From: Georgenia sp. TF02-10
GTDB lineage: Bacteria; Actinomycetota; Actinomycetes; Actinomycetales; Actinomycetaceae
Assembly: GCF_022759505.1 (NCBI RefSeq)
Contig: NZ_CP094289.1
Span: forward strand, 3,100,001-3,164,000
DNA length: 64,000 nt
Direction of reading: 5' to 3'
A program made the position numbers and the translations under genes. Below the pieces are notes generated by a model that saw nothing but the letters and a program-made list of their open reading frames with translations, did no database searches and was not told the DNA's origin. Each line of letters begins with the position of its first letter. Position 1 is the stretch's first letter. Below are positions 1-64,000 of this stretch, piece after piece.

Positions 1-2
1 AG

Positions 3-581
3 ACGGCGCAGCCCGCCGCGGCGCTGGGCGAGGACCACGAGAAGACGATGGTCAGCGGCGCGGTCCGCACCGACTTCATCCTCTCCGCCGAGATCATGGT
101 CATCGCGCTCAACGAGGTGGCGGACGAGCCGGTGCTCAACCGGGCGCTGATCCTCATCGTCGTCGCGCTCGGCATCACCGCGCTGGTGTACGGCGTCGTC
201 GCGCTCATCGTGAAGATGGACGACATCGGCCTCCGGCTCGCCGGGCGGGAGTCGGGCGCGTCCCAGGGCGTCGGCCGGTTCCTGGTCAGGGCGATGCCCA
301 AGGTCATGGCGGTGCTGTCCGTGGTCGGTCTGGTCGCGATGCTCTGGGTGGGCGGGCACATCCTGCTCGTCGGCGTCGACGAGCTCGGCTGGCACGGCCC
401 CTACGCGCTGGTCCACCACCTCGAGGCGGCCGTCGCCGGCGGCCTGGGCGCGCTGAGCGGGGCCGTGACCTGGCTCGTCAACACGCTCGCCTCGGCGGTC
501 ATCGGGCTGGTCGTCGGCGCCGTCGTCGTCGCGGTCATGCACCTGGTCCCGCGGCGGAAGACGAGCGGAGCGCACCACTGA
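3..581 (+). CDS. DUF808 family inner-membrane protein (C-terminal part)
   Basis: The reading frame is already open at the left edge, so the start lies outside the window. The visible C-terminal part contains the segment VRTDFILSAEIMVIALNEV, typical of the DUF808 (YedI-like) membrane protein family. About four hydrophobic helices follow: two around the middle of the visible part, and two near the end before a basic tail. The biochemical role of the family is not established. The gene runs convergently towards the ATP-grasp gene, with about 70 bases between the stops. Confidence 0.85.
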   Translation, partial: TAQPAAALGEDHEKTMVSGAVRTDFILSAEIMVIALNEVADEPVLNRALILIVVALGITALVYGVVALIVKMDDIGLRLAGRESGASQGVGRFLVRAMPKVMAVLSVVGLVAMLWVGGHILLVGVDELGWHGPYALVHHLEAAVAGGLGALSGAVTWLVNTLASAVIGLVVGAVVVAVMHLVPRRKTSGAHH

Positions 582-653
582 GCCGAGGGCCCAGCGGCGG
601 GGAGGTCCGGCCCGGCTCGTGGTCGTCCAGTCGGCGGGCCCGCGGCGCGCGGC

Positions 654-1568
654 CTACCAGAAGGCGCGGACCGCGATCGCGTCGGCGAAGCTCTCCAGCG
701 CCCCGGGCGTGGTGGACAGGTACAGCGAGGCGTCCACGAGGGAGACCTCCATGACGTGCATCTGGCCGTTCTCCCCCTCGACCACGTCGATCCGGGAGAA
801 CGTCAGCTGCTCGTCGCGGCCCAGCCGGCTCTTGATGTAGGAGTGGATCGCCGCGCGGGCCTCCTCCCCCAGCCGCCACTCCGCGGCGGTCGCCTCCCGG
901 GCGTGGGCCACCTCGGTCGGCTCCTCGCCCTGCTCGCGGTAGGGGCCGTGCAGCATGGCCTCCTTCTCGACGGCGTGGGAGACCAGGCCGTTCATGTAGA
1001 TCAGCGCGGTCTCGCCACGCTTGTCCACCGACTCCAGGTAGCGCTGCACCATGACGCTGCGGCCCCGCTCGAGCAGCTCCATGGCGTGCCCCACCGCCTG
1101 CTGCCGGGAGCGGGCGTCGTTCGCGGTGTAGCGGCCCGTGCCGTGCCCGCCGGAGGACACCGCGGGCTTGACCACGAAGTCCCCGCTGGCCGGGAACCGG
1201 GTGTGCACCTGGTGCTTGGTCAGCCCCCGCTCGGGCTCGAGCCACACCGTCGGGATCACCGGCATCCCCCGCTCGGCCAGCTCGACCATGTAGTGCTTGT
1301 CGGTGTTCCAGCGCACCACGTCGGCGTGGTTGACCACCCGGGGCACCGAGTCCACCCAGCGCAGGAACGCCTCCCGGTCCTTGGCGTAGTCGTGCACCGA
1401 GCGCAGCACCACCATCCCGGCCTCGGCCCAGTCCACGTCCGGGTCGTTCCAGACGGCGACGCGCGGCTCGATCCCCCGCTCGGCGAGCGCGTCGGGCAGG
1501 CCGGCGTCGTCCTCGTCCAGGTTCGGCAGCGCGGCGCAGGTGGCCAGGGTCACGATCGGCTTCGACAC
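654..1568 (-). CDS. ATP-grasp domain protein
   Basis: The 304-residue protein starts with GTG. Its layout is that of small RimK/glutathione-synthetase-like ATP-grasp proteins. It has an N-terminal substrate lobe, the lysine-containing strand DFVVKPAVSSGGHGT (a typical ATP-grasp flexible loop) near residues 130-145, and a C-terminal metal/ATP site region with FSRIDVV and MEVSLVDASLYL. Such enzymes couple a carboxylate to an amine or thiol using ATP. The substrate cannot be read from the sequence and nothing nearby suggests a pathway. It is transcribed away from the CRISPR locus. Confidence 0.8.
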   Translation of the reverse strand: MSKPIVTLATCAALPNLDEDDAGLPDALAERGIEPRVAVWNDPDVDWAEAGMVVLRSVHDYAKDREAFLRWVDSVPRVVNHADVVRWNTDKHYMVELAERGMPVIPTVWLEPERGLTKHQVHTRFPASGDFVVKPAVSSGGHGTGRYTANDARSRQQAVGHAMELLERGRSVMVQRYLESVDKRGETALIYMNGLVSHAVEKEAMLHGPYREQGEEPTEVAHAREATAAEWRLGEEARAAIHSYIKSRLGRDEQLTFSRIDVVEGENGQMHVMEVSLVDASLYLSTTPGALESFADAIAVRAFW

Positions 1569-1643
1569 CCGCTCAACCTATCGCGGGCCGGTACCGACGT
1601 CGGGCGGCACGTCGGGCGGCATTCACGCCCGGGCGGCGCAGTT

Positions 1644-1693
1644 CCCGCACCCGCACCCGCACCCGTGCCCGTGCCCCTGCCCGTGCCCGTGCG
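1644..1693. repeat. Hexamer microsatellite (CCCGCA/CCCGTG)
   Basis: About eight tandem six-base units, three CCCGCA-like then mainly CCCGTG with one CCCCTG, lie in the gap between the ATP-grasp gene and the insertion-sequence remnant. No gene is supported here. Such a tract is prone to length change by slippage. Confidence 0.7.
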
Positions 1694-1758
1694 TACCCAC
1701 CATCGGCCGCGCCCGGGACGCCGCTCGTTCCGGCCCGCGGCACTCCACCGACATTCTT

Positions 1759-1980
1759 GGCTCTCCTGACCCATCTGTGGGTGGTTCGGCGCGCCGGGGT
1801 AGGGGGCACGCCGCTCTCTGTCCAGGCTTCTGGCTTGTCGACGGTCAGTCACCTGAAGAGTGGAGAGCGGCGTGCGCAACGCAAGGGTATGGCGTGCCCT
1901 GATCGGGGTCGAGCAGGGTGTGGTGATCGAGCGGGTCGAGGGCTACGCGGACGATGGTGGAGGCGTCGCCATCAAGTCCC
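1759..1980 (+). mobile_element. Truncated ISL3-family insertion sequence (left end only)
   Basis: The segment opens with GGCTCTCCTGACCCAT, which resembles ISL3-family terminal inverted repeats (these usually start GGCTCTT or similar). About 100 bases on is a GTG-started frame reading VRNARVWRALIGVEQGVVIE, closely resembling the conserved N-terminus of actinobacterial ISL3 transposases. Homology fades after about 35 residues, and the frame then runs without a stop into cas3. No transposase body or right end is visible. The right boundary is approximate. The remnant occupies the place where the cas3 promoter would be expected, so it may supply or have displaced that promoter. Confidence 0.6.
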
Positions 1981-2015
1981 ATACAGATGTGGATGGCTCG
2001 TGCTCTGATATCGCC

Positions 2016-5000
2016 ATGACGGTCGCGGCGCGCGCAGGCAGCCTCTCGCAGGCCGCATCGTTGATCTGGGCCAAGGCCGCCGACTACGACGGCGGCCAGC
2101 CCCGCCAGTGGCTCCCCCTGGTCCAGCACCTGTCCGACGCCTCGGCCGTCGCCGGCCGGCTCTTCGACGACTGGCTGACGCCGAACCTCAGGCGGCTGCT
2201 CGCGGAGGCGGTCAGCGGCGATGCGTCCGCCCCCAGACGCCGCACCCCTGCCGACCAAGACATGGACGCGGCACGCGCGCTGCTGCGGTTCCTGGCCGGT
2301 GTGCACGATATCGGCAAGGCGACCCCGGCCTTCGCCTGGCAGGTGCCGGCCCTCGCCGACGTGCTGCGGCACGACGCGCGCCTGCCGATCCCGATGTCGA
2401 TCGGCCCAGAGCAGCGCCGGCAGCTCCCGCACGGGCTGGCCGGCCAGGTCCTCCTGGAGCGGTGGCTCGCCGAGCGGTACGGCTGGCCGCCGCGTCAGTG
2501 CCAGGTCCTCGGCGCCATCATCGGCGGCCACCATGGCGTCCCGCCCACCGCGCCGCAGCTGACGACGGCGCGGTCCCGGGCCCACCTCCTCGGCGACGAG
2601 CCCTGGGAGGCGGTCCAGCGCGAGCTCCTGGACGACGCCGCCCGGCGCAGCGGCGCCGAGCGGTACCTGGCGCGGTGGCGTGCCCTACGTCTGGGCCAGC
2701 CAGCGCAGGTGATCCTCAGCGCCTTGGTCATCGTCGCCGACTGGCTGGCGAGCTCACCAGCCCTCTTCCCGCTCTTCCCCTGCGGTGAGACGCTCGACGT
2801 CGACGACGAGGCTCGGGCCGATGCCGCCTGGCACGAGGTCGGTCTCCCGCGGCCGTGGCGCCCCATCCCGGGCACCGCCGACCTCGGCGAGCTGCTGCAC
2901 CGACGCTTCGACCTGCCGGAGGGGGCCACGGTGCGGCCGGTGCAGCGCGCGACGTACGAGCAGGCCGAGCACATGGCCCTGCCCGGGATCCTGGTGGTCG
3001 AGGCCCCCATGGGCGAGGGCAAGACCGAGGCCGCCCTGCTGGCCGCCGAGACGCTCGCCGCGCGCAGCGGGGCGAGCGGCTGCCTGGTCGCCCTGCCGAC
3101 CCAGGCCACCAGCGACGCCATGCTGGACCGGGTGCTGCCCTGGCTCGCCCACGTCCCGGACGCAACGATGGACACGGAGCTGGCGTCGGGCCTCGCCGAG
3201 CGCCCCGGCGAGCACCGCCGCGCGGTCTATCTCGCGCACGGCAAGGCCGCCCTCAACCAGACCTTCCACGACCTCCGCTTTCCGGGCCGGCTCGTTGACG
3301 TCGGTCGGGACGTCGACGAGCGGGTGTCCGGCGAGTCCCGGCCGGACGGCGGGAGCCGGCCCGACGGCGGGAGCCGGGCTGTCGAGGAGGTGCCGGGTGA
3401 CTACGCGGCGTTCGTGCACTCCTGGCTCTACGGCCGGAAGAAGGGTGTCCTCGCCGACTTCGTCGTCGGCACGGTCGACCAGCTGCTCTTCATGAGCCTG
3501 CGCTCGCGGCACCTCGCGCTCCGGCATCTCGCCCTGGCCCGCAAGGTCGTCATCGTCGACGAGGTGCACTCCTACGACGCCTACATGGGCACCTACCTCC
3601 GGCGGTCGCTGGAGTGGCTCGGCGCCTACGGGGTGCCGGTCATACTTCTCTCGGCCACCTTGCCGGCCCACCTGCGCCAGAGCCTGACCGACGCCTACGT
3701 GGCAGGGGCCCGTCAGCCCGACGCCGTCGACGCCCCGACGTCCCTGGCCGGCCGACGCCGCCGTCCCCCGCCGGACACTGAGGAGCCAGCACCAGGACCT
3801 GACCCGGCGTCCCCGGACCCTGGGGAGCGGGCACCCGGCGTCGCCGGCCCCTACCCCGTCATCACCGCCGTGGGCGGCACCCGGACCGCCCAGCTGGAGG
3901 TGGCGGCCTCGGGGCGGAGCACGTCCGTGGCCTGGAGCTCGCTCGCCGAGGAGGACCTGCCCACCTTCCTCGCCGAGGCCCTGGCCGACGACGGCTGCGC
4001 CCTGGTGGTCCGCAACACCGTCCGCGCGGCGCAGGCCACCGCCCAGGAGCTGACCGAGCACTTCGGGAATCAGGTCCGGCTCATGCACTCTCGGTTCATC
4101 GCCCACGACCGGCTCGCGAACGACGCGTGGCTGCGCAACCGCTTCGGCCCGCCCCACCGCACCGCAGCCCGGCCCCGGCGCGCGGTCGTCGTCGCAACGC
4201 AGGTGGTCGAGCAGTCCCTGGACATCGACTTCGACATCCTCGTCACCGACCTGGCGCCAATGGACCTCCTGCTGCAACGGGTCGGACGGCTCCATCGGCA
4301 CCAGCGGGGTGCCGACGAGTCTGATCGGCCGGAGCGCCTCCGCCGGGCCCGGTGCGCCGTGCTCCACCTGCCCGACCCCGCCAGCGCGGAGCCCCGGCTC
4401 GAGCCGGGCTCGGCCCGGGTGTACACCGCCGAGGCGCTGCTCCGCGCCGCCGCCCTCGTCCACGACATCATCGGCGGCGGCGGGACGACCACGCTGCCCC
4501 AGCAGATCGCCCCGCTGGTACAGCGCGCCTACGACTCCCGGCCCCTCGGCCCGGCCCCGTGGGAGGCGGCGATGGCGACGGCGGCGTCTGCCGCCCGCGA
4601 CGAGCGGCAGAAGCTCGAGGCGGACGCCGAGGTGTTCCGGCTCGCGGCCCCCCGCCCGGCCGGGGTACCGCTCGTCGGCTGGCTCAAGGGCAGTGCCGGC
4701 GAGGCAGACGACTCCGCCGCCGGAACAGCGCAGGTCCGTGCGGGGGAGGACGGCCTCGAGGTCCTGCTGCTCGAGCGCGGCGTCGACGGCTCGCTCACCG
4801 TCCCGCAATGGGTGAAGCCGTTCGGTGGCCGCACCATCCCGACGACCGACGTCCCGGGTAACCAGCTGGCCCGCGCGATGGCCGGCTGCGCCGTGCGCCT
4901 GCCCGCCTGGGCGACCAAGGGCGCCGCCGGTGACGCGTTGCTGGAAGCCCTCTCCCACGGCTACGTGGAGGCCTGGCAGCACCACCCGCTGCTCGTCGGC

Positions 5001-5096
5001 CAGCTCGTGCTTCCGCTCGACCCCGGCGGGACGGTCCTGGCCGGCCGGGTGTTCAGCTACCACCGGGATACCGGACTTCAGGTGGGCAACCCGTGA
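2016..5096 (+). CDS. cas3: CRISPR-associated helicase/nuclease Cas3 (type I-E)
   Basis: Cas3 is recruited by Cascade to bound target DNA, nicks it with its HD nuclease and unwinds it with its SF2 helicase. From ATG 2016 the protein has 1026 residues. HD-domain ligands are visible at H38, H97-D98 (VHDIGK), H139 and H172-H173. Walker A is at 330-337 (APMGEGKT), DEVH at 515-518, SAT at 546-548, and motif VI QRVGR at 754-758. All catalytic motifs are present. The frame stays open upstream to GTG 1860, but that stretch encodes transposase-like sequence, so 2016 fits where Cas3 homology begins (LSQAASLIWAK). No clear ribosome site precedes it. It is the first gene of the cas operon, 24 bases before casA. 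Confidence 0.93.
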   Translation: MTVAARAGSLSQAASLIWAKAADYDGGQPRQWLPLVQHLSDASAVAGRLFDDWLTPNLRRLLAEAVSGDASAPRRRTPADQDMDAARALLRFLAGVHDIGKATPAFAWQVPALADVLRHDARLPIPMSIGPEQRRQLPHGLAGQVLLERWLAERYGWPPRQCQVLGAIIGGHHGVPPTAPQLTTARSRAHLLGDEPWEAVQRELLDDAARRSGAERYLARWRALRLGQPAQVILSALVIVADWLASSPALFPLFPCGETLDVDDEARADAAWHEVGLPRPWRPIPGTADLGELLHRRFDLPEGATVRPVQRATYEQAEHMALPGILVVEAPMGEGKTEAALLAAETLAARSGASGCLVALPTQATSDAMLDRVLPWLAHVPDATMDTELASGLAERPGEHRRAVYLAHGKAALNQTFHDLRFPGRLVDVGRDVDERVSGESRPDGGSRPDGGSRAVEEVPGDYAAFVHSWLYGRKKGVLADFVVGTVDQLLFMSLRSRHLALRHLALARKVVIVDEVHSYDAYMGTYLRRSLEWLGAYGVPVILLSATLPAHLRQSLTDAYVAGARQPDAVDAPTSLAGRRRRPPPDTEEPAPGPDPASPDPGERAPGVAGPYPVITAVGGTRTAQLEVAASGRSTSVAWSSLAEEDLPTFLAEALADDGCALVVRNTVRAAQATAQELTEHFGNQVRLMHSRFIAHDRLANDAWLRNRFGPPHRTAARPRRAVVVATQVVEQSLDIDFDILVTDLAPMDLLLQRVGRLHRHQRGADESDRPERLRRARCAVLHLPDPASAEPRLEPGSARVYTAEALLRAAALVHDIIGGGGTTTLPQQIAPLVQRAYDSRPLGPAPWEAAMATAASAARDERQKLEADAEVFRLAAPRPAGVPLVGWLKGSAGEADDSAAGTAQVRAGEDGLEVLLLERGVDGSLTVPQWVKPFGGRTIPTTDVPGNQLARAMAGCAVRLPAWATKGAAGDALLEALSHGYVEAWQHHPLLVGQLVLPLDPGGTVLAGRVFSYHRDTGLQVGNP

Positions 5097-5120
5097 CTGA
5101 CGTCCTTGAGGTGGCAACCG

Positions 5121-6775
5121 ATGACTGACCACGCGACCTTCAACCTCGTAGACCAACCCTGGATCCTGGTCCGCCGACCGGACTGCGCGGTCACCGAGGT
5201 CTCCCTGCTGACCGCGCTCACCGACGCCGGTGCGGTCACCGAGATCGTCGGGGAGGTTCCCACTCAGGCGTTCGCCATCACCCGCCTGCTGCTGGCGATC
5301 CTGCACCGGGCGGTCGACGGACCGCGCGGCGTCGACGACTGGGCACTGATCCGGCGGGACGTGGAGGGCCGCCGCACGCTAGTCAGCGACTACCTCGCCG
5401 AGTGGCGCGACCGGTTCGACCTCCGGCATCCGCACCATCCCTTCTTCCAGGTGCCGGCCTGCGCTCGGCCACGGGCGAGGTCTCCGGCCTGGAGAAGCTC
5501 ATCGCCGACATCCCCAACGGCGCACCGCTGTTCACCACCCGGTCCGGCGCCGGCCTGGCACGCATCGGCTGGGCCGAGGCCGCGCGCTGGCTCGTGCACG
5601 TGCACGCCTTCGACCCGTCGGGGATCCGGACCGGTGCCGTCGGTGACGAGCGCGCCAAGGGCGGCAAGGGGTACCCCATCGGTCCCGGGTGGGCCGGGCA
5701 GATCGGGGGCGTCCTCGTCGCCGGAGCGACGCTGGAGGAGACCCTGCTGCTCAACCTCGTCGCCACGGGCGCTCCCGGGCTGGACCTCGACGGCGGTCCG
5801 GGCGACCTTCCCGCCTGGGAGCGGCCACCGCTCGGACCGGGCATCGAGGCCGGCCGGGGCGAGGAGCCTCGACCGACCGGTCCGGTCGACCTCTACACCT
5901 GGCAGTCCCGCCGGGTCCGGCTCGTCGGGGACGACGACGGCGTCACCGGCCTGGTGCTCGCCCAGGGGGACCGGATGACACCCCAGAACCGCCAGCGCGC
6001 CGAGCCCCTGTCGGCCTGGCGCTTCAGCGAACCGCAGACCAAGAGGGCGGGCGCACCGACCTACATGCCGCTCCTGCACGACCCATCCCGGAGCTTCTGG
6101 CGGGGGCTGGCCGCCCTGCTGCCCGTGGCGTCCGAACGTGTCGGTGGCCGGGGCGTGGACCGCTTCCTCGCCCCGGCAGTGGTGCACTGGGTCAGCCTCC
6201 TCGAGGGTGAAGGGCTGCTCCCGCGGCACGGGGTGGTCCGGCTGCGTGCCCAGTCCCTCGTCTACGGGTCGAACAACTCCGTAGTGGACGAGATCGTCGA
6301 CGACATCCTCGTGCTCCCCGAGTTCCTGCTCCAGCCGGGCAGCGAGGCGCAGCAGCTGCTCGCCCGCGACGAGGTCGAGCGGACCGAGGCGGTCGCGCAG
6401 GCCCTCGCGAACCTCGCCAGCAACCTCGCGGCCGCCGCCGGGGCGGACGTCGTCGACGGTCCCCGCACCCGCGCCCGCGAGTCCTTCTACGCACGCGTGG
6501 ATCAGCCCTTCCGGCGTTGGCTCGTCTCCCTCGAACCCGCGGAACCCATCCCGAGCGCGAGCGCCCGTTGGCAGCGCACCGTCAGGGACCTTGTCGAGAA
6601 CCTCGGCACCGAGCTGCTCGACGGTGCCGGCTCTGCCGCCTGGCGTGGCCGGGAGTCCCGCGGTCACCACGTCGACGTCGGCGTCAGTGATCGCTGGTTC
6701 CGGCGCGCGCTGGCGGCCGCGCTACCCGCCACCCTCCCCCAGCACAACGACGAACGATCGGAGTCCCGTGCCTGA
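5121..6775 (+). pseudogene. casA: Cascade large subunit CasA/Cse1, frameshifted
   Basis: Cse1 (Cas8e) recognises the PAM in the type I-E surveillance complex and recruits Cas3. The start is ATG 5121, behind GAGG. Frame one reads NLVDQPWILV through HPFFQVP, a typical Cse1 N-terminus of about 112 residues, then becomes nonsense and ends at 5978. From about 5456 the frame one base back reads GLRSATGEVSGLEKLIADIPNG and continues as good Cse1 to 6775. One missing G near 5456-5458 accounts for this; restored, the protein would have 551 residues, normal for the family. The break removes everything after residue 112, including the region that reads the PAM and contacts Cas3. No slippery motif suggests programmed shifting. 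Mutation or a sequencing deletion are both possible. Confidence 0.9.
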
Positions 6776-7460
6776 TCCCACTGCCGCCCCTGCGGCACCG
6801 CACCGGCCCGTCCCGGTGAGCGTCCGGCGGGCGCGCACCGCCGTCGGCGCGCTCGTCGCGACCCAGGCGGGCCGTCTGCAGGCCGCCGCCCTGCGCCAGG
6901 ACCCCCGGGCCCGGGCGCTGCTGGCACACCTGCGCCACGCCGTCGCGAAGGAACCGGGAACGGTCCCGGAGATCTGGGCGGTCACCCAGGTCCACCCCGA
7001 CGACCGCTCCCTGCCCGACCAGCCAACCCCGGAGGAACGCGCCGCGCACGCCGCCCTCACCCTCTTCGCGCTCCACCAGCAGTCCCGGACCCGCGCGATG
7101 CACCAGCGCGGCGAGGGCCTCGGCCATGCGGTACGTCGCCTCGCCGTGGCTCGCGGCAACGAGCCCGCCGTCCGTCGGCGGTTCGATGCCGCGGCGACGG
7201 CACAGTCCTTCCCCGAGGCCCTGCAGCACCTGCGAGGTCTCGTGGCCCAGCTCCAGGACGAGTCCATCCCGCTGGACTACGGCGGCCTCGCCGATGACCT
7301 GCTCGACCTCCAGCAGCCGGACGGGGCACGCCGGGTGCGGCGCCGGTGGGGCCGGCAGTACTACGCCGAGCGCCGCACGACGGCACCCGGTGACCTCGAG
7401 CCGACCGACGACCGCCCTGGCAACGACCAGGGCACCGACCACGACGAGGAAGACCGATGA
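6768..7460 (+). CDS. casB: Cascade small subunit CasB/Cse2
   Basis: Cse2 (Cas11) dimerises along the belly of Cascade and stabilises the crRNA-target hybrid. The GTG start overlaps the casA stop in GTGCCTGA. The product has 230 residues, is rich in Ala/Arg and largely helical, with an acidic tail (TDDRPGNDQG). Segments such as LTLFALHQQ, AVRRLA and RRFDAAAT match the usual Cse2 pattern around residues 95-150. It overlaps casC by four bases, so translation is probably coupled. Confidence 0.88.
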   Translation: MPDPTAAPAAPHRPVPVSVRRARTAVGALVATQAGRLQAAALRQDPRARALLAHLRHAVAKEPGTVPEIWAVTQVHPDDRSLPDQPTPEERAAHAALTLFALHQQSRTRAMHQRGEGLGHAVRRLAVARGNEPAVRRRFDAAATAQSFPEALQHLRGLVAQLQDESIPLDYGGLADDLLDLQQPDGARRVRRRWGRQYYAERRTTAPGDLEPTDDRPGNDQGTDHDEEDR

Positions 7461-8614
7461 ATCGCCTGACCATCGACGTGCACATCCTGCAGACAGTCCC
7501 GCCGAGCAACATCAACCGGGACGACACCGGCAGCCCGAAGACGGCCGTGTATGGCGGCACCCGTCGCGCCCGGGTGTCCAGCCAGGCCTGGAAGCGGCCG
7601 ACCCGCCTCGCGCTGAACGACCTCGTGGACATCCGCGACCTCGGGTGGCGCACCAAGCGGGTCGTGGAGCTGCTCGCCGACGTCGTCGTCAAGATGGACC
7701 CCGAGCTGGCCGGCCGCGGCACCGAGATCGCCGAGACCATGCTCGGGGCCGCCGGCATCAAGCTGGCCGACCCGCGGAAGAAGCCCGACGCCGAGCGTGG
7801 GGCGAAGGAGTCGGGCTACCTCCTCTTCCTCGGCCGGCGCCAGCTCGAGCGCCTGGCCGAGCAGGGCATCGCCGCCGAGCGCGACGGTCGCCTGGCGACC
7901 GTGGAAAAGGACCGCGAGGAGAGGAAGCGGGCACAGGCCGCGGTCAAGGGCCAGAACCCGGTGGACATCGCCCTCTTCGGCCGGATGGTTGCTGACGTGT
8001 CGGATTTGAACGTCGACGCCGCCGTCCAGGTGGCGCACGCCATCTCGGTGCACGAGGTGGAGACCGAGTTCGACTACTTCACTGCGGTCGACGACCACAA
8101 GCAGGCCGACGTGGAGGAGGACGCCGGAGCCGGGATGATCGGCTCCATCGAGTTCAACTCGTCCACGCTGTACCGGTACGCCACCGTCGCGGTCCCTCTC
8201 CTGCGTGCGAACCTCGGCGACGACGAGGCCACCCGTCGGGCGGTGGAGGCCTTCCTGCAGGCCTTCGTCACCTCCATGCCCACCGGGAAGATCACCACCT
8301 TCGGCAACCGCACGCTGCCCGACGTCGTCCTCGTCACCGCCCGGACCGACCAGCCGGTGTCCTACGTGGGCGCCTTCGAGGAGCCCGTCCCCGCCGGCCA
8401 GCCCGGTGGACGGTCCGGGGAGGCAGCCCGCCGGCTCGCCGCCTACGCCCGTGACCTGGAGGCGGCGTACGGCGCCGCCCCGGCGGCCGCCTGGGTCGTC
8501 GCCGTCGGCGACAAGGGCGCAGCGCTGGCCGGGGTGGCTCAGCCGGTCACCCTTCCCGAGCTCGTCAGCCAGGCGGGCGAGCACGTGGCAGCCGCGCTCG
8601 CCGCACGGTCATGA
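7457..8614 (+). CDS. casC: Cascade backbone subunit CasC/Cas7e
   Basis: Cas7e forms the six-copy backbone that wraps crRNA. The protein has 385 residues and opens with the family hallmark IDVHILQTVPPSNINRDDTG, followed by VSSQAWKRPTR. The conserved NVDAAVQVAHAISVHEVETE (mid-protein) and TGKITTFGNRTLPD (C-terminal half) segments are present. ATGA overlap with casB upstream and with casD downstream shows an intact operon. Nothing appears disrupted. Confidence 0.95.
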   Translation: MNRLTIDVHILQTVPPSNINRDDTGSPKTAVYGGTRRARVSSQAWKRPTRLALNDLVDIRDLGWRTKRVVELLADVVVKMDPELAGRGTEIAETMLGAAGIKLADPRKKPDAERGAKESGYLLFLGRRQLERLAEQGIAAERDGRLATVEKDREERKRAQAAVKGQNPVDIALFGRMVADVSDLNVDAAVQVAHAISVHEVETEFDYFTAVDDHKQADVEEDAGAGMIGSIEFNSSTLYRYATVAVPLLRANLGDDEATRRAVEAFLQAFVTSMPTGKITTFGNRTLPDVVLVTARTDQPVSYVGAFEEPVPAGQPGGRSGEAARRLAAYARDLEAAYGAAPAAAWVVAVGDKGAALAGVAQPVTLPELVSQAGEHVAAALAARS

Positions 8615-9363
8615 GCGTCCTCTTGCTCCGCCTGGCCGGGCCGCTGCAGTCCTGGGGTTCCGAGAGCCGGTTCGTCAGGCGCACCACCGAGCCGCAGCCG
8701 ACCAAGAGCGGCGTCCTCGGGCTGCTCGCCGCGGCACTGGGGCGCCGACGGACCGATCCCATCGAGGACCTCGTCGGACTGCGCTTCGGGGTCCGCGCGG
8801 ACCAGCCCGGCACCCTCGTCCGGGACTTCCAGACCGCCCGCTCCCTCGACGGCAAGGCGACGTTTCCGTTGTCCTACCGCTACTACCTCGCCGACGGCGC
8901 CTTCGTCGCTGCCGTCGAAGGCCCGGACGGGTTGCTCGAGGGACTGGACGAGGCGGTGCGGTCGCCGGCGTTCCCGCTCTACCTGGGTCGGCGGTCCTGC
9001 CCACCGGCCGGCCCGGTGAGCCTGGGCCTGCGGCCGGGGCTGCTGCGGACGGCTCTGGCGGCGGAGCCGTGGCACGCCTCGCGCCTGCACCAATCCCGCC
9101 ACGCTGGTCCGACCGTCCGGCTCGACCTGATCCTCGACGCCGAGGACGACAGCGTCGGCGCCGAGTCGAGCCGGGACGTCCCGATCTCCTTCGACCCCGC
9201 CTTGCGGCAGTACTCCTGGCGCAGCATCGTCCGGGACCAGACCGAGCTGCCCAACCCGCAGTTCGACGCCCGGGCACCGCAGCTCGACACCCGGGCAGCC
9301 CTGCCCGGCCCGCGCAGGCGTCGGGTCCGGCACGAGCCGCTAGACGCCCTGGGGGGTGCCTGA
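8611..9363 (+). CDS. casD: Cascade subunit CasD/Cas5e
   Basis: Cas5e caps the 5' handle of the crRNA at the foot of Cascade. The 250-residue protein begins LLLRLAGPLQSWGSESRF, the diagnostic Cas5e N-terminus, followed by TEPQPTKSGVLGLLAAALG. It overlaps casC by ATGA and casE by GTGCCTGA. The length is normal and no key segment is missing. Confidence 0.95.
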   Translation: MSVLLLRLAGPLQSWGSESRFVRRTTEPQPTKSGVLGLLAAALGRRRTDPIEDLVGLRFGVRADQPGTLVRDFQTARSLDGKATFPLSYRYYLADGAFVAAVEGPDGLLEGLDEAVRSPAFPLYLGRRSCPPAGPVSLGLRPGLLRTALAAEPWHASRLHQSRHAGPTVRLDLILDAEDDSVGAESSRDVPISFDPALRQYSWRSIVRDQTELPNPQFDARAPQLDTRAALPGPRRRRVRHEPLDALGGA

Positions 9364-10048
9364 GGTGTTCCTGACACGGTTCGAGATCAATCCGGCCCGG
9401 CGCGGCGCCCGGAGGCTCCTTGGCTCGGCCCAGGCCATGCATGCTGCGGTTCTCGCCGGGTTCCCCCGCTCGGCCGTTCCCGAACGGGTCCTGTGGCGTC
9501 TCGACCGGGGGGAGGCGGGGACGTTCCTCTACGTGGTCAGTCCCCGGCAGCCGGACTTCACCCATCTTGCCGAACAGGCCGGCTGGCCGACAACGGCCGC
9601 ATGGATCACGCGGCCCTACGACGCCCTGCTGAGTTCCCTCCGAGAGAACCAGCGGTGGGCCTTCCGCCTCACTGCCAACCCGACTCGCAGCGTCCGGGTG
9701 CAGGAGGGCCGGCGCGGCCAGCGCGTGGGGCACGTGACAGTGGCGCAGCAGCTCGACTGGTTCCTCCGCCGGACCGAGCGCTGGGGGTTCGCGCTCGAGG
9801 AGAGCACCGTGGACGGGGCTGCCCACCCGTCGGTCGCCGTCGTGGCACGCGACCTGCTCTCCTTCGACCGGCGCGAACCTGGCACGGCGGGCGCCCCGCG
9901 ACGGGTCACCATCGCCCGCGCGACGTACGAGGGCCTCCTCCGCGTCAACGACCCTGCAGCGTTGCGCTCGGTGCTGATGGAGGGCGCGGGACCGGCCAAG
10001 GCGTACGGGTGCGGCCTGTTGACCTTGGCCCCGTTGGGACCGTCGTGA
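9356..10048 (+). CDS. casE: crRNA endoribonuclease CasE/Cas6e
   Basis: Cas6e cuts the pre-crRNA at the base of each repeat hairpin and stays bound as the Cascade head. The 230-residue protein has two ferredoxin-like halves. His29 in the AMHAAV motif corresponds to the catalytic histidine of the family, and the glycine-rich C-terminal loop AKAYGCGLLTL is present. GTG start overlapping the casD stop. The repeats next door have the strong CCCCGCGCTCGCGGGG stem that such an enzyme cleaves, so crRNA maturation is probably intact. Confidence 0.93.
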   Translation: MPEVFLTRFEINPARRGARRLLGSAQAMHAAVLAGFPRSAVPERVLWRLDRGEAGTFLYVVSPRQPDFTHLAEQAGWPTTAAWITRPYDALLSSLRENQRWAFRLTANPTRSVRVQEGRRGQRVGHVTVAQQLDWFLRRTERWGFALEESTVDGAAHPSVAVVARDLLSFDRREPGTAGAPRRVTIARATYEGLLRVNDPAALRSVLMEGAGPAKAYGCGLLTLAPLGPS

Positions 10049-11004
10049 CACGCGGCCCGGCACCTCCGCCGATCTCGTCACTGGCGCGTGCCGCCGACCG
10101 GCTCAGTTTCGTGTACCTGGAGCACGCGGTGATCCACCGGGACGCCAACGCCATCACGTCGACCGACCAACGCGGCATCGTCCACATCCCGGCGGCCTCG
10201 CTCGGCACGCTCATCCTCGGCCCGGGCACGACCATCAGCCACGGGGCCGTGATGCTGCTTGCCGAGAGCGGTGCCACGGCCGTCTGGGCCGGCGAGCGGG
10301 CCGTCCGGTACTACGCGCACGGCCGCCCGCTCTCGCGGAGCTCGAGCCTGCTGGAGGAGCAGGCACGGCTGGTGTCGAACCGTAACCTGCGGCTGGCGGT
10401 GGCCCGCGAGATGTATGCGATGCGGTTCCCTGGTGAGGAGGTCTCGGCACCGAGCATGCAGCAGCTCCGCGGTCGGGAGGGCGCGCGGGTGCGGCGCAGC
10501 TATCGGGAGCACAGCGAGCGCACCGGCGTTCCGTGGGGCCGCCGGGACTACCGGCCGGACGACTTCGCCGCCTCGGATGCGGTCAACCAGGCACTCTCGG
10601 CGGCGAACACCGCGCTGTACGGTCTCGTGCACGCCGCCATCGTCGCCCTGGGGTGCAGCCCGGGCCTGGGGTTCGTGCACACCGGCCATGACCGCTCCTT
10701 CGTCTACGACGTCGCCGACCTGTACAAGGCCGAGGTCTCGATCCCGGTTGCGTTCGACGTGGCCAAGGAGCCTCTGGCAGACGTGCCGACCATGACCCGG
10801 CGGCTGATGCGCGACCGCATGACGGAGCTCCACCTGATCGAGCGGTGCGTGCGCGACATCCAGCACCTGCTGGGCAGCCGGCCCGAGGAGGGAGAGGGCG
10901 AGCTGGACGACGGCGTCGAGGCGGACGTCGTCGCACTGTGGGACGGCGCCGACGAAGTGGTGGCCGCCGGGACCAATTACGGCGAGGAGGACGTGGACTG
11001 GTGA
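10045..11004 (+). CDS. cas1: CRISPR integrase Cas1 (type I-E)
   Basis: Cas1 with Cas2 inserts new spacers at the first repeat. From the GTG overlapping the casE stop the protein has 319 residues. The metal ligands are visible as E145 (LRGREGARVRR), H212 (FVHTGHDRSFVYD) and D225 (VADLYKAE), matching the E141/H208/D221 arrangement of the E. coli enzyme. The C-terminal tail after about residue 280 is acidic and longer than usual. Adaptation therefore looks catalytically intact even though casA is broken. Confidence 0.95.
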   Translation: MTRGPAPPPISSLARAADRLSFVYLEHAVIHRDANAITSTDQRGIVHIPAASLGTLILGPGTTISHGAVMLLAESGATAVWAGERAVRYYAHGRPLSRSSSLLEEQARLVSNRNLRLAVAREMYAMRFPGEEVSAPSMQQLRGREGARVRRSYREHSERTGVPWGRRDYRPDDFAASDAVNQALSAANTALYGLVHAAIVALGCSPGLGFVHTGHDRSFVYDVADLYKAEVSIPVAFDVAKEPLADVPTMTRRLMRDRMTELHLIERCVRDIQHLLGSRPEEGEGELDDGVEADVVALWDGADEVVAAGTNYGEEDVDW

Positions 11005-11393
11005 TGGTGCTCGTGCTCACTGCATGCCCGACCGGACTACGCGGACAGCTGACACGCTGGCTGCTGGAGGTCGCGCCTGGCGTGTTCGTCGGAAACCCGA
11101 ACCCACGCGTGCGGGACGGGTTGTGGGAGCGGGTCGCGGAGGGCATCGGTGGTGGCCGTGCGCTCCTCGTGCACTCTGCCCGGAACGAGCAGCGCCTGGC
11201 CTTCCGCAGTCACGGCCATGACTGGAAGCCCACCGACTTCGAGGGCATCGAGCTCATGATGCGTCCGCTGCCCGACGACGGACGTGGTCCGCTCTTCCTC
11301 GGCGCCGCCCCCCGCCCGCCGGAGCACTGGAGCACCGCTGCCCGGAGGCGCCGGTTCGGCAGGATGGCCAACCGGGATCCCGGGCTCAAGTGA
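11004..11393 (+). CDS. cas2: CRISPR adaptation protein Cas2 (type I-E)
   Basis: Cas2e is the dimeric scaffold of the Cas1-Cas2 integrase. The ATG at 11004 overlaps the cas1 stop, and a GTG three bases earlier is also possible. The 129-residue protein starts MVLVLTACPTGLRGQLTRWL and contains GVFVGNPNPRVRDGLWERV, both family signatures. The C-terminal tail (HWSTAARRRRFGR) is basic and somewhat longer than in E. coli. The first CRISPR repeat lies only 44 bases past the stop. Confidence 0.94.
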   Translation: MVLVLTACPTGLRGQLTRWLLEVAPGVFVGNPNPRVRDGLWERVAEGIGGGRALLVHSARNEQRLAFRSHGHDWKPTDFEGIELMMRPLPDDGRGPLFLGAAPRPPEHWSTAARRRRFGRMANRDPGLK

Positions 11394-11437
11394 TGTAGTT
11401 TGAGGCAGCGAGCCGGCATCCGTGCTGGTCAGCCAGT
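11394..11437 (+). promoter_or_regulatory. Very short CRISPR leader region
   Basis: Only 44 bases separate the cas2 stop from repeat 1. The opposite array end carries the degenerate terminal repeat, so this side should be the leader. There is no long AT-rich tract and no obvious promoter or IHF-like site. The array promoter may lie inside cas2, or the array may be read from the cas operon. Confidence 0.5.
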
Positions 11438-14387
11438 GTGGTCCCCGCGCTCGCGGGGGTGATCCCCCGGCCATCCGGGTGATCGGCCTCAAGGGCGCGT
11501 GGTCCCCGCGCTCGCGGGGGTGATCCCACCGGGTCCGACGGAGGGCTCGGCAGCGTCCCGTGGTCCCCGCGCTCGCGGGGGTGATCCCTACGCCGTCGGC
11601 CTCTTCCTGAGCAACCCGGCGTGGTCCCCGCGCTCGCGGGGGTGATCCCCGTGCGGTGTCGACCTCGGCCCACAGCTTGGCGTGGTCCCCGCGCTCGCGG
11701 GGGTGATCCCACCGCGGACTTGATGTAGTCCCAGCCGGCCTTGTGGTCCCCGCGCTCGCGGGGGTGATCCCCCGTCCCCGATGATGGCCCGGTCGAGGTA
11801 GGCGTGGTCCCCGCGCTCGCGGGGGTGATCCCCCCACGCGGTGGGCGAGGGGCGGGACAGGCCCGTGGTCCCCGCGCTCGCGGGGGTGATCCCACCGGGC
11901 GCACCTACATCGTCTACACGACACCGTGGTCCCCGCGCTCGCGGGGGTGATCCCTCGCGGACGAAGCGGGTACCAGCCGCCGTCAAGTGGTCCCCGCGCT
12001 CGCGGGGGTGATCCCATCTCCCGGTTCCACTCCCGGTACTCAAAGCTGTGGTCCCCGCGCTTGCGGGGGTGATCCCACCGGGTCCATCGACTTCCTGTGG
12101 CAGCACCGGTGGTCCCCGCGCTCGCGGGGGTGATCCCGCCTCTCAGCCCGTCGGGAGCGCGAGGAGCGGGTGGTCCCCGCGCTCGCGGGGGTGATCCGCC
12201 AGGGCGCCGACGTGGTGCCTGGTCCGGCCGTGGTCCCCGCGCTCGCGGGGGTGATCCGGCGACGGCGCCGGAGTCCTCCTCCCACCCGAAGTGGTCCCCG
12301 CGCTCGCGGGGGTGATCCCCCGAGCTGGGGGTAGCGCTGCTGGCTGGTCTCGTGGTCCCCGCGCTCGCGGGGGTGATCCCCCGGAAGCACCCGACCAGGG
12401 CGACCACTGCCCGTGGTCCCCGCGCTCGCGGGGCTGATCCCCTGATCAAGGGCTACTGGGAGGGCGCCAAGGCGTGGTCCCCGCGCTCGCGGGGGTGATC
12501 CGGTCGCGTCCCAGTCGACGTAGCGGGCGTCGTTGTGGTCCCCGCGCTCGCGGGGGTGATCCCTCAGGACCGCCGCGCCCACCAGTCGTCGATCAGTGGT
12601 CCCCGCGCTCGCGAGGGTGATCCCCGCTCAGCCTGGGCCGGGTCCGTCTCCATGAGGTGGTCCCCGCGCTCGCGGGGGTGATCCCGCGACCAGGGCGCCG
12701 TCGTCCGCGAGGGTCTGGTGGTCCCCGCGCTCGCGGGGGTGATCCGTAGAAGGCGTCCGCGCCGTCGCCGTCCTTGAAGTGGTCCCCGCGCTCGCGGGGG
12801 TGATCCGCCAGGGCGCCGACGTGGTGCCTGGTCCGGCCGTGGTCCCCGCGCTCGCGGGGGTGATCCGGTCACCAAGCACTACGAGTACATCTTCGGTGGG
12901 TGGTCCCCGCGCTCGCGGGGGTGATCCCTTCAGCTTCGACTGGATCACTGCCGAGAGGACGTGGTCCCCGCGCTCGCGGGGGTGATCCCTCCTCCATCTC
13001 CATGTCGCCCGGGTCGGGGAAGTGGTCACCGCGCTCGCGGGGGTGATCCCATCGCCACCTCCGCCGACAAGGCCGGGTAGCAGTGGTCCCCGCGCTCGCG
13101 GGGGTGATCCGGTCACCAAGCACTACGAGTACATCTTCGGTGGGTGGTCCCCGCGCTCGCGGGGGTGATCCCTTCAGCTTCGACTGGATCACTGCCGAGA
13201 GGACGTGGTCCCCGCGCTCGCGGGGGTGATCCCTCCTCCATCTCCATGTCGCCCGGGTCGGGGAAGTGGTCACCGCGCTCGCGGGGGTGATCCCATCGCC
13301 ACCTCCGCCGACAAGGCCGGGTAGCAGTGGTCCCCGCGCTCGCGGGGGTGATCCCGTCCCGGTGACCCGCTCACCCTCCACGCCGACGTGGTCCCCGCGC
13401 TCGCGGGGGTGATCCCTCCACCGACCAGGTCTCCCGCGCGCTGCTGGAGTGGTCCCCGCGCTCGCGGGGGTGATCCCCACCTCTCCGGCATCGTCACCGT
13501 GCCCACTGCGTGGTCCCCGCGCCCGCGGGGGTGATCCCCGGACCGACGCCGACTCGTCGTAGGCAGGCACGTGGTCCCCGCGCTCGCGGGGGTGATCCCG
13601 GCTCCGGTCCGAGATCCGCACCGCTGACATCGTGGTCCCCGCGCTCGGGGGGTGACCCCGTCCCGTACAAGACCGACGACGTGACCGGCGAGTGGTCCCC
13701 GCGCTCGCGGGGGTGATCCCCCCGGCAACCTGAGTGTCCGGCGACGTGATGAGTGGTCCCCGCGCTCGCGGGGGGTGATCCCGACCCACCGGCGACCGGG
13801 GTGTCGCCGTCGTGGTCCCCGCGCTCGCGGGGGTGATCCCCAGAACGAGATCACCGAATGGCTGGACGAACAGTGGTCCGCGCGCTCGCGGGGGTGATCT
13901 CGCCTGCGCCACCACGGGCAGCAGCGTCGCGAGCTGGTCCCCGCGCTCGCGGGGGTGATCCCCTCCCCCGGTGGCCGGCCTCAGGGCCCGCCACGTGGTC
14001 CCCGCGCTCGCGGGGGTGATCCCAGCATCTCGTCAGCGATCTCGCCGGCCGTGGCGTGGTCCCCGCGCTCGCGGAGGCGATCCCGCGCGCGCCATGATGG
14101 AAGTATCCGGCGGCGGGTGGTCCCCGCGCTCGTGGGGGTGATCCCGTGGCTGGCTGGGGCTGCACACCTACCGGCGGTGGTCCCCGCGCTCGCGGGGGTG
14201 ATCCCGAGCGCTACGCCGACTACCTGCAGGCCGGCTTGTGGTCCCCGCGCTCGCGGGGGTGATCCCGAGCGCTACGCCGACTACCTGCAGGCCGGCTTGT
14301 GGTCCCCGCGCTCGCGGGGGTGATCCCAGCGGGTAGCCCTCGGCACTGCCGCCGGAGACGTGGTCCCCGCGCTCACGTGGGTGATCA
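11438..14387 (+). CRISPR. Type I-E CRISPR array, 49 repeats and 48 spacers
   Basis: The consensus repeat is 28 bases, GTGGTCCCCGCG then CTCGCGGGGGTGATCC, with a self-complementary CCCCGCG/CGCGGGG stem. A 29th base, usually C and sometimes G, probably comes from the PAM. Spacers are 33 bases counting that base (a few are 30 or 32), so the period is 61. Repeats near 11438 are identical. Variants build up towards 14387: a one-base deletion at 13632, an insertion at 13753, substitutions at 13873, 13934, 14056 and 14117, and a badly degraded last repeat at 14360. This places the leader at the cas2 side. Spacer 13 equals spacer 23, 46 equals 47, and 24-27 equal 28-31. Several spacers match the prophage in this same window. 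Confidence 0.98.
12839..13326 (+). repeat. Tandem duplication of a four-spacer CRISPR block
   Basis: Bases 12839-13082 and 13083-13326 are the same 244-base unit (4 x 61), carrying spacers 24-27 and 28-31. Both copies share a private repeat variant (GTGGTCACC instead of GTGGTCCCC, at 13022 and 13266), so this is recombination within the array and not independent acquisition. At least three of the four spacers come from one phage tail-assembly gene. Confidence 0.95.
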
Positions 14388-14424
14388 ACAGGGCCCTGGC
14401 CGGCGAACTTCTCGATGCGCGCCG

Positions 14425-15081
14425 TCAGCGACCGGACCTGCTCGCTGAGCTCGGCGATCTGCGCGCGGGTGACTGTCGCTTCGTCCTCGTTGCCGGCGCG
14501 CACGCGCTCCACGAGCCAGGAAGCCAGGGTTGCGGCACGACTCCGAGCAGGGCGACACCGCCGATCATCAGCGCCAGCGCAACGAACCTGCCCGTGGTCG
14601 TGACTGGGTACCGGTCGCCGTAGCCCACGGTCGTCACCGTGGTGATCGCCCACCACAGGCCGTCGCCGAAGCCGGAGATGTTTGCCTCGCGCGCGCTGCG
14701 CTCGGCGTCGGTGATCGCCAGGGCGCCGGCGAAGATCAGCAGTGCGGATCCGCCTGCGACGTACGTGACGACGCGGCCCCGGAGCGTGTGCGTGCCGGCT
14801 CGGTTCAGTACCGACAAGAGCGCGACGAGCCGGAGGAGCCGCAGCGGTCGCAGCAGCGGCAGGGCCAGGGAGGCCAGGTCGAGCAGGTTGGTGCGGATGA
14901 AGTGCCAACGGCGCGGCGCAAGAGCCAGCCGGATCGCGTAGTCCACGCCGAGCAAGACCCACGTCGCCGTCACGACGGCGCTGCACGTCCGCGCGATGCC
15001 CGGGGAGACGGCCGGCCAGACGATGGGGATGGCATAGGCGATCAGGAACAGGACTGCCGAGGTCGTCAAGGGCGCCTCCAT
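14425..15081 (-). CDS. Voltage-gated-type potassium channel, 3' end frameshifted
   Basis: The start ATG 15081 (MEAPLTTSAVLF) follows GGGGAG. The protein has an N-terminal transmembrane bundle including an arginine-bearing helix (LLRPLRLLRLVALL, S4-like), a pore helix and selectivity filter TTVTTVGYGDRYP, and a last helix ending ALMIGGVALLG. The frame then turns to nonsense and stops at 14425. The frame one base back continues sensibly from about 14537 as TLASWLVERV and a coiled-coil-like tail (AQIAELSEQVRSLTARIEKF), and runs without a stop into the last CRISPR repeat. This implies a one-base deletion and loss of the original 3' end where the array now lies. The pore itself is intact, so a shortened channel is possible. 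Confidence 0.8.
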   Translation of the reverse strand: MEAPLTTSAVLFLIAYAIPIVWPAVSPGIARTCSAVVTATWVLLGVDYAIRLALAPRRWHFIRTNLLDLASLALPLLRPLRLLRLVALLSVLNRAGTHTLRGRVVTYVAGGSALLIFAGALAITDAERSAREANISGFGDGLWWAITTVTTVGYGDRYPVTTTGRFVALALMIGGVALLGVVPQPWLPGSWSACAPATRTKRQSPARRSPSSASRSGR

Positions 15082-15519
15082 GCGGCGCTCCCCGTGCTCC
15101 AGCCGGGCCCCTCGTGCCGGGCTCTCGTCAGCCCGCGAAAGGCTTGGAACGGGCTCGTGATCGCCGTGAAGAGCCATGCTGCCGTCCTCCTGATCGGACG
15201 CCGTGAGGCCGCCGGCGGAGCGCGACGTACGAGACGGCGTGCCGGCGAACGGCCGCCACCTTCGTTGCCATGAGCACCGCGGAGACCGTCAGTTCGATTG
15301 TCGCCGGGCTGAGCGCGCCTGGGGATGTTCGCGGACGTCGTCGTCGCGTCGTGCATCCCGTGATGCCCAGAGCGGCCAGCGCAGCACCGACCGGGACCTT
15401 CCTCCCACAACCGCACGTCCAGCCGCCCCCCAGCGCCCGTCGTGACCCAACCGAGACCTGCGGGACCGCAGACGGGGTTGACGGCTCGCCCCCGCCGTCG
15501 CCACGATGGGCACATCCCG

Positions 15520-15567
15520 TGAGAGCGCTCCCACCGTCTCTCAGCAGTTTTCGTGAGAGCGCTCTCG
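15520..15567 (+). promoter_or_regulatory. Two CebR-type operators upstream of the sugar-uptake operon
   Basis: Two palindromes, TGAGAGCGCTCCCA at 15520-15533 and TGAGAGCGCTCTCG at 15554-15567, closely match the TGGGAGCGCTCCCA box bound by CebR/CelR LacI-family repressors in actinomycetes. They are 34 bases apart, about three helical turns, and lie 72-120 bases before the solute-binding protein gene. The LacI-type gene at the end of the operon is the likely partner. The rest of the 557-base gap (15082-15638) shows no gene I can support. Confidence 0.85.
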
Positions 15568-15638
15568 CATCGAGGGGAAGCCACACCCCTCACCCACACC
15601 GACCGCGGCGTGGCAGCCGCTTCGACGAAGGAGTCATC

Positions 15639-16943
15639 GTGCGCACAAGGAGATCCGTCCCGGTGGTCGCCGGCGCGGCCGGCATCGCCCTGCTCGCCGC
15701 GGCCTGCGGCACCAGCGGCGCGGACACCGGCGGCGAGGCCGCCGCCTCGGGCGACGGCGAGGGTGGCGATGTCACCCTGACCGTGGCCACGTTCAACGAG
15801 TTCGGCTACGAGGAGCTCATCGAGGAGTACATGGACGCCAACCCGGGCGTCACCGTGGAGCACAAGAAGGCGGCCACCTCCAACGAGGCCCGCGACAACA
15901 TGAACACCCGCCTCGCGGCCGGCTCCGGCCTGGCCGACATCGAGGCGATCGAGGTCGACTGGCTCCCCGAGCTCATGCAGTACTCCGACAAGTTCGTCGA
16001 CCTCGCCGACCCGGCCGTGGAGGGCCGCTGGCTGGACTGGAAGGTGGAGCAGGCCACCACGCCCGACGGCGCCCTGATCGGCTACGGCACGGACATCGGC
16101 CCGGTGAGCGTGTGCTACCGCAGCGACCTCTTCGCCGCGGCCGGCCTGCCCACCGACCGCGCCGAGGTCGCGGCGCTGCTCGAGGGCGACTGGGACACGT
16201 ACTTCGAGGTGGGCCGCCAGTTCGCGGCGAGCTCGGACGTGCCCTGGTTCGACTCCGCCCAGGCCACCTACCAGGGCATGATCAACCAGGTCGCCAACGC
16301 CTACGAGGAGTCGGACGGCACCCCGATCCCGCTGGCGGAGAACGCCGAGGTCAAGGACCTGTACGACCAGGTGGTCGCGGCCGGCGTCGACGACGGCCTC
16401 TCCGCGCACCTGGAGCAGTGGAGCGAGGACTGGGTCAACGCCTTCCAGAACGACGGCTTCGCCACCATGCTCTGCCCGGGCTGGATGCTCGGGGTCATCG
16501 AGGGCAACGCCGCCGGCGTCGAGGGCTGGGACATCGCCGACGTCTACCCCGGCGGGGGCGGGAACTGGGGCGGGTCGTTCCTGACCGTGCCGGCCCAGGG
16601 CGAGCACCCGGAGGAGGCCAAGGCGCTGGCCCAGTGGCTGACCGCCCCGGAGCAGCAGCTCAAGGCCTTCGAGGCCAAGGGCACCTTCCCCAGCCAGGTC
16701 GAGGCGCTGGAGAGCGAGGAGCTCCGCGGCCAGACGAACGAGTTCTTCAACGACGCCCCGGTCGGGGAGATCCTGGCCAACCGGGCCGAGGCCGTGGAGG
16801 TCACGCCCTTCAAGGGCCCGAACTACTTCGCGATCCACCAGACCGTCTCGGACGCGATCACGCGCGCGGACGTCGGCAGCGACGACGCCGCCTCCTCCTG
16901 GGAGAAGGCCCTGGCGGCGTTCGACGAGCTCGGGCTCGGCTGA
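15639..16943 (+). CDS. cebE: ABC sugar transporter solute-binding lipoprotein (cellobiose/oligosaccharide type)
   Basis: This is the extracellular receptor for an ABC sugar importer. The GTG start is fixed by AAGGAG five bases upstream. The 434-residue protein has a lipoprotein signal with lipobox LAAAC (Cys23). A family-1 solute-binding fold follows, with conserved pieces such as ADIEAIEVDWLPELM, GWDIADVYPGGGGNWGGSFL and the helix EEAKALAQWLTAPEQQLKAF. Two permease genes and a beta-glucosidase follow, and CebR-type operators precede it. Together these indicate cellobiose or a related beta-glucoside as ligand. The exact sugar is inferred. No ATPase gene is in the operon, as in Streptomyces cebEFG, which uses a shared MsiK-type ATPase. 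Confidence 0.88.
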   Translation: MRTRRSVPVVAGAAGIALLAAACGTSGADTGGEAAASGDGEGGDVTLTVATFNEFGYEELIEEYMDANPGVTVEHKKAATSNEARDNMNTRLAAGSGLADIEAIEVDWLPELMQYSDKFVDLADPAVEGRWLDWKVEQATTPDGALIGYGTDIGPVSVCYRSDLFAAAGLPTDRAEVAALLEGDWDTYFEVGRQFAASSDVPWFDSAQATYQGMINQVANAYEESDGTPIPLAENAEVKDLYDQVVAAGVDDGLSAHLEQWSEDWVNAFQNDGFATMLCPGWMLGVIEGNAAGVEGWDIADVYPGGGGNWGGSFLTVPAQGEHPEEAKALAQWLTAPEQQLKAFEAKGTFPSQVEALESEELRGQTNEFFNDAPVGEILANRAEAVEVTPFKGPNYFAIHQTVSDAITRADVGSDDAASSWEKALAAFDELGLG

Positions 16944-17018
16944 CCCACCCGGCCGGCCACGCCGCAACCGCCCCCACCCGCCCGCCGCCGCCCGAGGAGA
17001 CCTGTCCGAGGAGACCTG

Positions 17019-18014
17019 ATGGCCACCACCGCACCCGCCCGGCGCCTGCCCGCGCCGCCGCCGGCCGACCCCGGCCCCCGGGCCCCGCGCGCGACCCTGC
17101 GCCAGCGGCTCGCCCGGTGGGACGTCCGGCTCTCGCCCTACCTCTACGTCGCGCCGTTCTTCCTGGTCTTCGCGGTCGCCGGGCTCTTCCCCATCGTCTA
17201 CACCGCCTACGTCTCGGTGCACGACTGGCACCTCATCGGCGGCCAGGGCGAGTTCGTCGGCCTGCAGAACTTCGTCGACGTCCTCCAGCAGCCGCGGTTC
17301 CGCACCGCGCTGCGGAACACCTTCAGCATCTTCCTGCTCTCCTCGGTGCCGCAGGTGGCCATGGCCATCGCCCTCGCCGCGGTGCTGGACGCCAACCTGC
17401 GCGCCAAGACGTTCTGGCGGATGGGCGTCCTGCTGCCCTACGTGGTGGCGCCGGTGGCCGTGTCGCTGATCTTCTCCAAGATGTTCGCCGACCAGTCCGG
17501 CCTGATCAACGCCCTGCTCGCCGGGGTCGGCGTCGAGCCGATCCGGTGGCACTCCGACGTGCTCGCCAGCCACGTCGCGATCGCCAGCATGGTCAACTTC
17601 CGGTGGACCGGGTACAACACGCTGATCGCGCTGGCCGCGATGCAGGCGGTGCCGCGCGAGCTGTACGAGGCCGCCGTCATCGACGGCGCCGGCCGGCTGC
17701 GCCAGTTCTTCTCCATCACCGTCCCGATGCTTCGGCCGACGATCATCTTCATCGTCATCACCTCCACCATCGGCGGCCTGCAGATCTTCGACGAGCCCCG
17801 CATGTTCGACCAGATGGGCCTGGGCGGGGCGGACCGGCAGTGGATGACCCTGACCATGTACCTCTACGAGCTCGGCTGGGGCGCGCAGAAGAGCTTCGGG
17901 CGGGCCTCCGCCGTCGCCTGGCTGCTCTTCCTGATCATCGTGCTGATCGGCCTGGTCAACTTCGCGCTGACCCGCCGCATCGCCTCCAGCGGCGGCAAGG
18001 GGGGCCAGCGATGA
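17019..18014 (+). CDS. cebF: ABC sugar transporter permease, CebF type
   Basis: A 331-residue MalF-like permease. After a proline-rich cytoplasmic N-terminus come six hydrophobic segments (first LYVAPFFLVFAVAGLFPIVY near residue 45). The EAA loop that docks the ATPase is visible as ELYEAAVIDGAGRLRQFFSI near residues 215-235. The start follows GAGGAGACCTG. It overlaps the next permease gene by ATGA. Confidence 0.9.
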   Translation: MATTAPARRLPAPPPADPGPRAPRATLRQRLARWDVRLSPYLYVAPFFLVFAVAGLFPIVYTAYVSVHDWHLIGGQGEFVGLQNFVDVLQQPRFRTALRNTFSIFLLSSVPQVAMAIALAAVLDANLRAKTFWRMGVLLPYVVAPVAVSLIFSKMFADQSGLINALLAGVGVEPIRWHSDVLASHVAIASMVNFRWTGYNTLIALAAMQAVPRELYEAAVIDGAGRLRQFFSITVPMLRPTIIFIVITSTIGGLQIFDEPRMFDQMGLGGADRQWMTLTMYLYELGWGAQKSFGRASAVAWLLFLIIVLIGLVNFALTRRIASSGGKGGQR

Positions 18015-18922
18015 GCGCGCCGTCCGTCCCGATGATCCGGCAGACCGCCGGCCGCGGCGCCGCCCGGGCGGCCGCCCGCCGCCGCGGGACCGGCGGGGTG
18101 AACCGCCGGCCCGGCTGGGTCACCTACGCCGTGCTGACCGTGGTGCTGCTGATCTCGGCCTACCCGATCTACTACGCGGTCCTGCTCGCCTCCTCCGACG
18201 CCGCCACCATCGCGCAGAACCCGGTGCCGTCCCTGATCCCCGGGGAGAACCTGCTGGCGAACCTGCGCCGGGTCGTGGAGTCGGACATCAAGTTCTGGCC
18301 AGCCCTGGTCAACAGCATCATCGTCTCCACCGTCACCGCGCTGTCCGTGGTCGTCTTCGCCACCCTGGCCGGGTACTCCTTCGCCAAGCTCCGGTTCCGC
18401 GGCCGCGGCCCGCTGCTGGTCTTCGTCGTCGCGACGATGGCGGTGCCCACCCAGCTCGGGATCGTGCCGCTGTTCATCGTGATGTCCAAGCTCGGCTGGG
18501 TCGGCCAGCTCCAGGCGGTCATCGTGCCCGGGATGGTCACCGCCTTCGGGGTGTTCTGGATGACCCAGTACCTGCAGGAGGCCCTGCCCTACGAGCTTAT
18601 CGAGGCGGCCCGGGTGGACGGCTGCTCGATGATCCGCACCTTCTGGCACGTGGCCCTGCCGGCCGCCCGGCCCGCCGCAGCGATGCTCGCCCTGTTCACC
18701 TTCGTGGGGTCCTGGACGAACTTCTTCTGGCCCTTCGTGGTCCTCGGGGCCGCCAACCCCACCCTGCCGGTGGCGATCCAGCTGCTGCAGGCCTCCTACT
18801 TCAAGGACTACTCGCTGATCCTGGCGGGCGTGGTCGCCTCGACCCTCCCGCTGGTCCTCGTCTTCGTCGTCGCCGGGCGCCACCTCGTCACCGGCATCAT
18901 GCAAGGAGCCGTCAAGGGATGA
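18011..18922 (+). CDS. cebG: ABC sugar transporter permease, CebG type
   Basis: A 303-residue MalG-like permease with about six membrane segments, beginning with VLTVVLLISAYPIYYAVLLA near residue 45. The EAA loop reads ELIEAARVDGCSMIRTFWHV near 200-220, and the C-terminal segment LVFVVAGRHLVTGIMQGAVKG is typical of the MalG side. The ATG overlaps the cebF stop and its own stop overlaps the beta-glucosidase start, so all three are translated together. Confidence 0.9.
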   Translation: MSAPSVPMIRQTAGRGAARAAARRRGTGGVNRRPGWVTYAVLTVVLLISAYPIYYAVLLASSDAATIAQNPVPSLIPGENLLANLRRVVESDIKFWPALVNSIIVSTVTALSVVVFATLAGYSFAKLRFRGRGPLLVFVVATMAVPTQLGIVPLFIVMSKLGWVGQLQAVIVPGMVTAFGVFWMTQYLQEALPYELIEAARVDGCSMIRTFWHVALPAARPAAAMLALFTFVGSWTNFFWPFVVLGAANPTLPVAIQLLQASYFKDYSLILAGVVASTLPLVLVFVVAGRHLVTGIMQGAVKG

Positions 18923-20568
18923 ATGCCACCACCACCCGGTCCGTGCCCGCCCCCGCGGGGCAGGCCCCCGGGCCGGGACACCCGGTCGCGCCCGGGCAGG
19001 CCCCGGCGCCCGGGCAGGTCCCCGCGCCCGCCGACGCCCCCGCGCCGGCCGACGCCCCCGCGCCCGCCGCCCGGCAGCTGCCGCCGGGGTTCCTCCTCGG
19101 CGCGGCCACCGCCGCCTTCCAGGTCGAGGGCGCGGCCTGGACGGACGGGCGCACGGACTCGATCTGGGACGCCTTCTGCCGCCAGCCCGGCGCGGTCCTC
19201 GGCGGGGACGACGGCGCCGTCGCCGCCGACCACTACCACCGCTACCGCGAGGACGTCGCCCTGATGGCCGAGCTGGGGCTGGGCGCCTACCGGTTCTCCA
19301 CCTCCTGGGCCCGCGTCCGGCCCGACGACGGCCCGACCAACCCGGCCGGCCTGGACTTCTACTCCCGCCTGGTCGACGAGCTGCTCGCCCACGACCTGGT
19401 GCCCTGGCTGACGCTGTACCACTGGGACCTGCCGCAGGCGCTGCAGGACCGGGGCGGCTGGACCGACCGGGACACCGCCTACCGCTTCGCCGACTACGCC
19501 GTCGCGGTCCACGAGGCGCTCGGGGACCGGGTGCGGGTCTGGACCACGCTGAACGAGCCGTGGTGCTCCTCGTTCCTGTCCTACGCCGGCGGGGAGCACG
19601 CGCCCGGCCGCACCGACCCCACCGAGGCGATCGCCGCGGCGCACCACCTGCTCCTCGGCCACGGCCTGGCGGCGCGGGCGCTGCGCGAGCGCGACGGCGA
19701 CGCCACCCTCGGCATCACGCTGAACTTCACCGTCGCGGACCCCGCCGACCCCGCCGACCCGGCCGACGTCGACGCCGCCCGGCGCATCGACGGCGCGCAC
19801 AACCGGATCTTCCTCGACCCGATCTTCCGCGGCGAGTACCCGGCGGACGTCCTCGCCGACATGGCGGCGCACTGGCCGGCGGGCCTGGTCCACGACGGCG
19901 ACCTGGCCACCATCGCGGCGCCGATCGACGTGCTCGGGGTCAACTACTACAACGGCGGCCTGGTGGCCGGGCCGGCCGCCCCGGACGGGGAGCCCGCCGA
20001 CGGCGGCGCGGCCGCCGCGGGTGACGTGGCCGCCGTCGGTGCGGACCCTGCCTCCGCCGACGGCGGCCGGACCACCGACGGCGGTCCCGGGCAGGTGCTG
20101 CCCGGCCGGCGGCGCCGCAGCCCGTTCGTGGGCTCGGAGGACGTCCGGTCGGTCCCCCGCGGCCTCCCCACGACGGCGATGGGCTGGGAGGTCCAGCCGG
20201 AGGGGCTGACACGGCTGCTCACCCGGTTGCACGAGGAGTACACCGGCCCCGCCGGCGTGGCGCTGTACGTCACGGAGAACGGGGCCGCCTACGACGACGA
20301 GCCGGACGCGGCGGGGTTCGTGCGGGACGACGAGCGGGTGGCCTACGTCCGCGACCATCTGCACGCCGTGCTCGACGCCGTCGAGGCCGGCGCCGACGTG
20401 CGCGGCTACTTCGTCTGGTCGCTGCTGGACAACTTCGAGTGGGCGTTCGGCTACAGCAAGCGGTTCGGCATCGTCCGGGTGGACTACGAGACCCTGGAGC
20501 GCGTGCCCAAGGCCAGCGCGCTGTGGTACCGCGACGTCGCCCGGGCGCGGGCGGTGCCCACGGCGTAG
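18919..20568 (+). CDS. bglC: Family GH1 beta-glucosidase
   Basis: It hydrolyses imported cellobiose or other beta-glucosides in the cytoplasm. The protein has 549 residues, longer than the usual 450-480. Acid/base Glu213 lies in TLNEPW and nucleophile Glu453 in YVTENG. The family start signature (FLLGAATAAFQVEGA) and the C-terminal YFVWSLLDNFEWAFGYSKRFG are present. The extra length comes from a 50-residue Pro/Ala linker at the N-terminus, without a signal peptide, and a low-complexity insertion rich in Ala/Gly/Asp at about residues 350-400. The ATG overlaps the cebG stop. Confidence 0.93.
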   Translation: MNATTTRSVPAPAGQAPGPGHPVAPGQAPAPGQVPAPADAPAPADAPAPAARQLPPGFLLGAATAAFQVEGAAWTDGRTDSIWDAFCRQPGAVLGGDDGAVAADHYHRYREDVALMAELGLGAYRFSTSWARVRPDDGPTNPAGLDFYSRLVDELLAHDLVPWLTLYHWDLPQALQDRGGWTDRDTAYRFADYAVAVHEALGDRVRVWTTLNEPWCSSFLSYAGGEHAPGRTDPTEAIAAAHHLLLGHGLAARALRERDGDATLGITLNFTVADPADPADPADVDAARRIDGAHNRIFLDPIFRGEYPADVLADMAAHWPAGLVHDGDLATIAAPIDVLGVNYYNGGLVAGPAAPDGEPADGGAAAAGDVAAVGADPASADGGRTTDGGPGQVLPGRRRRSPFVGSEDVRSVPRGLPTTAMGWEVQPEGLTRLLTRLHEEYTGPAGVALYVTENGAAYDDEPDAAGFVRDDERVAYVRDHLHAVLDAVEAGADVRGYFVWSLLDNFEWAFGYSKRFGIVRVDYETLERVPKASALWYRDVARARAVPTA

Positions 20569-20694
20569 CAGCCACGGCCGCGGGCGGGGCCAGCCCGCCC
20601 CCGGGCGGCGCCCCACGCAGGGCCGCGCCGCCGTCGTCAGCATGGGAAACTCGGACAGGGCCGGCAGTGCGGCCGGCGGACGGAGGGCAGCCCG

Positions 20695-21720
20695 ATGGTC
20701 TCGGACGGCACGGTGCGGCACGCGCCGACCCTCGTCGAGGTCGCCCGGCTCGCCGGGGTCTCCCGGGCCACCGCCTCGCGCGCCATCAACGGCGGGGACC
20801 GGGTCAGCCCGGCCGCCCGGGCCGCCGTCGAGGCCGCGGTGCGCGAGACCGGCTACCGGCCCAACCCGGCCGCCCGGTCCCTGGTCACCCGGCGCACCGA
20901 CTCCATCGCCGTCGTCATCCCCGAGTCCGACTCCCGCCTCTTCACCGACCCGTTCTTCGCCACCGTGCTGCACGGGGTGACGACGGCGCTGGCCAGCACC
21001 GACCTGCAGGTCGTGCTGCTCATCGGCCAGCGCGGGGTCGACCGCGCCCGCCGGATGGTGGGGTACCTGCGCGGCGGGCACGCCGACGGCGCCATCGTCG
21101 TCTCCCACCACCGGATGGACAGCGTCGTCGACGTCCTCGCCGGCTCCGACATCCCGGTGGTCCTCATCGGCCGGCCCTTCGACGCCACCCTGCCGCTGAC
21201 CTGGGTGGACGTGGACAACGCCGCGGGCGCGCGGCTGGCCACCGAGCACCTGCTGGCCCGCGGGGCCCGCCGGGTCGGCACGGTCGCCGGTCCGCCGGAC
21301 ATGTCCGCCGCGGAGGACCGGCTGACTGGCTGGCGGGCCGCCCTCGCCGAGGCCGGGCTGCCCGCCGACGCCGTCGTCCGCGCCGACTTCACCGCCGACG
21401 GCGCCGCCGCAGCGACCGAGCGGCTGCTGGCCGAGCGGCCGGGCCTCGACGGGCTGTTCGTGGCCTCGGACCAGATGGCCGCCGCGGCGCTGGACGTCCT
21501 GGCCGCGCACGGCCGGCGGGTGCCCGACGACGTGCGGCTCGTCGGGTTCGACAACATGGACCTGGCCGCGCGCACCCGGCCCCCGCTCACCACGGCGGTG
21601 AACCCGGCCGGGGAGATGGCCCGCCGGGCGGTGCAGATGCTGCTGGCCCGGCTCGCCGGGACGGGCGGGACGGAGTCGGTGGTGCTGCCCACCGAGCTGG
21701 TGGTGCGCGGCTCGGCCTGA
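20695..21720 (+). CDS. cebR: LacI-family repressor of the beta-glucoside operon
   Basis: A 341-residue LacI-type regulator. The N-terminal helix-turn-helix reads TLVEVARLAGVSRATASRAI (about residues 12-31), followed by the hinge helix segment GYRPNPAARSLVTRRTDSIA and a periplasmic-binding-protein-like sensor domain ending VLPTELVVRGSA. Its place directly after bglC and the CebR-type boxes before cebE make it the probable local repressor, released by cellobiose or a similar sugar. It has its own 126-base upstream gap, so it may also be transcribed separately. Confidence 0.88.
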   Translation: MVSDGTVRHAPTLVEVARLAGVSRATASRAINGGDRVSPAARAAVEAAVRETGYRPNPAARSLVTRRTDSIAVVIPESDSRLFTDPFFATVLHGVTTALASTDLQVVLLIGQRGVDRARRMVGYLRGGHADGAIVVSHHRMDSVVDVLAGSDIPVVLIGRPFDATLPLTWVDVDNAAGARLATEHLLARGARRVGTVAGPPDMSAAEDRLTGWRAALAEAGLPADAVVRADFTADGAAAATERLLAERPGLDGLFVASDQMAAAALDVLAAHGRRVPDDVRLVGFDNMDLAARTRPPLTTAVNPAGEMARRAVQMLLARLAGTGGTESVVLPTELVVRGSA

Positions 21721-22001
21721 GCGGCCCCGCGCACCTCTCGTTGTGCCCGCCAACTCGTCGCCGTCGCGCGCACACGACGTCACCCCCGCCGTCGCCGGGG
21801 AGCCCGCCGTCGCCGAGGACGGCCGCCGTCGTCGGGTGTGACGCACCTCGCCCCCGCCGCCCGTCCGGATCGCGAGACCACCCCTAACGGCGTTCGCACC
21901 GGCCCCTGGCCGCCGCCGAGAGTTGTTGGCAGGCGCCACCCCGGCGCACCAGCCACGCCCGGCGGCCACCCCGCCCGGGCCCGCCCGAAGGACCACCACC
22001 G

Positions 22002-22879
22002 ATGACCCTCCCCCGCCGCGCGGCCGCCGTCCTGCCCGCCGCCGCGCTCACCCTCACCCTCGCCGCCTGCGGCGGGGGCGCCGACGCCGCCGAGCGCGGC
22101 TCCGACGACGACCCGGTCCGGATCGGCGTGGTCGGCGCCTCCCAGCCGGAGTGGCAGATCTTCACCGACCTCGCCGCCGAGGAGGGCATCACGGTGGAGA
22201 TCGTCGACTTCTCCGACTACACCCAGCCCAACCCGGCCCTGACCGACGGGGACCTGGACCTCAACCAGTTCCAGCACATCCTCTATCTCGCCCAGTACAA
22301 CGAGGCGGACGGGCAGGACCTCACCCCCATCGGGGCGACCGCCGTCTACCCGCTCGGCCTGTACTCCGAGAAGTACGACAGCGTCGAGGACATCCCGGAC
22401 GGGGAGGAGATCGCCATCCCCAACGACGTCACCAACCAGGGCCGGGCCCTGCGCGTGCTCGAGGCGGCCGGGCTGGTCACCCTGGCCGAGGACGCCGGCG
22501 TGGTGCCGGACACCACCGACGTCGACACCGACGCCTCCACCGTCACGGTCACCCCGGTGGAGGCGAACCAGACGGTCGTGGCGCTGGACTCCATCGCCGG
22601 CTCGATCGTCAACAACGACTTCGTCGACGACGCCGGCCTGGACCCGGCCGACGCCCTGTTCGCCGACGACGCCGCGAGCGACGTCGCCGAGCCGTACATC
22701 AACGTCTGGGTCGCCCGCGCGGAGGACGCCGAGGACGAGACCCTGACCAAGCTCGTCGAGATCTACCACGACCAGCAGGTCCTCGACGCGGTGCAGGAGA
22801 GCGCGGGCGGCACCGCGTCCTTCGCCGACCAGGACGCCGCCGAGCTGCAGGAGATCCTCGCCGAGGTGCAGGCGGACCT

Positions 22880-22883
<4 letters not shown>
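22002..22883 (+). CDS. metQ: Methionine ABC transporter substrate-binding lipoprotein
   Basis: A NlpA/MetQ-type receptor of 293 residues. The lipoprotein signal ends in LAAC with Cys23. Family segments are visible: DFSDYTQPNPALTDGDLDLNQ, QHILYLAQYNE, GLYSEKYDSVEDIPDGEEIA and the ligand-site stretch PNDVTNQGRALRVLE. It binds methionine (D or L) outside the membrane for the MetNI transporter encoded next. The upstream 281-base gap (21721-22001) is GC-rich; I looked for a SAM riboswitch there and could not identify one. Confidence 0.92.
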
Positions 22884-23916
<1,033 letters not shown>

Positions 23917-23920
<4 letters not shown>

Positions 23921-24579
23921 AGTTCGACTGGGCGGCCGACTGGCCCGTCTTCCTCGAGGCGTTCGGGCAGACGCTCTACATCGTCGCGGCCGCGATGATC
24001 ATCGGCGGCGGCGTCGGGCTGGTCCTCGGCATCGTGCTGTACACCACCCGCCGCGGCGGGCTGCTCGCCAACCGGTACGTCTTCGGCGCGCTGAACGTGC
24101 TGGTGAACCTCGTCCGGCCGATCCCGTTCGTCATCTTCATCACCGCCGTCGGGCCGCTGACCATCGCGCTGACCGGCTCGCGGATCGGCACCGACGCGTT
24201 CATCGTGCCCGCCGCGATCATGGCCGCCTTCGCCACCTCCCGGATCGTGGAGCAGAACCTGGTGGCCCTCGACCCCGGGATGATCGAGGCGGCCCGGTCC
24301 ATGGGCGCCTCCCCGCTGCGGATCATCCGCACGGTGGTCATCCCCGAGGCGCTCGCCCCGCTCATCCTCGGCTACACCTTCATCTTCGTCGCGGTGGTGG
24401 ACATGTCCGCCCTCGCCGGGATCGTCGGCGGCGGCGGGCTGGGCAACTTCGCCCTCACCTTCGGCTACCAGCGCTTCGACTGGGTGGTCACCTACGTGAC
24501 CGTCCTGGTCATCGTGGCCCTCGTGCAGGCGGTGCAGTTCCTCGGCAACCACCTCGCCCGGCGGGTGCTGCGGCGGTGA
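23917..24579 (+). CDS. metI: Methionine ABC transporter permease
   Basis: A 220-residue permease with five hydrophobic segments. Hallmarks are NLVRPIPFVIFITAVGPLT, the EAA-type loop GMIEAARSMGASPLRIIRT near 125-143, and SALAGIVGGGGLGNFAL. It overlaps metN by ATGA, completing a metQNI operon of the normal actinobacterial kind. Confidence 0.94.
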
Positions 24580-24679
24580 CGCCCGGGCGGTGACGACGGC
24601 GGCCGGGCGGGCAGCCGCCGTCGGCGGGCGCCGTGCGATCACCGCCGTTGGGTGGGGCCTGCTCCGTACACCCGCACAC

Positions 24680-24747
24680 GTCCTGTGTAGTCGTTGAAGC
24701 GCTTTCCCAGCCTGCCGCGGGAAAGCGCTTAAACGACTACACAGGAC
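24680..24747. terminator. Long intergenic hairpin A (29-base arms)
   Basis: Arms 24680-24708 and 24719-24747 are complementary over 28 of 29 bases around a 10-base loop. The outer part reads GTCCTGTGTAGTCGTT and the inner part AAGCGCTTTCCC. No T-run follows. It lies 100 bases after metI, so it may terminate that operon, but the stem is far longer than a usual terminator. The surrounding gap (24580-25005) holds no gene I can support. Confidence 0.6.
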
Positions 24748-25005
24748 GCAGCGGCCCGGAGGTGCCCCGTGAGCGGGCACCGAGGGCTGATACGTATCGC
24801 GCCACGCCGCCCCAGGCTCGGACCCCGGCCGGCCCGGCACGGCTCGCGACGGCCGCCGTCGGCGATCGGCGCGCCGCCCACGCACCCGGACGGCCGCCGT
24901 CGGCAGCCCCCTCCCGGGGACCTTCCGGACCGACTCGTTCTGGCTTATCGTCGGATGAGGGACGCAGACGTCCCGAACCATCCGCGACACGAAGGAGAGT
25001 CCGGC

Positions 25006-26577
25006 ATGACCCAGTACGCCGACCCGGCCGCCGAGACCGCCGAGGCCACGACGAGCCCGAGCACCTACGCCGCGCCCGGCACCGAGGGCGCGGTGATGAG
25101 CTACGAGAAGCGCTACGAGCACTACATCGGCGGCCGGTGGGTGCCGCCGGTGCGCGGGGAGTACTTCGACAACCCCACCCCGATCACCGGGGAGGTGTTC
25201 TGCCAGGTGGCCCGCGGGACCGCCGAGGACATCGACGCCGCCCTGGACGCCGCGCACGCCGCCGCCCCGGCCTGGGGCCGGACCAGCGTGGCGGAGCGGG
25301 CCGCCGTGCTCGGCAAGATCGCGGACCGGATGGAGGAGAACCTCGAGCGGCTCGCCGTCGCCGAGACGTGGGAGAACGGCAAGCCGGTCCGGGAGACGCT
25401 GGCGGCCGACATCCCCCTGGCGATCGACCACTTCCGGTACTTCGCCGGCGCCATCCGCGCCCAGGAGGGCAGCATCTCCCAGATCGACGACGACACCGTC
25501 GCCTACCACTTCCAGGAGCCGCTCGGCGTCGTCGGGCAGATCATCCCGTGGAACTTCCCCATCCTGATGGCCACCTGGAAGCTGGCGCCCGCGCTGGCCG
25601 CCGGCAACGCCGTCGTCCTCAAGCCGGCGGAGCAGACGCCGGCGTCGATCATGTACCTCATGTCCCTGATCGGGGACCTGCTGCCGGAGGGCGTCGTCAA
25701 CGTCGTCAACGGGTTCGGCGCCGAGGCCGGCAAGCCGCTGGCGTCCAGCCCGCGGATCCGCAAGATCGCCTTCACCGGGGAGACGACGACCGGCCGGCTG
25801 ATCATGCAGTACGCCTCCCAGAACCTCATCCCGGTCACCCTGGAGCTGGGCGGGAAGTCCCCGAACATCTTCTTCGAGGACGTCCTGCGCGCCGACGACG
25901 CCTACCTGGACAAGGCGCTGGAGGGGTTCACGATGTTCGCCCTGAACCAGGGCGAGGTCTGCACCTGCCCGTCCCGGGCGCTGATCCAGGAGTCGATCTT
26001 CGAGGAGTTCATCGCCCGGGCGCTGGAGCGGACCCGGCAGGTCAAGCGCGGCCACCCGCTGGACCCGAGCACGATGATCGGCGCGCAGGCCTCCGCCGAC
26101 CAGTACGAGAAGATCCGCAGCTACCTCGCCATCGGCAAGGAGGAGGGCGCGGAGGTCCTGCTCGGCGGCGACGTGGACACGGTGCCGGGCCTGGACGGCG
26201 GGTTCTACATCCAGCCCACGGTGTTCAAGGGCGAGAACTCGATGCGGATCTTCCAGGAGGAGATCTTCGGCCCGGTCCTGGCGGTGACGACGTTCAAGGA
26301 CTTCGACGACGCGATGCGGATCGCCAACGACACCCTCTACGGGCTGGGCGCCGGGGTCTGGACCCGCGACGGCGCGCTGGCCTACCGCGCCGGCCGCGCC
26401 ATCCAGGCGGGCCGGGTGTGGACGAACACCTACCACCAGTACCCCGCGCACGCCGCGTTCGGCGGGTACAAGCAGTCCGGCATCGGTCGGGAGAATCACC
26501 TGGCGATGCTCGACCACTACCAGCAGACGAAGAACCTGCTCGTCTCCTACGCCGAGGGCCCGCAGGGCTTCTTCTAG
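25006..26577 (+). CDS. NAD-dependent aldehyde dehydrogenase (acetaldehyde/AldB-ExaC type)
   Basis: ATG 25006 follows GAAGGAGA. The 523-residue enzyme oxidises an aldehyde to its acid with NAD(P). The Rossmann segment [19 protein letters not shown], glutamate motif [15 protein letters not shown] and catalytic Cys319 in [11 protein letters not shown] are all present. The CTCPSR form and the neighbouring DUF779 gene are typical of acetaldehyde dehydrogenases of the ExaC/AldB group. An extra 30-residue acidic/Ala-rich N-terminus precedes the normal start ([13 protein letters not shown]), and that internal Met is an alternative start. Confidence 0.92.
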
Positions 26578-26602
26578 GCCGCCAGCAGAAGGAGGTAGGA
26601 CG

Positions 26603-27223
26603 ATGACGGTCCGACCAGGGACGGCGGTGGCGGTGCCGGCGGCGGCCGCTGCCGCACCGGCCGCCGCCGCGGCCACGGACGCCCCGTCTCCGGGTGCAAC
26701 GGCCCCGCCCGAGCCGCGGGTGGTCGCGCTCCCGGCGGCGATGGACCTGCTCCGCCGGCTCCGCGAGCGGCACGGGCCGCTGATGATGCACCAGTCCGGC
26801 GGGTGCTGCGACGGCTCCTCGCCGATGTGCTACGCCCAGGGCGACTTCATCGTCGGCGACCGGGACGTGCTGCTCGGCGTCCTGGACCTCGACGCCGGGG
26901 TGGGCGAGGTCCGGCGCACCGCCCCGGCGGACGCCGACGCCGTGCCGGTGTGGATCTCCGGGCCGCAGTTCGCGCTGTGGCAGCACACCCAACTCATCCT
27001 CGACGTCGTCCCCGGCCGCGGCGCCGGGTTCAGCCTCGAGGGGCCGGAGGGGGTGCGCTTCCTGACCAGGTCCCGGGTCTTCACGACGGCGGAGCGCGCC
27101 GCCCTGCAGGCCGGCGGGTTCCTCACGGGTGCGGACTGGGAGGGCGGCGCGCGGCCCGCGCCGCCCGCTCGGCCGCAGGTCGTGGCGACGGCCCAGGACG
27201 CCTGCGCCGTGCCCGGCGGCTGA
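26603..27223 (+). CDS. DUF779 protein (aldehyde-dehydrogenase-associated)
   Basis: A 206-residue protein whose core matches DUF779: ELRERHGPLMMHQSGGCCDG-like sequence near residues 50-70 (here RERHGPLMMHQSGGCCDGS), then SPMCY and WQHTQLILDVVPG. The cysteine/histidine cluster suggests metal binding, but the function is not known. The family habitually follows acetaldehyde dehydrogenase genes, as here (25 bases downstream, AAGGAGG before ATG). N-terminal 40 and C-terminal 30 residues are low-complexity Ala/Pro extensions. Confidence 0.88.
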   Translation: MTVRPGTAVAVPAAAAAAPAAAAATDAPSPGATAPPEPRVVALPAAMDLLRRLRERHGPLMMHQSGGCCDGSSPMCYAQGDFIVGDRDVLLGVLDLDAGVGEVRRTAPADADAVPVWISGPQFALWQHTQLILDVVPGRGAGFSLEGPEGVRFLTRSRVFTTAERAALQAGGFLTGADWEGGARPAPPARPQVVATAQDACAVPGG

Positions 27224-27579
27224 GGCGTCACCGCGGCGGCTGCCGCCATCGGGTCCGCTGCTGGGGAGGTGCGGTCCGCTGCCCGGTGCGGTCCGGCGCC
27301 CGGTGCGGTCCGCCGCTGCTCGCGAGCTCCTGCTCACCGGCGGCCGTCGCCCTGCGGGGCGGCGGCCGTCGCGCCACGCCTATCACCAGGTGTCAGGCAG
27401 GGCGTCGGAGGACGCGGCGGGCGGCAAGGGCGACGCGGACCCGTGAACGGGGAACGGTGCCCGGGTCACCGGCGCCACTGCCAGCAGGCTCCGCCTGGTG
27501 CGCCAGAAGCAACACGATCCCCGGCGGGCCCCGCACCACTGTCTGCCGCGGCCCGACCGCCGATCCCGACCCGTGCCGC

Positions 27580-27645
27580 GCATGTCTGTACTCGTTATGG
27601 CCCCTTCAAGCCCGGCTGAAGCCGCCATAACGAGTACAGACATGC
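27580..27645. terminator. Long intergenic hairpin B (22-base perfect arms)
   Basis: Arms 27580-27601 and 27624-27645 are perfectly complementary over 22 bases, and an inner TTCA/TGAA pairing extends the stem. The arm reads GCATGTCTGTACTCGTTATG. It shares the core TGTANTCGTT with hairpin A at 24680. No T-run follows. It lies 357 bases after the DUF779 gene. The rest of the 752-base gap (27224-27975) is less GC-rich from about 27650 and contains only short open frames that I do not recognise. Confidence 0.6.
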
Positions 27646-27975
27646 GTGGCTCGGCACGTGAGCCCGGTGCATTTTGGGCATCCGCTTGATGGGTGCAACG
27701 ATGTGGGCTCAAGAGTCGTTCAGACGCCTACATGTTGTGGCTCTTCGACCGTTCAAGAACGATAGAGGGACAGGCTCTGTGGCGCCCGATTTCGGAGAGG
27801 TGCCGTCGCGCGCGATCGAGCCCGACGAGGGGTGTTCTACGTGTGACCTCCGCGTCGTTGAAGCGGCCGGCGCTCCACGCGTCAACGGGCTGCAGACGGC
27901 GCAGATGAGCGTCGAGCTCCGCCACGTGCCGCGAACCCGCGAACCCGCAGGCCGGCCGCCTCCGTCAACGGTGCC

Positions 27976-28449
27976 CTATCCCCGCATGAGCGCTGTCAGC
28001 TGTACCAGTGGGACAGGTCGGACGAGAGGGTCCGCATGGCGATGCACGAGTTCCCAGCCGGATGCCGTTCGCCGGTAGACCTGGGTGACGCGCACCGACA
28101 AGTCCTGGTCGGGCAGGTCAGCGACCCTGCCGTGCTGCCGCTCGATCATGACCAGGACCACCGCGTCGTCGAAGACGTGCGTACCCGTGATCTCCAGCGA
28201 GGCCTCGCCGTCGGCGAACGGACTCTGCCAGCCGGCGAACTCCGCACGGCGGTCGGCGTACTGAACCGGAGGACCGCCGTCGGGAGCGATGAGCGTGAAT
28301 CCCTGAGCGTGGTGGACGAGCTCCAGGTAGCGTTCAATGTCGCCGCGCATCCAAGCGTTCGCGGCCTCGCCGGCCTGCTGGATCAAACCCGCGACCTGAG
28401 CGTCGACGTCGGGCGTGCCGTGAGGCGAGGACATTCGGTGCTCCTTCAT
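27976..28449 (-). CDS. SnoaL-like/NTF2-fold protein
   Basis: Up to 157 residues; a start at the internal Met (MSSPHG) is equally likely. The pattern is that of DUF4440/SnoaL-like cone-shaped domains: helix AGEAANAWMRGDIERYLELVH, then GFTLIAPDGG, VFDDAVVLVMIERQ and the closing strands RVTQVYRRTASGWELVHRHAD. These small proteins may be enzymes or binding proteins; no substrate can be named. It is isolated, with non-coding DNA on both sides. Confidence 0.75.
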   Translation of the reverse strand: MKEHRMSSPHGTPDVDAQVAGLIQQAGEAANAWMRGDIERYLELVHHAQGFTLIAPDGGPPVQYADRRAEFAGWQSPFADGEASLEITGTHVFDDAVVLVMIERQHGRVADLPDQDLSVRVTQVYRRTASGWELVHRHADPLVRPVPLVQLTALMRG

Positions 28450-28674
28450 GCTCGCCGCTCTCGTTCATCCTCCCGTGCGCGGCATGTTACCCGTCTCGCG
28501 CCCGGAAAGCAGTGCCCCTCGCAGCTGTTCTCCCAGCACCGCCCGAAGAGGCTCGCGAAGAACCCAACCATTTAGCGGACGAAGGCATAGCGATACTTCT
28601 GGCACGCCCAGCACCCTGAGCGGGTGATCGGCAGCCGATCCGACGCGGCCCGCTCCTGCCCGGCGGCCGTCGCT

Positions 28675-29238
28675 CTACCCGTCGGCGGCCGTCGCTCTAC
28701 CCCTCGGCGGCACCGCCCGGTAGAGCACGTGCCGGCGCAGCGGGCCCGGGGGCACCGCCGGGTGGTCGAACTCGCCCCAGCGACGCATCCCGAGCCGGCG
28801 CATGACTGCCTGCGACGGCGTGTTGGACAGCGCCGTCATGGACCACACCTCGGCCAGCCCGAGCGGTCCCAGCGCCACCGCGAGCGCGGCCCGTCCAGCC
28901 TCCGTCGCGTACCCGTGGTGCCAGGCGTCGGCGGCCAGGCGCCAGCCGACCTCGTACCCGTCGGCCGGGACGTCCGCGGGCATCGGGTTAAGCCCGGTGA
29001 AGCCGATGAAGCGGCCGGTGGCCCGCACCTCCAACGCCCACAGCCCGAAGCCGTTGGCCTCGAAGTGCTGCTCGATACGGTCCACCATGGCGTCGCTCTT
29101 GGCAGCCGTCAGGGTGCCGGGGAAGTAGCTCATGACGGCCGGGTCGGCGTTCATCCCCGCGAAGGGCTCGCGGTCCGCCGCTCGCCAGCGCCGGAGGAGG
29201 AGGCGGGGAGTGCTGACCTCGTCGAAGCGTGCGGGCAC
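28675..29238 (-). CDS. GNAT-family N-acetyltransferase (RimJ/RimL-like)
   Basis: From GTG 29238 the protein has 187 residues. It shows the RimJ/RimL-type layout: STPRLLLRRWRAADREPFAGM at the N-terminus, the strand ATGRFIGFTGL, acetyl-CoA loop region AADAWHHGYATEAGRAAL, and NTPSQAVMRRLGMRRWGEF near the C-terminus. It transfers acetyl from acetyl-CoA to an unknown amine. No ribosome site is obvious and the frame is open upstream, so the start is tentative. It is the last chromosomal gene before the prophage. Confidence 0.85.
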   Translation of the reverse strand: MPARFDEVSTPRLLLRRWRAADREPFAGMNADPAVMSYFPGTLTAAKSDAMVDRIEQHFEANGFGLWALEVRATGRFIGFTGLNPMPADVPADGYEVGWRLAADAWHHGYATEAGRAALAVALGPLGLAEVWSMTALSNTPSQAVMRRLGMRRWGEFDHPAVPPGPLRRHVLYRAVPPRGRATAADG

Positions 29239-29436
29239 CCGGCGAGGGTATGCCAGCGCAGGCGAGAATCCGCTCGGTTCAAGCGTGGATCCGCCCGGTG
29301 TGGGCAAGGGCCGGGCGCCAGGGGGCGGGATGGACACCTCGGCCAGGACGGTCCAGGATGGGCGGTGCCGTGACCGCGATGCCGGACAGGCGCCGGGACG
29401 ACGAATCCCCGCCCTGGCCAGGACGGGGATCGGGCA

Positions 29437-29475
29437 GTACACCGCCTGGGACTCGAACCCAGAACCCACTGGTTC
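29437..29475 (-). other. Candidate attL: 3' half of a tRNA gene
   Basis: On the minus strand this segment contains a T-arm (CTGGG-TTCGAGT-CCCAG) followed by a 7-base acceptor-like strand, but no D-arm or 5' acceptor strand lies upstream. A half tRNA beside an integrase gene is the expected left junction when a phage integrates in a tRNA 3' end. The isotype cannot be told. A 35-base inverted repeat (29476-29510, arms AGGACCTCG/CGAGGTCCT) touches it and may be an integrase site or terminator. The gap 29239-29589 contains nothing else I recognise. Confidence 0.55.
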
Positions 29476-29589
29476 AGGACCTCGCCGGCCGACGAGATGG
29501 CCGAGGTCCTCGCCCTCCCCGTAGCGGCATGACCCGGCGGCGCCTGTCCCTGGTTGCGGATACGGACAGGGCCGGTCAGCCTCCCGGAG

Positions 29590-30459
29590 ATGAGAGCACG
29601 ATGGAGCGTCCCCATCGTCTGGGGGACAGAGATAGACGCCTGGACCAGGACCCTCACGGCGGCCGGGAAGAGCCGCCAGACGGTGGGCCTGCGCCGCTAC
29701 CACCTGCGCCGGCTCGGCGCCCACGTCGGCCCGCCGCCCTGGGAGGTCACCGAGGACGACCTGGCCGCCTGGGTGGACAGCCAGGACTGGGGCCGCGAGA
29801 CCCGCCGATCCACCGCCGCGTCCTACCGCGCCTTCTGGGCGTGGGGCATGCGCACCGGGCGGACCACGACCGACCCGACGCTCGTCCTGGGCTCGGTGCG
29901 GCCCATGCCGCCGAACCCGCACCCGGCGCCGGACGACGCCTATCTCGACGCCCTCGCCGACGCCGGGCCCCGCGAGGCGCTCATGCTGCGCCTCGCCGCC
30001 GAGCTCGGCATGCGCCGCGGCGAGGTCGCCCAGGTCCACGCCCGCGACGTCATCGGATCCTGGGGCCGGTACAGCCTGGTCGTGCACGGCAAGGGCGGCC
30101 GGGAGCGCACGCTGCCCATGGGCGACGGGCTGGCCCTCGCGGTCCGGGACGCCGCCGCCGGCGGCTGGTGCTTCCCGGGCAAGGTGGACGGCCACCTCGG
30201 CGCCGCCCGGGTCGGCAAGGTCGTCTCGCGGCTGCTGCCGCCCGGGGTGTCCATGCACTCGCTGCGCCACCGGTTCGCGTCCGAGGCCTATGCCGTCGAC
30301 CGGGACATCGTGGCCGTCCAGGAGCTGCTGGGGCACGCCAGCCTCGACACGACCCGGCGCTACGTCCTCTCCCCCGACGACGACCGGCGCCGGCTCGTCC
30401 TCGCGGTCTCCCAGCGGCCGCTGCCGCCGCGGCGGCGGGACCTGTCGGTGGCGTCCTAG
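29590..30459 (+). CDS. Tyrosine recombinase / phage integrase 1
   Basis: About 289 residues; a TTG 36 bases earlier is an alternative start. An N-terminal SAM-like core-binding domain (EIDAWTRTLTAAGKSRQTVG) precedes the catalytic domain. Arg in AELGMRRGEVAQVH, His-x-x-Arg in MHSLRHRFA, His in LLGHASLDT and the nucleophile Tyr in RRYV are all present. It lies directly inside the candidate attL, so it is the likely integrase. It ends tail-to-tail with the second recombinase, overlapping by four bases. Confidence 0.9.
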   Translation: MRARWSVPIVWGTEIDAWTRTLTAAGKSRQTVGLRRYHLRRLGAHVGPPPWEVTEDDLAAWVDSQDWGRETRRSTAASYRAFWAWGMRTGRTTTDPTLVLGSVRPMPPNPHPAPDDAYLDALADAGPREALMLRLAAELGMRRGEVAQVHARDVIGSWGRYSLVVHGKGGRERTLPMGDGLALAVRDAAAGGWCFPGKVDGHLGAARVGKVVSRLLPPGVSMHSLRHRFASEAYAVDRDIVAVQELLGHASLDTTRRYVLSPDDDRRRLVLAVSQRPLPPRRRDLSVAS

Positions 30460-31259
30460 CCGATCCGGCCGGCCGCCTCGGCGCCACGGCGCATAGTGTC
30501 CCCGGACGCGACGACATACCGGCTGATCGAGGACAGATCGGCGTGGCCGAGCGCGTCGGCCGCGGCCTTGAGGTCGCCGGTGGCGGCCAGGAAGCGGGTG
30601 GCGTACCGGGCGCGGAGCTTGTGCGCCGTGTAGTCCACCCCCCGGGAGCGCATGTAGCGCGCGATCGCCAGGGACAGTGCCTTCCCGGTCGTCCGGCGCC
30701 CGATGATGCGGCCCTCGCCCGGGTCACCCAGGGTGGCGAGCAGGCCCGAGGAGAGCGGGACCGAGCGGCCCTTGCTGCCCTTGCCGAGCCGGACCCAGAG
30801 CACACCGTTGCCGGGGTCGAGGTCGGACCAGCGCACCGCCGCGATCTCGGAGGACCGCAGTCCCGCCATGGCGGCCAGCGCGATGGCTCGGCGCATGTCC
30901 TCCGGCGCGTCCTGCATGAGCCGGTAGAGGTCGGCCTCGGGCACCGGGGAGACCGCCGGCTTGGTCTGCCGGACGCTCGGCAGCCAGTCGGCGGCGTTGC
31001 GCTCGGTCAGCCCCTGCTGCATGGCCCACCGGCAGAACCGGCGCAGGTGGCTCGCCTCCTGCGACAGCGACGACGCGGCGCGCGGCTTCCCGTCGTGCAG
31101 CTCGGCGCGGCTCTCCCACCACGCCTGGGTGGTCTCGCGGTCCAGCGCCAGCGGGTCGCCCGGGACGGACCGGAGGATGCGCTCCCGCTCCCGCAGGGTC
31201 GCCTCGGAGTACCGCGAGCGCCGCAGGTGGTCGAGGTGCTCGGCGATCACGTCGGTCAT
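30456..31259 (-). CDS. Tyrosine recombinase 2
   Basis: From ATG 31259, eight bases after CAGGAGGA, 267 residues. It has its own core-binding domain (HLDHLRRSRYSEATLRERERI) and complete catalytic set: Arg in MAGLRSSEIAAV, His-x-x-Arg in AHKLRARYATRF, His in ALGHADLSS and Tyr in SRYV. It is clearly divergent from the first recombinase. Transcribed towards it from the operator region at 31.3 kb. Two complete tyrosine recombinases at one phage end is unusual; one may act in excision, resolution or immunity control. Confidence 0.88.
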   Translation of the reverse strand: MTDVIAEHLDHLRRSRYSEATLRERERILRSVPGDPLALDRETTQAWWESRAELHDGKPRAASSLSQEASHLRRFCRWAMQQGLTERNAADWLPSVRQTKPAVSPVPEADLYRLMQDAPEDMRRAIALAAMAGLRSSEIAAVRWSDLDPGNGVLWVRLGKGSKGRSVPLSSGLLATLGDPGEGRIIGRRTTGKALSLAIARYMRSRGVDYTAHKLRARYATRFLAATGDLKAAADALGHADLSSISRYVVASGDTMRRGAEAAGRIG

Positions 31260-31353
31260 GGCTTCCTCCTGGTGCTTGTAGACCAATCCGTATTAGTCAT
31301 CACGTCTGGCGCAGGTGCCGGGGGCGCTGCTGCTGCCCCAGGTCGAGGGTGCT

Positions 31354-31394
31354 GTGCAGACCGCTTGACAGCGCCGTGCAGTCCGCTGTACAGT
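31354..31394 (+). promoter_or_regulatory. Early promoter covered by two operator repeats
   Basis: A promoter with -35 TTGACA (31365-31370), an 18-base spacer and -10 TACAGT (31389-31394) precedes the small operon at 31438. Two imperfect 18-base direct repeats, GTGCAGACCGCTTGACAG and GTGCAGTCCGCTGTACAG, start 22 bases apart (31354 and 31376), each covering one promoter element; each unit also carries outer CTGT/ACAG-type symmetry. This is the arrangement expected for repression by a dimeric phage regulator, possibly the HTH protein at 31839. Confidence 0.7.
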
Positions 31395-31437
31395 AGGTAT
31401 CACCAAGCAGGAACCACACCCCAGGAGGACAGCAGCC

Positions 31438-31836
31438 ATGAGCACCACCACCGAGCGGATCGACAGCCACACCGCCACCATCACCGACAGCTACGGCCGC
31501 ACCTACGACGTCCGGCTCCGCGACGGCGGCTTCGCCGGCAGGGGCTGGGGCATCGCCACCCGCCCCGGCCTCTCCCCCCGCCCGACCCTGGACGACCTGG
31601 CCGCCTGGATCGACCGCCTCCCCGCCCCCACCCCCGAGGTCGAGCAGGAGCCCGTCGCCTCGGCCGCCATGGCCACCGAGCCCGAGGCTGAGGCCGAGGT
31701 CGAGCCGGCCACCGCCGGGCGCGCCCCGTGGACCGTCGAGCGGTCCTGGTTCTACGGCACCGGCCGCCGCTACGCCCACCAGGACGGCGCGGTCGAGTAC
31801 GACAGCCCCTTCGGCACCGTCCAGATCTGGGACTGA
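31438..31836 (+). CDS. Small acidic phage protein of unknown function
   Basis: ATG follows AGGAGG by eight bases. The 132-residue protein has an N-terminal beta-rich part (ATITDSYGRTYDVRLRDGGF), a helix (TLDDLAAWIDRLP), a Pro/Glu/Ala-rich linker at 60-95 and a C-terminal beta part (SWFYGTGRRYAHQDGAVEYD). I do not recognise a family. It is first in a two-gene operon with an HTH protein, behind its own strong promoter, transcribed against nearly all other prophage genes. Lysogenic expression is therefore likely. Confidence 0.7.
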   Translation: MSTTTERIDSHTATITDSYGRTYDVRLRDGGFAGRGWGIATRPGLSPRPTLDDLAAWIDRLPAPTPEVEQEPVASAAMATEPEAEAEVEPATAGRAPWTVERSWFYGTGRRYAHQDGAVEYDSPFGTVQIWD

Positions 31837-31838
31837 CC

Positions 31839-32234
31839 ATGACCGTCAACCTCCGCGACCTGACCGACCGGGTGGCCGACCGGGCCGACATGACCGGCGA
31901 GGCGGCCGCGCGGGTCGTCACCGCCTACGCCGCCGACCTCGGTCACCCCGTCCCCGCCGGCGCCCCCGAGGCACCCGACCTGGACGTGCCCGAGGAGGAC
32001 GCCGAGGCGATCCTCGGGGCGATCCTCACCGGCGACCACGGGCACAGCGGCCACCTCGACACGGTGGCCGAGGCCACCGCAGCCCGCGAGAGCGCCCGGG
32101 CCGCCCTGGACGCCGCCGACACCGCCTGGCGGCAGGCGATCCGGGACGCGACCGCCGCCGGGCACTCCCGGGCGGAGGTCGCCGCCGCCGCCGGGGTGTC
32201 CCGGAGCCGGGTCCACCAGGTCGTCGGCCAGTAG
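31839..32234 (+). CDS. HTH-containing phage regulator (C-terminal HTH)
   Basis: A 131-residue protein starting two bases after the previous stop. The N-terminal half is acidic (DLDVPEEDAEAILGAIL). The C-terminal 35 residues form a helix-turn-helix, AGHSRAEVAAAAGVSRSRVH, of the sigma-70 region 4/MerR-like recognition type. It could be the repressor acting on the operator repeats at 31354, or an Aca-like autorepressor. No other clear immunity repressor is visible in the window. Confidence 0.65.
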   Translation: MTVNLRDLTDRVADRADMTGEAAARVVTAYAADLGHPVPAGAPEAPDLDVPEEDAEAILGAILTGDHGHSGHLDTVAEATAARESARAALDAADTAWRQAIRDATAAGHSRAEVAAAAGVSRSRVHQVVGQ

Positions 32235-32246
32235 GGACGACGAAGC

Positions 32247-32286
32247 GGCCCCCGCCCCCGACCCGTGGGGGTCGAGGACGGGGGCC
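32247..32286. terminator. Bidirectional terminator-like hairpin
   Basis: GGCCCCCGCCCCCGACCC pairs with GGGTCGAGGACGGGGGCC with two mismatches and a two-to-four base loop. It sits between the stop of the rightward early operon and the end of the long leftward late operon, where transcription converges. Confidence 0.7.
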
Positions 32287-32317
32287 AGGCGAGCCGTGCT
32301 CGGGCAGGTCGAGCGTA

Positions 32318-32404
32318 TCAATCCATGGTGACCCAGGCGTCCTCGGCGGGCAGGTCCGCCCATTCGAGGACGTCGCCGCCGGCGAGGTGGATGGTGACCT
32401 TCAC
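32318..32404 (-). CDS. Tiny phage protein (28 residues)
   Basis: GTG start preceded by GAGGAGG at five bases; product begins VKVTIHLAGGDVLEWADLPAE. The start overlaps the stop of the next upstream tiny gene (GTGA). The strong ribosome site and coupling support it as real. The sequence resembles short phage tail-end proteins seen after lysis genes, but no function is known. It is the last gene of the leftward late operon. Confidence 0.55.
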   Translation of the reverse strand: MKVTIHLAGGDVLEWADLPAEDAWVTMD

Positions 32405-32490
32405 TCGTCCTCCTCGGGGTCGCAGCACCAGGCGGCTGCCGATGCCGAGCTCCAGATGCGTCCGCACACCTCGCACCGGTAGTCAGGCAT
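32401..32490 (-). CDS. Tiny zinc-finger-like phage protein (29 residues)
   Basis: Starts MPDYRCEVCGRIWSS and ends WCCDPEEDE. Two CxxC-like pairs suggest a zinc knuckle. It overlaps both neighbours by a few bases. Several equally small CxxC proteins occur in the early region of this prophage (56752, 57071). Confidence 0.55.
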   Translation of the reverse strand: MPDYRCEVCGRIWSSASAAAWCCDPEEDE

Positions 32491-32674
32491 CGGCCAGCAC
32501 CACCCGCAGCCGCCGGGGACGCCGGCCGACGACCCGGCGGGCCGCGGCCAGGCAGTCCACCCGCCGGGAGTACCCCTGGCCGGAGTCGGCGAGGGTCAGC
32601 CCGGACCGGCCCTCGCGGTACCGCCACCGCCACCCGTCCGCGGCGCGCCAGACCTCCACCCGGTCGGCGGCCAT
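32483..32674 (-). CDS. Small basic phage protein (63 residues)
   Basis: Sequence VEVWRAADGWRWRYREGRSG followed by TLADSGQGYSRRVDCLAAAR resembles the DUF1508/YegP fold, in which short repeats take up strand-strand-helix form. Function unknown. Overlaps the next tiny gene by eight bases and follows the holin-like gene by one base. Confidence 0.6.
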   Translation of the reverse strand: MAADRVEVWRAADGWRWRYREGRSGLTLADSGQGYSRRVDCLAAARRVVGRRPRRLRVVLADA

Positions 32675-32675
32675 G

Positions 32676-33011
32676 TCAGACCGCTGGCCGGTCGGGGTCG
32701 ACGTGCCGGCCGGCCGACTGCAGGCGCTCCGTGATCCCGGTGGGCTTCAGGAGGCCGTAGTGGACCGCGACGGCGCCGACGAACGTCGGCAGGGCGAGCA
32801 GCAGGCCGGCACCAGCGTCGTACGTGCCGCCGTCCTGCCAGGTGCGGACGGCCTCGGCGAGCATGGACGAGACCAGGGACAGGCCGGCGAGCTGCCATGC
32901 CTTCGCGGCGGAGCTCGTCACGCGGGTGGTGACGAGGCCGACGAGGACGGGCAGGAGGACGGTGAGGACCAGCTGGGCGACGGTGATCGGGTCCAGGGAG
33001 AAGGTGAGCAT
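32676..33011 (-). CDS. Holin-like membrane protein
   Basis: 111 residues with two to three hydrophobic helices (ITVAQLVLTVLLPVLVGLVTT; AGLSLVSSMLAEAV; LLALPTFVGAVAVHYGLL) and a polar C-terminus. Placed 15 bases after the endolysin gene in the same operon, as phage holins usually are. It would form the membrane lesion that lets the endolysin reach the wall. Assignment rests on topology and position. Confidence 0.7.
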   Translation of the reverse strand: MLTFSLDPITVAQLVLTVLLPVLVGLVTTRVTSSAAKAWQLAGLSLVSSMLAEAVRTWQDGGTYDAGAGLLLALPTFVGAVAVHYGLLKPTGITERLQSAGRHVDPDRPAV

Positions 33012-33026
33012 GGGATGTTTCCTCTC

Positions 33027-34214
33027 TCAGCTGGTGCGCTTGGCGTTGATGGGCTTGAGCTCGGGCGGGCCGACGTAGCGGCCGAAGACGTCCGGGTTGG
33101 CGACCTCGGACGGCCACACCTTGTACTCGAATCCCTGCGCCGTGAGGATGTTCCTGTAGTCCGCGATCTCGGCCTTGCTCTCGGCGTGGTCGTACTCGCG
33201 GGCGTTCGGGAAGGCGACGTAGATCGCCTTCCCGTTCTTGGTCCGGCTCTCGAACTCGATGGCAACGGGCACTTCGTCCTCCTCGGGGGTGGGCTTGCTG
33301 GTGGTGGGCTTGCTCGGGGCAGGCGCGGCGGCGCCGCCGCGGGGCTTGTCGCCGAGGCGCACGCCGGCCTGGGCGAGGACCGGCGTCGGGTCGACCCAGC
33401 GGCCGCCGCGGGTGGCGGACAGGTGGACGTGCGGGGCGGTCTGGATGCCGGACCGGTCGGTGCGGCCGATGACCTGCCCGGCCTTGACACGCTGGCCGAC
33501 GGCGACGCCGGGCGCGACGTGCGCGTGGTGCCACAGCAGGCCGGTCCGGTCACCCCTGACGGTGACGCCGTTGCCGGACAGGCCGGGCCACAGGGTGGCG
33601 CCGCGGGAGGCGGACTGGCCGGGCTTCCTGCCGCTGACGGTCTTGGTGACAACCCCGTCCTCGACGGCGTGCACGGTGGTCCCGAGGGTGCCCGCGCGGG
33701 GCGGGGCGACGTCGACGCCCATGTGCGGGCTACGGCCGATGCCGGGCAGGTAGCGGTTCGGGTTCCACCCGCTGGTGAAGCGGCCCTCCATGGGGCTGGA
33801 CAGCGCCATCGGTTCCTCCTCCTCCGGCTCTTCCGGCTCGGTGTGGGTGTAGGTGATGCCGGGTATCAGCCCGGCGCGGGTCCAGCGCGGCGTGCCGTTG
33901 TAGGTGTCGGTCCAGCGGGTGACGGCGACGGCGGGGCGGATGGCCTCCACGACCCGGCCGTCGCCGAGGGACACTGAGTCGTGCCCGGGCCTCCACAGGA
34001 GGGCGCCGGGGACGTGCTTGGCGTCGGCCACCGGGATGGGCTCGCAAGCGGCGATCTGCTGGGAGGAGCCGTGGACGAAGGGCACGCCGAGGTCGGCCAG
34101 CGCCAGGGTCACGAGGCCACTGCAATCGAGCCCGGCCGCGGTCTTGCCGCCGAAGAGGTATCGGGTGCCGACGTAGCGCTGGGCGGCGGCGGCGAGATCG
34201 CTACCGGTGGGCAT
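33027..34214 (-). CDS. Endolysin with NlpC/P60 and M23 peptidase domains
   Basis: 395 residues. Residues 1-110 form an NlpC/P60 cysteine peptidase with Cys31 in GLDCSGLV and His78 in WRPGHDS. After an acidic linker (EPEEPEEEE) comes an M23 metallopeptidase with ligands H164 and D168 (HMGVDV) and H262-x-H264 (HVHLS). Both domains cut peptide cross-links in cell wall. The C-terminal 70 residues (IEFESRTKNGKAIYVAF) form a further small domain, perhaps for wall binding. It overlaps the upstream gene by ATGA. Two catalytic domains in one lysin is a strong wall-degrading design. Confidence 0.9.
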   Translation of the reverse strand: MPTGSDLAAAAQRYVGTRYLFGGKTAAGLDCSGLVTLALADLGVPFVHGSSQQIAACEPIPVADAKHVPGALLWRPGHDSVSLGDGRVVEAIRPAVAVTRWTDTYNGTPRWTRAGLIPGITYTHTEPEEPEEEEPMALSSPMEGRFTSGWNPNRYLPGIGRSPHMGVDVAPPRAGTLGTTVHAVEDGVVTKTVSGRKPGQSASRGATLWPGLSGNGVTVRGDRTGLLWHHAHVAPGVAVGQRVKAGQVIGRTDRSGIQTAPHVHLSATRGGRWVDPTPVLAQAGVRLGDKPRGGAAAPAPSKPTTSKPTPEEDEVPVAIEFESRTKNGKAIYVAFPNAREYDHAESKAEIADYRNILTAQGFEYKVWPSEVANPDVFGRYVGPPELKPINAKRTS

Positions 34215-34615
34215 CAGGTGGGTCCTCTCAGGGTCGGTCTCGGTGGCGGTGGCGGGGAGGGCCAGTGGGAGATGAGGACGTCGATGTAGGCGGCGTCCTC
34301 CGCTGCCCGCCGCTCGGCCTGCGTGGCTCGGTCCTCAGCGACGGCGGCCCTGGCCTCGGCGCGCTCGACGCGGTCGCGGAGGTCGGTGATGTCGCGGCGG
34401 GACTGCTCCTGGTCCTCCCGGAGGGAGGTGATGATGTCCCGGAGCCCGTCGATGTCGGCGGACCTGATCTCGGACCGCAGCCGCTCGGTGGCCTCGACCG
34501 CGGTGGTCTTCTCGATGGGGGCGCGGCGGCGGTCCTGGCGCCACATGACGAGGGCGCCGATGCCGCCGGAGCCGAGGATGGCGGAGACGATGACGGCGGT
34601 GTCAGCGACGCTCAT
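34214..34615 (-). CDS. Membrane-anchored coiled-coil phage protein
   Basis: 133 residues: one N-terminal membrane helix (VADTAVIVSAILGSGGIGAL), then a long charged coiled coil (residues 40-110, e.g. ITDLRDRVERAEARAAVAED) and a proline-rich end. This is the look of spanin-like, LysB-neighbour or secondary holin proteins between tail and lysis genes; the exact role is unknown. It carries a protospacer for CRISPR spacer 36. Confidence 0.6.
   Translation of the reverse strand: MSVADTAVIVSAILGSGGIGALVMWRQDRRRAPIEKTTAVEATERLRSEIRSADIDGLRDIITSLREDQEQSRRDITDLRDRVERAEARAAVAEDRATQAERRAAEDAAYIDVLISHWPSPPPPPRPTLRGPT
34451..34483 (-). other. Protospacer-like site of CRISPR spacer 36 (28/33)
   Basis: Minus strand matches the spacer at 13599-13631 with five mismatches. 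The PAM position reads AGC, not AAC. It lies in the coiled-coil lysis-region gene. Confidence 0.8.
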
Positions 34616-35112
34616 GCCCGCGGTGCCCCGGCCCCGTCGTCGTGCCGCGCGGTCTGCTCGATGGCGGTCTCGGCGTCCCGCTCCACCCGGTACAGGGCCA
34701 GGATGCGGAGCACCGCCCCGGTGACCATGACCGCGGCGAGGGACACGGACACGAGGGAGGAGGGGAAGGCCGCGTAGGTGGCGGCGAGGTAGCCGCCCCA
34801 GGCGGCCGCGCCGAGGAGCCAGCCGAGGCGTTCGACGGCGAGGGCGGTGGTGAGCCACCGGCCGGGCCAGAGGAGCCCGGCGAGGGCGAGCACCCCCGCG
34901 GCGAGGATCGCCCCGGCCAGGGCGAGGACCAGCCAGTCGGGGAGCATCTCCACGGACGGGGACGCGGAGGCCCCGGGGGCGAGGTGGGCGACGAGCAGCA
35001 TGACCCCTATGACGACCCACCAGAGCGCGACGGCCGTCTCGAACGGGTGCGCGAGGATGTGGTCGGCGGCGGTGGGCGGGTTGTGGGTGGGGCGGCGGGC
35101 ACGATCGGGCAT
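34612..35112 (-). CDS. Multi-pass membrane protein (possible second holin)
   Basis: 166 residues with four predicted membrane helices: ALWWVVIGVMLLVAHLA, LVLALAGAILAAGVLAL, LGWLLGAAAWGGYLAATY and VSVSLAAVMVTGAVLRIL. It overlaps the next gene by ATGA and lies in the lysis cassette. A holin or anti-holin role is inferred only from topology and place. Confidence 0.6.
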   Translation of the reverse strand: MPDRARRPTHNPPTAADHILAHPFETAVALWWVVIGVMLLVAHLAPGASASPSVEMLPDWLVLALAGAILAAGVLALAGLLWPGRWLTTALAVERLGWLLGAAAWGGYLAATYAAFPSSLVSVSLAAVMVTGAVLRILALYRVERDAETAIEQTARHDDGAGAPRA

Positions 35113-35138
35113 CGTCAGGCTCCCCTCTCGGTATGTGG

Positions 35139-35327
35139 TCAGTCGCCGGTGCCGGCATCGACGGCGGCGGTCAGGTCGGCGGGGTCGCCGCCGCCGGCGA
35201 CGAACCGCGCGGTGAGGTCGGCCACCTGCTGGGGGATTCCCGCGAGGTCGGCGCGGCGCTCCTGCTCGGTGAGGACCTCGACGCGCAGCGCGTTCAGGTC
35301 GTCGTCGGTGAGGGCTTTCAGGTCCAT
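35139..35327 (-). CDS. Small acidic phage protein (62 residues)
   Basis: Start MDLKALTDDDLNALRVEVLT fixed by AAGGGA eight bases upstream. A helical acidic protein ending AAVDAGTGD. Small proteins of this kind often follow the receptor-binding protein gene in actinophages, with unknown role. Confidence 0.65.
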   Translation of the reverse strand: MDLKALTDDDLNALRVEVLTEQERRADLAGIPQQVADLTARFVAGGGDPADLTAAVDAGTGD

Positions 35328-35346
35328 CTGGTTTTCCCTTTCCGGG

Positions 35347-36540
35347 TCAGCCGGGGACACCCGGCAGTACGGCAGGCCAGGCCTGTTTGGTCTGGTAGAC
35401 CACGAAGAGCCGTCGCGGGTAGGTGTCGTCCGACGTCCGGTCGATCTGCACCAGACTGGACGCCACCCGCGCGTACATCAGTTTGGTGCTGTCGGCATAG
35501 CAAGGTGCGGGAATCAGGCTGACCGAGGGCACGAACCCGGTGGGGAGCGTCCAGAGAGTGTTCCCCGTCGCGGCGCTGGCGACCGCGCCGTCGACACTCA
35601 GGTAGACCGTGTCCCCGGTCCGGCGGATCCCGATCGGGTGCGTGCTGCTCCCCGCGGTCCACCCGTTCTCCAGCGCGGCCGCGGGGATCTTCCGCCACCC
35701 GGTGTCGCGCAGCAGCAGCAGCGCCGGGTCGGTCTTCGGCAGGTACTCGGGGTGCGTGTGTCCGGTGTCGGCCTTCCCGGCCAGTGCCTCGGTCAGCCCC
35801 GCCACGTCACCCTGCGCGTGCTGGTGGGCCGCCGGCGGGAACGCCGCGGGCACCTGGTCCAGGTCGCCCCATGGGTGCCTATGGGCTGCCGGGGGGTAGG
35901 TGGCCGGCTTGCCCGTCACCTCGCCCCAGGGGTGCGTGTGGGCGGTGCTGGCCTTGCCCGCCAGGGCGGTCTCGACGGCCGCGGTGTCGGCCTTGCCCGC
36001 CAGGGCGGTCTCGACAGCCGCGGTGTCGGCCTTGCCGGCGAGGGCGGTATCGACCTGCGCCAGGTCGTCGCTGACCGCCTCGTCCACCACACCCGACAGC
36101 GCGCCCCGGAAAGCCGAGTCCGGGTCGCCGGCGACCTCGGCCATGGTCTCGTCGGTCACCGGCCCGGTGCGGACGATGATGCCCTCACCGGCGGCGGGGG
36201 CGTCGACCAGGACCTCGCGAAGGTCCACGGGCGTGCCGTCCTCCTTTACCTGATCCATCGTCGGGGCCAGGTGGTAGGTGGCGCCGGAGGACTGGTCCCG
36301 CCAGGTGTAGGTCACCCCCACGGGGACCGCGCCGCCCCAGTCCACCGGCACCAGGTCCACCGTGGCGGTCCCGTCGGCGCCGGACAGCACCTGCGCGGGG
36401 CCGACCATCACGTCCGGCGCCGCGGTGAACCACCGCCGGGCCTGCGGGGTGACGCGGCCCAGGTGCCGGGTGGGGACGCCGGCGACGTCGGTGGGCCGGT
36501 ACCTCACGGTCACGACCGGGGTGCCGTCGGGGAAAGCCAT
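35347..36540 (-). CDS. Tail fibre / receptor-binding protein
   Basis: 397 residues. The N-terminal part is beta-rich. A repeated shaft occupies the middle: LAGKADTAAVETA three times around residues 168-200, then HTHPWGEV, HRHPWGDL, HQHAQGDV and HTHPEYLP, histidine-rich repeats typical of trimeric phage fibres. The C-terminal 110 residues form a globular tip (GDTVYLSVDGAVASAATGN) that would bind the host surface. The internal repeats could recombine to change shaft length. Confidence 0.8.
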   Translation of the reverse strand: MAFPDGTPVVTVRYRPTDVAGVPTRHLGRVTPQARRWFTAAPDVMVGPAQVLSGADGTATVDLVPVDWGGAVPVGVTYTWRDQSSGATYHLAPTMDQVKEDGTPVDLREVLVDAPAAGEGIIVRTGPVTDETMAEVAGDPDSAFRGALSGVVDEAVSDDLAQVDTALAGKADTAAVETALAGKADTAAVETALAGKASTAHTHPWGEVTGKPATYPPAAHRHPWGDLDQVPAAFPPAAHQHAQGDVAGLTEALAGKADTGHTHPEYLPKTDPALLLLRDTGWRKIPAAALENGWTAGSSTHPIGIRRTGDTVYLSVDGAVASAATGNTLWTLPTGFVPSVSLIPAPCYADSTKLMYARVASSLVQIDRTSDDTYPRRLFVVYQTKQAWPAVLPGVPG

Positions 36541-36554
36541 GGGTGGTCCTCTCG

Positions 36555-37196
36555 TCAGCGGACGATGTTCTCGGCGGCCAGGGCGTCCTTGATGGGCGTC
36601 ACCACGTCGCCGGCCGTGGCCGCGTAGTCGATGGCGGAGTTGGCGGCCGAGGCGGCCCCGCGGAGCTTAGTGACCTCGGTGCGGAGCTGGCCCACCAGGT
36701 CGATCAGGCCCCGGATGGCCTGGTTGTTGGCCTTGACGTTGGAGTGGATGTGGCGGACGTGGTTGTTCAGCGCCCGGATGTCGGCCCGGTTGTCGTTGAT
36801 CGCCGTCAGGGTCACGGAGCCCGCGTTGCCCCGGTCGTTCGGCCCCGACGGCTGGGCGAACACCGGGTCAGACGGGGCCGACGGCAGCGTCCCGCTCGGG
36901 ACCGTGGCCTTGCTGGGCTTGGGTCCCATCTCGGCGGTCACCGCTGGCGGCTCGTGCCAGGACAGGTTGGCCGTGACCTCCCAGACCCCGCCGGTCTTGA
37001 CCAGCTCCACGGTGTCCCCGTCCCGGACCGCCTTCGCGGTGGAGCGCAGGCGGGCGTTGCGGGCGTGACCGTCCACCACCACCGTGACGGCGAAGGCGTC
37101 CCGGGCGCCGGTGACGGTGCCGCGGTAGGTGCCCTGCTGGCCCTTGCCGGACCTCAGGGACTCGGCCAGGGCGGTCGTGCCCGGCTCGGTGCTCAC
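36555..37196 (-). CDS. Minor tail / baseplate-associated protein
   Basis: 213 residues from GTG 37196, preceded by GAGGAGG. The N-terminal half contains an OB-like beta domain (YRGTVTGARDAFAVTVVVDG; AVRDGDTVELVKTGGVWEV), as in actinophage minor tail proteins. A low-complexity linker follows, then a helical region (NDNRADIRALNNHVRHIHSN). It overlaps the next gene by GTGA. It contains a protospacer for spacer 2 (36861-36893). Confidence 0.65.
   Translation of the reverse strand: MSTEPGTTALAESLRSGKGQQGTYRGTVTGARDAFAVTVVVDGHARNARLRSTAKAVRDGDTVELVKTGGVWEVTANLSWHEPPAVTAEMGPKPSKATVPSGTLPSAPSDPVFAQPSGPNDRGNAGSVTLTAINDNRADIRALNNHVRHIHSNVKANNQAIRGLIDLVGQLRTEVTKLRGAASAANSAIDYAATAGDVVTPIKDALAAENIVR
36861..36893 (+). 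other. Protospacer-like site of CRISPR spacer 2 (27/33)
   Basis: Plus strand matches the spacer at 11527-11559 with six mismatches, all between positions 10 and 21. PAM AAC. It lies in the minor tail protein gene at 36555. Confidence 0.8.
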
Positions 37197-39118
37197 AGCT
37201 TGCGCCTCCTCGTGGTGGTCGTGGTCTGCATGCCCGAGCCGTCGGCGGGCAGGTCCAGCGACCAGGACACGACCCGCCGGGGCCCGGCCACCCCGGCGCG
37301 GGCGCGTTCGAGGACGATGGTGTCGCCCGGGTCCAGGTCGGGACGGGGCAGGTGGGTGACGGTGACCTGCTCGACCGGCTGCTGGAGGTCGGCCAGGGTG
37401 GCCCGGGCCAGGTCGTCGGCCTGCGCCTGGGTGGTGATCTCCCCGGACTCGACCCGCTTGTGGTAGGTGTGCCCGTGCCCGATCCACAGCGGGGAGGACG
37501 GGTCGTCGTCGGTGGCCACGGCCGTCAGCGGCGGCTCCACGTCCGGGCTGGTGCTGACCACGGTGACCTTGTTGGCCAGGTCGTCCAGGTCCAGCCCCAC
37601 CCGCACGTCGGAGAACGTCGCCCCGGCGCCCTCGGTGAAGACCGCCACCGGGACGGCGCCGGTGGGGATCGGCTCGACGGTAACCACGCCCATCCGGTCC
37701 ACGTAGGCGACCATCCCCGCGGCGGCCGCGATGCGCTCCACGTCCGCCCACGGGTCCCCGCCCGGCTCGCCCGGCTCGTAGTCAGTGGGCAGCCGGTGAC
37801 CGGTGGGGGTGATCGCCGTCGGCGCCCACGGGGCCTGGGAGGCCAGGATCATCGCGATGGCGTCCGAGCAGGTCATGCCGCCCACCTGGACCGCCGTGTC
37901 CCAGGTGGCCCGCTTGATCTCCGCCACCGCGTCCGAGCCGGTCACGGAGAAGACGATGGGCCCGTCGGGCTGGTCGTCCAGGTCGGGGACCTCCAGGTAG
38001 TAGGTGCCGACCGGGACCTCGCCCCACGTGCCGTCCGGGAGCTGCAGCCGCCACCACACCCGCGCCCGGTTGTGGGCCAGGGGGTGCAGCAGGTCCCCCG
38101 GCGTGCGGGGGAAGAGCGTCTCGTCGGTGACCGTCATGGACAGGCCCCACCGGATGGACGCCCCGGAGTCGCAGGTGACGCTCGCGGACTCCACCCCGGG
38201 GTGGGTCGCCGCCTCCCCGCCGAGGGTGGCGAGCACCGTGCCGTCCTCGGCGACGATCTCCACCCGGGCGGACTGCTCGATCTCCCGCCCGTCCAGCGCC
38301 TCCTGGAAAGCCTCGGAGACGACGAGCTCGCGCCACGGGATGGGCGGCGGTGCCGGGGCGATGGTCACCTGCAGGGTCGGCACGCCGGGCAGTGTGACCG
38401 GCACGACCAGCGCGCCGGCGACGGTCAGCGGCGGGGCCGTACCGGTCCCCGAGAGGCTGGCCCCGCCGGGGAGGGTGACGGGCACGTCCAGCGGCTCGGC
38501 GGTGATGACCCGGGGGGCCACCACGTCCACCGCGCCCGGGAGCGTGACCGGCACCGTGAAGGGCTGGACGGTGATGGACTGCTCGACCTCGACCGCGCCG
38601 GGCAGCTCGACCGGGACCAGCAAGGCGCCGGCCGGGTCGAGGTACTTCGTCGCCTCGTACTCGATGGTCAGGGTCGCCGCGGGCGGGGTCTCGACGGTGC
38701 CGATCTGGGACAGCTTGCCGGTGGCAGTGAGCTTGAAGCCGAGGGCGTTGCCGGCGCGCCAGCCGGGGCGGGCCACGATGGCCCGGACCGCGGCGGTGAC
38801 GTCGACGCGGTAGTCCTGCCCGGCCGGGGTGGCCGTGACCGGGTGGCCGGACGGTGCGGTGTGTCCGTTGTCCGCGAAGGGCGGCTGGTCGTCGGTGGTG
38901 AAGACCTCGACCGTGAACGGCTCGGCCGCGCCGGTCGCCCGGACATCCAGGATCGCGGACGAGACGAGCGCGCCGGGGGTGACCGGGACGCCGACGAACC
39001 GCAACCCGGCGGGGCCGCTGGTTGTGGTGGTGTTGCCGGTGGACCGGTAGGCGCCGGAACTGGACGCCCAGGAGCCGTCGTCGGCGGTGTCGGTGATCTG
39101 CCGGACGAACGTCGCCAT
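37193..39118 (-). CDS. Large minor tail protein
   Basis: 641 residues. Residues 1-155 form a beta-rich module (TFVRQITDTADDGSWASSSG). A repeated stretch follows at about 165-260, in which blocks of the type VPVTLPGAVDVV, VPVTLPGGASLS and VPVTLPGVPTLQ recur four times. The C-terminal 380 residues resemble siphovirus tail-tip/hub proteins (QPDGPIVFSVTGSDAVAEIK; ADVERIAAAAGMVAYVDRMG). It probably forms part of the tail tip complex. The VPVTLPG repeats are unusual for this family. Confidence 0.7.
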   Translation of the reverse strand: MATFVRQITDTADDGSWASSSGAYRSTGNTTTTSGPAGLRFVGVPVTPGALVSSAILDVRATGAAEPFTVEVFTTDDQPPFADNGHTAPSGHPVTATPAGQDYRVDVTAAVRAIVARPGWRAGNALGFKLTATGKLSQIGTVETPPAATLTIEYEATKYLDPAGALLVPVELPGAVEVEQSITVQPFTVPVTLPGAVDVVAPRVITAEPLDVPVTLPGGASLSGTGTAPPLTVAGALVVPVTLPGVPTLQVTIAPAPPPIPWRELVVSEAFQEALDGREIEQSARVEIVAEDGTVLATLGGEAATHPGVESASVTCDSGASIRWGLSMTVTDETLFPRTPGDLLHPLAHNRARVWWRLQLPDGTWGEVPVGTYYLEVPDLDDQPDGPIVFSVTGSDAVAEIKRATWDTAVQVGGMTCSDAIAMILASQAPWAPTAITPTGHRLPTDYEPGEPGGDPWADVERIAAAAGMVAYVDRMGVVTVEPIPTGAVPVAVFTEGAGATFSDVRVGLDLDDLANKVTVVSTSPDVEPPLTAVATDDDPSSPLWIGHGHTYHKRVESGEITTQAQADDLARATLADLQQPVEQVTVTHLPRPDLDPGDTIVLERARAGVAGPRRVVSWSLDLPADGSGMQTTTTTRRRKL

Positions 39119-39151
39119 GCTTCACCCCCTCTCGGAGACGGAGAGGTTGGG

Positions 39152-39550
39152 TCAGGAGCCGAGGCGGAAGATGCCCGGCACGGGCCACCGAGCTGTCACG
39201 TCGGACCCGTTCAGCGACAGCTCCGTCTGCTCGGCCCCGGCGCCGAAGTTGGACCGCCGGACGATCAGCCTGGTGCCCTGGGCGATGACGATAGCCTTGA
39301 CCGTCGCCGCCCCGGTGGCGGCCGTCCAGGTCGTGGGCGAGGCGTTGAACATGCCGCCCTCGACCACCTTGCCCTCCACCGTCGTGGTCGCCAGCCTGGC
39401 CGCGGCCGGGATGTCGCTGACGAGGGTGTGGTTGTCGTAGTCCGGCTCGTAGGCGCCCGAGACGAGGATGGCCGTGACCTCCCCGTCCATCAGGTCCACG
39501 TCGCCGCTCATCATCGCGTCGAGCGCCTTGGTGTACATGCCCTCAGCCAT
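39152..39550 (-). CDS. Small tail-region virion protein
   Basis: 132 residues starting MAEGMYTKALDAMMSGDVDL. The segment DGEVTAILVSGAYEPDYDNH followed by LVSDIP is found in a recurrent family of actinophage structural proteins encoded beside tail-tip genes. Exact position in the virion is unknown. Confidence 0.65.
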   Translation of the reverse strand: MAEGMYTKALDAMMSGDVDLMDGEVTAILVSGAYEPDYDNHTLVSDIPAAARLATTTVEGKVVEGGMFNASPTTWTAATGAATVKAIVIAQGTRLIVRRSNFGAGAEQTELSLNGSDVTARWPVPGIFRLGS

Positions 39551-39559
39551 CGGTGCTCC

Positions 39560-41518
39560 TCATCGGTAGGTGGCGGCGTCCTCGGGGGACATGCCGTACA
39601 GGCCAGCGGTCTCGACCGGGTGGGTGACCGGCGCCCGGGTCGCGGCGCCGGGGGCGACCGGTGCCTGCTCGACCCACGCCACCGGGATGCGCCGCCGGGT
39701 CAGGGCGTGCTGCACCGGGCGGGCGGTCGAGAGCTCGGCGGACACGTCGAAGCACAGGGCACCCGCGTCGTGCAGGTCGGGCCCGTCGCCGCGCTCGGCG
39801 GGCCACCGGACCAGCAGCGGCTCCCCGGCGTGCAGCATCGCCAGCAGCGCCTCCTGCTCGGCCCCGTCCAGGGCCGCCAGCTCCATGGACCCGGCGCGCC
39901 CACGAAGGCCGCCGTACAGGACGCGGGAGAAGGTGTCCCCCGCGCCGTCGAAGATCGTCACGGGCCGGCGGTGGGTGTGCTCCCCGTCGCTGACGATGTA
40001 GACCTCCCGCCAGGTGGTCACCGGGTCGGCTGCCGCCGCCAGGTAGGACCGGGGGTCGGTAGAGACCACGGGCGCGGAGATGCCCCACTCGGAGCGGAGG
40101 TACTGCCCGTCCAGCACCTTGGCGGCGTCCGCCCGGTACGCCGTAGGGATGCCGTACGGCGCGAAGACGTCGGTGAAGGCGACGGTCCCGGACCCGCCGG
40201 TGGTGACGGCCGTGACCGGCACCCACAGCCCCTGGCTGGTCACCCGCTCCACCGTGACCCGGGTGCCCGGGGCGGCGGTGACGCCGACGCGGATGCCTCG
40301 GCGGCCCGGGAGGGCCTCCACGGACGGCACCGGCGGCGCCGTCCACGCCACGGTGAACGGCCGGGTCGCCCAGGACGACCAGGAGCCGCCGGTCTGCTGG
40401 ACCCGCACCTGCGCCTCGTAGCCCCCGCCGTTGGCCCAGCCCAGGACCGGGACGGTGTAGAAGGCCAGCCGGCCGGGGAGGACGCCGGAGTCGTGCAGGA
40501 CGGTCCCGGCCTGGACGATGCGGACCTGGGCGGCCGTCTGCTGCCCCCGCGGGGTCGTCGCCGTCCACGCCACCTGCGGGGTCAGGTCGTCCTGGACGGT
40601 GCCCGTCGGGGCCGTCACCTCCGCCGTCGGCGGGGTCACGGGCGTGAAGGACGAGGCGGGCGACCACGGCGACCACTGCCCGTCCACCTTCTCGCGGGTG
40701 CGGACCTGCCAGGACCGCAGCAGCCCGGCCGTGAACCGCCCGGCCGGGATCGTCACGCCCGACGTCGCCGACAGGTTCGTCGTGGCCTGGGCGACCAGCG
40801 CCGAGGTCGAGGCCGACCAGTACAGCCACTCCCCGTCCCCGGCGTCCACCCGCCACTGGTAGGCGTCCTGCGCGCCGCCGGCCACGACCGGCCGGTGCTG
40901 CCACAGGAAGTCGATGCTGCCGGTGTTGGTCACCTCGTCCCCGGCGCCCGGGGCCAGCACCACCGGCGCCGACGGACCCGCCGGGGGCAGCAGCTCCACC
41001 GCCACGCCCGACACCCGCCCCGGCACGCCGAGGGTGCCGCCGGCGGCGGACATCACGTCCGCCGCGGCGACCTTGCCCGACCAGGCGCCGAGGATCGTGG
41101 CCTTGGTCAGGGTCGCCGCCGGACCCCACGGCACCCCGGACGGCAGGCCCGGGGAGCGCGCAGGATCCCAGCCCGCCGCCATGACAGCACCGCCGCCGGG
41201 CTGGACCGTCACCTGCGCGAGCCCGGACCGGACCACCCCGACGCCCGCAGTGTCGCGGTACACCCGCAGCTGCGCCAGGCCCTGCACGGTCGGCGCCGGG
41301 TCGCTGGCCCCGGTGAGGACCCGGGAGGACACCCGCGCCCGCAGCGACTGCGCCAGCCCCCCCACAGTGAAGCCGTCCACCACCCGCCAGCCCGGCAGCG
41401 CCCGGGGCCCACGGTCCGAGGTCGAGGCCTCCACCAGGACCGCCAGGTCCCCGGCCCGTACCCCCGCCGGCCACGACGGCGACGCCGACCAGCCGGACGC
41501 GCCCACCACAGTGGTCAC
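39560..41518 (-). CDS. Tail-tip protein with fibronectin-III-like repeats
   Basis: 652 residues from GTG 41518 behind GAGGAGG, overlapping the tape-measure stop by GTGA. Several Fn3/Ig-like units are visible from about residue 200: YQWRVDAGDGEWLYWS, SWQVRTREKVDGQWSPWSP, YEAQVRVQQTGGSWSSWA. The C-terminal 170 residues (GDTFSRVLYGGLRGRAGSM) are of distal-tail type. It probably bridges the tape measure end and the fibre. It carries protospacers for spacer 11 (40893-40925) and, more loosely, spacer 16 (40649-40681). Confidence 0.75.
   Translation of the reverse strand: MTTVVGASGWSASPSWPAGVRAGDLAVLVEASTSDRGPRALPGWRVVDGFTVGGLAQSLRARVSSRVLTGASDPAPTVQGLAQLRVYRDTAGVGVVRSGLAQVTVQPGGGAVMAAGWDPARSPGLPSGVPWGPAATLTKATILGAWSGKVAAADVMSAAGGTLGVPGRVSGVAVELLPPAGPSAPVVLAPGAGDEVTNTGSIDFLWQHRPVVAGGAQDAYQWRVDAGDGEWLYWSASTSALVAQATTNLSATSGVTIPAGRFTAGLLRSWQVRTREKVDGQWSPWSPASSFTPVTPPTAEVTAPTGTVQDDLTPQVAWTATTPRGQQTAAQVRIVQAGTVLHDSGVLPGRLAFYTVPVLGWANGGGYEAQVRVQQTGGSWSSWATRPFTVAWTAPPVPSVEALPGRRGIRVGVTAAPGTRVTVERVTSQGLWVPVTAVTTGGSGTVAFTDVFAPYGIPTAYRADAAKVLDGQYLRSEWGISAPVVSTDPRSYLAAAADPVTTWREVYIVSDGEHTHRRPVTIFDGAGDTFSRVLYGGLRGRAGSMELAALDGAEQEALLAMLHAGEPLLVRWPAERGDGPDLHDAGALCFDVSAELSTARPVQHALTRRRIPVAWVEQAPVAPGAATRAPVTHPVETAGLYGMSPEDAATYR
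40893..40925 (-). other. Protospacer-like site of CRISPR spacer 11 (30/33)
   Basis: Minus strand matches the spacer at 12076-12108 except at positions 7 to 9. PAM AAC. It lies in the Fn3-repeat tail-tip gene. Confidence 0.9.
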
Positions 41519-44500
41519 CTGGCCCTCCTCACCGCGGTCGTCAGGGCACGCTGGGTCTCCCGCCGCGCCACCGGCGCGGAGACCTCCTCGACGTAGGCGT
41601 CGAACTCGCGGTTGCCCACCCGGAGGACCACGTGGTCCGGCAGGCTGTTGCTCATGCCCTGGTTGGCCAGGCGGTGCATGTCCGCGAACTGCTGGCTGGA
41701 CAGCACCGCGTCCGGGGTCCGCATCGACGCCGAGTGGTAGGCCAGCATCCCCGGCTCGAGCCAGGCGTTCCCGCCGTCGAAGATGTTCAGGGACTCGGGG
41801 TTGACGGCCCGGCCCCACCCGCCGCGGTGCAGCTCGAAGTGGAGATGGACGCCGGTGACGTTGCCGGTGGCGCCCTGGTAGCCGATGTGCTGACCAGCCT
41901 TCACCTGCTGCCCCGGCCTGACCTGGATGCCACCGACCGGGTTGTGCCCGTAGTAGGTGAACACCCCGCCGCCGTGGGAGATGCCGATACCGAGGCCGGT
42001 GCGGCCCCCCAGGATGCCCGCGCCCGTCCGGAACACGGTCCCGGCGTTGGCGGCGAACGTGGGCCCGCCGCCGGCGACGTCGATACCGGCGTGCAGCCGG
42101 CCCCACCTGTTCCCGAACCGGCTCGTGATCGGGCCGCGGGACGGGCGTCGCCACCCGCCCGGCCCCGGTGGCGGACCACCCTGCTCCGCACCGCCCTGAC
42201 CGGGCGGGGGTGCCTCGGCGTCCTTGCCCCTGATCCAGCCGATCAGGCTGTCCATGGCGTTGGTGACCACGGACCCGGCGAGGCCGCCGACCGGCCCCCA
42301 CTGGGAGACCGTGCCGCCGATGAGTCGCTTCAGCGGGTCCAGGATCGCCGCCGCTGCCGAGGCGAGACCGCCGCGCACCCACGACACCGCCGACGACACG
42401 GCGCTCTTGGTGGCCTCCCACCCGCGGGAGAAGATGTTGTCGCCCATCGGGGCCAGCGCCTCGGACGGCCGGCGTCCCGCGGCCCGGCGCGCCAGGTCAC
42501 GGTCCAGGTCCTTCCCCTGCGCCAGCGCCGCCGCGGTCTCCGCCGCGGTGTACACCCGGCCTGGGGTGGCGAGGTCGATGAGCTCGGGACCCTCCTCGCC
42601 CACCAGCGCCCAGCCCGGACGGGCCCGGCCGCCCTTCGCGAACGCCGGGATGTCGTCCGCGTGCGGCAGGCGGGCCTTCGACCCGATCGCGACAGCGACG
42701 TTGTCGAAGGCCTTCTTGATCCCGCCGTTCCAGACGTCGTTGATGATGAAGTTGATCGGCAGGCGGAACACGTTCGCCACGGCCCGGAAAGCAGTCCCGA
42801 TGGACTTGACGCCGTCCTCGACCCAACCCCGGACCTTGTCCAGCCCGGCCTTGAAGCTGCCGAACACGTTGGCGTCGATCCAGTCCCAGACCGCCTTGAA
42901 GCCAGCCTTCAGTCCCTCCCAGATCACCACGACCGCGGCGACCTTGTCGTTGAACCAGGACCGCACGGCCTCGATTCCGGCGTTGAAGGCGTCGAACACC
43001 GCGCTCTTGATGTAGTCCCAGCCCGCCTTCAGGGCCACCTTGGCGCCGTCCCAGTAGCGCTGGATGTCCATCCACTTCTGGTTGAACCAGTCCGCCACCA
43101 GGGCCCAGGCCGCCCGCAGCGGGGCGAAGACGTTCAGGTCGATCCACGCCCAGGCAGCCTGGAGCGCGACCTTCGCGCCGTCCCAGTAGCGCTGGATATC
43201 GAGCCAGCGGTCGCGGAACCAGGCCGCCACCACGGCGAACGCGGCCCGCAGCGGGGCGAAGACGTTCAGGTCGATCCACGCCCAGGCAGCCTGGAGCGCG
43301 ACCTTCGCGCCGTCCCAGTACCGCTGGATGTCCAGCCACCGGTCTGAGAACCACTGCGCCACGGCCTGCCACCCGGCCTTGATCCCCTCGAAGATCGGGG
43401 ACAGCGCGTTCTCCCACAGCCACTGGATACCCGCGGCCATCAGGTCCCACGCCAGCTTGATGACGTTGACCCAAATGTCGTAGATGAAGCCCGCCATGGC
43501 CGACCAGGCGTTCCATATCCCGGTGAATATCGGGGACAGCACGGTGGTCCACAGCCACGACGCGGCGGCCGCCACGGCGTCCCAGGCGGGCTTGAGGATG
43601 CCCTCCCACGCCGCCTGGACGGCGGCGACCAGGAAAGCCCAGCCGGCCTGGATTCCAGCCCATGCCGGCTGCAGCACGCCCGTCCACAGCCACGACGCGC
43701 CGGCCCCGATGGCCGACCAGATGCCCTGGAAGAAGGGCACCACGGTCCCGGTGAACCAGCCGACCACGGCGCCGACGGCCGTCTGGATTCCGGTCCACAC
43801 CCCGGAGACGACCGTGCCCACGGTGGAGACGCCGGACTTGATGCCCTCCCAGACGGCACCGAGGAAGGGCACGACCGAGGTGGTGAACCAGGTGACGACC
43901 GCCTCGGCGGCGGCCTTGATGCCACCCCACACCGGCTGCATGACGTTCTGCCACAGCCAGGTGGCGCCGGCCGCGATCCCGTCCCAGACCGTCTTGAGGA
44001 AGGGAACGACGCTGCCGGTGAACCAGTCCACGACGGCGCCGACGGCGGCCTTGATCCCGTCCCACGCGGCCTGGACGACATTCCGGAACGTCTCGGAGTT
44101 CTGGTAGGCATAGACGAGCCCGGCGACCAGCAGCCCGATGGCGGTGATGACGATGCCCAGGGCGTTCGCCCGCATCGCCGCGTTCAGGCCCTTCTGGGCG
44201 AACGTCGTGGCCGCGATCCAAGCCTTCACGGTGTTGAGGACCTTGAAGGCCAGCAGCGCCGTCACGGCGACGCCGACCCCGGTCGCGAGCGCGATCACGG
44301 CGTCCTTGTTCTCGACCACGAACCCCGCGAGAGACTTCAGCGCCGGCAGGCCGCTGGTGTTGATCCAGGCGACGAAGCCGTTCACGGCCGGCAGGAGCCG
44401 CTCGCCGAGCTCGGCGCGCATGTCCGCCCAGCGCGAGGCCAGGATGCGCTGCTGGTTCGCCAGCCCGTCGGAGGTGTTGGCGAAGTCGCCATGGGTCTGG

Positions 44501-45399
44501 GCGGTCTGCTGCATCAGGGCGCCGTAGCGCGCCTGCACCTTCTGCGCCTCGGTCATCTCGCCACTGCCGTCGGAGATTCCGTTGGCGAGGGCGTACGCCT
44601 CGACGGCGGCTGCGGAGAGGTCGATGCCGTACTTCCGCAGCGGCTCGGTCTCCCCGGCCAGACCGGACTGGAAGAGCTCGGCCGCCTCGGACACGTCGAG
44701 GTTCATCACCGAGGCGAAGTCCGACGCGCGCGTCGTCAGGTCGTCCAGGGTCCCGACGACGTTCCCACCCTCGCCGGCGATCGTCTTGGAGAACGCAGAG
44801 AACCGGACCGCCAGGTTGTTGAACTCAAGGTTCGACAGGCCCAGGTTGTCCGCGGCGCTCCGACCGAGCTTCTGCACCCCGCCCGAGGCGTCACCGAAGG
44901 AGACGTTCAGGGCGTTGATGGACTCGCTCAGCCCGGACGCCTCGTCGATAGAGCCCTTGAGGAAGGACCCGATCCCGACCGCCGTGAACACCCCGGCCAT
45001 CGGCGCCACCGCCGACTTGAAGCGCGAGACGAACCCACTGCCGGCGAGGGTCCCGGCGCTGGCCACCGTGGCAGAGATGCCGCTGCCGATCTTGCTGGCC
45101 GCACTGCCGACCGCGCTGGTGGCCTTGCCCAGCCCCGCCGAGAGCCGGGAGCCGAAGCCCGTGGCGGCCGTCGCCCCGGCCCCCGCGACAGCGCCGGAGG
45201 CGCCCGCGGCAACCGCACCGGCGGCCGACTTGACAGCGCCCGCCTTGGCCGCAACACCGTTGGCCATGCCGGTCGCCATGGCCGTGCCGGCGTCCTTGCC
45301 GGCGCCCGGCATGATGGTGTTGACCTGGTCGCCGACGTCCTTCTGGAAGCCCTTGAGCGAGGGCGCCACGAGGATCGTGGCGCGACCGACGACCGGCAC
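41515..45399 (-). CDS. Tail tape measure protein with C-terminal M23 peptidase domain
   Basis: 1294 residues, the longest gene here; tape length sets tail length. GTG start behind GGAGGT. The N-terminal 150 residues are Ala/Gly-rich helical. Central membrane helices (VIALATGVGVAVTALLAFKV) precede a tryptophan-rich repeat zone at about 470-840 (WDGIKAAVGAVVDWF, WEGILKPAWDAVAAAA, and DIQRYWDGAKVALQAAW nearly identical three times). The last 250 residues hold an M23-type lysostaphin fold with HAGIDV and HLHFEL, able to open peptidoglycan during DNA entry. Protospacer for spacer 5 lies at 42997-43029. Confidence 0.93.
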   Translation of the reverse strand: MPVVGRATILVAPSLKGFQKDVGDQVNTIMPGAGKDAGTAMATGMANGVAAKAGAVKSAAGAVAAGASGAVAGAGATAATGFGSRLSAGLGKATSAVGSAASKIGSGISATVASAGTLAGSGFVSRFKSAVAPMAGVFTAVGIGSFLKGSIDEASGLSESINALNVSFGDASGGVQKLGRSAADNLGLSNLEFNNLAVRFSAFSKTIAGEGGNVVGTLDDLTTRASDFASVMNLDVSEAAELFQSGLAGETEPLRKYGIDLSAAAVEAYALANGISDGSGEMTEAQKVQARYGALMQQTAQTHGDFANTSDGLANQQRILASRWADMRAELGERLLPAVNGFVAWINTSGLPALKSLAGFVVENKDAVIALATGVGVAVTALLAFKVLNTVKAWIAATTFAQKGLNAAMRANALGIVITAIGLLVAGLVYAYQNSETFRNVVQAAWDGIKAAVGAVVDWFTGSVVPFLKTVWDGIAAGATWLWQNVMQPVWGGIKAAAEAVVTWFTTSVVPFLGAVWEGIKSGVSTVGTVVSGVWTGIQTAVGAVVGWFTGTVVPFFQGIWSAIGAGASWLWTGVLQPAWAGIQAGWAFLVAAVQAAWEGILKPAWDAVAAAASWLWTTVLSPIFTGIWNAWSAMAGFIYDIWVNVIKLAWDLMAAGIQWLWENALSPIFEGIKAGWQAVAQWFSDRWLDIQRYWDGAKVALQAAWAWIDLNVFAPLRAAFAVVAAWFRDRWLDIQRYWDGAKVALQAAWAWIDLNVFAPLRAAWALVADWFNQKWMDIQRYWDGAKVALKAGWDYIKSAVFDAFNAGIEAVRSWFNDKVAAVVVIWEGLKAGFKAVWDWIDANVFGSFKAGLDKVRGWVEDGVKSIGTAFRAVANVFRLPINFIINDVWNGGIKKAFDNVAVAIGSKARLPHADDIPAFAKGGRARPGWALVGEEGPELIDLATPGRVYTAAETAAALAQGKDLDRDLARRAAGRRPSEALAPMGDNIFSRGWEATKSAVSSAVSWVRGGLASAAAAILDPLKRLIGGTVSQWGPVGGLAGSVVTNAMDSLIGWIRGKDAEAPPPGQGGAEQGGPPPGPGGWRRPSRGPITSRFGNRWGRLHAGIDVAGGGPTFAANAGTVFRTGAGILGGRTGLGIGISHGGGVFTYYGHNPVGGIQVRPGQQVKAGQHIGYQGATGNVTGVHLHFELHRGGWGRAVNPESLNIFDGGNAWLEPGMLAYHSASMRTPDAVLSSQQFADMHRLANQGMSNSLPDHVVLRVGNREFDAYVEEVSAPVARRETQRALTTAVRRAR
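42997..43029 (+). other. Protospacer-like site of CRISPR spacer 5 (30/33)
   Basis: Matches the spacer at 11710-11742 except at positions 8, 9 and 28. PAM AAC. It lies in the tape measure gene. Confidence 0.9.
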
Positions 45400-45424
45400 G
45401 GACGACCACCTCCGCCCTCGTCGT

Positions 45425-45934
45425 TCAGCTGTCGGTGGCGTGCGGGAAGAACGCGGTCAGGAGCCACTCCCCAGCGGCCTGCGCGGCCGCGGCGCGTGCC
45501 TCGTCCAGGGCAGTGACCGGGCGGGGGAAGGGCTTGTCGTTGACCTTGGGCGCCGGCCGCAGGCTCTTCACCTGCACGACCGGGATGCCGACCTTGAGCG
45601 TGGCCACGGCCTTGACGACCTCACCGAGGCGGTCGCGGACCTCGGCCATGAGCGCCGTCTGGGTGTCCCACTCGGTCAGCGGCGGGGTCCACCTCGGGGC
45701 CGGGCCCTCGTTCTCGCCCTCACGCTGGAGCGCGAGCTGGGCGGCCTCGCGGTCGGTGGCCATGGCGGCGCGGGTGCGGGACGTGCCCGGCAGCTGCTCG
45801 ATGAGCTCCAGCAGGGCCCGCCACCGCCGCGCCCGCCACCACTGGGCGAGGTCGACACCGGGGTACTCGTGGGCGAGGTCGGCTCGGATGGCCTCCCGGT
45901 ACCTCGTCAGGAGGCCGTAGAGGCGTTCCCTTCC
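45425..45934 (-). CDS. Tail assembly chaperone extension (expressed by -1 frameshift)
   Basis: This frame opens with GRERLYGLLTRYREAIRADL and continues through WWRARRWRALLELIEQLPG to a 169-residue end with no good start of its own at the 5' end (an ATG at 45763 is internal). It joins smoothly to the preceding chaperone gene if ribosomes slip back one base near 45925-45936 (ccg-gaa-ggg-aac). Siphoviruses commonly make such a G/GT pair directly before the tape measure gene, in a fixed ratio. The slip sequence is G/A-rich but not a textbook heptamer, so the exact site is inferred. Confidence 0.8.
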   Translation of the reverse strand, partial: GRERLYGLLTRYREAIRADLAHEYPGVDLAQWWRARRWRALLELIEQLPGTSRTRAAMATDREAAQLALQREGENEGPAPRWTPPLTEWDTQTALMAEVRDRLGEVVKAVATLKVGIPVVQVKSLRPAPKVNDKPFPRPVTALDEARAAAAQAAGEWLLTAFFPHATDS

Positions 45935-46242
45935 GGGCGGCCGCCGAAGATGTACTCGTAGTGCTTGGTGACCTTCTGGGCCAGCGCGATGGTCTGGCGG
46001 ATGTTCAGCCGCTCAGCCTTCAGCTTCTTGTGGTCCTCGTCGGAGAGCCATCGCTTGAAGATGACCGAGTTCGGCTGGCCCTCGATGTCGGCCATGAAGT
46101 CCTCGAACTCCTCCATCTCCATGTCGCCCGGGTCGGGGAAGGTGATGACCTTGCCGCCGGAGAGGCCCAGGCGGTACGGCTCGGGGTGCGCCTCGGTTTC
46201 GAGGCTGGCGGCGGTGGCGTGAATGGTGGGCTTGTCGGTCAC
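45907..46242 (-). CDS. Tail assembly chaperone (G-type)
   Basis: 111 residues, starting MTDKPTIHATAASLETEAHP, with the core KVITFPDPGDMEMEEFEDFM and SVIFKRWLSDEDHKKLKAER. It coats the tape measure protein during tail assembly and is absent from the finished virion. Its 3' end overlaps the -1 extension. It is the most heavily targeted gene in the window: spacer 26/30 matches 46108-46140 exactly, spacer 24/28 matches 45941-45973 with one mismatch, and spacer 25/29 resembles 46018-46050. Confidence 0.85.
   Translation of the reverse strand: MTDKPTIHATAASLETEAHPEPYRLGLSGGKVITFPDPGDMEMEEFEDFMADIEGQPNSVIFKRWLSDEDHKKLKAERLNIRQTIALAQKVTKHYEYIFGGRPEGNASTAS
45941..45973 (-). other. Protospacer of CRISPR spacers 24 and 28 (32/33)
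   Basis: The minus strand matches the spacer at 12867-12899 and 13111-13143 at 32 of 33 positions; the single difference (C for T) is at position 31, far from the PAM. The PAM is AAG, and the G matches the base ending the upstream repeat. It lies just before the tail-chaperone slip site. Confidence 0.97.
46108..46140 (+). other. Protospacer of CRISPR spacers 26 and 30 (33/33)
   Basis: The plus strand is identical over all 33 bases to the spacer at 12989-13021 and 13233-13265. The PAM is AAC (46106-46108), whose C matches the base ending the upstream repeat. A working Cascade should cut here. Confidence 0.99.
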
Positions 46243-46280
46243 GGGTGTTCCTCTTTCGGGTGTGCTGGTACGGTCCGCCC

Positions 46281-46658
46281 ATGCTTGGACGGAAGAAGAA
46301 GGTCGAGCCGCCGCTGCGCGCCGACCTCGCGGAGAAGGCCGGCAGCCGGCTCGTGAAGGTGCTCCGGGGCCAGATGCGGCTCGCGGAGCGGCACCTCGCG
46401 CCGGACGAGACGGTCGTGGCGGTGAGCAACGCCGGCACGAGCGTGGTCGTGCTGACCGACCGGCGGATCGTCTCGGCGTTCAAGGACATGTTCGACGAGC
46501 GGGTGGACATCACCCCGCTCGGTCAGGTGTCGGGGGTCGTGGTGTCGGGTCGCGGCCCGGTCGTGAACATGACGCTGGCCAAGCCGGGCGCCCAGGTGGA
46601 CTTCCGGAAGGTGGGCCGGGAGTTCGCCGAGGCCGTCCAGGCCGCGACGACGCGCTGA
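46281..46658 (+). CDS. Opposite-strand PH-like protein (prophage moron)
   Basis: 125 residues from ATG 46281. The only plus-strand gene inside 30 kb of leftward phage genes. Basic N-terminus (MLGRKKKVEPPL), then a beta-rich domain VVAVSNAGTSVVVLTDRRIV and GQVSGVVVSGRGPVVNMTLA that resembles bacterial PH-like domains, and a closing helix. An extended -10 (TGGTACGGT, 46265-46273) ends seven bases before the ATG, so a leaderless message from its own promoter is likely. Independently expressed morons often serve the lysogen (superinfection exclusion, counter-defence). Function unknown. Confidence 0.7.
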   Translation: MLGRKKKVEPPLRADLAEKAGSRLVKVLRGQMRLAERHLAPDETVVAVSNAGTSVVVLTDRRIVSAFKDMFDERVDITPLGQVSGVVVSGRGPVVNMTLAKPGAQVDFRKVGREFAEAVQAATTR

Positions 46659-46659
46659 C

Positions 46660-46809
46660 CTACTTCTTCTCGGCCTGCTCGTCGGCCTTGCGCACGGCGA
46701 CCGTGCGGGCCTTCTCCTCCTTCACGCCGGGGGCGTTGCGGAGCCGGACGACGGTGGCGGGGTGGGCGGTCTCGACGGTGGTGCCGTGCTGGTCGGTGAA
46801 CCTGGGCAT
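46660..46809 (-). CDS. Small head-tail region protein (49 residues)
   Basis: ATG follows AAGGAG by seven bases. Begins MPRFTDQHGTTVETAHPATV and ends with a lysine/glutamate-rich tail. A short protein at this place, after the major tail protein, recurs in actinophages; function unknown. It is convergent with the moron at 46281, two bases apart. Confidence 0.65.
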   Translation of the reverse strand: MPRFTDQHGTTVETAHPATVVRLRNAPGVKEEKARTVAVRKADEQAEKK

Positions 46810-46899
46810 GACGGACTCCTTCTACGGGACGGGACCGGGTGTTGCGGGTTGGGGTCCGGTCGGCCGTACGACACCCGTAGCGCACGGCCGACCGGAGCA

Positions 46900-47574
46900 T
46901 CACGGCGTGGCGCCAACCTTCCAGCCCAGGGCCGCCGCCTGGCGGAGGAAGCCCTTGCCGGTGATCGTGTTCTTCACCTTGTAGCCGAGGGTCTTGTCAG
47001 TCCGGCAGGAGAAGCCGATCTCGAGGCTGGTGGCGTCGGACTGGTTCCACTGCTCCTCGGGGAACGAGCTCACCCACACGCTCGGGAAGAACTTGCCCCG
47101 CACGACCGGCGCGGTGACCGAGCCGTTGAAGCCGAGGATGACCGCGCGGTAGAAGACCTGGTCGGAGATGTCCCCGATCTCGATCTCCACCTCGCCAGTG
47201 GTCGGGTCAACGGTCGCGGCCGACAGGTCCACACCCTCGGACGCCTCGATGACGCCCTTGTCCAGCACCTGCATGAAGGCCGCGGAGAAGCCGCGGACGT
47301 CGCTGGTGATGTCCTCCGCCAGCGGCGAGGTGTGGCCCAGGGCCTCCACCGGCTCGGTGGAGACGTCCCGAGGGAAGGTGATCCCGTCCGGGGTGATCAG
47401 GCCCAGCGGCCGGTACTCCTCGGGGAAGGCGTTGATCAGCACCCCGTCGGTGGTCAGCTTGCCCGGTGCGGGCGCGTCCTCGGGGGCCAGGGCGACGATG
47501 GCACCCTTGGTCTTGCTGTAGGCGGTCGGGACCTCGGAGGCCTCGACGAACTCGGTCCAGGTCATGGCGGACAT
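46900..47574 (-). CDS. Major tail (tube) protein
   Basis: 224 residues. Segments typical of siphovirus tail tube proteins are YRPLGLITPDGITFPRDVST, SDVRGFSAAFMQVLDKGVIE and SSFPEEQWNQSDATSLEIGF. The position between the head-tail connectors and the tail chaperones is the standard one. AAGGGA precedes the first ATG by six bases. It polymerises around the tape measure. Confidence 0.85.
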   Translation of the reverse strand: MSAMTWTEFVEASEVPTAYSKTKGAIVALAPEDAPAPGKLTTDGVLINAFPEEYRPLGLITPDGITFPRDVSTEPVEALGHTSPLAEDITSDVRGFSAAFMQVLDKGVIEASEGVDLSAATVDPTTGEVEIEIGDISDQVFYRAVILGFNGSVTAPVVRGKFFPSVWVSSFPEEQWNQSDATSLEIGFSCRTDKTLGYKVKNTITGKGFLRQAAALGWKVGATP

Positions 47575-47610
47575 GGGTGATCCCTTCTGGGGTTCGGGAG
47601 AGGGTGGGGG

Positions 47611-47967
47611 TCAGCCGACGGGGCCGACGTCGATCCGGTAGGTGGCCTGCCAGAGGCTCACGGCGTCGTCGACGTACGGGATCGGGTGGGGCCCGACCTC
47701 GACCCGCACCAGGTCGATCTCGTCGTGCACGAAGCGGGCGGTCAGGGTCGCCAGGACGTCCTCGGCCGCCTGCCGCGCCTGGTCCCGGGTGGGGCCGTAG
47801 GTGTCGACGTTGACCCGGTCGGTGCGGAGGATGCGGGCCTGGACGGCGGAGCCCACCATGTAGGCGTGGTGCACCACCTGCCGGGCCGGCAGGGTGGTCA
47901 GGTTGAGCACCGCGCCGGTCAGGTCCGCGACGATCTTCTCGGTGTCCGGGAAGGTGATGACGGCCAT
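47611..47967 (-). CDS. Tail terminator-like protein
   Basis: 118 residues: MAVITFPDTEKIVADLTGAV, then VGSAVQARILRTDRVNVDTY and a C-terminal beta strand RIDVGPVG. Size, fold pattern and place (just before the major tail protein) fit tail terminators, which cap the tube and join it to the head. Overlaps the upstream gene by ATGA. Confidence 0.7.
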   Translation of the reverse strand: MAVITFPDTEKIVADLTGAVLNLTTLPARQVVHHAYMVGSAVQARILRTDRVNVDTYGPTRDQARQAAEDVLATLTARFVHDEIDLVRVEVGPHPIPYVDDAVSLWQATYRIDVGPVG

Positions 47968-48269
47968 CACTCGCCGTTCTCGATGACGTCCACGGCCCGG
48001 GCCAGGACGTGGTGCACGTCCTCGACCAGATGGGCGTGCGGGGCGTTGTTGATCAGCGCGGCACCGGCGCGGTCCTCGTTGTCGTACCCGGCCTGCACCG
48101 TGGTGGGCTCGACCCGGAACTCGCTCTTGTAGCGCCCGGTCTTGACCGGGGCGACCGACTCGGCCCACCGCCTGCCGACCTCGGCCGCCTGGACCATCGC
48201 GGCGCCGACCTCGGCGGACATGCCGAGCTCGCGCATGCCCTGGTGGTCGGGCTTGTAGGCCTTCGTCAT
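47967..48269 (-). CDS. HK97 gp10-like head-tail connector
   Basis: 100 residues with the gp10-like pattern: AAEVGRRWAESVAPVKTGRY, then a strand and loop ending HAHLVEDVHHVL. Usually encoded between the head completion and tail terminator genes, as here. Confidence 0.75.
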   Translation of the reverse strand: MTKAYKPDHQGMRELGMSAEVGAAMVQAAEVGRRWAESVAPVKTGRYKSEFRVEPTTVQAGYDNEDRAGAALINNAPHAHLVEDVHHVLARAVDVIENGE

Positions 48270-48272
48270 GGG

Positions 48273-48608
48273 TCATCCCTTCCTGAGCGGGACCTCGGCG
48301 CCGCCGCGGCGCATCAGCACCCCGGTGGACGACGTCAGGTCCGTCCGGTCGACCGGGTCAGAGGTGGACCGGGACGCCAGCAGGCACCCATCCACCTCGA
48401 TCTCCACGTCCGGGCCCGGGTAGCCGTACCGGTCCGGCGGACCCGGGCGGAGGACCGTCACGGTGCACAGCCACTCCGTGGGTAGCTCGTCCACCACGTC
48501 GACCGGCCAGGTGTGCGGCTCGCCGTCCACGGCCCAGTCGCCGGCCGCCAGCCACGTCCCCTCGGGGACACGGATGCGGTCGGTGGAGCGGAAAGCGAAC
48601 GGACCCAT
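48273..48608 (-). CDS. Head-tail adaptor / stopper-like protein
   Basis: 111 residues, beta-rich (DRIRVPEGTWLAAGDWAVDG; LCTVTVLRPGPPDRYGYPG). Size and gene order fit a head-closure (stopper) protein. Overlaps the upstream connector gene at ATG 48608. Assigned mainly from order. Confidence 0.65.
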   Translation of the reverse strand: MGPFAFRSTDRIRVPEGTWLAAGDWAVDGEPHTWPVDVVDELPTEWLCTVTVLRPGPPDRYGYPGPDVEIEVDGCLLASRSTSDPVDRTDLTSSTGVLMRRGGAEVPLRKG

Positions 48609-49087
48609 CAGGGCACCTCGCCGGACACTGGTAGGGTCTCGGGCGACCGCTGCCCCTGCGGCTCGTGGCCCGGGGTGGCGTTGACGACCACGCCGGCGAG
48701 CGGATTGGTCGAGGTCGACGACAGGCCGGTCATGTCGACCGTGTAGGCGCCGCTGCTGGCGCAGAGGATCTGGAGGCGCTTGACCTCCGAGGGCCAGAAG
48801 AAGGAACCCTTCGGTGCGCCGTCGCCCCGCTGGGGCTCGACGGACTTCTGGAAGGGTCCGGCGCCCACCTGGGTGACGACCCGGGTGTCGGCGCCGTGCC
48901 GGCGTGGGATCGCCTGGCGCAGCAGGGCCCGGATGGCGTCGCGCTTCGGGTCCTCTGGGGCCAGGGCGGTGATGCAGGGGGCGGCGAGGATGGCTTCCGC
49001 CTCGGCGTCCTCGATCATCGCCAGGGCCTTGGCCTCGGGGATGTCCGCGTACGGGGCGAGGTCTCGTGGCTCGACGAACCGACCCAT
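48608..49087 (-). CDS. Head-tail connector (gp6-like) protein
   Basis: 159 residues from ATG 49087, eight bases after AGGAGG. The N-terminal 75 residues are helical (IPEAKALAMIEDAEAEAILA; RDAIRALLRQAIPRRH), the pattern of DNA-packaging/head-completion adaptors. The C-terminal half is beta-rich. It would sit below the portal. Confidence 0.7.
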   Translation of the reverse strand: MGRFVEPRDLAPYADIPEAKALAMIEDAEAEAILAAPCITALAPEDPKRDAIRALLRQAIPRRHGADTRVVTQVGAGPFQKSVEPQRGDGAPKGSFFWPSEVKRLQILCASSGAYTVDMTGLSSTSTNPLAGVVVNATPGHEPQGQRSPETLPVSGEVP

Positions 49088-49102
49088 CCTCACCGCCTCC
49101 TG

Positions 49103-49276
49103 CTACCGAGCGTCCGGCTTGGCGGCCGGCTTGCGTGGCCGCGCCGGCCGCTTCACCGGCGGCTTCTTCTCGTCCTTGGCCTGGACGGCCTTCCACCCGA
49201 GGCGGGAGAGGGCCGCCACGCCGGCCGGCTTGATGTCGCGCTCCTCACCCTCGGGCGAGCGCATCAGCGGCGACAT
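49103..49276 (-). CDS. Small basic protein after capsid gene (57 residues)
   Basis: MSPLMRSPEGEERDIKPAGV with a Lys/Pro/Arg-rich tail (KKPPVKRPARPRKPAAKPD). Overlaps the capsid stop by ATGA. Such small head-region proteins may be decoration or capsid-interior factors; the role is not known. Confidence 0.6.
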   Translation of the reverse strand: MSPLMRSPEGEERDIKPAGVAALSRLGWKAVQAKDEKKPPVKRPARPRKPAAKPDAR

Positions 49277-50211
49277 CAGGCGCCCGTAGCCGCCGGGGTG
49301 ACCACACCGGCCGGGTAGGTGCCGCCGAGGCGGGTCATCGGCACCGCGGCCTGGAAGCCGACCCGGAAGACGACGCGCATGGCCTTGGAGTCCTGCTGCA
49401 TGAGGTTCAGGACCACGCGCCCCTCGGCGTCGGAGATGACGCCCTCGCTGAAGAGGTCGTAGGTGACGTCCTGGCGGATGCCCACCACGAACTTCGACCA
49501 GTCGACGGCCAGGCCCTCGGCGACGTCCGCGTCCCAGGCGCCGTTCCGAACCTCGTCCAGGGTGTACCCGAAGAGGGTGGCGTTGCCGCCCTGCGTGGGT
49601 GCGCCGAAGAGGTACTGGCCGTTGGCGTCCTTGAGCCCGCGGAGCTGCCAGTTCAGGCCGGGCCGGGTGGCGAAGGCGTTGACCGCGAAGCCGCCCTCGG
49701 ACGCCGCGCCGGCGACCGAGGCGAACGCGTCGGCCAGGTTGTTCGTGGCGGACAGCTGCGCGACGTTGCCGGCGGCGATGGCGCCCGGGACGATGGCGGT
49801 CGGCCACGAGGCCGGCTTGTCGTCCCCGAACAGGGCAGCCCCGTCGACCTTCTTCCCCAGCGCCTCCCGCAGGAGCGGCTTGACCTGGTCCCACAGCGGG
49901 ACGTTGGAGTCGTCCACCACCGCGTTCGGGATCGGCACGATGACCGCCAGCTCCTCGGCGGTCATCGTGATGCCGCGCCAGGAGACGTTGGTGGTCTGCT
50001 TGAGCCCGGTGTCGCCGTCCACCCAGTAGGCCTCGGGCAGGGTGGCGAGCACCGGCTGCTTGGACTTCTTGGACGACATGAGCGTCTTGCGCGCCCGGGT
50101 CAGGACGACCGACTCCTCGGGCGCGGTCTGGATGATCTCGTTGATCTGCTGGTCGGGGATGAGCTGGTCGGTGACCTCGGCCCGCCCGACGATCTCGGCG
50201 AAACCCGCCAT
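49276..50211 (-). CDS. Major capsid protein (HK97 fold)
   Basis: 311 residues. Phage capsid pattern: N-arm, PVLATLPEAYWVDGDTGLKQ, the E-loop/P-domain helix AELAVIVPIPNAVVDDSNV-like stretch, GQYLFGAPTQGGNATLFGY and the C-terminal strand MRVVFRVGFQAAVPMTRLGG. AAGGAG six bases before ATG. Immediately after the scaffold gene in transcription order, as expected. Confidence 0.9.
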   Translation of the reverse strand: MAGFAEIVGRAEVTDQLIPDQQINEIIQTAPEESVVLTRARKTLMSSKKSKQPVLATLPEAYWVDGDTGLKQTTNVSWRGITMTAEELAVIVPIPNAVVDDSNVPLWDQVKPLLREALGKKVDGAALFGDDKPASWPTAIVPGAIAAGNVAQLSATNNLADAFASVAGAASEGGFAVNAFATRPGLNWQLRGLKDANGQYLFGAPTQGGNATLFGYTLDEVRNGAWDADVAEGLAVDWSKFVVGIRQDVTYDLFSEGVISDAEGRVVLNLMQQDSKAMRVVFRVGFQAAVPMTRLGGTYPAGVVTPAATGA

Positions 50212-50226
50212 GATCTACTCCTTCTG

Positions 50227-50733
50227 TCAGGTTCGGGCGAGCTGCTGACGCAGCCAGTCGCCCTGCGGTGGGATGTCGCTGCCACCCTGGGCAGCGTTGG
50301 GGCGGGGAGCCCTGGGACCTTCCTTGGACCGCGCCACGAGCGCCTGCACCTGCTTCAGCAGCCGCTCGGGGTCGTCCGCCGTCAGGAACAGCTCGGCGCT
50401 CTCGTCGTCGATCTCGTGGAGCTGCACCAGGTGCTGGCGCAGCGCGGCGGCGACCTTCGCCGGCACCTGCTGCGCCTCAGCCTCGGCGCGCTCGGCGCGC
50501 TCAGCGGCCTTCTGCACCTCGGTCTTGTTCGCGTCCTCGATCTCGTCCAGCCGCGACGCCTTGGCCTTCAGGTCGTCGTAGTCGGCAAACTTCGACCGCT
50601 CACGCTCCAGGCGCTGACCGATCCTTCGGTTCAGCTCCTCCTGCGAGGTGATCGGCTCGAAGGCCTCCGCCTGCTCGGTCTGGTCGGCCGTCTGGTCCTG
50701 GTCCGGGGTCGGCTCGGTCGTCGGTTCGGTCAT
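50227..50733 (-). CDS. Capsid scaffolding protein
   Basis: 168 residues from ATG 50733. Acidic N-terminus (TEPTPDQDQTADQTEQAEAF), a long coiled coil (LERERSKFADYDDLKAKASR through AERAERAEAEAQQV), and a C-terminal helix for capsid binding. This is the DUF4355-like scaffold layout, one gene before the capsid. Confidence 0.85.
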   Translation of the reverse strand: MTEPTTEPTPDQDQTADQTEQAEAFEPITSQEELNRRIGQRLERERSKFADYDDLKAKASRLDEIEDANKTEVQKAAERAERAEAEAQQVPAKVAAALRQHLVQLHEIDDESAELFLTADDPERLLKQVQALVARSKEGPRAPRPNAAQGGSDIPPQGDWLRQQLART

Positions 50734-50810
50734 GTCAGGTCTCTCCCAAGGTCCGAGCTGTTGACCGCCGCTCGTGCGCGTAGGTCCACGCCCGGGGTCG
50801 GGCGGGAAGA

Positions 50811-51497
50811 TCAGATGGTGTCGAGGTAGACGCGGATGGTGGCGTTGTGCCGGGCCCGCTGCTCGGGGCCCATGCGGCTCGTGCGCTTGGACGCCTCGTA
50901 GGCGCCGACGTCCACCTCGGGGGCGTCCGGGTCCCACGACGGGGCGGCTGCGCAGTTGCACGAGCCGTGCGAGGCGAAGTGCACCGTCGACTGCTTGTAG
51001 ACCGCCCCTCGGCCCGCGAGAAGTCGGCAGAACCGGCAGGCGCCGCCGCGGGTGACCCGCTGCCAGCCGGACGCCCGGGGGTCCCGGTCGGTCGAGGTGA
51101 CGATGGTCTGCCGACCCGCCGCGAGCGCGTACTTCCCGGCCTTGGACGACAGGGTGAGGAGCGCATCACCCGGGGTGGGCGTCCAGAGGGCGCCGGCCGC
51201 GCGGCGGACCGTGCCCTCGACGGCGTCCGTGTAGGGCGAGTCCTGCATGACCGCCCGGTACCGGCCGGGGACACGCTCGACCGCCCGCTGCTCGTCGTAC
51301 CAGTCGGCCGCGACGGCCGCCGCCGACTCGCCGTAGGTGCTGACCAGGTAGGGCACGAACTCCAGCAGGGCGTCCCGCGCGGCCTCGGGCCGCCCCAGGT
51401 CCAGCGACGCGAAGAAGGCGGCCAGGTCCCGTTCGACCAGCGTCCGGATACCCACCTGGGCCAGGCGCAGCCGCTCGGCGTCGGCCGGGGAGACCAT
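50811..51497 (-). CDS. MuF-like minor capsid protein
   Basis: 228 residues. The C-terminal third has CRFCRLLAGRGAVYK and FASHGSCNCAAAPSWD, the Cys/His pattern of phage MuF/VG15-type minor head proteins. It follows the portal gene by four bases. These proteins are packaged with the procapsid and may help DNA ejection. Confidence 0.8.
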   Translation of the reverse strand: MVSPADAERLRLAQVGIRTLVERDLAAFFASLDLGRPEAARDALLEFVPYLVSTYGESAAAVAADWYDEQRAVERVPGRYRAVMQDSPYTDAVEGTVRRAAGALWTPTPGDALLTLSSKAGKYALAAGRQTIVTSTDRDPRASGWQRVTRGGACRFCRLLAGRGAVYKQSTVHFASHGSCNCAAAPSWDPDAPEVDVGAYEASKRTSRMGPEQRARHNATIRVYLDTI

Positions 51498-51500
51498 GGG

Positions 51501-53081
51501 CTACGCGGTCTCCAGCTCGTCGGCCTCGGACACCGGCAGCCGCAGGGACGTCGGGATCGCGCCGGTGAACTTGATGCCCGCCAGGCCGAGGCGCTGCGCC
51601 GCGTCCTGAGGGTCGACGCCGGCGCGGATGAGGACGTCGAGGGCGTCCGCCTTGGCCTTCAGCGCGCCCGCCTCGGCCACCGGGTCGGGCTGCGCGGTCG
51701 CGGGGCCGGCGGCGGCGACGAGGGTGTCGAGCCGCTGGTTCGCGGCCTTCCGGCGCTGCTCGCCCAGGGCCCGCTCCGCCTGCCGCTCGTCCAGCCCCAG
51801 CAGCTCCAGACCGACCTCGGTCTCCGCGAGCCACGGCACCGCTGCCAGTTGCTTCTGGCCGGCGTCGGCGGTGGCCGACGTGGTGGGCGTCGCGGCGTTG
51901 CGCCACCGGTTCGCCACCCGGCGGTGCAGGTCGGCCGGGGCCGTCTTGTCCCGGATCATCAGGGCCAGCCGTGCGACCTCCATCCACGCCCGGCCGAACC
52001 CCACCTGGCGGCGCTCGGCGCGCTTGACCAGCCGGGCCTCCATTGCGCGGATCGCGTCCGCCGAGGCTGGGTTGTCCGACTGGAAGCCGAAGTAGGTGAC
52101 CGGCTGGCCCACCTCGGTGGCGAGCAGCTGTGCCCAGCCCTTCACCTGCTCCAGGAACGGCTGAGGGGAGCCCACCTGGAGCTGCTTGATGTCCGGCATC
52201 AAGCCCTCGTCGTCACGGTCGATCGCCAGCGCATGGCCGGCCACGATCCGCCAGCCGGACGTCGGGTTGCCGTTCGCGTCCACGAAGGCGTCCGGGCCGC
52301 GGCCGAGCAGGGTCAGCTGAGGGATGCCGTAGAACTCGCGGTTGCCCTCCATGCCGAGCACGGTCCGGACCGCGGCGTCGCAGTAGTAGCGCACCGCCTT
52401 GGTGATCTCGGACTTGCCCTCGGTGCGCGAGGCCCGCGGGCGGTTCGGCATCCGGGCCACCGGAACCCGGTCGAGCCTGTGCTCGTCCCGGTCCGTCACC
52501 ACCCACGTGCCGCTGCGGCGCTGGAGGGTGATCGTCTGGCCGACCACGTCCAGCACGACGTCGGTGACCTGCCCGTCCTTGACCCCGGTCACGGTCACGG
52601 CCGAGGTGAGGCGCCGCGAGCGCGCGTCCCACACCCCGGTCGTGGTCCGCGCCGAGTGGATCGTCACCAGCGGCGACGGCTCGCCCTCGCGGCCGGTGCC
52701 GACCCGGACGAAGGAGACCCCGTACAGCAGGGAGTCCAGGTGCGCCAGGCCCGACTCGACGTCCAGCGCGTTGTCGGTGTAGACCTTCCGCAGGCCGAGG
52801 TCGTCGTCGACCTCGTCCCACCCGTACCAGTCCAGGCGCTCCTCCAGCACGTCCACCGTGGTCGCCGCCCAGCCCACGACCGGGCTGATCCGGGCGGCGA
52901 TCTCGGGCGGCATCGCGATACCCATGTGCCGGACCCGCTGCTCGGCCTCGTAGTAGGCGTCCTTCTCGGCGTTCGACATGGCGTACTGGTCGAGCCTGGC
53001 GAGCAGCAGCGCCAGCTCGCGCTGCTCGTCGTCGTGCAGCGCCTGGAGCGTCAGCAGCGTTGCCGCGGGGACGACCGTCAC
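51501..53081 (-). CDS. Portal protein (SPP1 gp6 type)
   Basis: 526 residues. Features: helical N-terminus, PVVGWAATTVDVLEERLDWY, central wing domain, TYFGFQSDNPASADAIRAME (a strong family signature) and a long helical crown. It forms the dodecameric ring through which DNA is packaged and ejected. It overlaps the terminase stop by ATGA. Confidence 0.9.
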   Translation of the reverse strand: MTVVPAATLLTLQALHDDEQRELALLLARLDQYAMSNAEKDAYYEAEQRVRHMGIAMPPEIAARISPVVGWAATTVDVLEERLDWYGWDEVDDDLGLRKVYTDNALDVESGLAHLDSLLYGVSFVRVGTGREGEPSPLVTIHSARTTTGVWDARSRRLTSAVTVTGVKDGQVTDVVLDVVGQTITLQRRSGTWVVTDRDEHRLDRVPVARMPNRPRASRTEGKSEITKAVRYYCDAAVRTVLGMEGNREFYGIPQLTLLGRGPDAFVDANGNPTSGWRIVAGHALAIDRDDEGLMPDIKQLQVGSPQPFLEQVKGWAQLLATEVGQPVTYFGFQSDNPASADAIRAMEARLVKRAERRQVGFGRAWMEVARLALMIRDKTAPADLHRRVANRWRNAATPTTSATADAGQKQLAAVPWLAETEVGLELLGLDERQAERALGEQRRKAANQRLDTLVAAAGPATAQPDPVAEAGALKAKADALDVLIRAGVDPQDAAQRLGLAGIKFTGAIPTSLRLPVSEADELETA

Positions 53082-54565
53082 AGGACCACCACCTTCCCGC
53101 TGCTGCTGCCGCTCCGGGGTCGTCGCTTCGCCGTCTCTGCCGCGTGCCGGGCCAGCGTCACCGCGTCCAGCGCCGTCACGTCACCGCCTGGCACGACCGC
53201 CTCCCAGCCCCACCCGCCGTAGACGCCGATCTTCCGCTTGCCCGCCACCCGCACCTGCGCGTCCAGGCCCGGCTGGCCCAGGTGGGTCACCGTGGCCTCG
53301 ACGACCGCCCGCAGCATCCCCGCGTGCGCTGTGATCGCCTCGTCGGTCGTCACCACGTGCACCCGCCGCCGGGACACCCCAGCGGCCACCAGGGCGTTCG
53401 CCAGGTCGCCCGCGCCGGCCTTGCCGTCCACCACGATCTGCGCCGCCCTCCGCCACCGGGTGGCCAGCCAGTCCACCAGTGGCGCCACACCGTCCGACAG
53501 GGACGACACCCCGAGCGACACGACGTGGATCGGGCCCTCGTCCGGCCGCAACGCCACCGCACAGCTCACGCGCTCGCCGTCGGCGGAGAACTTCACCCCG
53601 AAGGCGACCGTGCCGTCCACGGGCGCCTGGTCGGACGGGACGGCCAGAGCGTCCCAGACGTCTTGATTGATGAGCACGCCCGGGCCCGACACGTCGTCCC
53701 AGATACCGAACGCCTCGCGGTCGAAGTCGCCCGGGCCCGTCAGGAGCTTCTTGAGCCGAGCCACCGCCTTCGGGCCCGTCCGCAGCGGGTACGACGGGTT
53801 CGCCTTCCGACGCTGAGCCTCGTCGTCCCACCGGGCGCCGCGGTCCGCCGAGAACTCGACGTACAGCACACCCTCGGAGTCGCCCGCCAGCGCCTCGGCG
53901 CGGAGCCGCTTGAACACCTCAGCGTCGTCCGACGGCTTCGGCGGCGTCCCCATCAGGATCACCTGCGGGTTCGTCGCCTGGTTCATCGTCGGCGCCAGGT
54001 CGGCCATCGCCCGCTCGGAGAGAATCTGCGCCTCGTCCAGGACGAGCCGCCGAACCTTCGCCACGCCGCGCACCGCGCCGGACTCGCGCGCCTTGAACAG
54101 GATGCGCGAGCCGTTGCGGAACGGGATCGCCTCGTTGCCGGCGCCCGTCGTGATGGCGTCAGGGTCGATATGGGCCCGCATCTGCGGCAGTTCTGCCATG
54201 ACCTTGAGTGCCATGAAGGACTCGCGCGTTACCGTGAAGTGGTGTGCGGTCCAGACGGCCAGCGTGCCGGGATTGATGATGCAGTCCGCGAACAGCAGGG
54301 CGCCGACGTCGTAGGTCTTGCCGGCCTGGCGGCAGATCGAGATGACGATCGTGTCCGCCGCATACGAGCCACTCGCGTCCTTGGCGAGGATCGCCGTGTT
54401 GAGGTCGGCCTGCCAGGGGTCGAACCCAATACTGACCGTCCGGCACACCTCGCGGACCGACGGCCATCCGGTCGAGACGATGCCGTCCGGGAGGATCAGG
54501 TGGCGAGCATCAGGAAGCAGGCCATGCCGCGTCGGGGGTGCCTGCGGCGGAGCCGACGTCGTCAC
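53078..54565 (-). CDS. Terminase large subunit
   Basis: 495 residues. The ATPase has a Walker A-like CRQAGKT at 78-84 and Walker B RRLVLDEAQ with D177-E178; coupling motif MGTPPK follows. The C-terminal nuclease domain contains FGVKFSADGERVSCAVALRP and VVDGKAGAGDL with acidic residues of the RNase H-like fold. It cuts and pumps DNA into the head. It overlaps the small-subunit gene by about 55 bases. Confidence 0.92.
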   Translation of the reverse strand: MTTSAPPQAPPTRHGLLPDARHLILPDGIVSTGWPSVREVCRTVSIGFDPWQADLNTAILAKDASGSYAADTIVISICRQAGKTYDVGALLFADCIINPGTLAVWTAHHFTVTRESFMALKVMAELPQMRAHIDPDAITTGAGNEAIPFRNGSRILFKARESGAVRGVAKVRRLVLDEAQILSERAMADLAPTMNQATNPQVILMGTPPKPSDDAEVFKRLRAEALAGDSEGVLYVEFSADRGARWDDEAQRRKANPSYPLRTGPKAVARLKKLLTGPGDFDREAFGIWDDVSGPGVLINQDVWDALAVPSDQAPVDGTVAFGVKFSADGERVSCAVALRPDEGPIHVVSLGVSSLSDGVAPLVDWLATRWRRAAQIVVDGKAGAGDLANALVAAGVSRRRVHVVTTDEAITAHAGMLRAVVEATVTHLGQPGLDAQVRVAGKRKIGVYGGWGWEAVVPGGDVTALDAVTLARHAAETAKRRPRSGSSSGKVVVL

Positions 54566-54788
54566 CGTTCTCCTCAGCGTCCAGAGCCGCGATCTCGTCG
54601 ACGATGTTCACCAGGCGCAGCGACAGTGAAGCCATGTCCCGAGGCGGTACACCCTCGTCCAGCCGGGCGGCGATCGAGTCCCGCAGCGCCACCAGCAGGT
54701 CACGCCGACTGCTGGCCGCGGCCTTGCTGATCGCGCCGCCGGGCGGCTCAGGCGCAGGAAGCGCTCGCAGGTTCCGGCGTGCGGCCAT
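54510..54788 (-). CDS. Terminase small subunit
   Basis: 92 residues from ATG 54788, eight bases after GAGGAGGT. Basic helical N-terminus (MAARRNLRALPAPEPPGG), then RRDLLVALRDSIAARLDEGV and RLVNIVDEIAALDAEEN. This short helical pattern, ahead of the large subunit, is common in actinophages. It recognises the packaging site. Confidence 0.75.
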   Translation of the reverse strand: MAARRNLRALPAPEPPGGAISKAAASSRRDLLVALRDSIAARLDEGVPPRDMASLSLRLVNIVDEIAALDAEENGDDVGSAAGTPDAAWPAS

Positions 54789-54982
54789 GACCGAGCACCT
54801 CCTCTCGGCGAGCAAGCGCGAGCACTCGCACCTCGTCATCGGTTCGCGCGGCAGGGCCTCGCAGCTGGGGTCGGGCTTCTCTAGCCACCGCTAGCTAGGC
54901 GGGGCTGGTCTGATTCTTGCAGTACATCGTGGTGGAAAACGTCTGGCGGCCTCGCGTGGAACGAGTCGTGTGTATGTGCTCG

Positions 54983-55363
54983 CTATGCCTGGCGGGGCGA
55001 GGACCGGCCGGGGATGGGGGCTCCCTCCCCACCCCCGCAGACGAGAGCCAGCCAGTTCGGGTCGACGGGGAAATCGTCGGCGGCCGCGACGGGCACAGGC
55101 ACCTTGGTGCGGTTGCGCTGGCCGTTGCACTTGCGGCAGATGACGCGGAGGTTGTCGGCGTCGTCGGTGCCGCCTTGTCCGTGAGGGATGATGTGGTCGG
55201 TCTCGGCGCTGTTGGGCAGCAGTGGTGTGTCGTAGTCGAGCTCGGCGCCGCACGGCCTGCCGTCGACGCCTGGGCAGTGGGTGAGTCCGCTGCGCCTCGC
55301 TTGGGTCTTGACGCGCTTGCTGTTGCGCAGGTAGGTGGCCGTGCCGGTGCGTGACGTGGCCAT
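54983..55363 (-). CDS. HNH endonuclease
   Basis: 126 residues. The HNH core is visible: TDHIIPHGQGGTDDADNLRV then CRKCNGQRN, with a supporting CPGVDGRPC cysteine pair upstream. HNH enzymes encoded just before terminase assist terminase cutting in cos-type phages, which suggests cohesive-end packaging. A 194-base gap separates it from the small-subunit gene. Confidence 0.88.
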   Translation of the reverse strand: MATSRTGTATYLRNSKRVKTQARRSGLTHCPGVDGRPCGAELDYDTPLLPNSAETDHIIPHGQGGTDDADNLRVICRKCNGQRNRTKVPVPVAAADDFPVDPNWLALVCGGGEGAPIPGRSSPRQA

Positions 55364-55585
55364 GTGACGGCTGGCCCCTCACCTCTCGCGCTCGTGCTCC
55401 TGGCGGGACCCGAACCCGCACGCCTGTCGGCACCGCTGCTTGAGGGCGGCGCGTCTGCCCGGTTCCACCACAGGAGCGAGTGACGCCCCATCGAAGGCTC
55501 GAAGGGACGCCATGTCCTTCGGCGCATAAGCCCATGCAGCCAGGGTCGATCGGCGCCCATGTGGGTCGGTCCCGGGCCCGCACTA

Positions 55586-55763
55586 CTCCCGGGGCCGGAT
55601 CGTTGCCCTACCCCCGGGGGTGCTTCTGCAAACCCCCCCTCCCGGGGGTTCAGGCTCAACACCCCTCCCGGGGTGCTGCTCGATGTACCCCTCCCCCGGG
55701 ATGCACGAACGCCCCGCTCGGGGGGAGGCGGGGCGTCGGGCTGTAGGGACACTTGTCCCTGCA
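55586..55763. promoter_or_regulatory. CCCGGG-repeat region and palindromic operator (possible packaging/control site)
   Basis: The 439-base gap 55364-55802 has no convincing gene. Within it, five short palindromes with a CCCGGG core recur every 24-27 bases (e.g. ACCCCCGGGGGT at 55610, ACCCCTCCCGGGGT near 55660). A 9-base-pair hairpin ACGCCCCGC/GCGGGGCGT follows at 55709-55736, then a near-perfect operator-like palindrome TGTAGGGACA-CT-TGTCCCTGCA at 55742-55763. Located at the head of the packaging operon, it could be cos/terminase binding sites, a terminator, or the late-gene control region. Role inferred from position. Confidence 0.5.
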
Positions 55764-55802
55764 TTGGAATGACAGTACCACGAGCGAACTACACCCGTGC
55801 AA

Positions 55803-55964
55803 CTACGGCACGCGGAGCAGCCCGGCCACGGCATCACGGACGCGGTACCAGCTTGCGGCGAGGAAGTGGACCACCGGGTTATCGGGGTGCTCCTCGAAGA
55901 TCACGACAGCCCCGCAGACCGTCACGACGCAGATCATGATCCCGAGCAAGTCACCCCACGTCAC
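55803..55964 (-). CDS. Single-pass membrane protein (53 residues)
   Basis: GTG start eight bases after GGGAGG. One strong membrane helix (LLGIMICVVTVCGAVVIF) and a basic C-terminus (SWYRVRDAVAGLLRVP). Last gene of the early leftward module. Function unknown. Confidence 0.55.
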   Translation of the reverse strand: MTWGDLLGIMICVVTVCGAVVIFEEHPDNPVVHFLAASWYRVRDAVAGLLRVP

Positions 55965-56033
55965 GGCTTCATCCTCCCGCAGAACTTGCACCGGGTGTCG
56001 GGCACGAGGTGCCCGAGGTGCCGCCGGGTCGCT

Positions 56034-56765
56034 TCATGCGCTCTGCTCCTCGGTCTCGTTCTTGCCGGTCACGTCCTCGGTCTTGTACCGCACGTTCCTG
56101 CCCTCGCCCTTCCTGCGCCAGTGCCTGCGCTTGGCCCACTGGCGGACCAGGTCCTCGCTGACGTTGAGCAGCCGGGCCGCGCGCTCGACGGTCACCCACT
56201 CGGACCGGGCGCCCCAGCGGGACCACTGCTCGTGCCCGACCCGGTCGCGGCACGCGGGGTTGGAGCAGACGAGGTCGCCGTCGAAGCCGGGCCCGTCGAT
56301 CACCGCCTCATAGGTTCCCGGGCAGGTCACGACCAGGCACGGGGACCCCGTCCGCACCACCCGGTCGTGCCGCCTGGCGAGCCGGCGCATCATCCGCAGG
56401 TGTTCCACGGCGTCGAAGCAGAGCGCGTAACGGAGCATCTCGTCGGGGTGGTTCTCGATCCGGTCGGCCCACCTGGCGGCCAGCCTGAGCCGGCCGGGCG
56501 TGTGGTCGGGGACCTTCCCGATGCCCGGCTCTTCGTCGATGAGGACGTGGGCGACGAACTCGGCCCAGGAGTCGACCTCGGCGACGGCCCGGTCGTGCTC
56601 GTCGGCGTCGATGATCTCGGTGACGCCGGGCGGCACGCGGCTGCCGGGCTTGCCAGGCTTGCGACCGCCGGGGTCGGGGACGACCGGCGGCAGGGCCGCG
56701 ACCGTCTCGTAGGTGCTGGCGAGCTCGTCCAGCACCACCTCCAGGGGCAGATCATCGAGGCTCAA
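56034..56765 (-). CDS. Phage DNA-binding protein with zinc site and MerR-like HTH
   Basis: 243 residues from TTG 56765 behind GGAGGGTGA. The middle has CLVVTCPGTYEAVI and CSNPACRDRVG, two cysteine pairs for a zinc ribbon. The C-terminus has an excisionase/MerR-type winged helix (VTVERAARLLNVSEDLVRQW then RRHWRRKGEGRNVRYKTEDV). It may be a transcription regulator or a replication/packaging helper; position at the end of the early module suits a late-gene activator. Contains the spacer 37 protospacer. Confidence 0.7.
   Translation of the reverse strand: MSLDDLPLEVVLDELASTYETVAALPPVVPDPGGRKPGKPGSRVPPGVTEIIDADEHDRAVAEVDSWAEFVAHVLIDEEPGIGKVPDHTPGRLRLAARWADRIENHPDEMLRYALCFDAVEHLRMMRRLARRHDRVVRTGSPCLVVTCPGTYEAVIDGPGFDGDLVCSNPACRDRVGHEQWSRWGARSEWVTVERAARLLNVSEDLVRQWAKRRHWRRKGEGRNVRYKTEDVTGKNETEEQSA
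56062..56094 (-). other. Protospacer-like site of CRISPR spacer 37 (29/33)
   Basis: Minus strand matches the spacer at 13659-13691 except at positions 4, 6, 19 and 32. PAM AAC. It lies near the 3' end of the early gene at 56034. Confidence 0.88.
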
Positions 56766-56883
56766 GGGTCACCCTCCACAGCCTGGTCATCGTCCCGGTG
56801 GTCTCGCACCAGGACCTGATCCACCGCTTCTCCGAGTCGCGCTCGACGACGGCGCCGCAGCGGTTGCAGCGGTAGGTGCTCAC
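56752..56883 (-). CDS. Tiny zinc-ribbon protein (43 residues)
   Basis: GTG start overlapping the upstream stop; begins with STYRCNRCGAVVERDSEKRW and contains SWCET. The CxxC pair suggests zinc binding. It overlaps the next gene start by 14 bases, indicating coupled translation. Role unknown. Confidence 0.6.
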   Translation of the reverse strand: MSTYRCNRCGAVVERDSEKRWIRSWCETTGTMTRLWRVTLEPR

Positions 56884-57074
56884 GAGGCGTCGTCCTCGTC
56901 GTCGTACTGCTCGGCCGCCTCGTCCTCCAGCTCGCGGTCGTTGTAGTTCTCTGCGGCACTGATCGCCTGGGCGTAGGTGATCAGGCCACTAGCGACAACC
57001 TCGTCTGTCTCGGTGTCCAGAACGTCGTACTTCCCCCAGGCGTTGGAAGCCACTACTCCGTACCTGCTGCTCAT
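56880..57074 (-). CDS. Small acidic phage protein (64 residues)
   Basis: MSSRYGVVASNAWGKYDVLD, ending in a highly acidic tail (EDEAAEQYDDEDDAS). Net charge is strongly negative, a feature shared by DNA mimics and by some inhibitor proteins, but nothing shows that function here. Coupled to neighbours by 4-base overlaps. Confidence 0.65.
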   Translation of the reverse strand: MSSRYGVVASNAWGKYDVLDTETDEVVASGLITYAQAISAAENYNDRELEDEAAEQYDDEDDAS

Positions 57075-57166
57075 CGCTGCTCCTTCTCGTGCTTGGCCTC
57101 GCAGTCCCGGGCGAGGGACGGCAGGACGTGCGGGTCACCACAGACGGTGCACTTGTAGGGGTCCAC
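57071..57166 (-). CDS. Tiny zinc-finger protein (31 residues)
   Basis: Starts at GTG 57166, DPYKCTVCGDPHVLPSLARD, with a third Cys and a His (CEAKH) that complete a CCCH-type finger. A longer form is possible because the frame is open upstream to about 57358. Overlaps the next gene by four bases. Confidence 0.5.
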   Translation of the reverse strand: MDPYKCTVCGDPHVLPSLARDCEAKHEKEQR

Positions 57167-57285
57167 CGGGACCGCCCCGGATCGCCGCGCGCCTGCCACG
57201 CTCCCGGCCTCGAATCCCACGGGTGTAGCTCGGGAGGGGTCGGGCGCTCTCAGGACCCCTGAGGGCCTCCTGCGCGATCCGGGCG

Positions 57286-57813
57286 TCACCGGCCCGACCC
57301 CTTCCGCCCGACGACCTCGCTGAGCGGCACCATGGGCCGCCGGGTGTGACGGGGGCACACCGGGTAGGTGTCACCGCGCAGGTCGAGCCGCAGGGCCACG
57401 GCCGGCTTCTCGCACGGCTGGACCTCCCCGCGCCGGACCACCTCCTCGTCGCAGAGGTCGACCTGCTCGGGCACGACGGTGGCGCGGACGCCGGCGCGGG
57501 CGATCCGGAGCCACTCCTCGTCCCGGGCCCGACGGACCTCGGCGCGGCACTGCTCATCCGCCGGGGCGCACGGGTTGGGCGTCGAGATGGGCACCCCGCC
57601 GGTGACGCTCGCCGCGTAGTCGCGCTTGCCCGTGCTGTAGCCCTCACGCCAGGCGCGCTCGGCCAGCTCGGCGTCGTGGGTCGCGAGCCAGGCGGTGAAC
57701 TCGGTGCGCAGGTGCTCGCGGAGGTCGAGGTCGTCGGGGCGGTCGCTCGCGTCCCAGGCGTAGGCCCAGGAGTACAGGTCGCGGACGCGCTCGGTGGTCA
57801 GGGTCTCAGGCAT
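57286..57813 (-). CDS. Phage protein of unknown function
   Basis: 175 residues from ATG 57813. An N-terminal helical part (RVRDLYSWAYAWDASDRPDD; WLATHDAELAERAWREGYST) is followed by a region with CDEEVVRRGEVQPCEKPAV and VCPRH, possibly a zinc site. No family recognised. Overlaps the HIT gene by eight bases. Confidence 0.65.
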   Translation of the reverse strand: MPETLTTERVRDLYSWAYAWDASDRPDDLDLREHLRTEFTAWLATHDAELAERAWREGYSTGKRDYAASVTGGVPISTPNPCAPADEQCRAEVRRARDEEWLRIARAGVRATVVPEQVDLCDEEVVRRGEVQPCEKPAVALRLDLRGDTYPVCPRHTRRPMVPLSEVVGRKGSGR

Positions 57814-58342
57814 CGGTGGGCTCCTCTCGCCAGTCGGTGATCTCGGCGGCGGCGAGCCGGAACCGCTCACCGGGGTAGGTGGCGCGCGCGTGCTGCAGCT
57901 CGCGCTCGGCGTCGCGGCGGGAGCCCGTCCAGGAGCCGTAGCCGGCGTTCCAGCCGTCGCGGATGCCGTCGGCGTCGACCCACTCCTGGACCGAGTAGAC
58001 CGTGCGCGTGGCGGTCCACGGCAGCGCAAGCCCGTCGCCGGCGCGGCGGGGCACGTAGTGGACGTGGACGTGCGACTGGGTCATCGTCGCGGCAGGGCCG
58101 GACGAGGTGATCAGGTTGTAGTCCTCGTCCTGCCCACCGGCATACAACTCGGCTTCGGCCATCGCTTCCATGACCGCGTACGCGGCCGGGTGCTCGGCGT
58201 GCCGGCGGGGTACGAACAGCAGGTGCCCGGGGACCACCGGGGCGAGCGGCTCGAACCCGACGACGTCGAACCGCGCGTAGCGCAGGTCGCGGCCGCTCTC
58301 GATGCGCTCGCAGAGCGCGCAGCTGGGCTTCCTGTCGCTCAC
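57806..58342 (-). CDS. HIT-family nucleotide hydrolase/transferase
   Basis: 178 residues. The N-terminal CALCERIESG zinc-type motif, PLAPVVPGHLLFVPRRHAEH, and histidine triad HVHVHYVP (His91, 93, 95) define a HIT protein. HIT enzymes cleave phosphoanhydride or phosphoramidate bonds of nucleotides (AMP-amidates, Ap4A, adenylylated products). The C-terminal 65 residues (VYSVQEWVDADGIRDGWNAG) are an extra domain. A HIT enzyme in a phage early operon is uncommon. It might process nucleotide signals or DNA-ligase-type adenylates; the substrate is unknown. Confidence 0.85.
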   Translation of the reverse strand: MSDRKPSCALCERIESGRDLRYARFDVVGFEPLAPVVPGHLLFVPRRHAEHPAAYAVMEAMAEAELYAGGQDEDYNLITSSGPAATMTQSHVHVHYVPRRAGDGLALPWTATRTVYSVQEWVDADGIRDGWNAGYGSWTGSRRDAERELQHARATYPGERFRLAAAEITDWREEPTDA

Positions 58343-58692
58343 GACCCGGCCTCCTCTCGCAGCCGGGCCGCCCGGGTGTCGAGCCGGTCAGCGGCGTTGT
58401 GGAGCACCTCGACCGTGACGTCCTGGGTGCGGCCGACAGCGCGGGGGACGCGGGGGCGGATCGCGGCCGCCGCCTCCGTCAGAGCCGCCACCCGCCCGTC
58501 GGCGTAGCCGCGGGCGTAGGCGATGTCGTCGGGGTGCCGGACCCCGCGGAAGGCGTCGTCCTCGTCCGCGGCCTGCCGCAGCGCCGCATAGGTCCGCTCC
58601 ATCGCCTCCCGCACCTTCTGGCGCTCGGCCTCGTCCATCGACGCCCACACCTCCTGGACCTTCTGCCAGTCCTTCTCCCAGTCGTCAGCCAC
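58339..58692 (-). CDS. Helical phage protein of unknown function
   Basis: 117 residues from GTG 58692. Almost entirely helical and charged (DWEKDWQKVQEVWASMDEAE; DRLDTRAARLREEAGS). No family recognised. Overlaps the HIT gene by ATGA and the nuclease gene by eight bases. Confidence 0.65.
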   Translation of the reverse strand: MADDWEKDWQKVQEVWASMDEAERQKVREAMERTYAALRQAADEDDAFRGVRHPDDIAYARGYADGRVAALTEAAAAIRPRVPRAVGRTQDVTVEVLHNAADRLDTRAARLREEAGS

Positions 58693-59068
58693 GGTCGGCC
58701 GCCTCTCTCTCGGGGTCGGGGGTGGTGGGGGGCTGGCCGTAGCCGGCCTCGCGGAGGAGGTCGGTGAGGTCGGCGAGGCGGACCAGGCAGGGCCAGTCCG
58801 CGACGGTGGTCTCGCCCATCCCGTCGGGGCGGAACACCACGACGGGAAGCCGGCCGTCGGCGCCGGCGACGGCCTGACGGACCCACGCCATCGGGGAGAG
58901 GTCTCGGCGGGCCTTGACCTCGACGGCGACGTCGACCATGCCGGTGACGTCGCTGCCCTGCCGTGAGGCACCGGTGGACTCGGCGTGCGGCCAGCCATGG
59001 TCGGCGAACCAGTCGGCCACGACCTTCTGGGTCCTCATGCCTCGGTGGCGACGGTGCTGGGACGGCAT
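58685..59068 (-). CDS. Holliday-junction-resolvase-like nuclease
   Basis: 127 residues from ATG 59068, six bases after AGGAGA. RGMRTQKVVADWFADHGWPH, then GSDVTGMVDVAVEVKARRD contains the D...EVK core of a PD-(D/E)XK nuclease, as in phage RusA/Hjc-like resolvases. A longer frame to ATG 59311 exists, but that stretch is the inverted-repeat region with non-coding base use. Likely a recombination or replication nuclease. Confidence 0.72.
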   Translation of the reverse strand: MPSQHRRHRGMRTQKVVADWFADHGWPHAESTGASRQGSDVTGMVDVAVEVKARRDLSPMAWVRQAVAGADGRLPVVVFRPDGMGETTVADWPCLVRLADLTDLLREAGYGQPPTTPDPEREAADRG

Positions 59069-59118
59069 CTGCTTCTCCTGGGTGGGGTCGAGAGGGTGGG
59101 GGCGGGGGTGGACGTAGG

Positions 59119-59273
59119 GGTGGACAAAGGTGGACACGTCCACCCCTGGGCCTGTCTCTACGTACGCGCGATTGCACCTTGTAGGTGTGTTATCGCAGGT
59201 CAGAGCGTTGTTCGAACGGTCGTCCGAACGAGTTTTCGTCGCGCAGGGGTGGACACGTCCACCTTTGTCCACC
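59119..59273. repeat. Large inverted repeat with GGTGGAC iterons (candidate replication origin)
   Basis: Arms 59119-59148 and 59244-59273 are inverted copies differing at two central bases. Each contains GGTGGACAAAGGTGGAC and a near-palindrome GGTGGAC-AC-GTCCACC. The 95 bases between are the least GC-rich in the region and hold a further imperfect palindrome (GTTCGAACGGTCGTCCGAAC). The whole 242-base gap lies between the helicase and nuclease genes, a plausible origin or replication-control site. Confidence 0.6.
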
Positions 59274-59307
59274 TTTTCTTCCGCGATGCGGAAGCGCTCG
59301 GACAGGC

Positions 59308-61029
59308 TCATCGGTCCTCACCCGCCAGCCGGTAGGCGCCGTTGCCGCCGTGCACGACGTTCCCGTCGTGCTCGATCTGGCCGGCCTCGTACAGGCGGCG
59401 CAGGGCGTCCTCGAAGTGGGCCCGGTCGCGGCCTGCGACCGCCCGGCGGAGGTCGGCGTGGGGCACCCAGTCCCCGGTCCGCCGCAGCTTCTTGGTGATG
59501 ACGACGCACACCCGCCGGACGGCCGCGTCGATGGTGCGCTCCTCGACGGTGATGGCGCGGGCGGCGTCCGCCTCGGCGCGCCGGCGACCCTCCTCGACCG
59601 TGCGCCGCTCCATCGCCTCGATGACGGCGGCGCGGGTGGCCGCCGACTTCCGCATGATGACCTCGGACAGGTCCCAGTCCTCGGTGGTGACGACGAGGCG
59701 GTCGTCGGCGAGGGCGAGGGCGGCGGCGACCTTGAGGCGGCACTGGTAGACGTGCCCGTCCAGCGGGTCACCCTCGCCCCGGAGGGTGGCGAGCCGGGCG
59801 GCGTCGACCTCGGCGACGATGGCCGGGTCGAGGTCCATCCGTGCCCCGCCGACACCGACGAGCGACCCGAGGCGCGGTGGCGACCAGGCGATCGGGGCCG
59901 GCTCCTCGGGTCGTTCGTCGGGCGCGTCGGGGTCGGTGACGGGCAGCCACAGGAATCGTTGGGGCGTGCCGCCGTCGGCGTCGTCGAGGAGGACCCCGGC
60001 CCGGTGGGGCTGGACGCCAGCAACGAGGCAGAGGCGGTACTCGTGGGCCTCGACCAGGAAGGACCGGGAGGGGTCGGCGGCGACCTGCCCGAGCATCTCG
60101 CCCGACCAGGCGGCCCGCAGGTCGGCCATGAGGGTGGAGCCCTGGCGCCCGGACTGGGCGGCGAACCTGTCGATCTCGGAGACGTCGACCAGGCGGGCGT
60201 GGGTGGCGTCGGTCCAGTCGGACTCGCCGGCGTCCTTCTCGCCCTTGGTCAGGCGCCGCTTGTACAGGTGGGCGATGGCCTCTCCGGAGGCGAGGCGCGC
60301 GGTCTTGATCCCGCTGATGTGCACGGCGTCGGTGGCGGCGGCGGTGGCGACGCCCTTGCCGGCGCCGGAGGGGCCGACGAGACCGACGAAGGTGTTGAGG
60401 GAGCCCCGACCGCCGACGATGGGTGGCAGGCACACCTGGGCGGGGGTGGCGGTGAGGATACGGGCGAGGGTGACGCCGAGGACCGCCCAGGGGGAGGCGC
60501 GGCGTGCCCGGGCGAAGTCGTGCAGGTGGCGCAGGAGCGGCCGGGCGCCCCAGAAGGCGTCCTCGGCGGCCGGGTCGAGGTCGGGCAGGACCGTCACCGG
60601 CGGCGGTTCGTACTGCTCGCCCGGCTCGGGCTCGGGCAGCCCGGCCGCGCCGGTGGCCTTGGCGGCCTGGTCCCAGCACTTCTCGCAGCCGTCCCAGACG
60701 TGGTCGTGCGGGGCGTGCGCGAGGTAGTCGGCGCGGGCGGTGGCGAGGTCGTAGCCGGACCACGGGGAGTTGGCGAGCTCGATGAGCTTGCGGGCGGTGA
60801 CGAAGCTGTTGGTGTCCCAGGACGCGCCCTTGACCCACGGCCTGGGCAGCTGGTCGAGCCGGTCGAGCCAGGCGTCCCGGATGGCCGCGGCGTAGGGATG
60901 GAGCCCCTCGGCGGGCTCGCGGCGCCGGATCGGGGTGACGACCGCCCCGGCCGGAGCGGCTGAGCTGCCGTTCCGGCCGCGGAACAGGTCGTAGAAGTCC
61001 ACCGTGTCGGTCACCGTGCTGGCTGCCAC
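59308..61029 (-). CDS. Phage replicative P-loop ATPase/helicase
   Basis: 573 residues from GTG 61029, after GAGGT. The P-loop GPSGAGKG at 219-226 and acidic motif ARLVDVSEIDRFA lie in a DUF3987/primase-associated helicase-like core. A C-terminal winged-helix part follows (WVPHADLRRAVAGRDRAHFE). It works with the prim-pol encoded upstream. The combination of separate prim-pol and helicase is common in actinophages and integrative plasmids. Confidence 0.82.
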   Translation of the reverse strand: MAASTVTDTVDFYDLFRGRNGSSAAPAGAVVTPIRRREPAEGLHPYAAAIRDAWLDRLDQLPRPWVKGASWDTNSFVTARKLIELANSPWSGYDLATARADYLAHAPHDHVWDGCEKCWDQAAKATGAAGLPEPEPGEQYEPPPVTVLPDLDPAAEDAFWGARPLLRHLHDFARARRASPWAVLGVTLARILTATPAQVCLPPIVGGRGSLNTFVGLVGPSGAGKGVATAAATDAVHISGIKTARLASGEAIAHLYKRRLTKGEKDAGESDWTDATHARLVDVSEIDRFAAQSGRQGSTLMADLRAAWSGEMLGQVAADPSRSFLVEAHEYRLCLVAGVQPHRAGVLLDDADGGTPQRFLWLPVTDPDAPDERPEEPAPIAWSPPRLGSLVGVGGARMDLDPAIVAEVDAARLATLRGEGDPLDGHVYQCRLKVAAALALADDRLVVTTEDWDLSEVIMRKSAATRAAVIEAMERRTVEEGRRRAEADAARAITVEERTIDAAVRRVCVVITKKLRRTGDWVPHADLRRAVAGRDRAHFEDALRRLYEAGQIEHDGNVVHGGNGAYRLAGEDR

Positions 61030-61175
61030 TGGTCTACCTCGGCACGGATCAGCGGCTGGCACGGGAGCTCCCGGTCGTAGTCCGGCCCGTAGTGGCCGAA
61101 CCGCCACCAGATGTCGGAGTGCTCACGCTCGCCGCAGGCGCGGCACACCTCCGTGTACAGCGGCCAGACGTTCAC
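61011..61175 (-). CDS. Small cysteine-containing protein (54 residues)
   Basis: GTG start overlapping the upstream nuclease stop. Contains VCRACGEREHSDIWWRFGHY, a CxxC with nearby His. Overlaps the helicase start by 19 bases. Too short for confident family assignment. Confidence 0.6.
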   Translation of the reverse strand: MNVWPLYTEVCRACGEREHSDIWWRFGHYGPDYDRELPCQPLIRAEVDQWQPAR

Positions 61176-61468
61176 TCTGCACCGTGCGGGGTTCGCTCCC
61201 CGTGCGCGTCAGCAGGAGCCGATGCCCACAGTTCCGCAGCGAACCTCTCAACCTTCTCGACGCGCTCGCCGTGCGCCCCCTTGACCTCGACCCACGTGCG
61301 GAGGTTCGGCAGCCAGAAGTCCGGCAGGTACCGCATCCCGTTCTCGAGCTGGAACCCTTCCGGCTCGTACTCCCAGGCGATGCCGAGGTGGTCGAACGTG
61401 GCGGCGACGTCGGCCTCGAGGCGCGACCGGAAGGGTGTGCCACGGTAGGTCGTCGGGATCGGCTTCAT
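61172..61468 (-). CDS. PD-(D/E)XK-type endonuclease
   Basis: 98 residues. PTTYRGTPFRSRLEADVAAT, then EYEPEGFQLENGMRYLPDFW and RTWVEVKGAHGERV give the E...PD...EVK signature of this nuclease fold, as in phage restriction-like or T7 endonuclease I-like proteins. It lies between prim-pol and helicase genes, coupled by 4-base overlaps, so it probably serves replication or recombination. Confidence 0.8.
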   Translation of the reverse strand: MKPIPTTYRGTPFRSRLEADVAATFDHLGIAWEYEPEGFQLENGMRYLPDFWLPNLRTWVEVKGAHGERVEKVERFAAELWASAPADAHGERTPHGAE

Positions 61469-62058
61469 GCTGCCACCTCGGTCGTCAGCGGCTCGTACCA
61501 GAAGTAGGTGCCCTCGGGCGTCCGGCTCGGGGGCAGGACGACATACCCGCCGCGGCCGCGGTAGTCCACGGACGGGAGCAGGTTCGTGGTGCTACCCTGC
61601 GCGGTCGGCGGGACGAGGAGGTGGCGGCCGCGGGGGGTGAGGGCGTAGGCGATCCGCTCGGGAAGCACTCCGCCGCCGTCGACGTACTCCCCGAGCGCGA
61701 CCAGCCCCTCGGGGCCGTCGACGTCGATGGCATCGAACAGGACGCCCGTGGGGGCCGCGACGTTGTAGCTCGGGTTGACCCGCCACCAGGCCCTGATCTG
61801 GCCGGGGTCGGTGGTCGCGTCCTTGAAGCCGTGCGGGGTGGCGGGCCGCTTCCCTCCCGGGGCGCAGGGGAACACCGGGAGGCCGAGGGCTGTGGCGTAC
61901 CAGGTGGCGCTGGCCAGGAGGGCGCCGGGGGCGGCGAGGCGGGCCTCGGCGGCCTCCTGCTCGGCGTCGACCAGGGCGCTGAGCCGGGCCACCTCGGCCT
62001 GGTCGCCGCGGGTGGCGGCGGCCAGGTAGGCGCGGTCCGTGTCGGTGAGCGCGGTCAT
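61465..62058 (-). CDS. Bifunctional primase/polymerase (prim-pol) N-terminal domain protein
   Basis: 197 residues. Prim-pol pattern: YATALGLPVFPCAPGGKRPA, DPGQIRAWWRVNPSYNVAAP, then catalytic-region FDAIDVDGPEG, RGRHLLVPP and RGGYVVLPPSRTPEG. It would synthesise primers for phage replication. The helicase domain that is often fused is here a separate gene at 59308. Confidence 0.88.
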   Translation of the reverse strand: MTALTDTDRAYLAAATRGDQAEVARLSALVDAEQEAAEARLAAPGALLASATWYATALGLPVFPCAPGGKRPATPHGFKDATTDPGQIRAWWRVNPSYNVAAPTGVLFDAIDVDGPEGLVALGEYVDGGGVLPERIAYALTPRGRHLLVPPTAQGSTTNLLPSVDYRGRGGYVVLPPSRTPEGTYFWYEPLTTEVAA

Positions 62059-62225
62059 GCGCCGCCGCCTGGCGTACCCAGCCTGTCCGGGCCGAGGATG
62101 TCCTCGATCTGCCAGGCGTAGTCCTCCAGCTCCTGGTCCGCCGTCTCACGGGCGCGGGCGCGTATCCGCCCGGCGAGGTCGTGCAGCGCCTGGAGCATCC
62201 ACCGGGTGTCCGTGTCGCTGGTCAT
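62055..62225 (-). CDS. Small helical phage protein (56 residues)
   Basis: MTSDTDTRWMLQALHDLAGR, then ADQELEDYAWQIEDILG. Coupled to both neighbours by ATGA overlaps. No family recognised. Confidence 0.6.
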   Translation of the reverse strand: MTSDTDTRWMLQALHDLAGRIRARARETADQELEDYAWQIEDILGPDRLGTPGGGA

Positions 62226-62788
62226 GGCCCTGTCCTTTCCTTCCGTGACGCGGCCGCCCGCTCCCGCGGCGTCATCCCCGCGGCGATGCCGTGCCGGGCG
62301 GACCTTGGGAGACCGGCCTCGGCGGCGAGGATGTAGCGCCGGCAGGCGGTCAGGGCCGGGCAGGCCTGGCACTGGGCGACGGCCCAGGCGACCGCGGCGG
62401 CGTTCTCGGGCGGGGGGAACCAGCACTCAGGGCTGCACTGGCGGCAACGGGCCTGCTCGAAGACGTCGGCCTGGGCGAGGCCGGGCGCCTCGGTCCGGGT
62501 GGGTCGGGGGTCCGGCTCCGCCGGGGCCTTGGTGAGCGCCCGGTCCAGGGCGGCGCAGGCCTTGCACAGCCGCGCCGCGTAGTTCCCGGCCCGGACCGTC
62601 CCGGGGTGGTCGGCGGCGCGTTCCTTGCTGGGCCGGATGCGCTTGCCGCACCGGCAGGTGGGGTGCTCGCAGGTGCACGCCGCCCGGGGCTGGACGGTCC
62701 CGGTGGTCAGGTGGGTGGGGTGGAGCTGGAAGGCACCGAAGGGGGTGCGCTCGCGGGCGGACTGGCCGCCCCAGGGGCTGGGGCTCAT
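62222..62788 (-). CDS. WhiB-like iron-sulfur regulator fused to a zinc-type domain
   Basis: 188 residues from ATG 62788. The C-terminal 75 residues are WhiB-like: CSPECWFPP, then CQACPALTACRRY (Cys140, 143, 149 with Cys118 or 122), then RHGIAAGMTPRERAA, the turn after the cluster. The N-terminal part has CTCEHPTCRCGKRIR and LCKACAALDRAL, an added zinc-binding module. WhiB proteins are Fe-S transcription factors of actinobacteria and their phages. This one may reprogram host transcription through the main sigma factor. The fusion is unusual. Confidence 0.82.
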   Translation of the reverse strand: MSPSPWGGQSARERTPFGAFQLHPTHLTTGTVQPRAACTCEHPTCRCGKRIRPSKERAADHPGTVRAGNYAARLCKACAALDRALTKAPAEPDPRPTRTEAPGLAQADVFEQARCRQCSPECWFPPPENAAAVAWAVAQCQACPALTACRRYILAAEAGLPRSARHGIAAGMTPRERAAASRKERTGP

Positions 62789-62925
62789 GCGGCACCTGCC
62801 TCGGCGTCGAGGAGGTCGAACAGTCGGCCGCCCTCGACCGCCCACTGCACAATGTCGCGCTGGTGCGGGAACAGGACGGGCGAGATGTCGCCGGGGTCCC
62901 CGCCGGTGCGCTCGTCGTCAGCCAT
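62785..62925 (-). CDS. Tiny protein resembling a helicase N-terminus (46 residues)
   Basis: Contains PVLFPHQRDIVQWAVEGGRL, which resembles the Q-motif region at the start of phage DEAD/SNF2-type helicases, but the protein ends before any Walker A motif. It may be a relic of a larger helicase gene replaced by the WhiB gene, with which it overlaps by ATGA, or a short protein in its own right. Confidence 0.5.
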   Translation of the reverse strand: MADDERTGGDPGDISPVLFPHQRDIVQWAVEGGRLFDLLDAEAGAA

Positions 62926-63313
62926 CGGTCGCCCGCCTCGCGATCAGGTCCAGCAGGCCGAGGACGTGCCCGCGCCGCCGGTCGAGCTCGGCGTGCGCCT
63001 CGTCCATCTCGCGGGCGAGGCGGTCCCGCTCCTTCTCGATGTTCGCGAGCTGCTCCTTCGCGGAGCGGAGCCTGCCGCTGACCACCTCCAGCTCGGCGTG
63101 CAGCGTCTCGACCTTCTCGGTCGTGGACCACGGGGCGCTGGGCGCCTCGATCAGGAGCATCTCGTCCCCGTCATCGTCGCGGCGCCTCGTGATGCTCTCG
63201 GCGTAGCCGATGGCCGTACCGTTGACGATGACCCACGGGGTGCGGTTGGGCTCCACGGCGGTGATCCACGCCTCCTCACCCCCGGGGGCCGCGGTCTGCT
63301 GGGGATGCTTCAT
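62918..63313 (-). CDS. Coiled-coil phage protein of unknown function
   Basis: 131 residues. N-terminal beta-like region (EEAWITAVEPNRTPWVIVNG) and a C-terminal coiled coil (LHAELEVVSGRLRSAKEQLA through ERDRLAREMDEAHAELDRRR). GAGGAAGGA precedes the ATG. No family recognised. Confidence 0.65.
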   Translation of the reverse strand: MKHPQQTAAPGGEEAWITAVEPNRTPWVIVNGTAIGYAESITRRRDDDGDEMLLIEAPSAPWSTTEKVETLHAELEVVSGRLRSAKEQLANIEKERDRLAREMDEAHAELDRRRGHVLGLLDLIARRATDG

Positions 63314-63405
63314 GGCTGGGTCCTTCCTCGTGACCTTCGGGTGGTCGCTACCTGGTGCCCGGCCGACGGCTCGCACGTCGGTGCCCGCTGGCCCGGGCTG
63401 CCGTC

Positions 63406-63852
63406 TCAGAACGGCGGGGCGCCCATGCCGGCGGCGGCCTGCTGCTGCACCGGCTGCTGCTGGGCCGCGGCAGGGGCCGCGAACTGCTGGGACTGGCGGC
63501 TGGCGAGCCAGGCCTTACCCGCCGCCAGGTCGGCCTCGCTGGGCTCGGCGATCAGCCACGGCGGGGACTGCGAGGGCTTCGCGTTCCCGGTCGTGAGCCG
63601 TCCGAGGACCTTCGCGCCCACCTTCGGCGCCAGCTGCGATCTCAGGACGCGCGGAAAGACCAGGGCGTCGAGGAACTCCTCGGGCTCACCGTCGATGGCG
63701 TAGACGTTGGCCCGGACGGCGTCGGTGCTGCCGAACGCGGTCTGGATGTCGTGCTCGACCCCGAGCGGCTCGATGACGAGCAGCCGGCCCTTGAGGTCGC
63801 TCCACTGGATGCCGGACGCTGACGCCGGCGCGGCGAACGGATTCTCGCTCAT
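63406..63852 (-). CDS. Phage protein, possibly single-stranded-DNA-binding
   Basis: 148 residues. A beta-rich N-terminal 90 residues (GRLLVIEPLGVEHDIQTAFG; VRANVYAIDGEPEEFLDALV) is followed by a Gln/Ala/Pro-rich linker and a C-terminal GAPPF. A flexible linker ending in a PPF-type tip recalls SSB proteins, and this is the first gene of the replication module here. The assignment is an inference; the tip lacks the usual acidic residues. The final 148 bases of the window (63853-64000) show no gene I can support. Confidence 0.55.
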   Translation of the reverse strand: MSENPFAAPASASGIQWSDLKGRLLVIEPLGVEHDIQTAFGSTDAVRANVYAIDGEPEEFLDALVFPRVLRSQLAPKVGAKVLGRLTTGNAKPSQSPPWLIAEPSEADLAAGKAWLASRQSQQFAAPAAAQQQPVQQQAAAGMGAPPF

Positions 63853-64000
63853 GCTCTTGCTCCTTCTTGTTCTCGTGCTAGCCCTGGTCCGCGGCTGCGG
63901 TCAGGGACGCCTTCTTGTCGAGCCTCCGGTGGCAGGGTTTGCACAACGGGGATATATCTCTCCGGGTTAATGGAGTAGGGGCCGTTCGGCGATTGACGTT

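Follow-up and report, generated by a model that had tools for sequence, protein, structure and literature searches.

Seven spacers of a type I-E CRISPR array match one resident prophage in a Georgenia genome with a split cas8e gene

In the genome of Georgenia sp. TF02-10 we found seven distinct spacers of a type I-E CRISPR array that match one integrated prophage at up to six mismatches. We consider it probable that the array is a memory of this phage's relatives, and that the prophage is tolerated since interference is off through a cas8e gene split between two reading frames. Array and cas genes lie in the window, i.e. the whole stretch of 64,000 nucleotides of contig NZ_CP094289.1 that was analysed, and all coordinates are counted from its first letter:

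1860..5096, plus strand: cas3 (Cas3e), by NCBIfam and PADLOC
5124..6775, plus strand: cas8e/cse1, with an apparent frameshift at about 5450-5475; one frame covers profile positions 1-104 and a second one 108-475
6591..11393, plus strand: cas11e, cas7e, cas5e, cas6e, cas1e and cas2e, open frames, by NCBIfam and PADLOC
11438..14388, plus strand: type I-E CRISPR array of 48 spacers; probable leader end 11438, with degenerate repeats on the trailer side towards 14388
11528..11559, plus strand: spacer 2
11711..11742, plus strand: spacer 5
12077..12108, plus strand: spacer 11
13600..13631, plus strand: spacer 36
13660..13691, plus strand: spacer 37, preceded by a degenerate 28-base repeat

All eight type I-E genes (cas3, cas8e, cas11e, cas7e, cas5e, cas6e, cas1e and cas2e) were recognised by NCBIfam and PADLOC, and those from cas11e to cas2e gave profile matches near end to end, with some true starts inside the open frames given here. 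The format is also that of type I-E, with 29-base repeats, spacers of about 32 bases and an AAN-type PAM, the latter found at six of the seven target sites with up to six mismatches. The array consists of 49 repeats (one degenerate, at 13632) and 48 spacers, 42 of them distinct. Most repeats end in C (AAC sites) and seven end in G, for which the sole site found has AAG; the third PAM base equals the last base of the preceding repeat at all seven sites, and spacer 24 obeys this rule with its G and AAG. Type I-E with an AAC PAM has been listed for Bifidobacterium, and for AAG type I-E systems the final base of the repeat has been reported to follow the PAM (PMC8482600). The Georgenia locus resembles these systems in its AAC PAM and in a last repeat base that tracks the PAM, and differs from them in its mixed C and G repeat ends (AAC versus AAG site) and in its split cas8e.

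The prophage carries genes for integrase, holin, endolysin, tail, head, portal, terminase and replication, and is bounded by 35-bp att repeats with attR inside a tRNA-Lys gene. When the array was masked and the rest of the window scanned without gaps, the five matches listed in a first-pass annotation came out exactly as given (spacers 5, 11, 37, 36 and 2 with 3, 3, 4, 5 and 6 mismatches), and so did its PAM reading of AAC at four of these sites and AGC for spacer 36. Prophage and target sites are:

29437..64000 and beyond the window end, no strand: prophage; attL 29437-29471, attR at window-scale 68775-68809
34451..34482, minus strand: spacer 36 target; 5 mismatches (positions 5, 18, 20, 21, 26), AGC, 1 residue change
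36862..36893, plus strand: spacer 2 target; 6 mismatches (positions 9, 15, 17-20), AAC, 1 residue change
40650..40681, plus strand: probable further target, of spacer 16; 8 mismatches, 9 of 10 residues conserved, AAG
40893..40924, minus strand: spacer 11 target, tail gene; 3 mismatches (positions 6, 7, 8), AAC, 0 residue changes
42998..43029, plus strand: spacer 5 target, tape measure gene; 3 mismatches (positions 7, 8, 27), AAC, 0 residue changes
45941..45972, minus strand: target of spacers 24 and 28; 1 mismatch (position 30), AAG
46109..46140, plus strand: target of spacers 26 and 30; perfect (0 mismatches), AAC
56062..56093, minus strand: spacer 37 target; 4 mismatches (positions 3, 5, 18, 31), AAC, 3 residue changes

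The strain fits a self-targeted lysogen in having an integrated prophage with a full spacer match next to a PAM (spacers 26 and 30, AAC, at 46109). Target strands (three plus, four minus) were uninformative for priming. Earlier gene labels held for the spacer 5 gene, confirmed as tape measure, and "tail tip" was reasonable for the spacer 11 gene (PHROG: virion structural protein). The spacer 36 gene, which adjoins the endolysin gene, had one weak match to a PHROG of unknown function, the spacer 37 gene had a weak MerR-like match only (E 1.8e-4), and the spacer 2 frame, which sits among tail genes, had no PHROG match. At the spacer 16 site the PAM is AAG, whereas the repeat predicts C as third base. 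Three tape measure sites of spacer 17 (7, 8 and 9 mismatches) were not accepted, with PAMs ATG, CTC and CTG and five residue changes each. At the peptide level spacers 42, 33 and 48 scored above control (51 v 43, 50 v 47 and 49 v 41), and the spacer 42 match was set aside as low-complexity and, from its coordinates, out of frame.

With a working type I-E system the five guides mostly would not cut the prophage and could at most prime the acquisition of new spacers: in four of them the seed is mismatched, and the fifth carries six mismatches, all outside it. Cutting would be expected from spacers 26/30 and 24/28. With interference off through the frameshifted cas8e, a lesion that may precede or follow lysogeny, the lysogen would survive. 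Within Cascade, the cas8e product recognises the PAM and recruits Cas3. This gene is the only one of Cascade that is read in two frames, the others being open, and as it stands in the assembly this split counts against activity of the system, not against its membership of type I-E. Among 213 family genomes, of which 72 gave a match over the cut-off, this was the only cas8e divided between frames. A scan of 464 kb for frame breaks returned 15 loose candidates, cas8e included; under a size threshold that was chosen after the list was seen, one other was of comparable size, and its profile was not split between frames. NCBIfam, run on the frames of five candidates (L049, L052, L055, L059 and L061), showed no family with its parts in different frames; in L049 both frames gave an almost complete match to one short domain. 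We infer from the assembly that the cas8e frameshift is real and would disable Cascade, with a sequencing error being possible.

If the frameshift were such an error, or were read through, the CRISPR system would be intact and the prophage might be protected by an anti-CRISPR. Self-targeting spacers have led others to anti-CRISPRs (PMC6990116). Several prophage genes are without a Pfam match, which leaves this explanation some weight, and we still regard it as unlikely, given the split of cas8e in the assembly, a switch stretch with no homopolymer longer than three, and the few comparable frame breaks in 464 kb. Neither acr nor aca genes were recognised among the prophage genes scanned, in weak tests (Pfam on selected genes, and two unknown genes compared by sequence with PDB). 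Anti-CRISPRs are poorly conserved.

The first-pass annotation had read the five spacers as immune memory of this phage's relatives, and the prophage as an escape or divergent member of the same family. Memory of relatives and a divergent family member are both supported, by protein-silent mismatches, by the PAMs and by spacer 14 (see below), while escape as the reason for the presence of the prophage is not supported, in view of the targets of spacers 26/30 and 24/28. Escape would mean that the spacers came from a direct ancestor and that seed and PAM changes allowed lysogeny. Seed positions are indeed changed in spacers 5, 11, 37 and 36, and one PAM is altered. A comparison of mismatches with the seed, as had been proposed, showed no significant concentration over all five spacers (7 of 21 mismatches in 7 of 32 positions, P = 0.16), and the higher share in spacers 5 and 11 (4 of 6, P = 0.023) belongs to a pair picked after the data were seen. 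Guides 26/30 and 24/28 still match fully or nearly with good PAMs, and therefore changes at the five sites cannot rescue the prophage. Three to six mismatches per site and serine AGC/TCC swaps of two base changes each also fit long divergence better than single-step escape, which appears improbable. Nor need the altered PAM be invoked as an escape mutation, as AGC at the spacer 36 site comes with five mismatches, one of them in the seed. On the sequence evidence the split cas8e is more likely to explain tolerance than escape.

The mismatches resemble divergence that has built up codon by codon. Together the six imperfect spacers show five residue changes, compared to 15.9 expected from random changes (0 of 20,000 simulations). 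Our claim of silence relies on this residue-level test and not on third codon positions, where 11 of the 22 mismatches fell (P = 0.08, not significant). Spacer 37 is an exception to silence, with three residue changes in four changed codons (P = 0.76). In both spacer 5 (tape measure) and spacer 11 (tail gene) seed positions 7 and 8 differ by a serine AGC versus TCC switch, with the protein identical. That such swaps, protein-silent and of several bases per codon, are selected by CRISPR pressure where the seed lies in a conserved structural gene is a doubtful idea, to which we give little credence. The array probably records that temperate actinophages of one related family were met again and again. 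As the silent mismatches suggest, the five spacers would have been taken from relatives encoding nearly the same peptides with diverged DNA, and the resident prophage would be another member of this family. Against this memory and tolerance stand the residue changes of spacer 37, the AGC of spacer 36 and the PAM bases of spacers 14 and 16, which are off prediction.

The five matches are not chance, because 19 stretches of the same chromosome, 380 kb in all, held no site with up to six mismatches to any of the 42 spacers, compared to seven such sites (0, 1, 3, 3, 4, 5 and 6 mismatches) in the prophage part of the window (33.7 kb). In 100 decoy sets of 42 host 32-mers the prophage gave on average 0.02 sites at five mismatches and 0.09 at six, and none below five. 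AAC precedes 0.5% of prophage positions, compared to four of the five sites. The spacer 2 match is marginal alone at six mismatches, and is supported by its AAC and mostly silent mismatches. Across the whole genome, spacer 11 at up to three mismatches and the 26-base core of spacer 5 matched only array and prophage; equally good sites in unrelated chromosomal genes, which would have spoken for chance, were thus absent genome-wide for these two, and for spacers 37, 36 and 2 the 380-kb sample held none at up to six mismatches. Chance similarity in coding DNA of 73% G+C, which raises random matches and did give four host sites at seven mismatches, is hardly credible beside these counts, the PAMs in place and the silent mismatches. 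In G+C-rich DNA, asking whether mismatches are silent in the protein helps to tell memory of relatives apart from chance matches, also at five to eight mismatches.

This is a natural example of an already known kind. In evolved lysogens of Pseudomonas aeruginosa PA14 with prophage DMS3, cas7 or cas8 was disrupted in 4 of 18 isolates, three times by frameshifts (PMC11406979). That system shares with ours a spacer of its own that imperfectly matches the prophage and a cas8 frameshifted in some evolved isolates, and is unlike it in being a laboratory evolution with one mismatched self-targeting spacer. The Georgenia case is of type I-E, in a deposited genome, and seven distinct spacers fall on a single prophage, one of them perfectly and one with a single mismatch. 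With its split cas8e it would be a natural counterpart to laboratory lysogens that lose CRISPR function once this is directed at their prophage. The CRISPR system of the PA14 experiment is reportedly of type I-F.

The search for perfect matches in phages and prophages that had been suggested found no perfect source phage, and nothing matched any of the five spacers better than the resident prophage among related loci, family genomes, codon-degenerate patterns and the blastn matches listed. Codon-degenerate patterns of spacers 11, 24 and 26 hit no contigs; that of spacer 5 hit five contigs of 46-52% G+C, in which spacer 5 itself had 9-11 mismatches. Whole-array blastn against phages and plasmids merges repeat and spacer in its output, and the matches listed (40 of 82 phage and 25 of 325 plasmid records) looked repeat-derived or weak and were not taken as spacer matches. 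IMG/VR held distant relatives only (portal 59% and 50%, tape measure 30-63% over the best segment, spacer 37 gene 60%) and no match to the tail protein, and portal and tape measure proteins had no match in the genome contigs searched. Rhodococcus phage ReT1v-2 (LC859274) is similar in its portal (52% identical over 88% of the query) and in the general order terminase, portal, capsid, major tail and tape measure, but its DNA is too diverged for spacer matches, with none at up to eight mismatches in 23.6 kb examined of 39.2 kb. Ungapped scans of related loci (31, 8 and 7, overlapping sets) gave one site at up to six mismatches, that of spacer 14 in locus L094, which lies in the tape measure gene of a related prophage carried by a different family genome (5 mismatches, 10 of 10 residues; the control peptide score was also high, 55 v 57, in a low-complexity frame). 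This site is preceded by GCA, and its repeat predicts G. Among the 213 family genomes the spacer 5 core also had one site with three mismatches, in genome G156.

An ungapped scan of the window for spacer targets reproduced exactly the five prophage matches reported in the first-pass annotation, with 3, 3, 4, 5 and 6 mismatches for spacers 5, 11, 37, 36 and 2, respectively, and confirmed AAC beside four of the targets and AGC beside the spacer 36 target. Spacer 26 (identical to 30) matched without mismatches and with AAC, and spacer 24 (identical to 28) with one mismatch and AAG, 168 bases from the spacer 26 target. Seven distinct spacers target one prophage at six or fewer mismatches. The features concerned are:

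1860-11393, type I-E CRISPR-Cas locus
5124-6775, cas8e/cse1
11438-14388, CRISPR array (49 repeats; 48 spacers, of which 42 are distinct)
12170, 12230, 12474, 12718, 12779, 12839 and 13083, starts of the seven repeats ending in G (others in C)
29437 and 68775 (window scale), 35-bp direct repeats bounding the prophage of about 39.3 kb

The leader end of the array would lie on the side with cas2 upstream, with degenerate repeats at the opposite end. Encounters with the phage family were probably repeated, since prophage-matching spacers are spread from near the leader (2, 5, 11) through the middle (24, 26, 28, 30) towards the trailer (36, 37). The block of four repeat-spacer units with spacers 24-27 is tandemly duplicated as 28-31 (12839-13326), giving two copies of each of the two guides that best match the prophage. 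The tape measure gene contains a 132-base tandem repeat in 2.3 copies (43037-43344), in which spacer 17 has three weak matches (7, 8 and 9 mismatches), none with an AAN PAM.

The set of five matches is not due to chance. Equally good matches in chromosomal genes, which would have pointed to chance similarity, were absent at six or fewer mismatches when all 42 distinct spacers were compared with 19 stretches of 20 kb from the same chromosome (380 kb; 4 sites at 7 mismatches, 20 at 8), and likewise from the 27.3 kb of host sequence in the window and the next 20 kb. The prophage part of the window (33.7 kb) held seven such sites. Across the whole genome, spacer 11 (up to 3 mismatches) and the core of spacer 5 matched only the array and the prophage. 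When 100 decoy sets, each of 42 32-mers from the host, were searched against the prophage, a set gave on average 0.02 sites at 5 mismatches and 0.09 at 6, and no site had fewer than 5. Only 0.5% of prophage positions are preceded by AAC and 1.6% by AGC.

Translation of the spacers in the reading frame of the matched genes showed that spacers 5 (KAGWDYIKSAV) and 11 (TGSIDFLWQHR) encode the prophage peptides despite three mismatches each, two of which are in both cases a serine AGC/TCC swap. Residue changes numbered one each for spacers 36 and 2, three for spacer 37 and none for spacer 24. The six imperfect spacers together had 5 changes against a mean of 15.9 under random substitution, and a total as low as 5 occurred in none of 20,000 simulations (spacer 5, P = 0.0017; 11, P = 0.0025; 2, P = 0.0065; 36, P = 0.020; not significant for 24, P = 0.15, and 37, P = 0.76). 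Mismatches were not significantly enriched at third codon positions (11 of 22, P = 0.08). Because residue changes fall far below random expectation, most of the set, though not spacer 37, resembles homologous coding DNA shaped by purifying selection, the pattern that memory of related phages is expected to leave.

The third PAM base equals the final base of the preceding repeat at all seven sites. Among spacers behind G-ending repeats only 24/28 has a found target, with PAM AAG; this correspondence suggests that the final base of a repeat keeps a record of the PAM. PMC8482600 gives AAC as type I-E PAM in Bifidobacterium and treats a PAM-derived final repeat base in AAG systems.

A peptide-level scan of the resident prophage and 14 related loci yielded two further, weaker cases. 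A related prophage in family genome G109 carries a spacer 14 match in its tape measure gene (L094:9798-9829), with 5 mismatches and all 10 residues conserved, but the site is preceded by GCA although the spacer's repeat predicts a final G. That motif is absent from the resident tape measure near the corresponding place. Spacer 16 matched a resident tail gene at 40650 with 8 mismatches and 9 of 10 residues; the site has AAG although the repeat predicts a final C. No better match than the resident prophage was found for any of the five spacers in the sequences searched. The relatives present in the collections are remote (the best portal match in IMG/VR is 59%, and 52% in the top named phages among the matches listed), and the genus is represented by one genome. 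Of the earlier proposal, immune memory of phage relatives is supported by the non-chance, mostly silent matches; escape, one of the two readings it offered of the resident prophage, is not supported.

The seed of the E. coli type I-E system is described as positions 1-5 and 7-8, every sixth position being flipped out (PMC5904413), and according to a preprint PAM or seed mismatches may stop cutting yet permit priming (PMC12871591). Seed mismatches occur at 7 and 8 in both spacers 5 and 11, at 3 and 5 in spacer 37, and at 5 in spacer 36, which also has the AGC PAM, so that by published rules these four would be poor cutters; all six mismatches of spacer 2 lie outside the seed. Comparison with the seed, as had been suggested, placed 7 of 21 mismatches of the five spacers within it (P = 0.16); spacers 5 and 11 alone gave 4 of 6 (P = 0.023), a pair picked afterwards. 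By the same rules spacer 26/30 should cut, and the sole mismatch of 24/28 is at flipped-out position 30; escape at the five sites therefore cannot explain why the prophage persists.

The likely cause of tolerance is instead the split of cas8e. Its profile match is divided over two frames (1-104 at 5142-5459, 108-475 at 5474-6658), with the break near 5450-5475; the remaining cas genes look whole. No second cas8e copy was found in the genome. Among 213 family genomes, 72 had a cas8e match over the cut-off, with pieces in different frames in this genome only; in G162 the open frame of cas8e is short, at 214 residues, and possibly truncated. A sequencing error, weighed by a frame scan based on codon usage over 464 kb, is unlikely: the scan gave 15 loose candidates, among which just two, cas8e and one at L059, combined segments of 300 bases or more on either side with an open overrun of at least 150, a threshold chosen after the list was seen; NCBIfam found no family divided between frames in the candidates at five loci (L049, L052, L055, L059, L061), and homopolymers within 5440-5480 do not exceed 3 bases. 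A weak search for an anti-CRISPR, using Pfam on selected prophage genes and sequence comparison of two unknown genes with the PDB, recognised none.

The case, a natural type I-E example, belongs to a known kind. Routes out of self-targeting reviewed in PMC6990116 include cas mutation and anti-CRISPRs. Among DMS3 lysogens of PA14 with an imperfect self-targeting spacer, cas7/cas8 disruptions are reported in 4 of 18 evolved isolates, others having spacer changes or large deletions (PMC11406979). Those are evolved isolates with one imperfect spacer, whereas the present genome is a natural case with seven distinct spacers, one of them a perfect match. Among the papers listed by searches of an open-access library, none described the same combination in its title or abstract start.

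The prophage encodes integrase, holin, endolysin, tail, tape measure, major tail, capsid, protease, portal, terminase, RusA, primase/polymerase and exonuclease genes. Its right-end repeat falls within a tRNA-Lys gene predicted whole there. ARAGORN predicted a tRNA-Leu (CAA) at 55394-55477 within the prophage, adjoining an HNH gene, and a tRNA-His at 51849 opposite the portal gene, a probably false call. Its 'tRNA-???' at 29437-29530 is probably an att remnant and not a gene, since its first 35 bases are the attL copy of the 3' end of tRNA-Lys.
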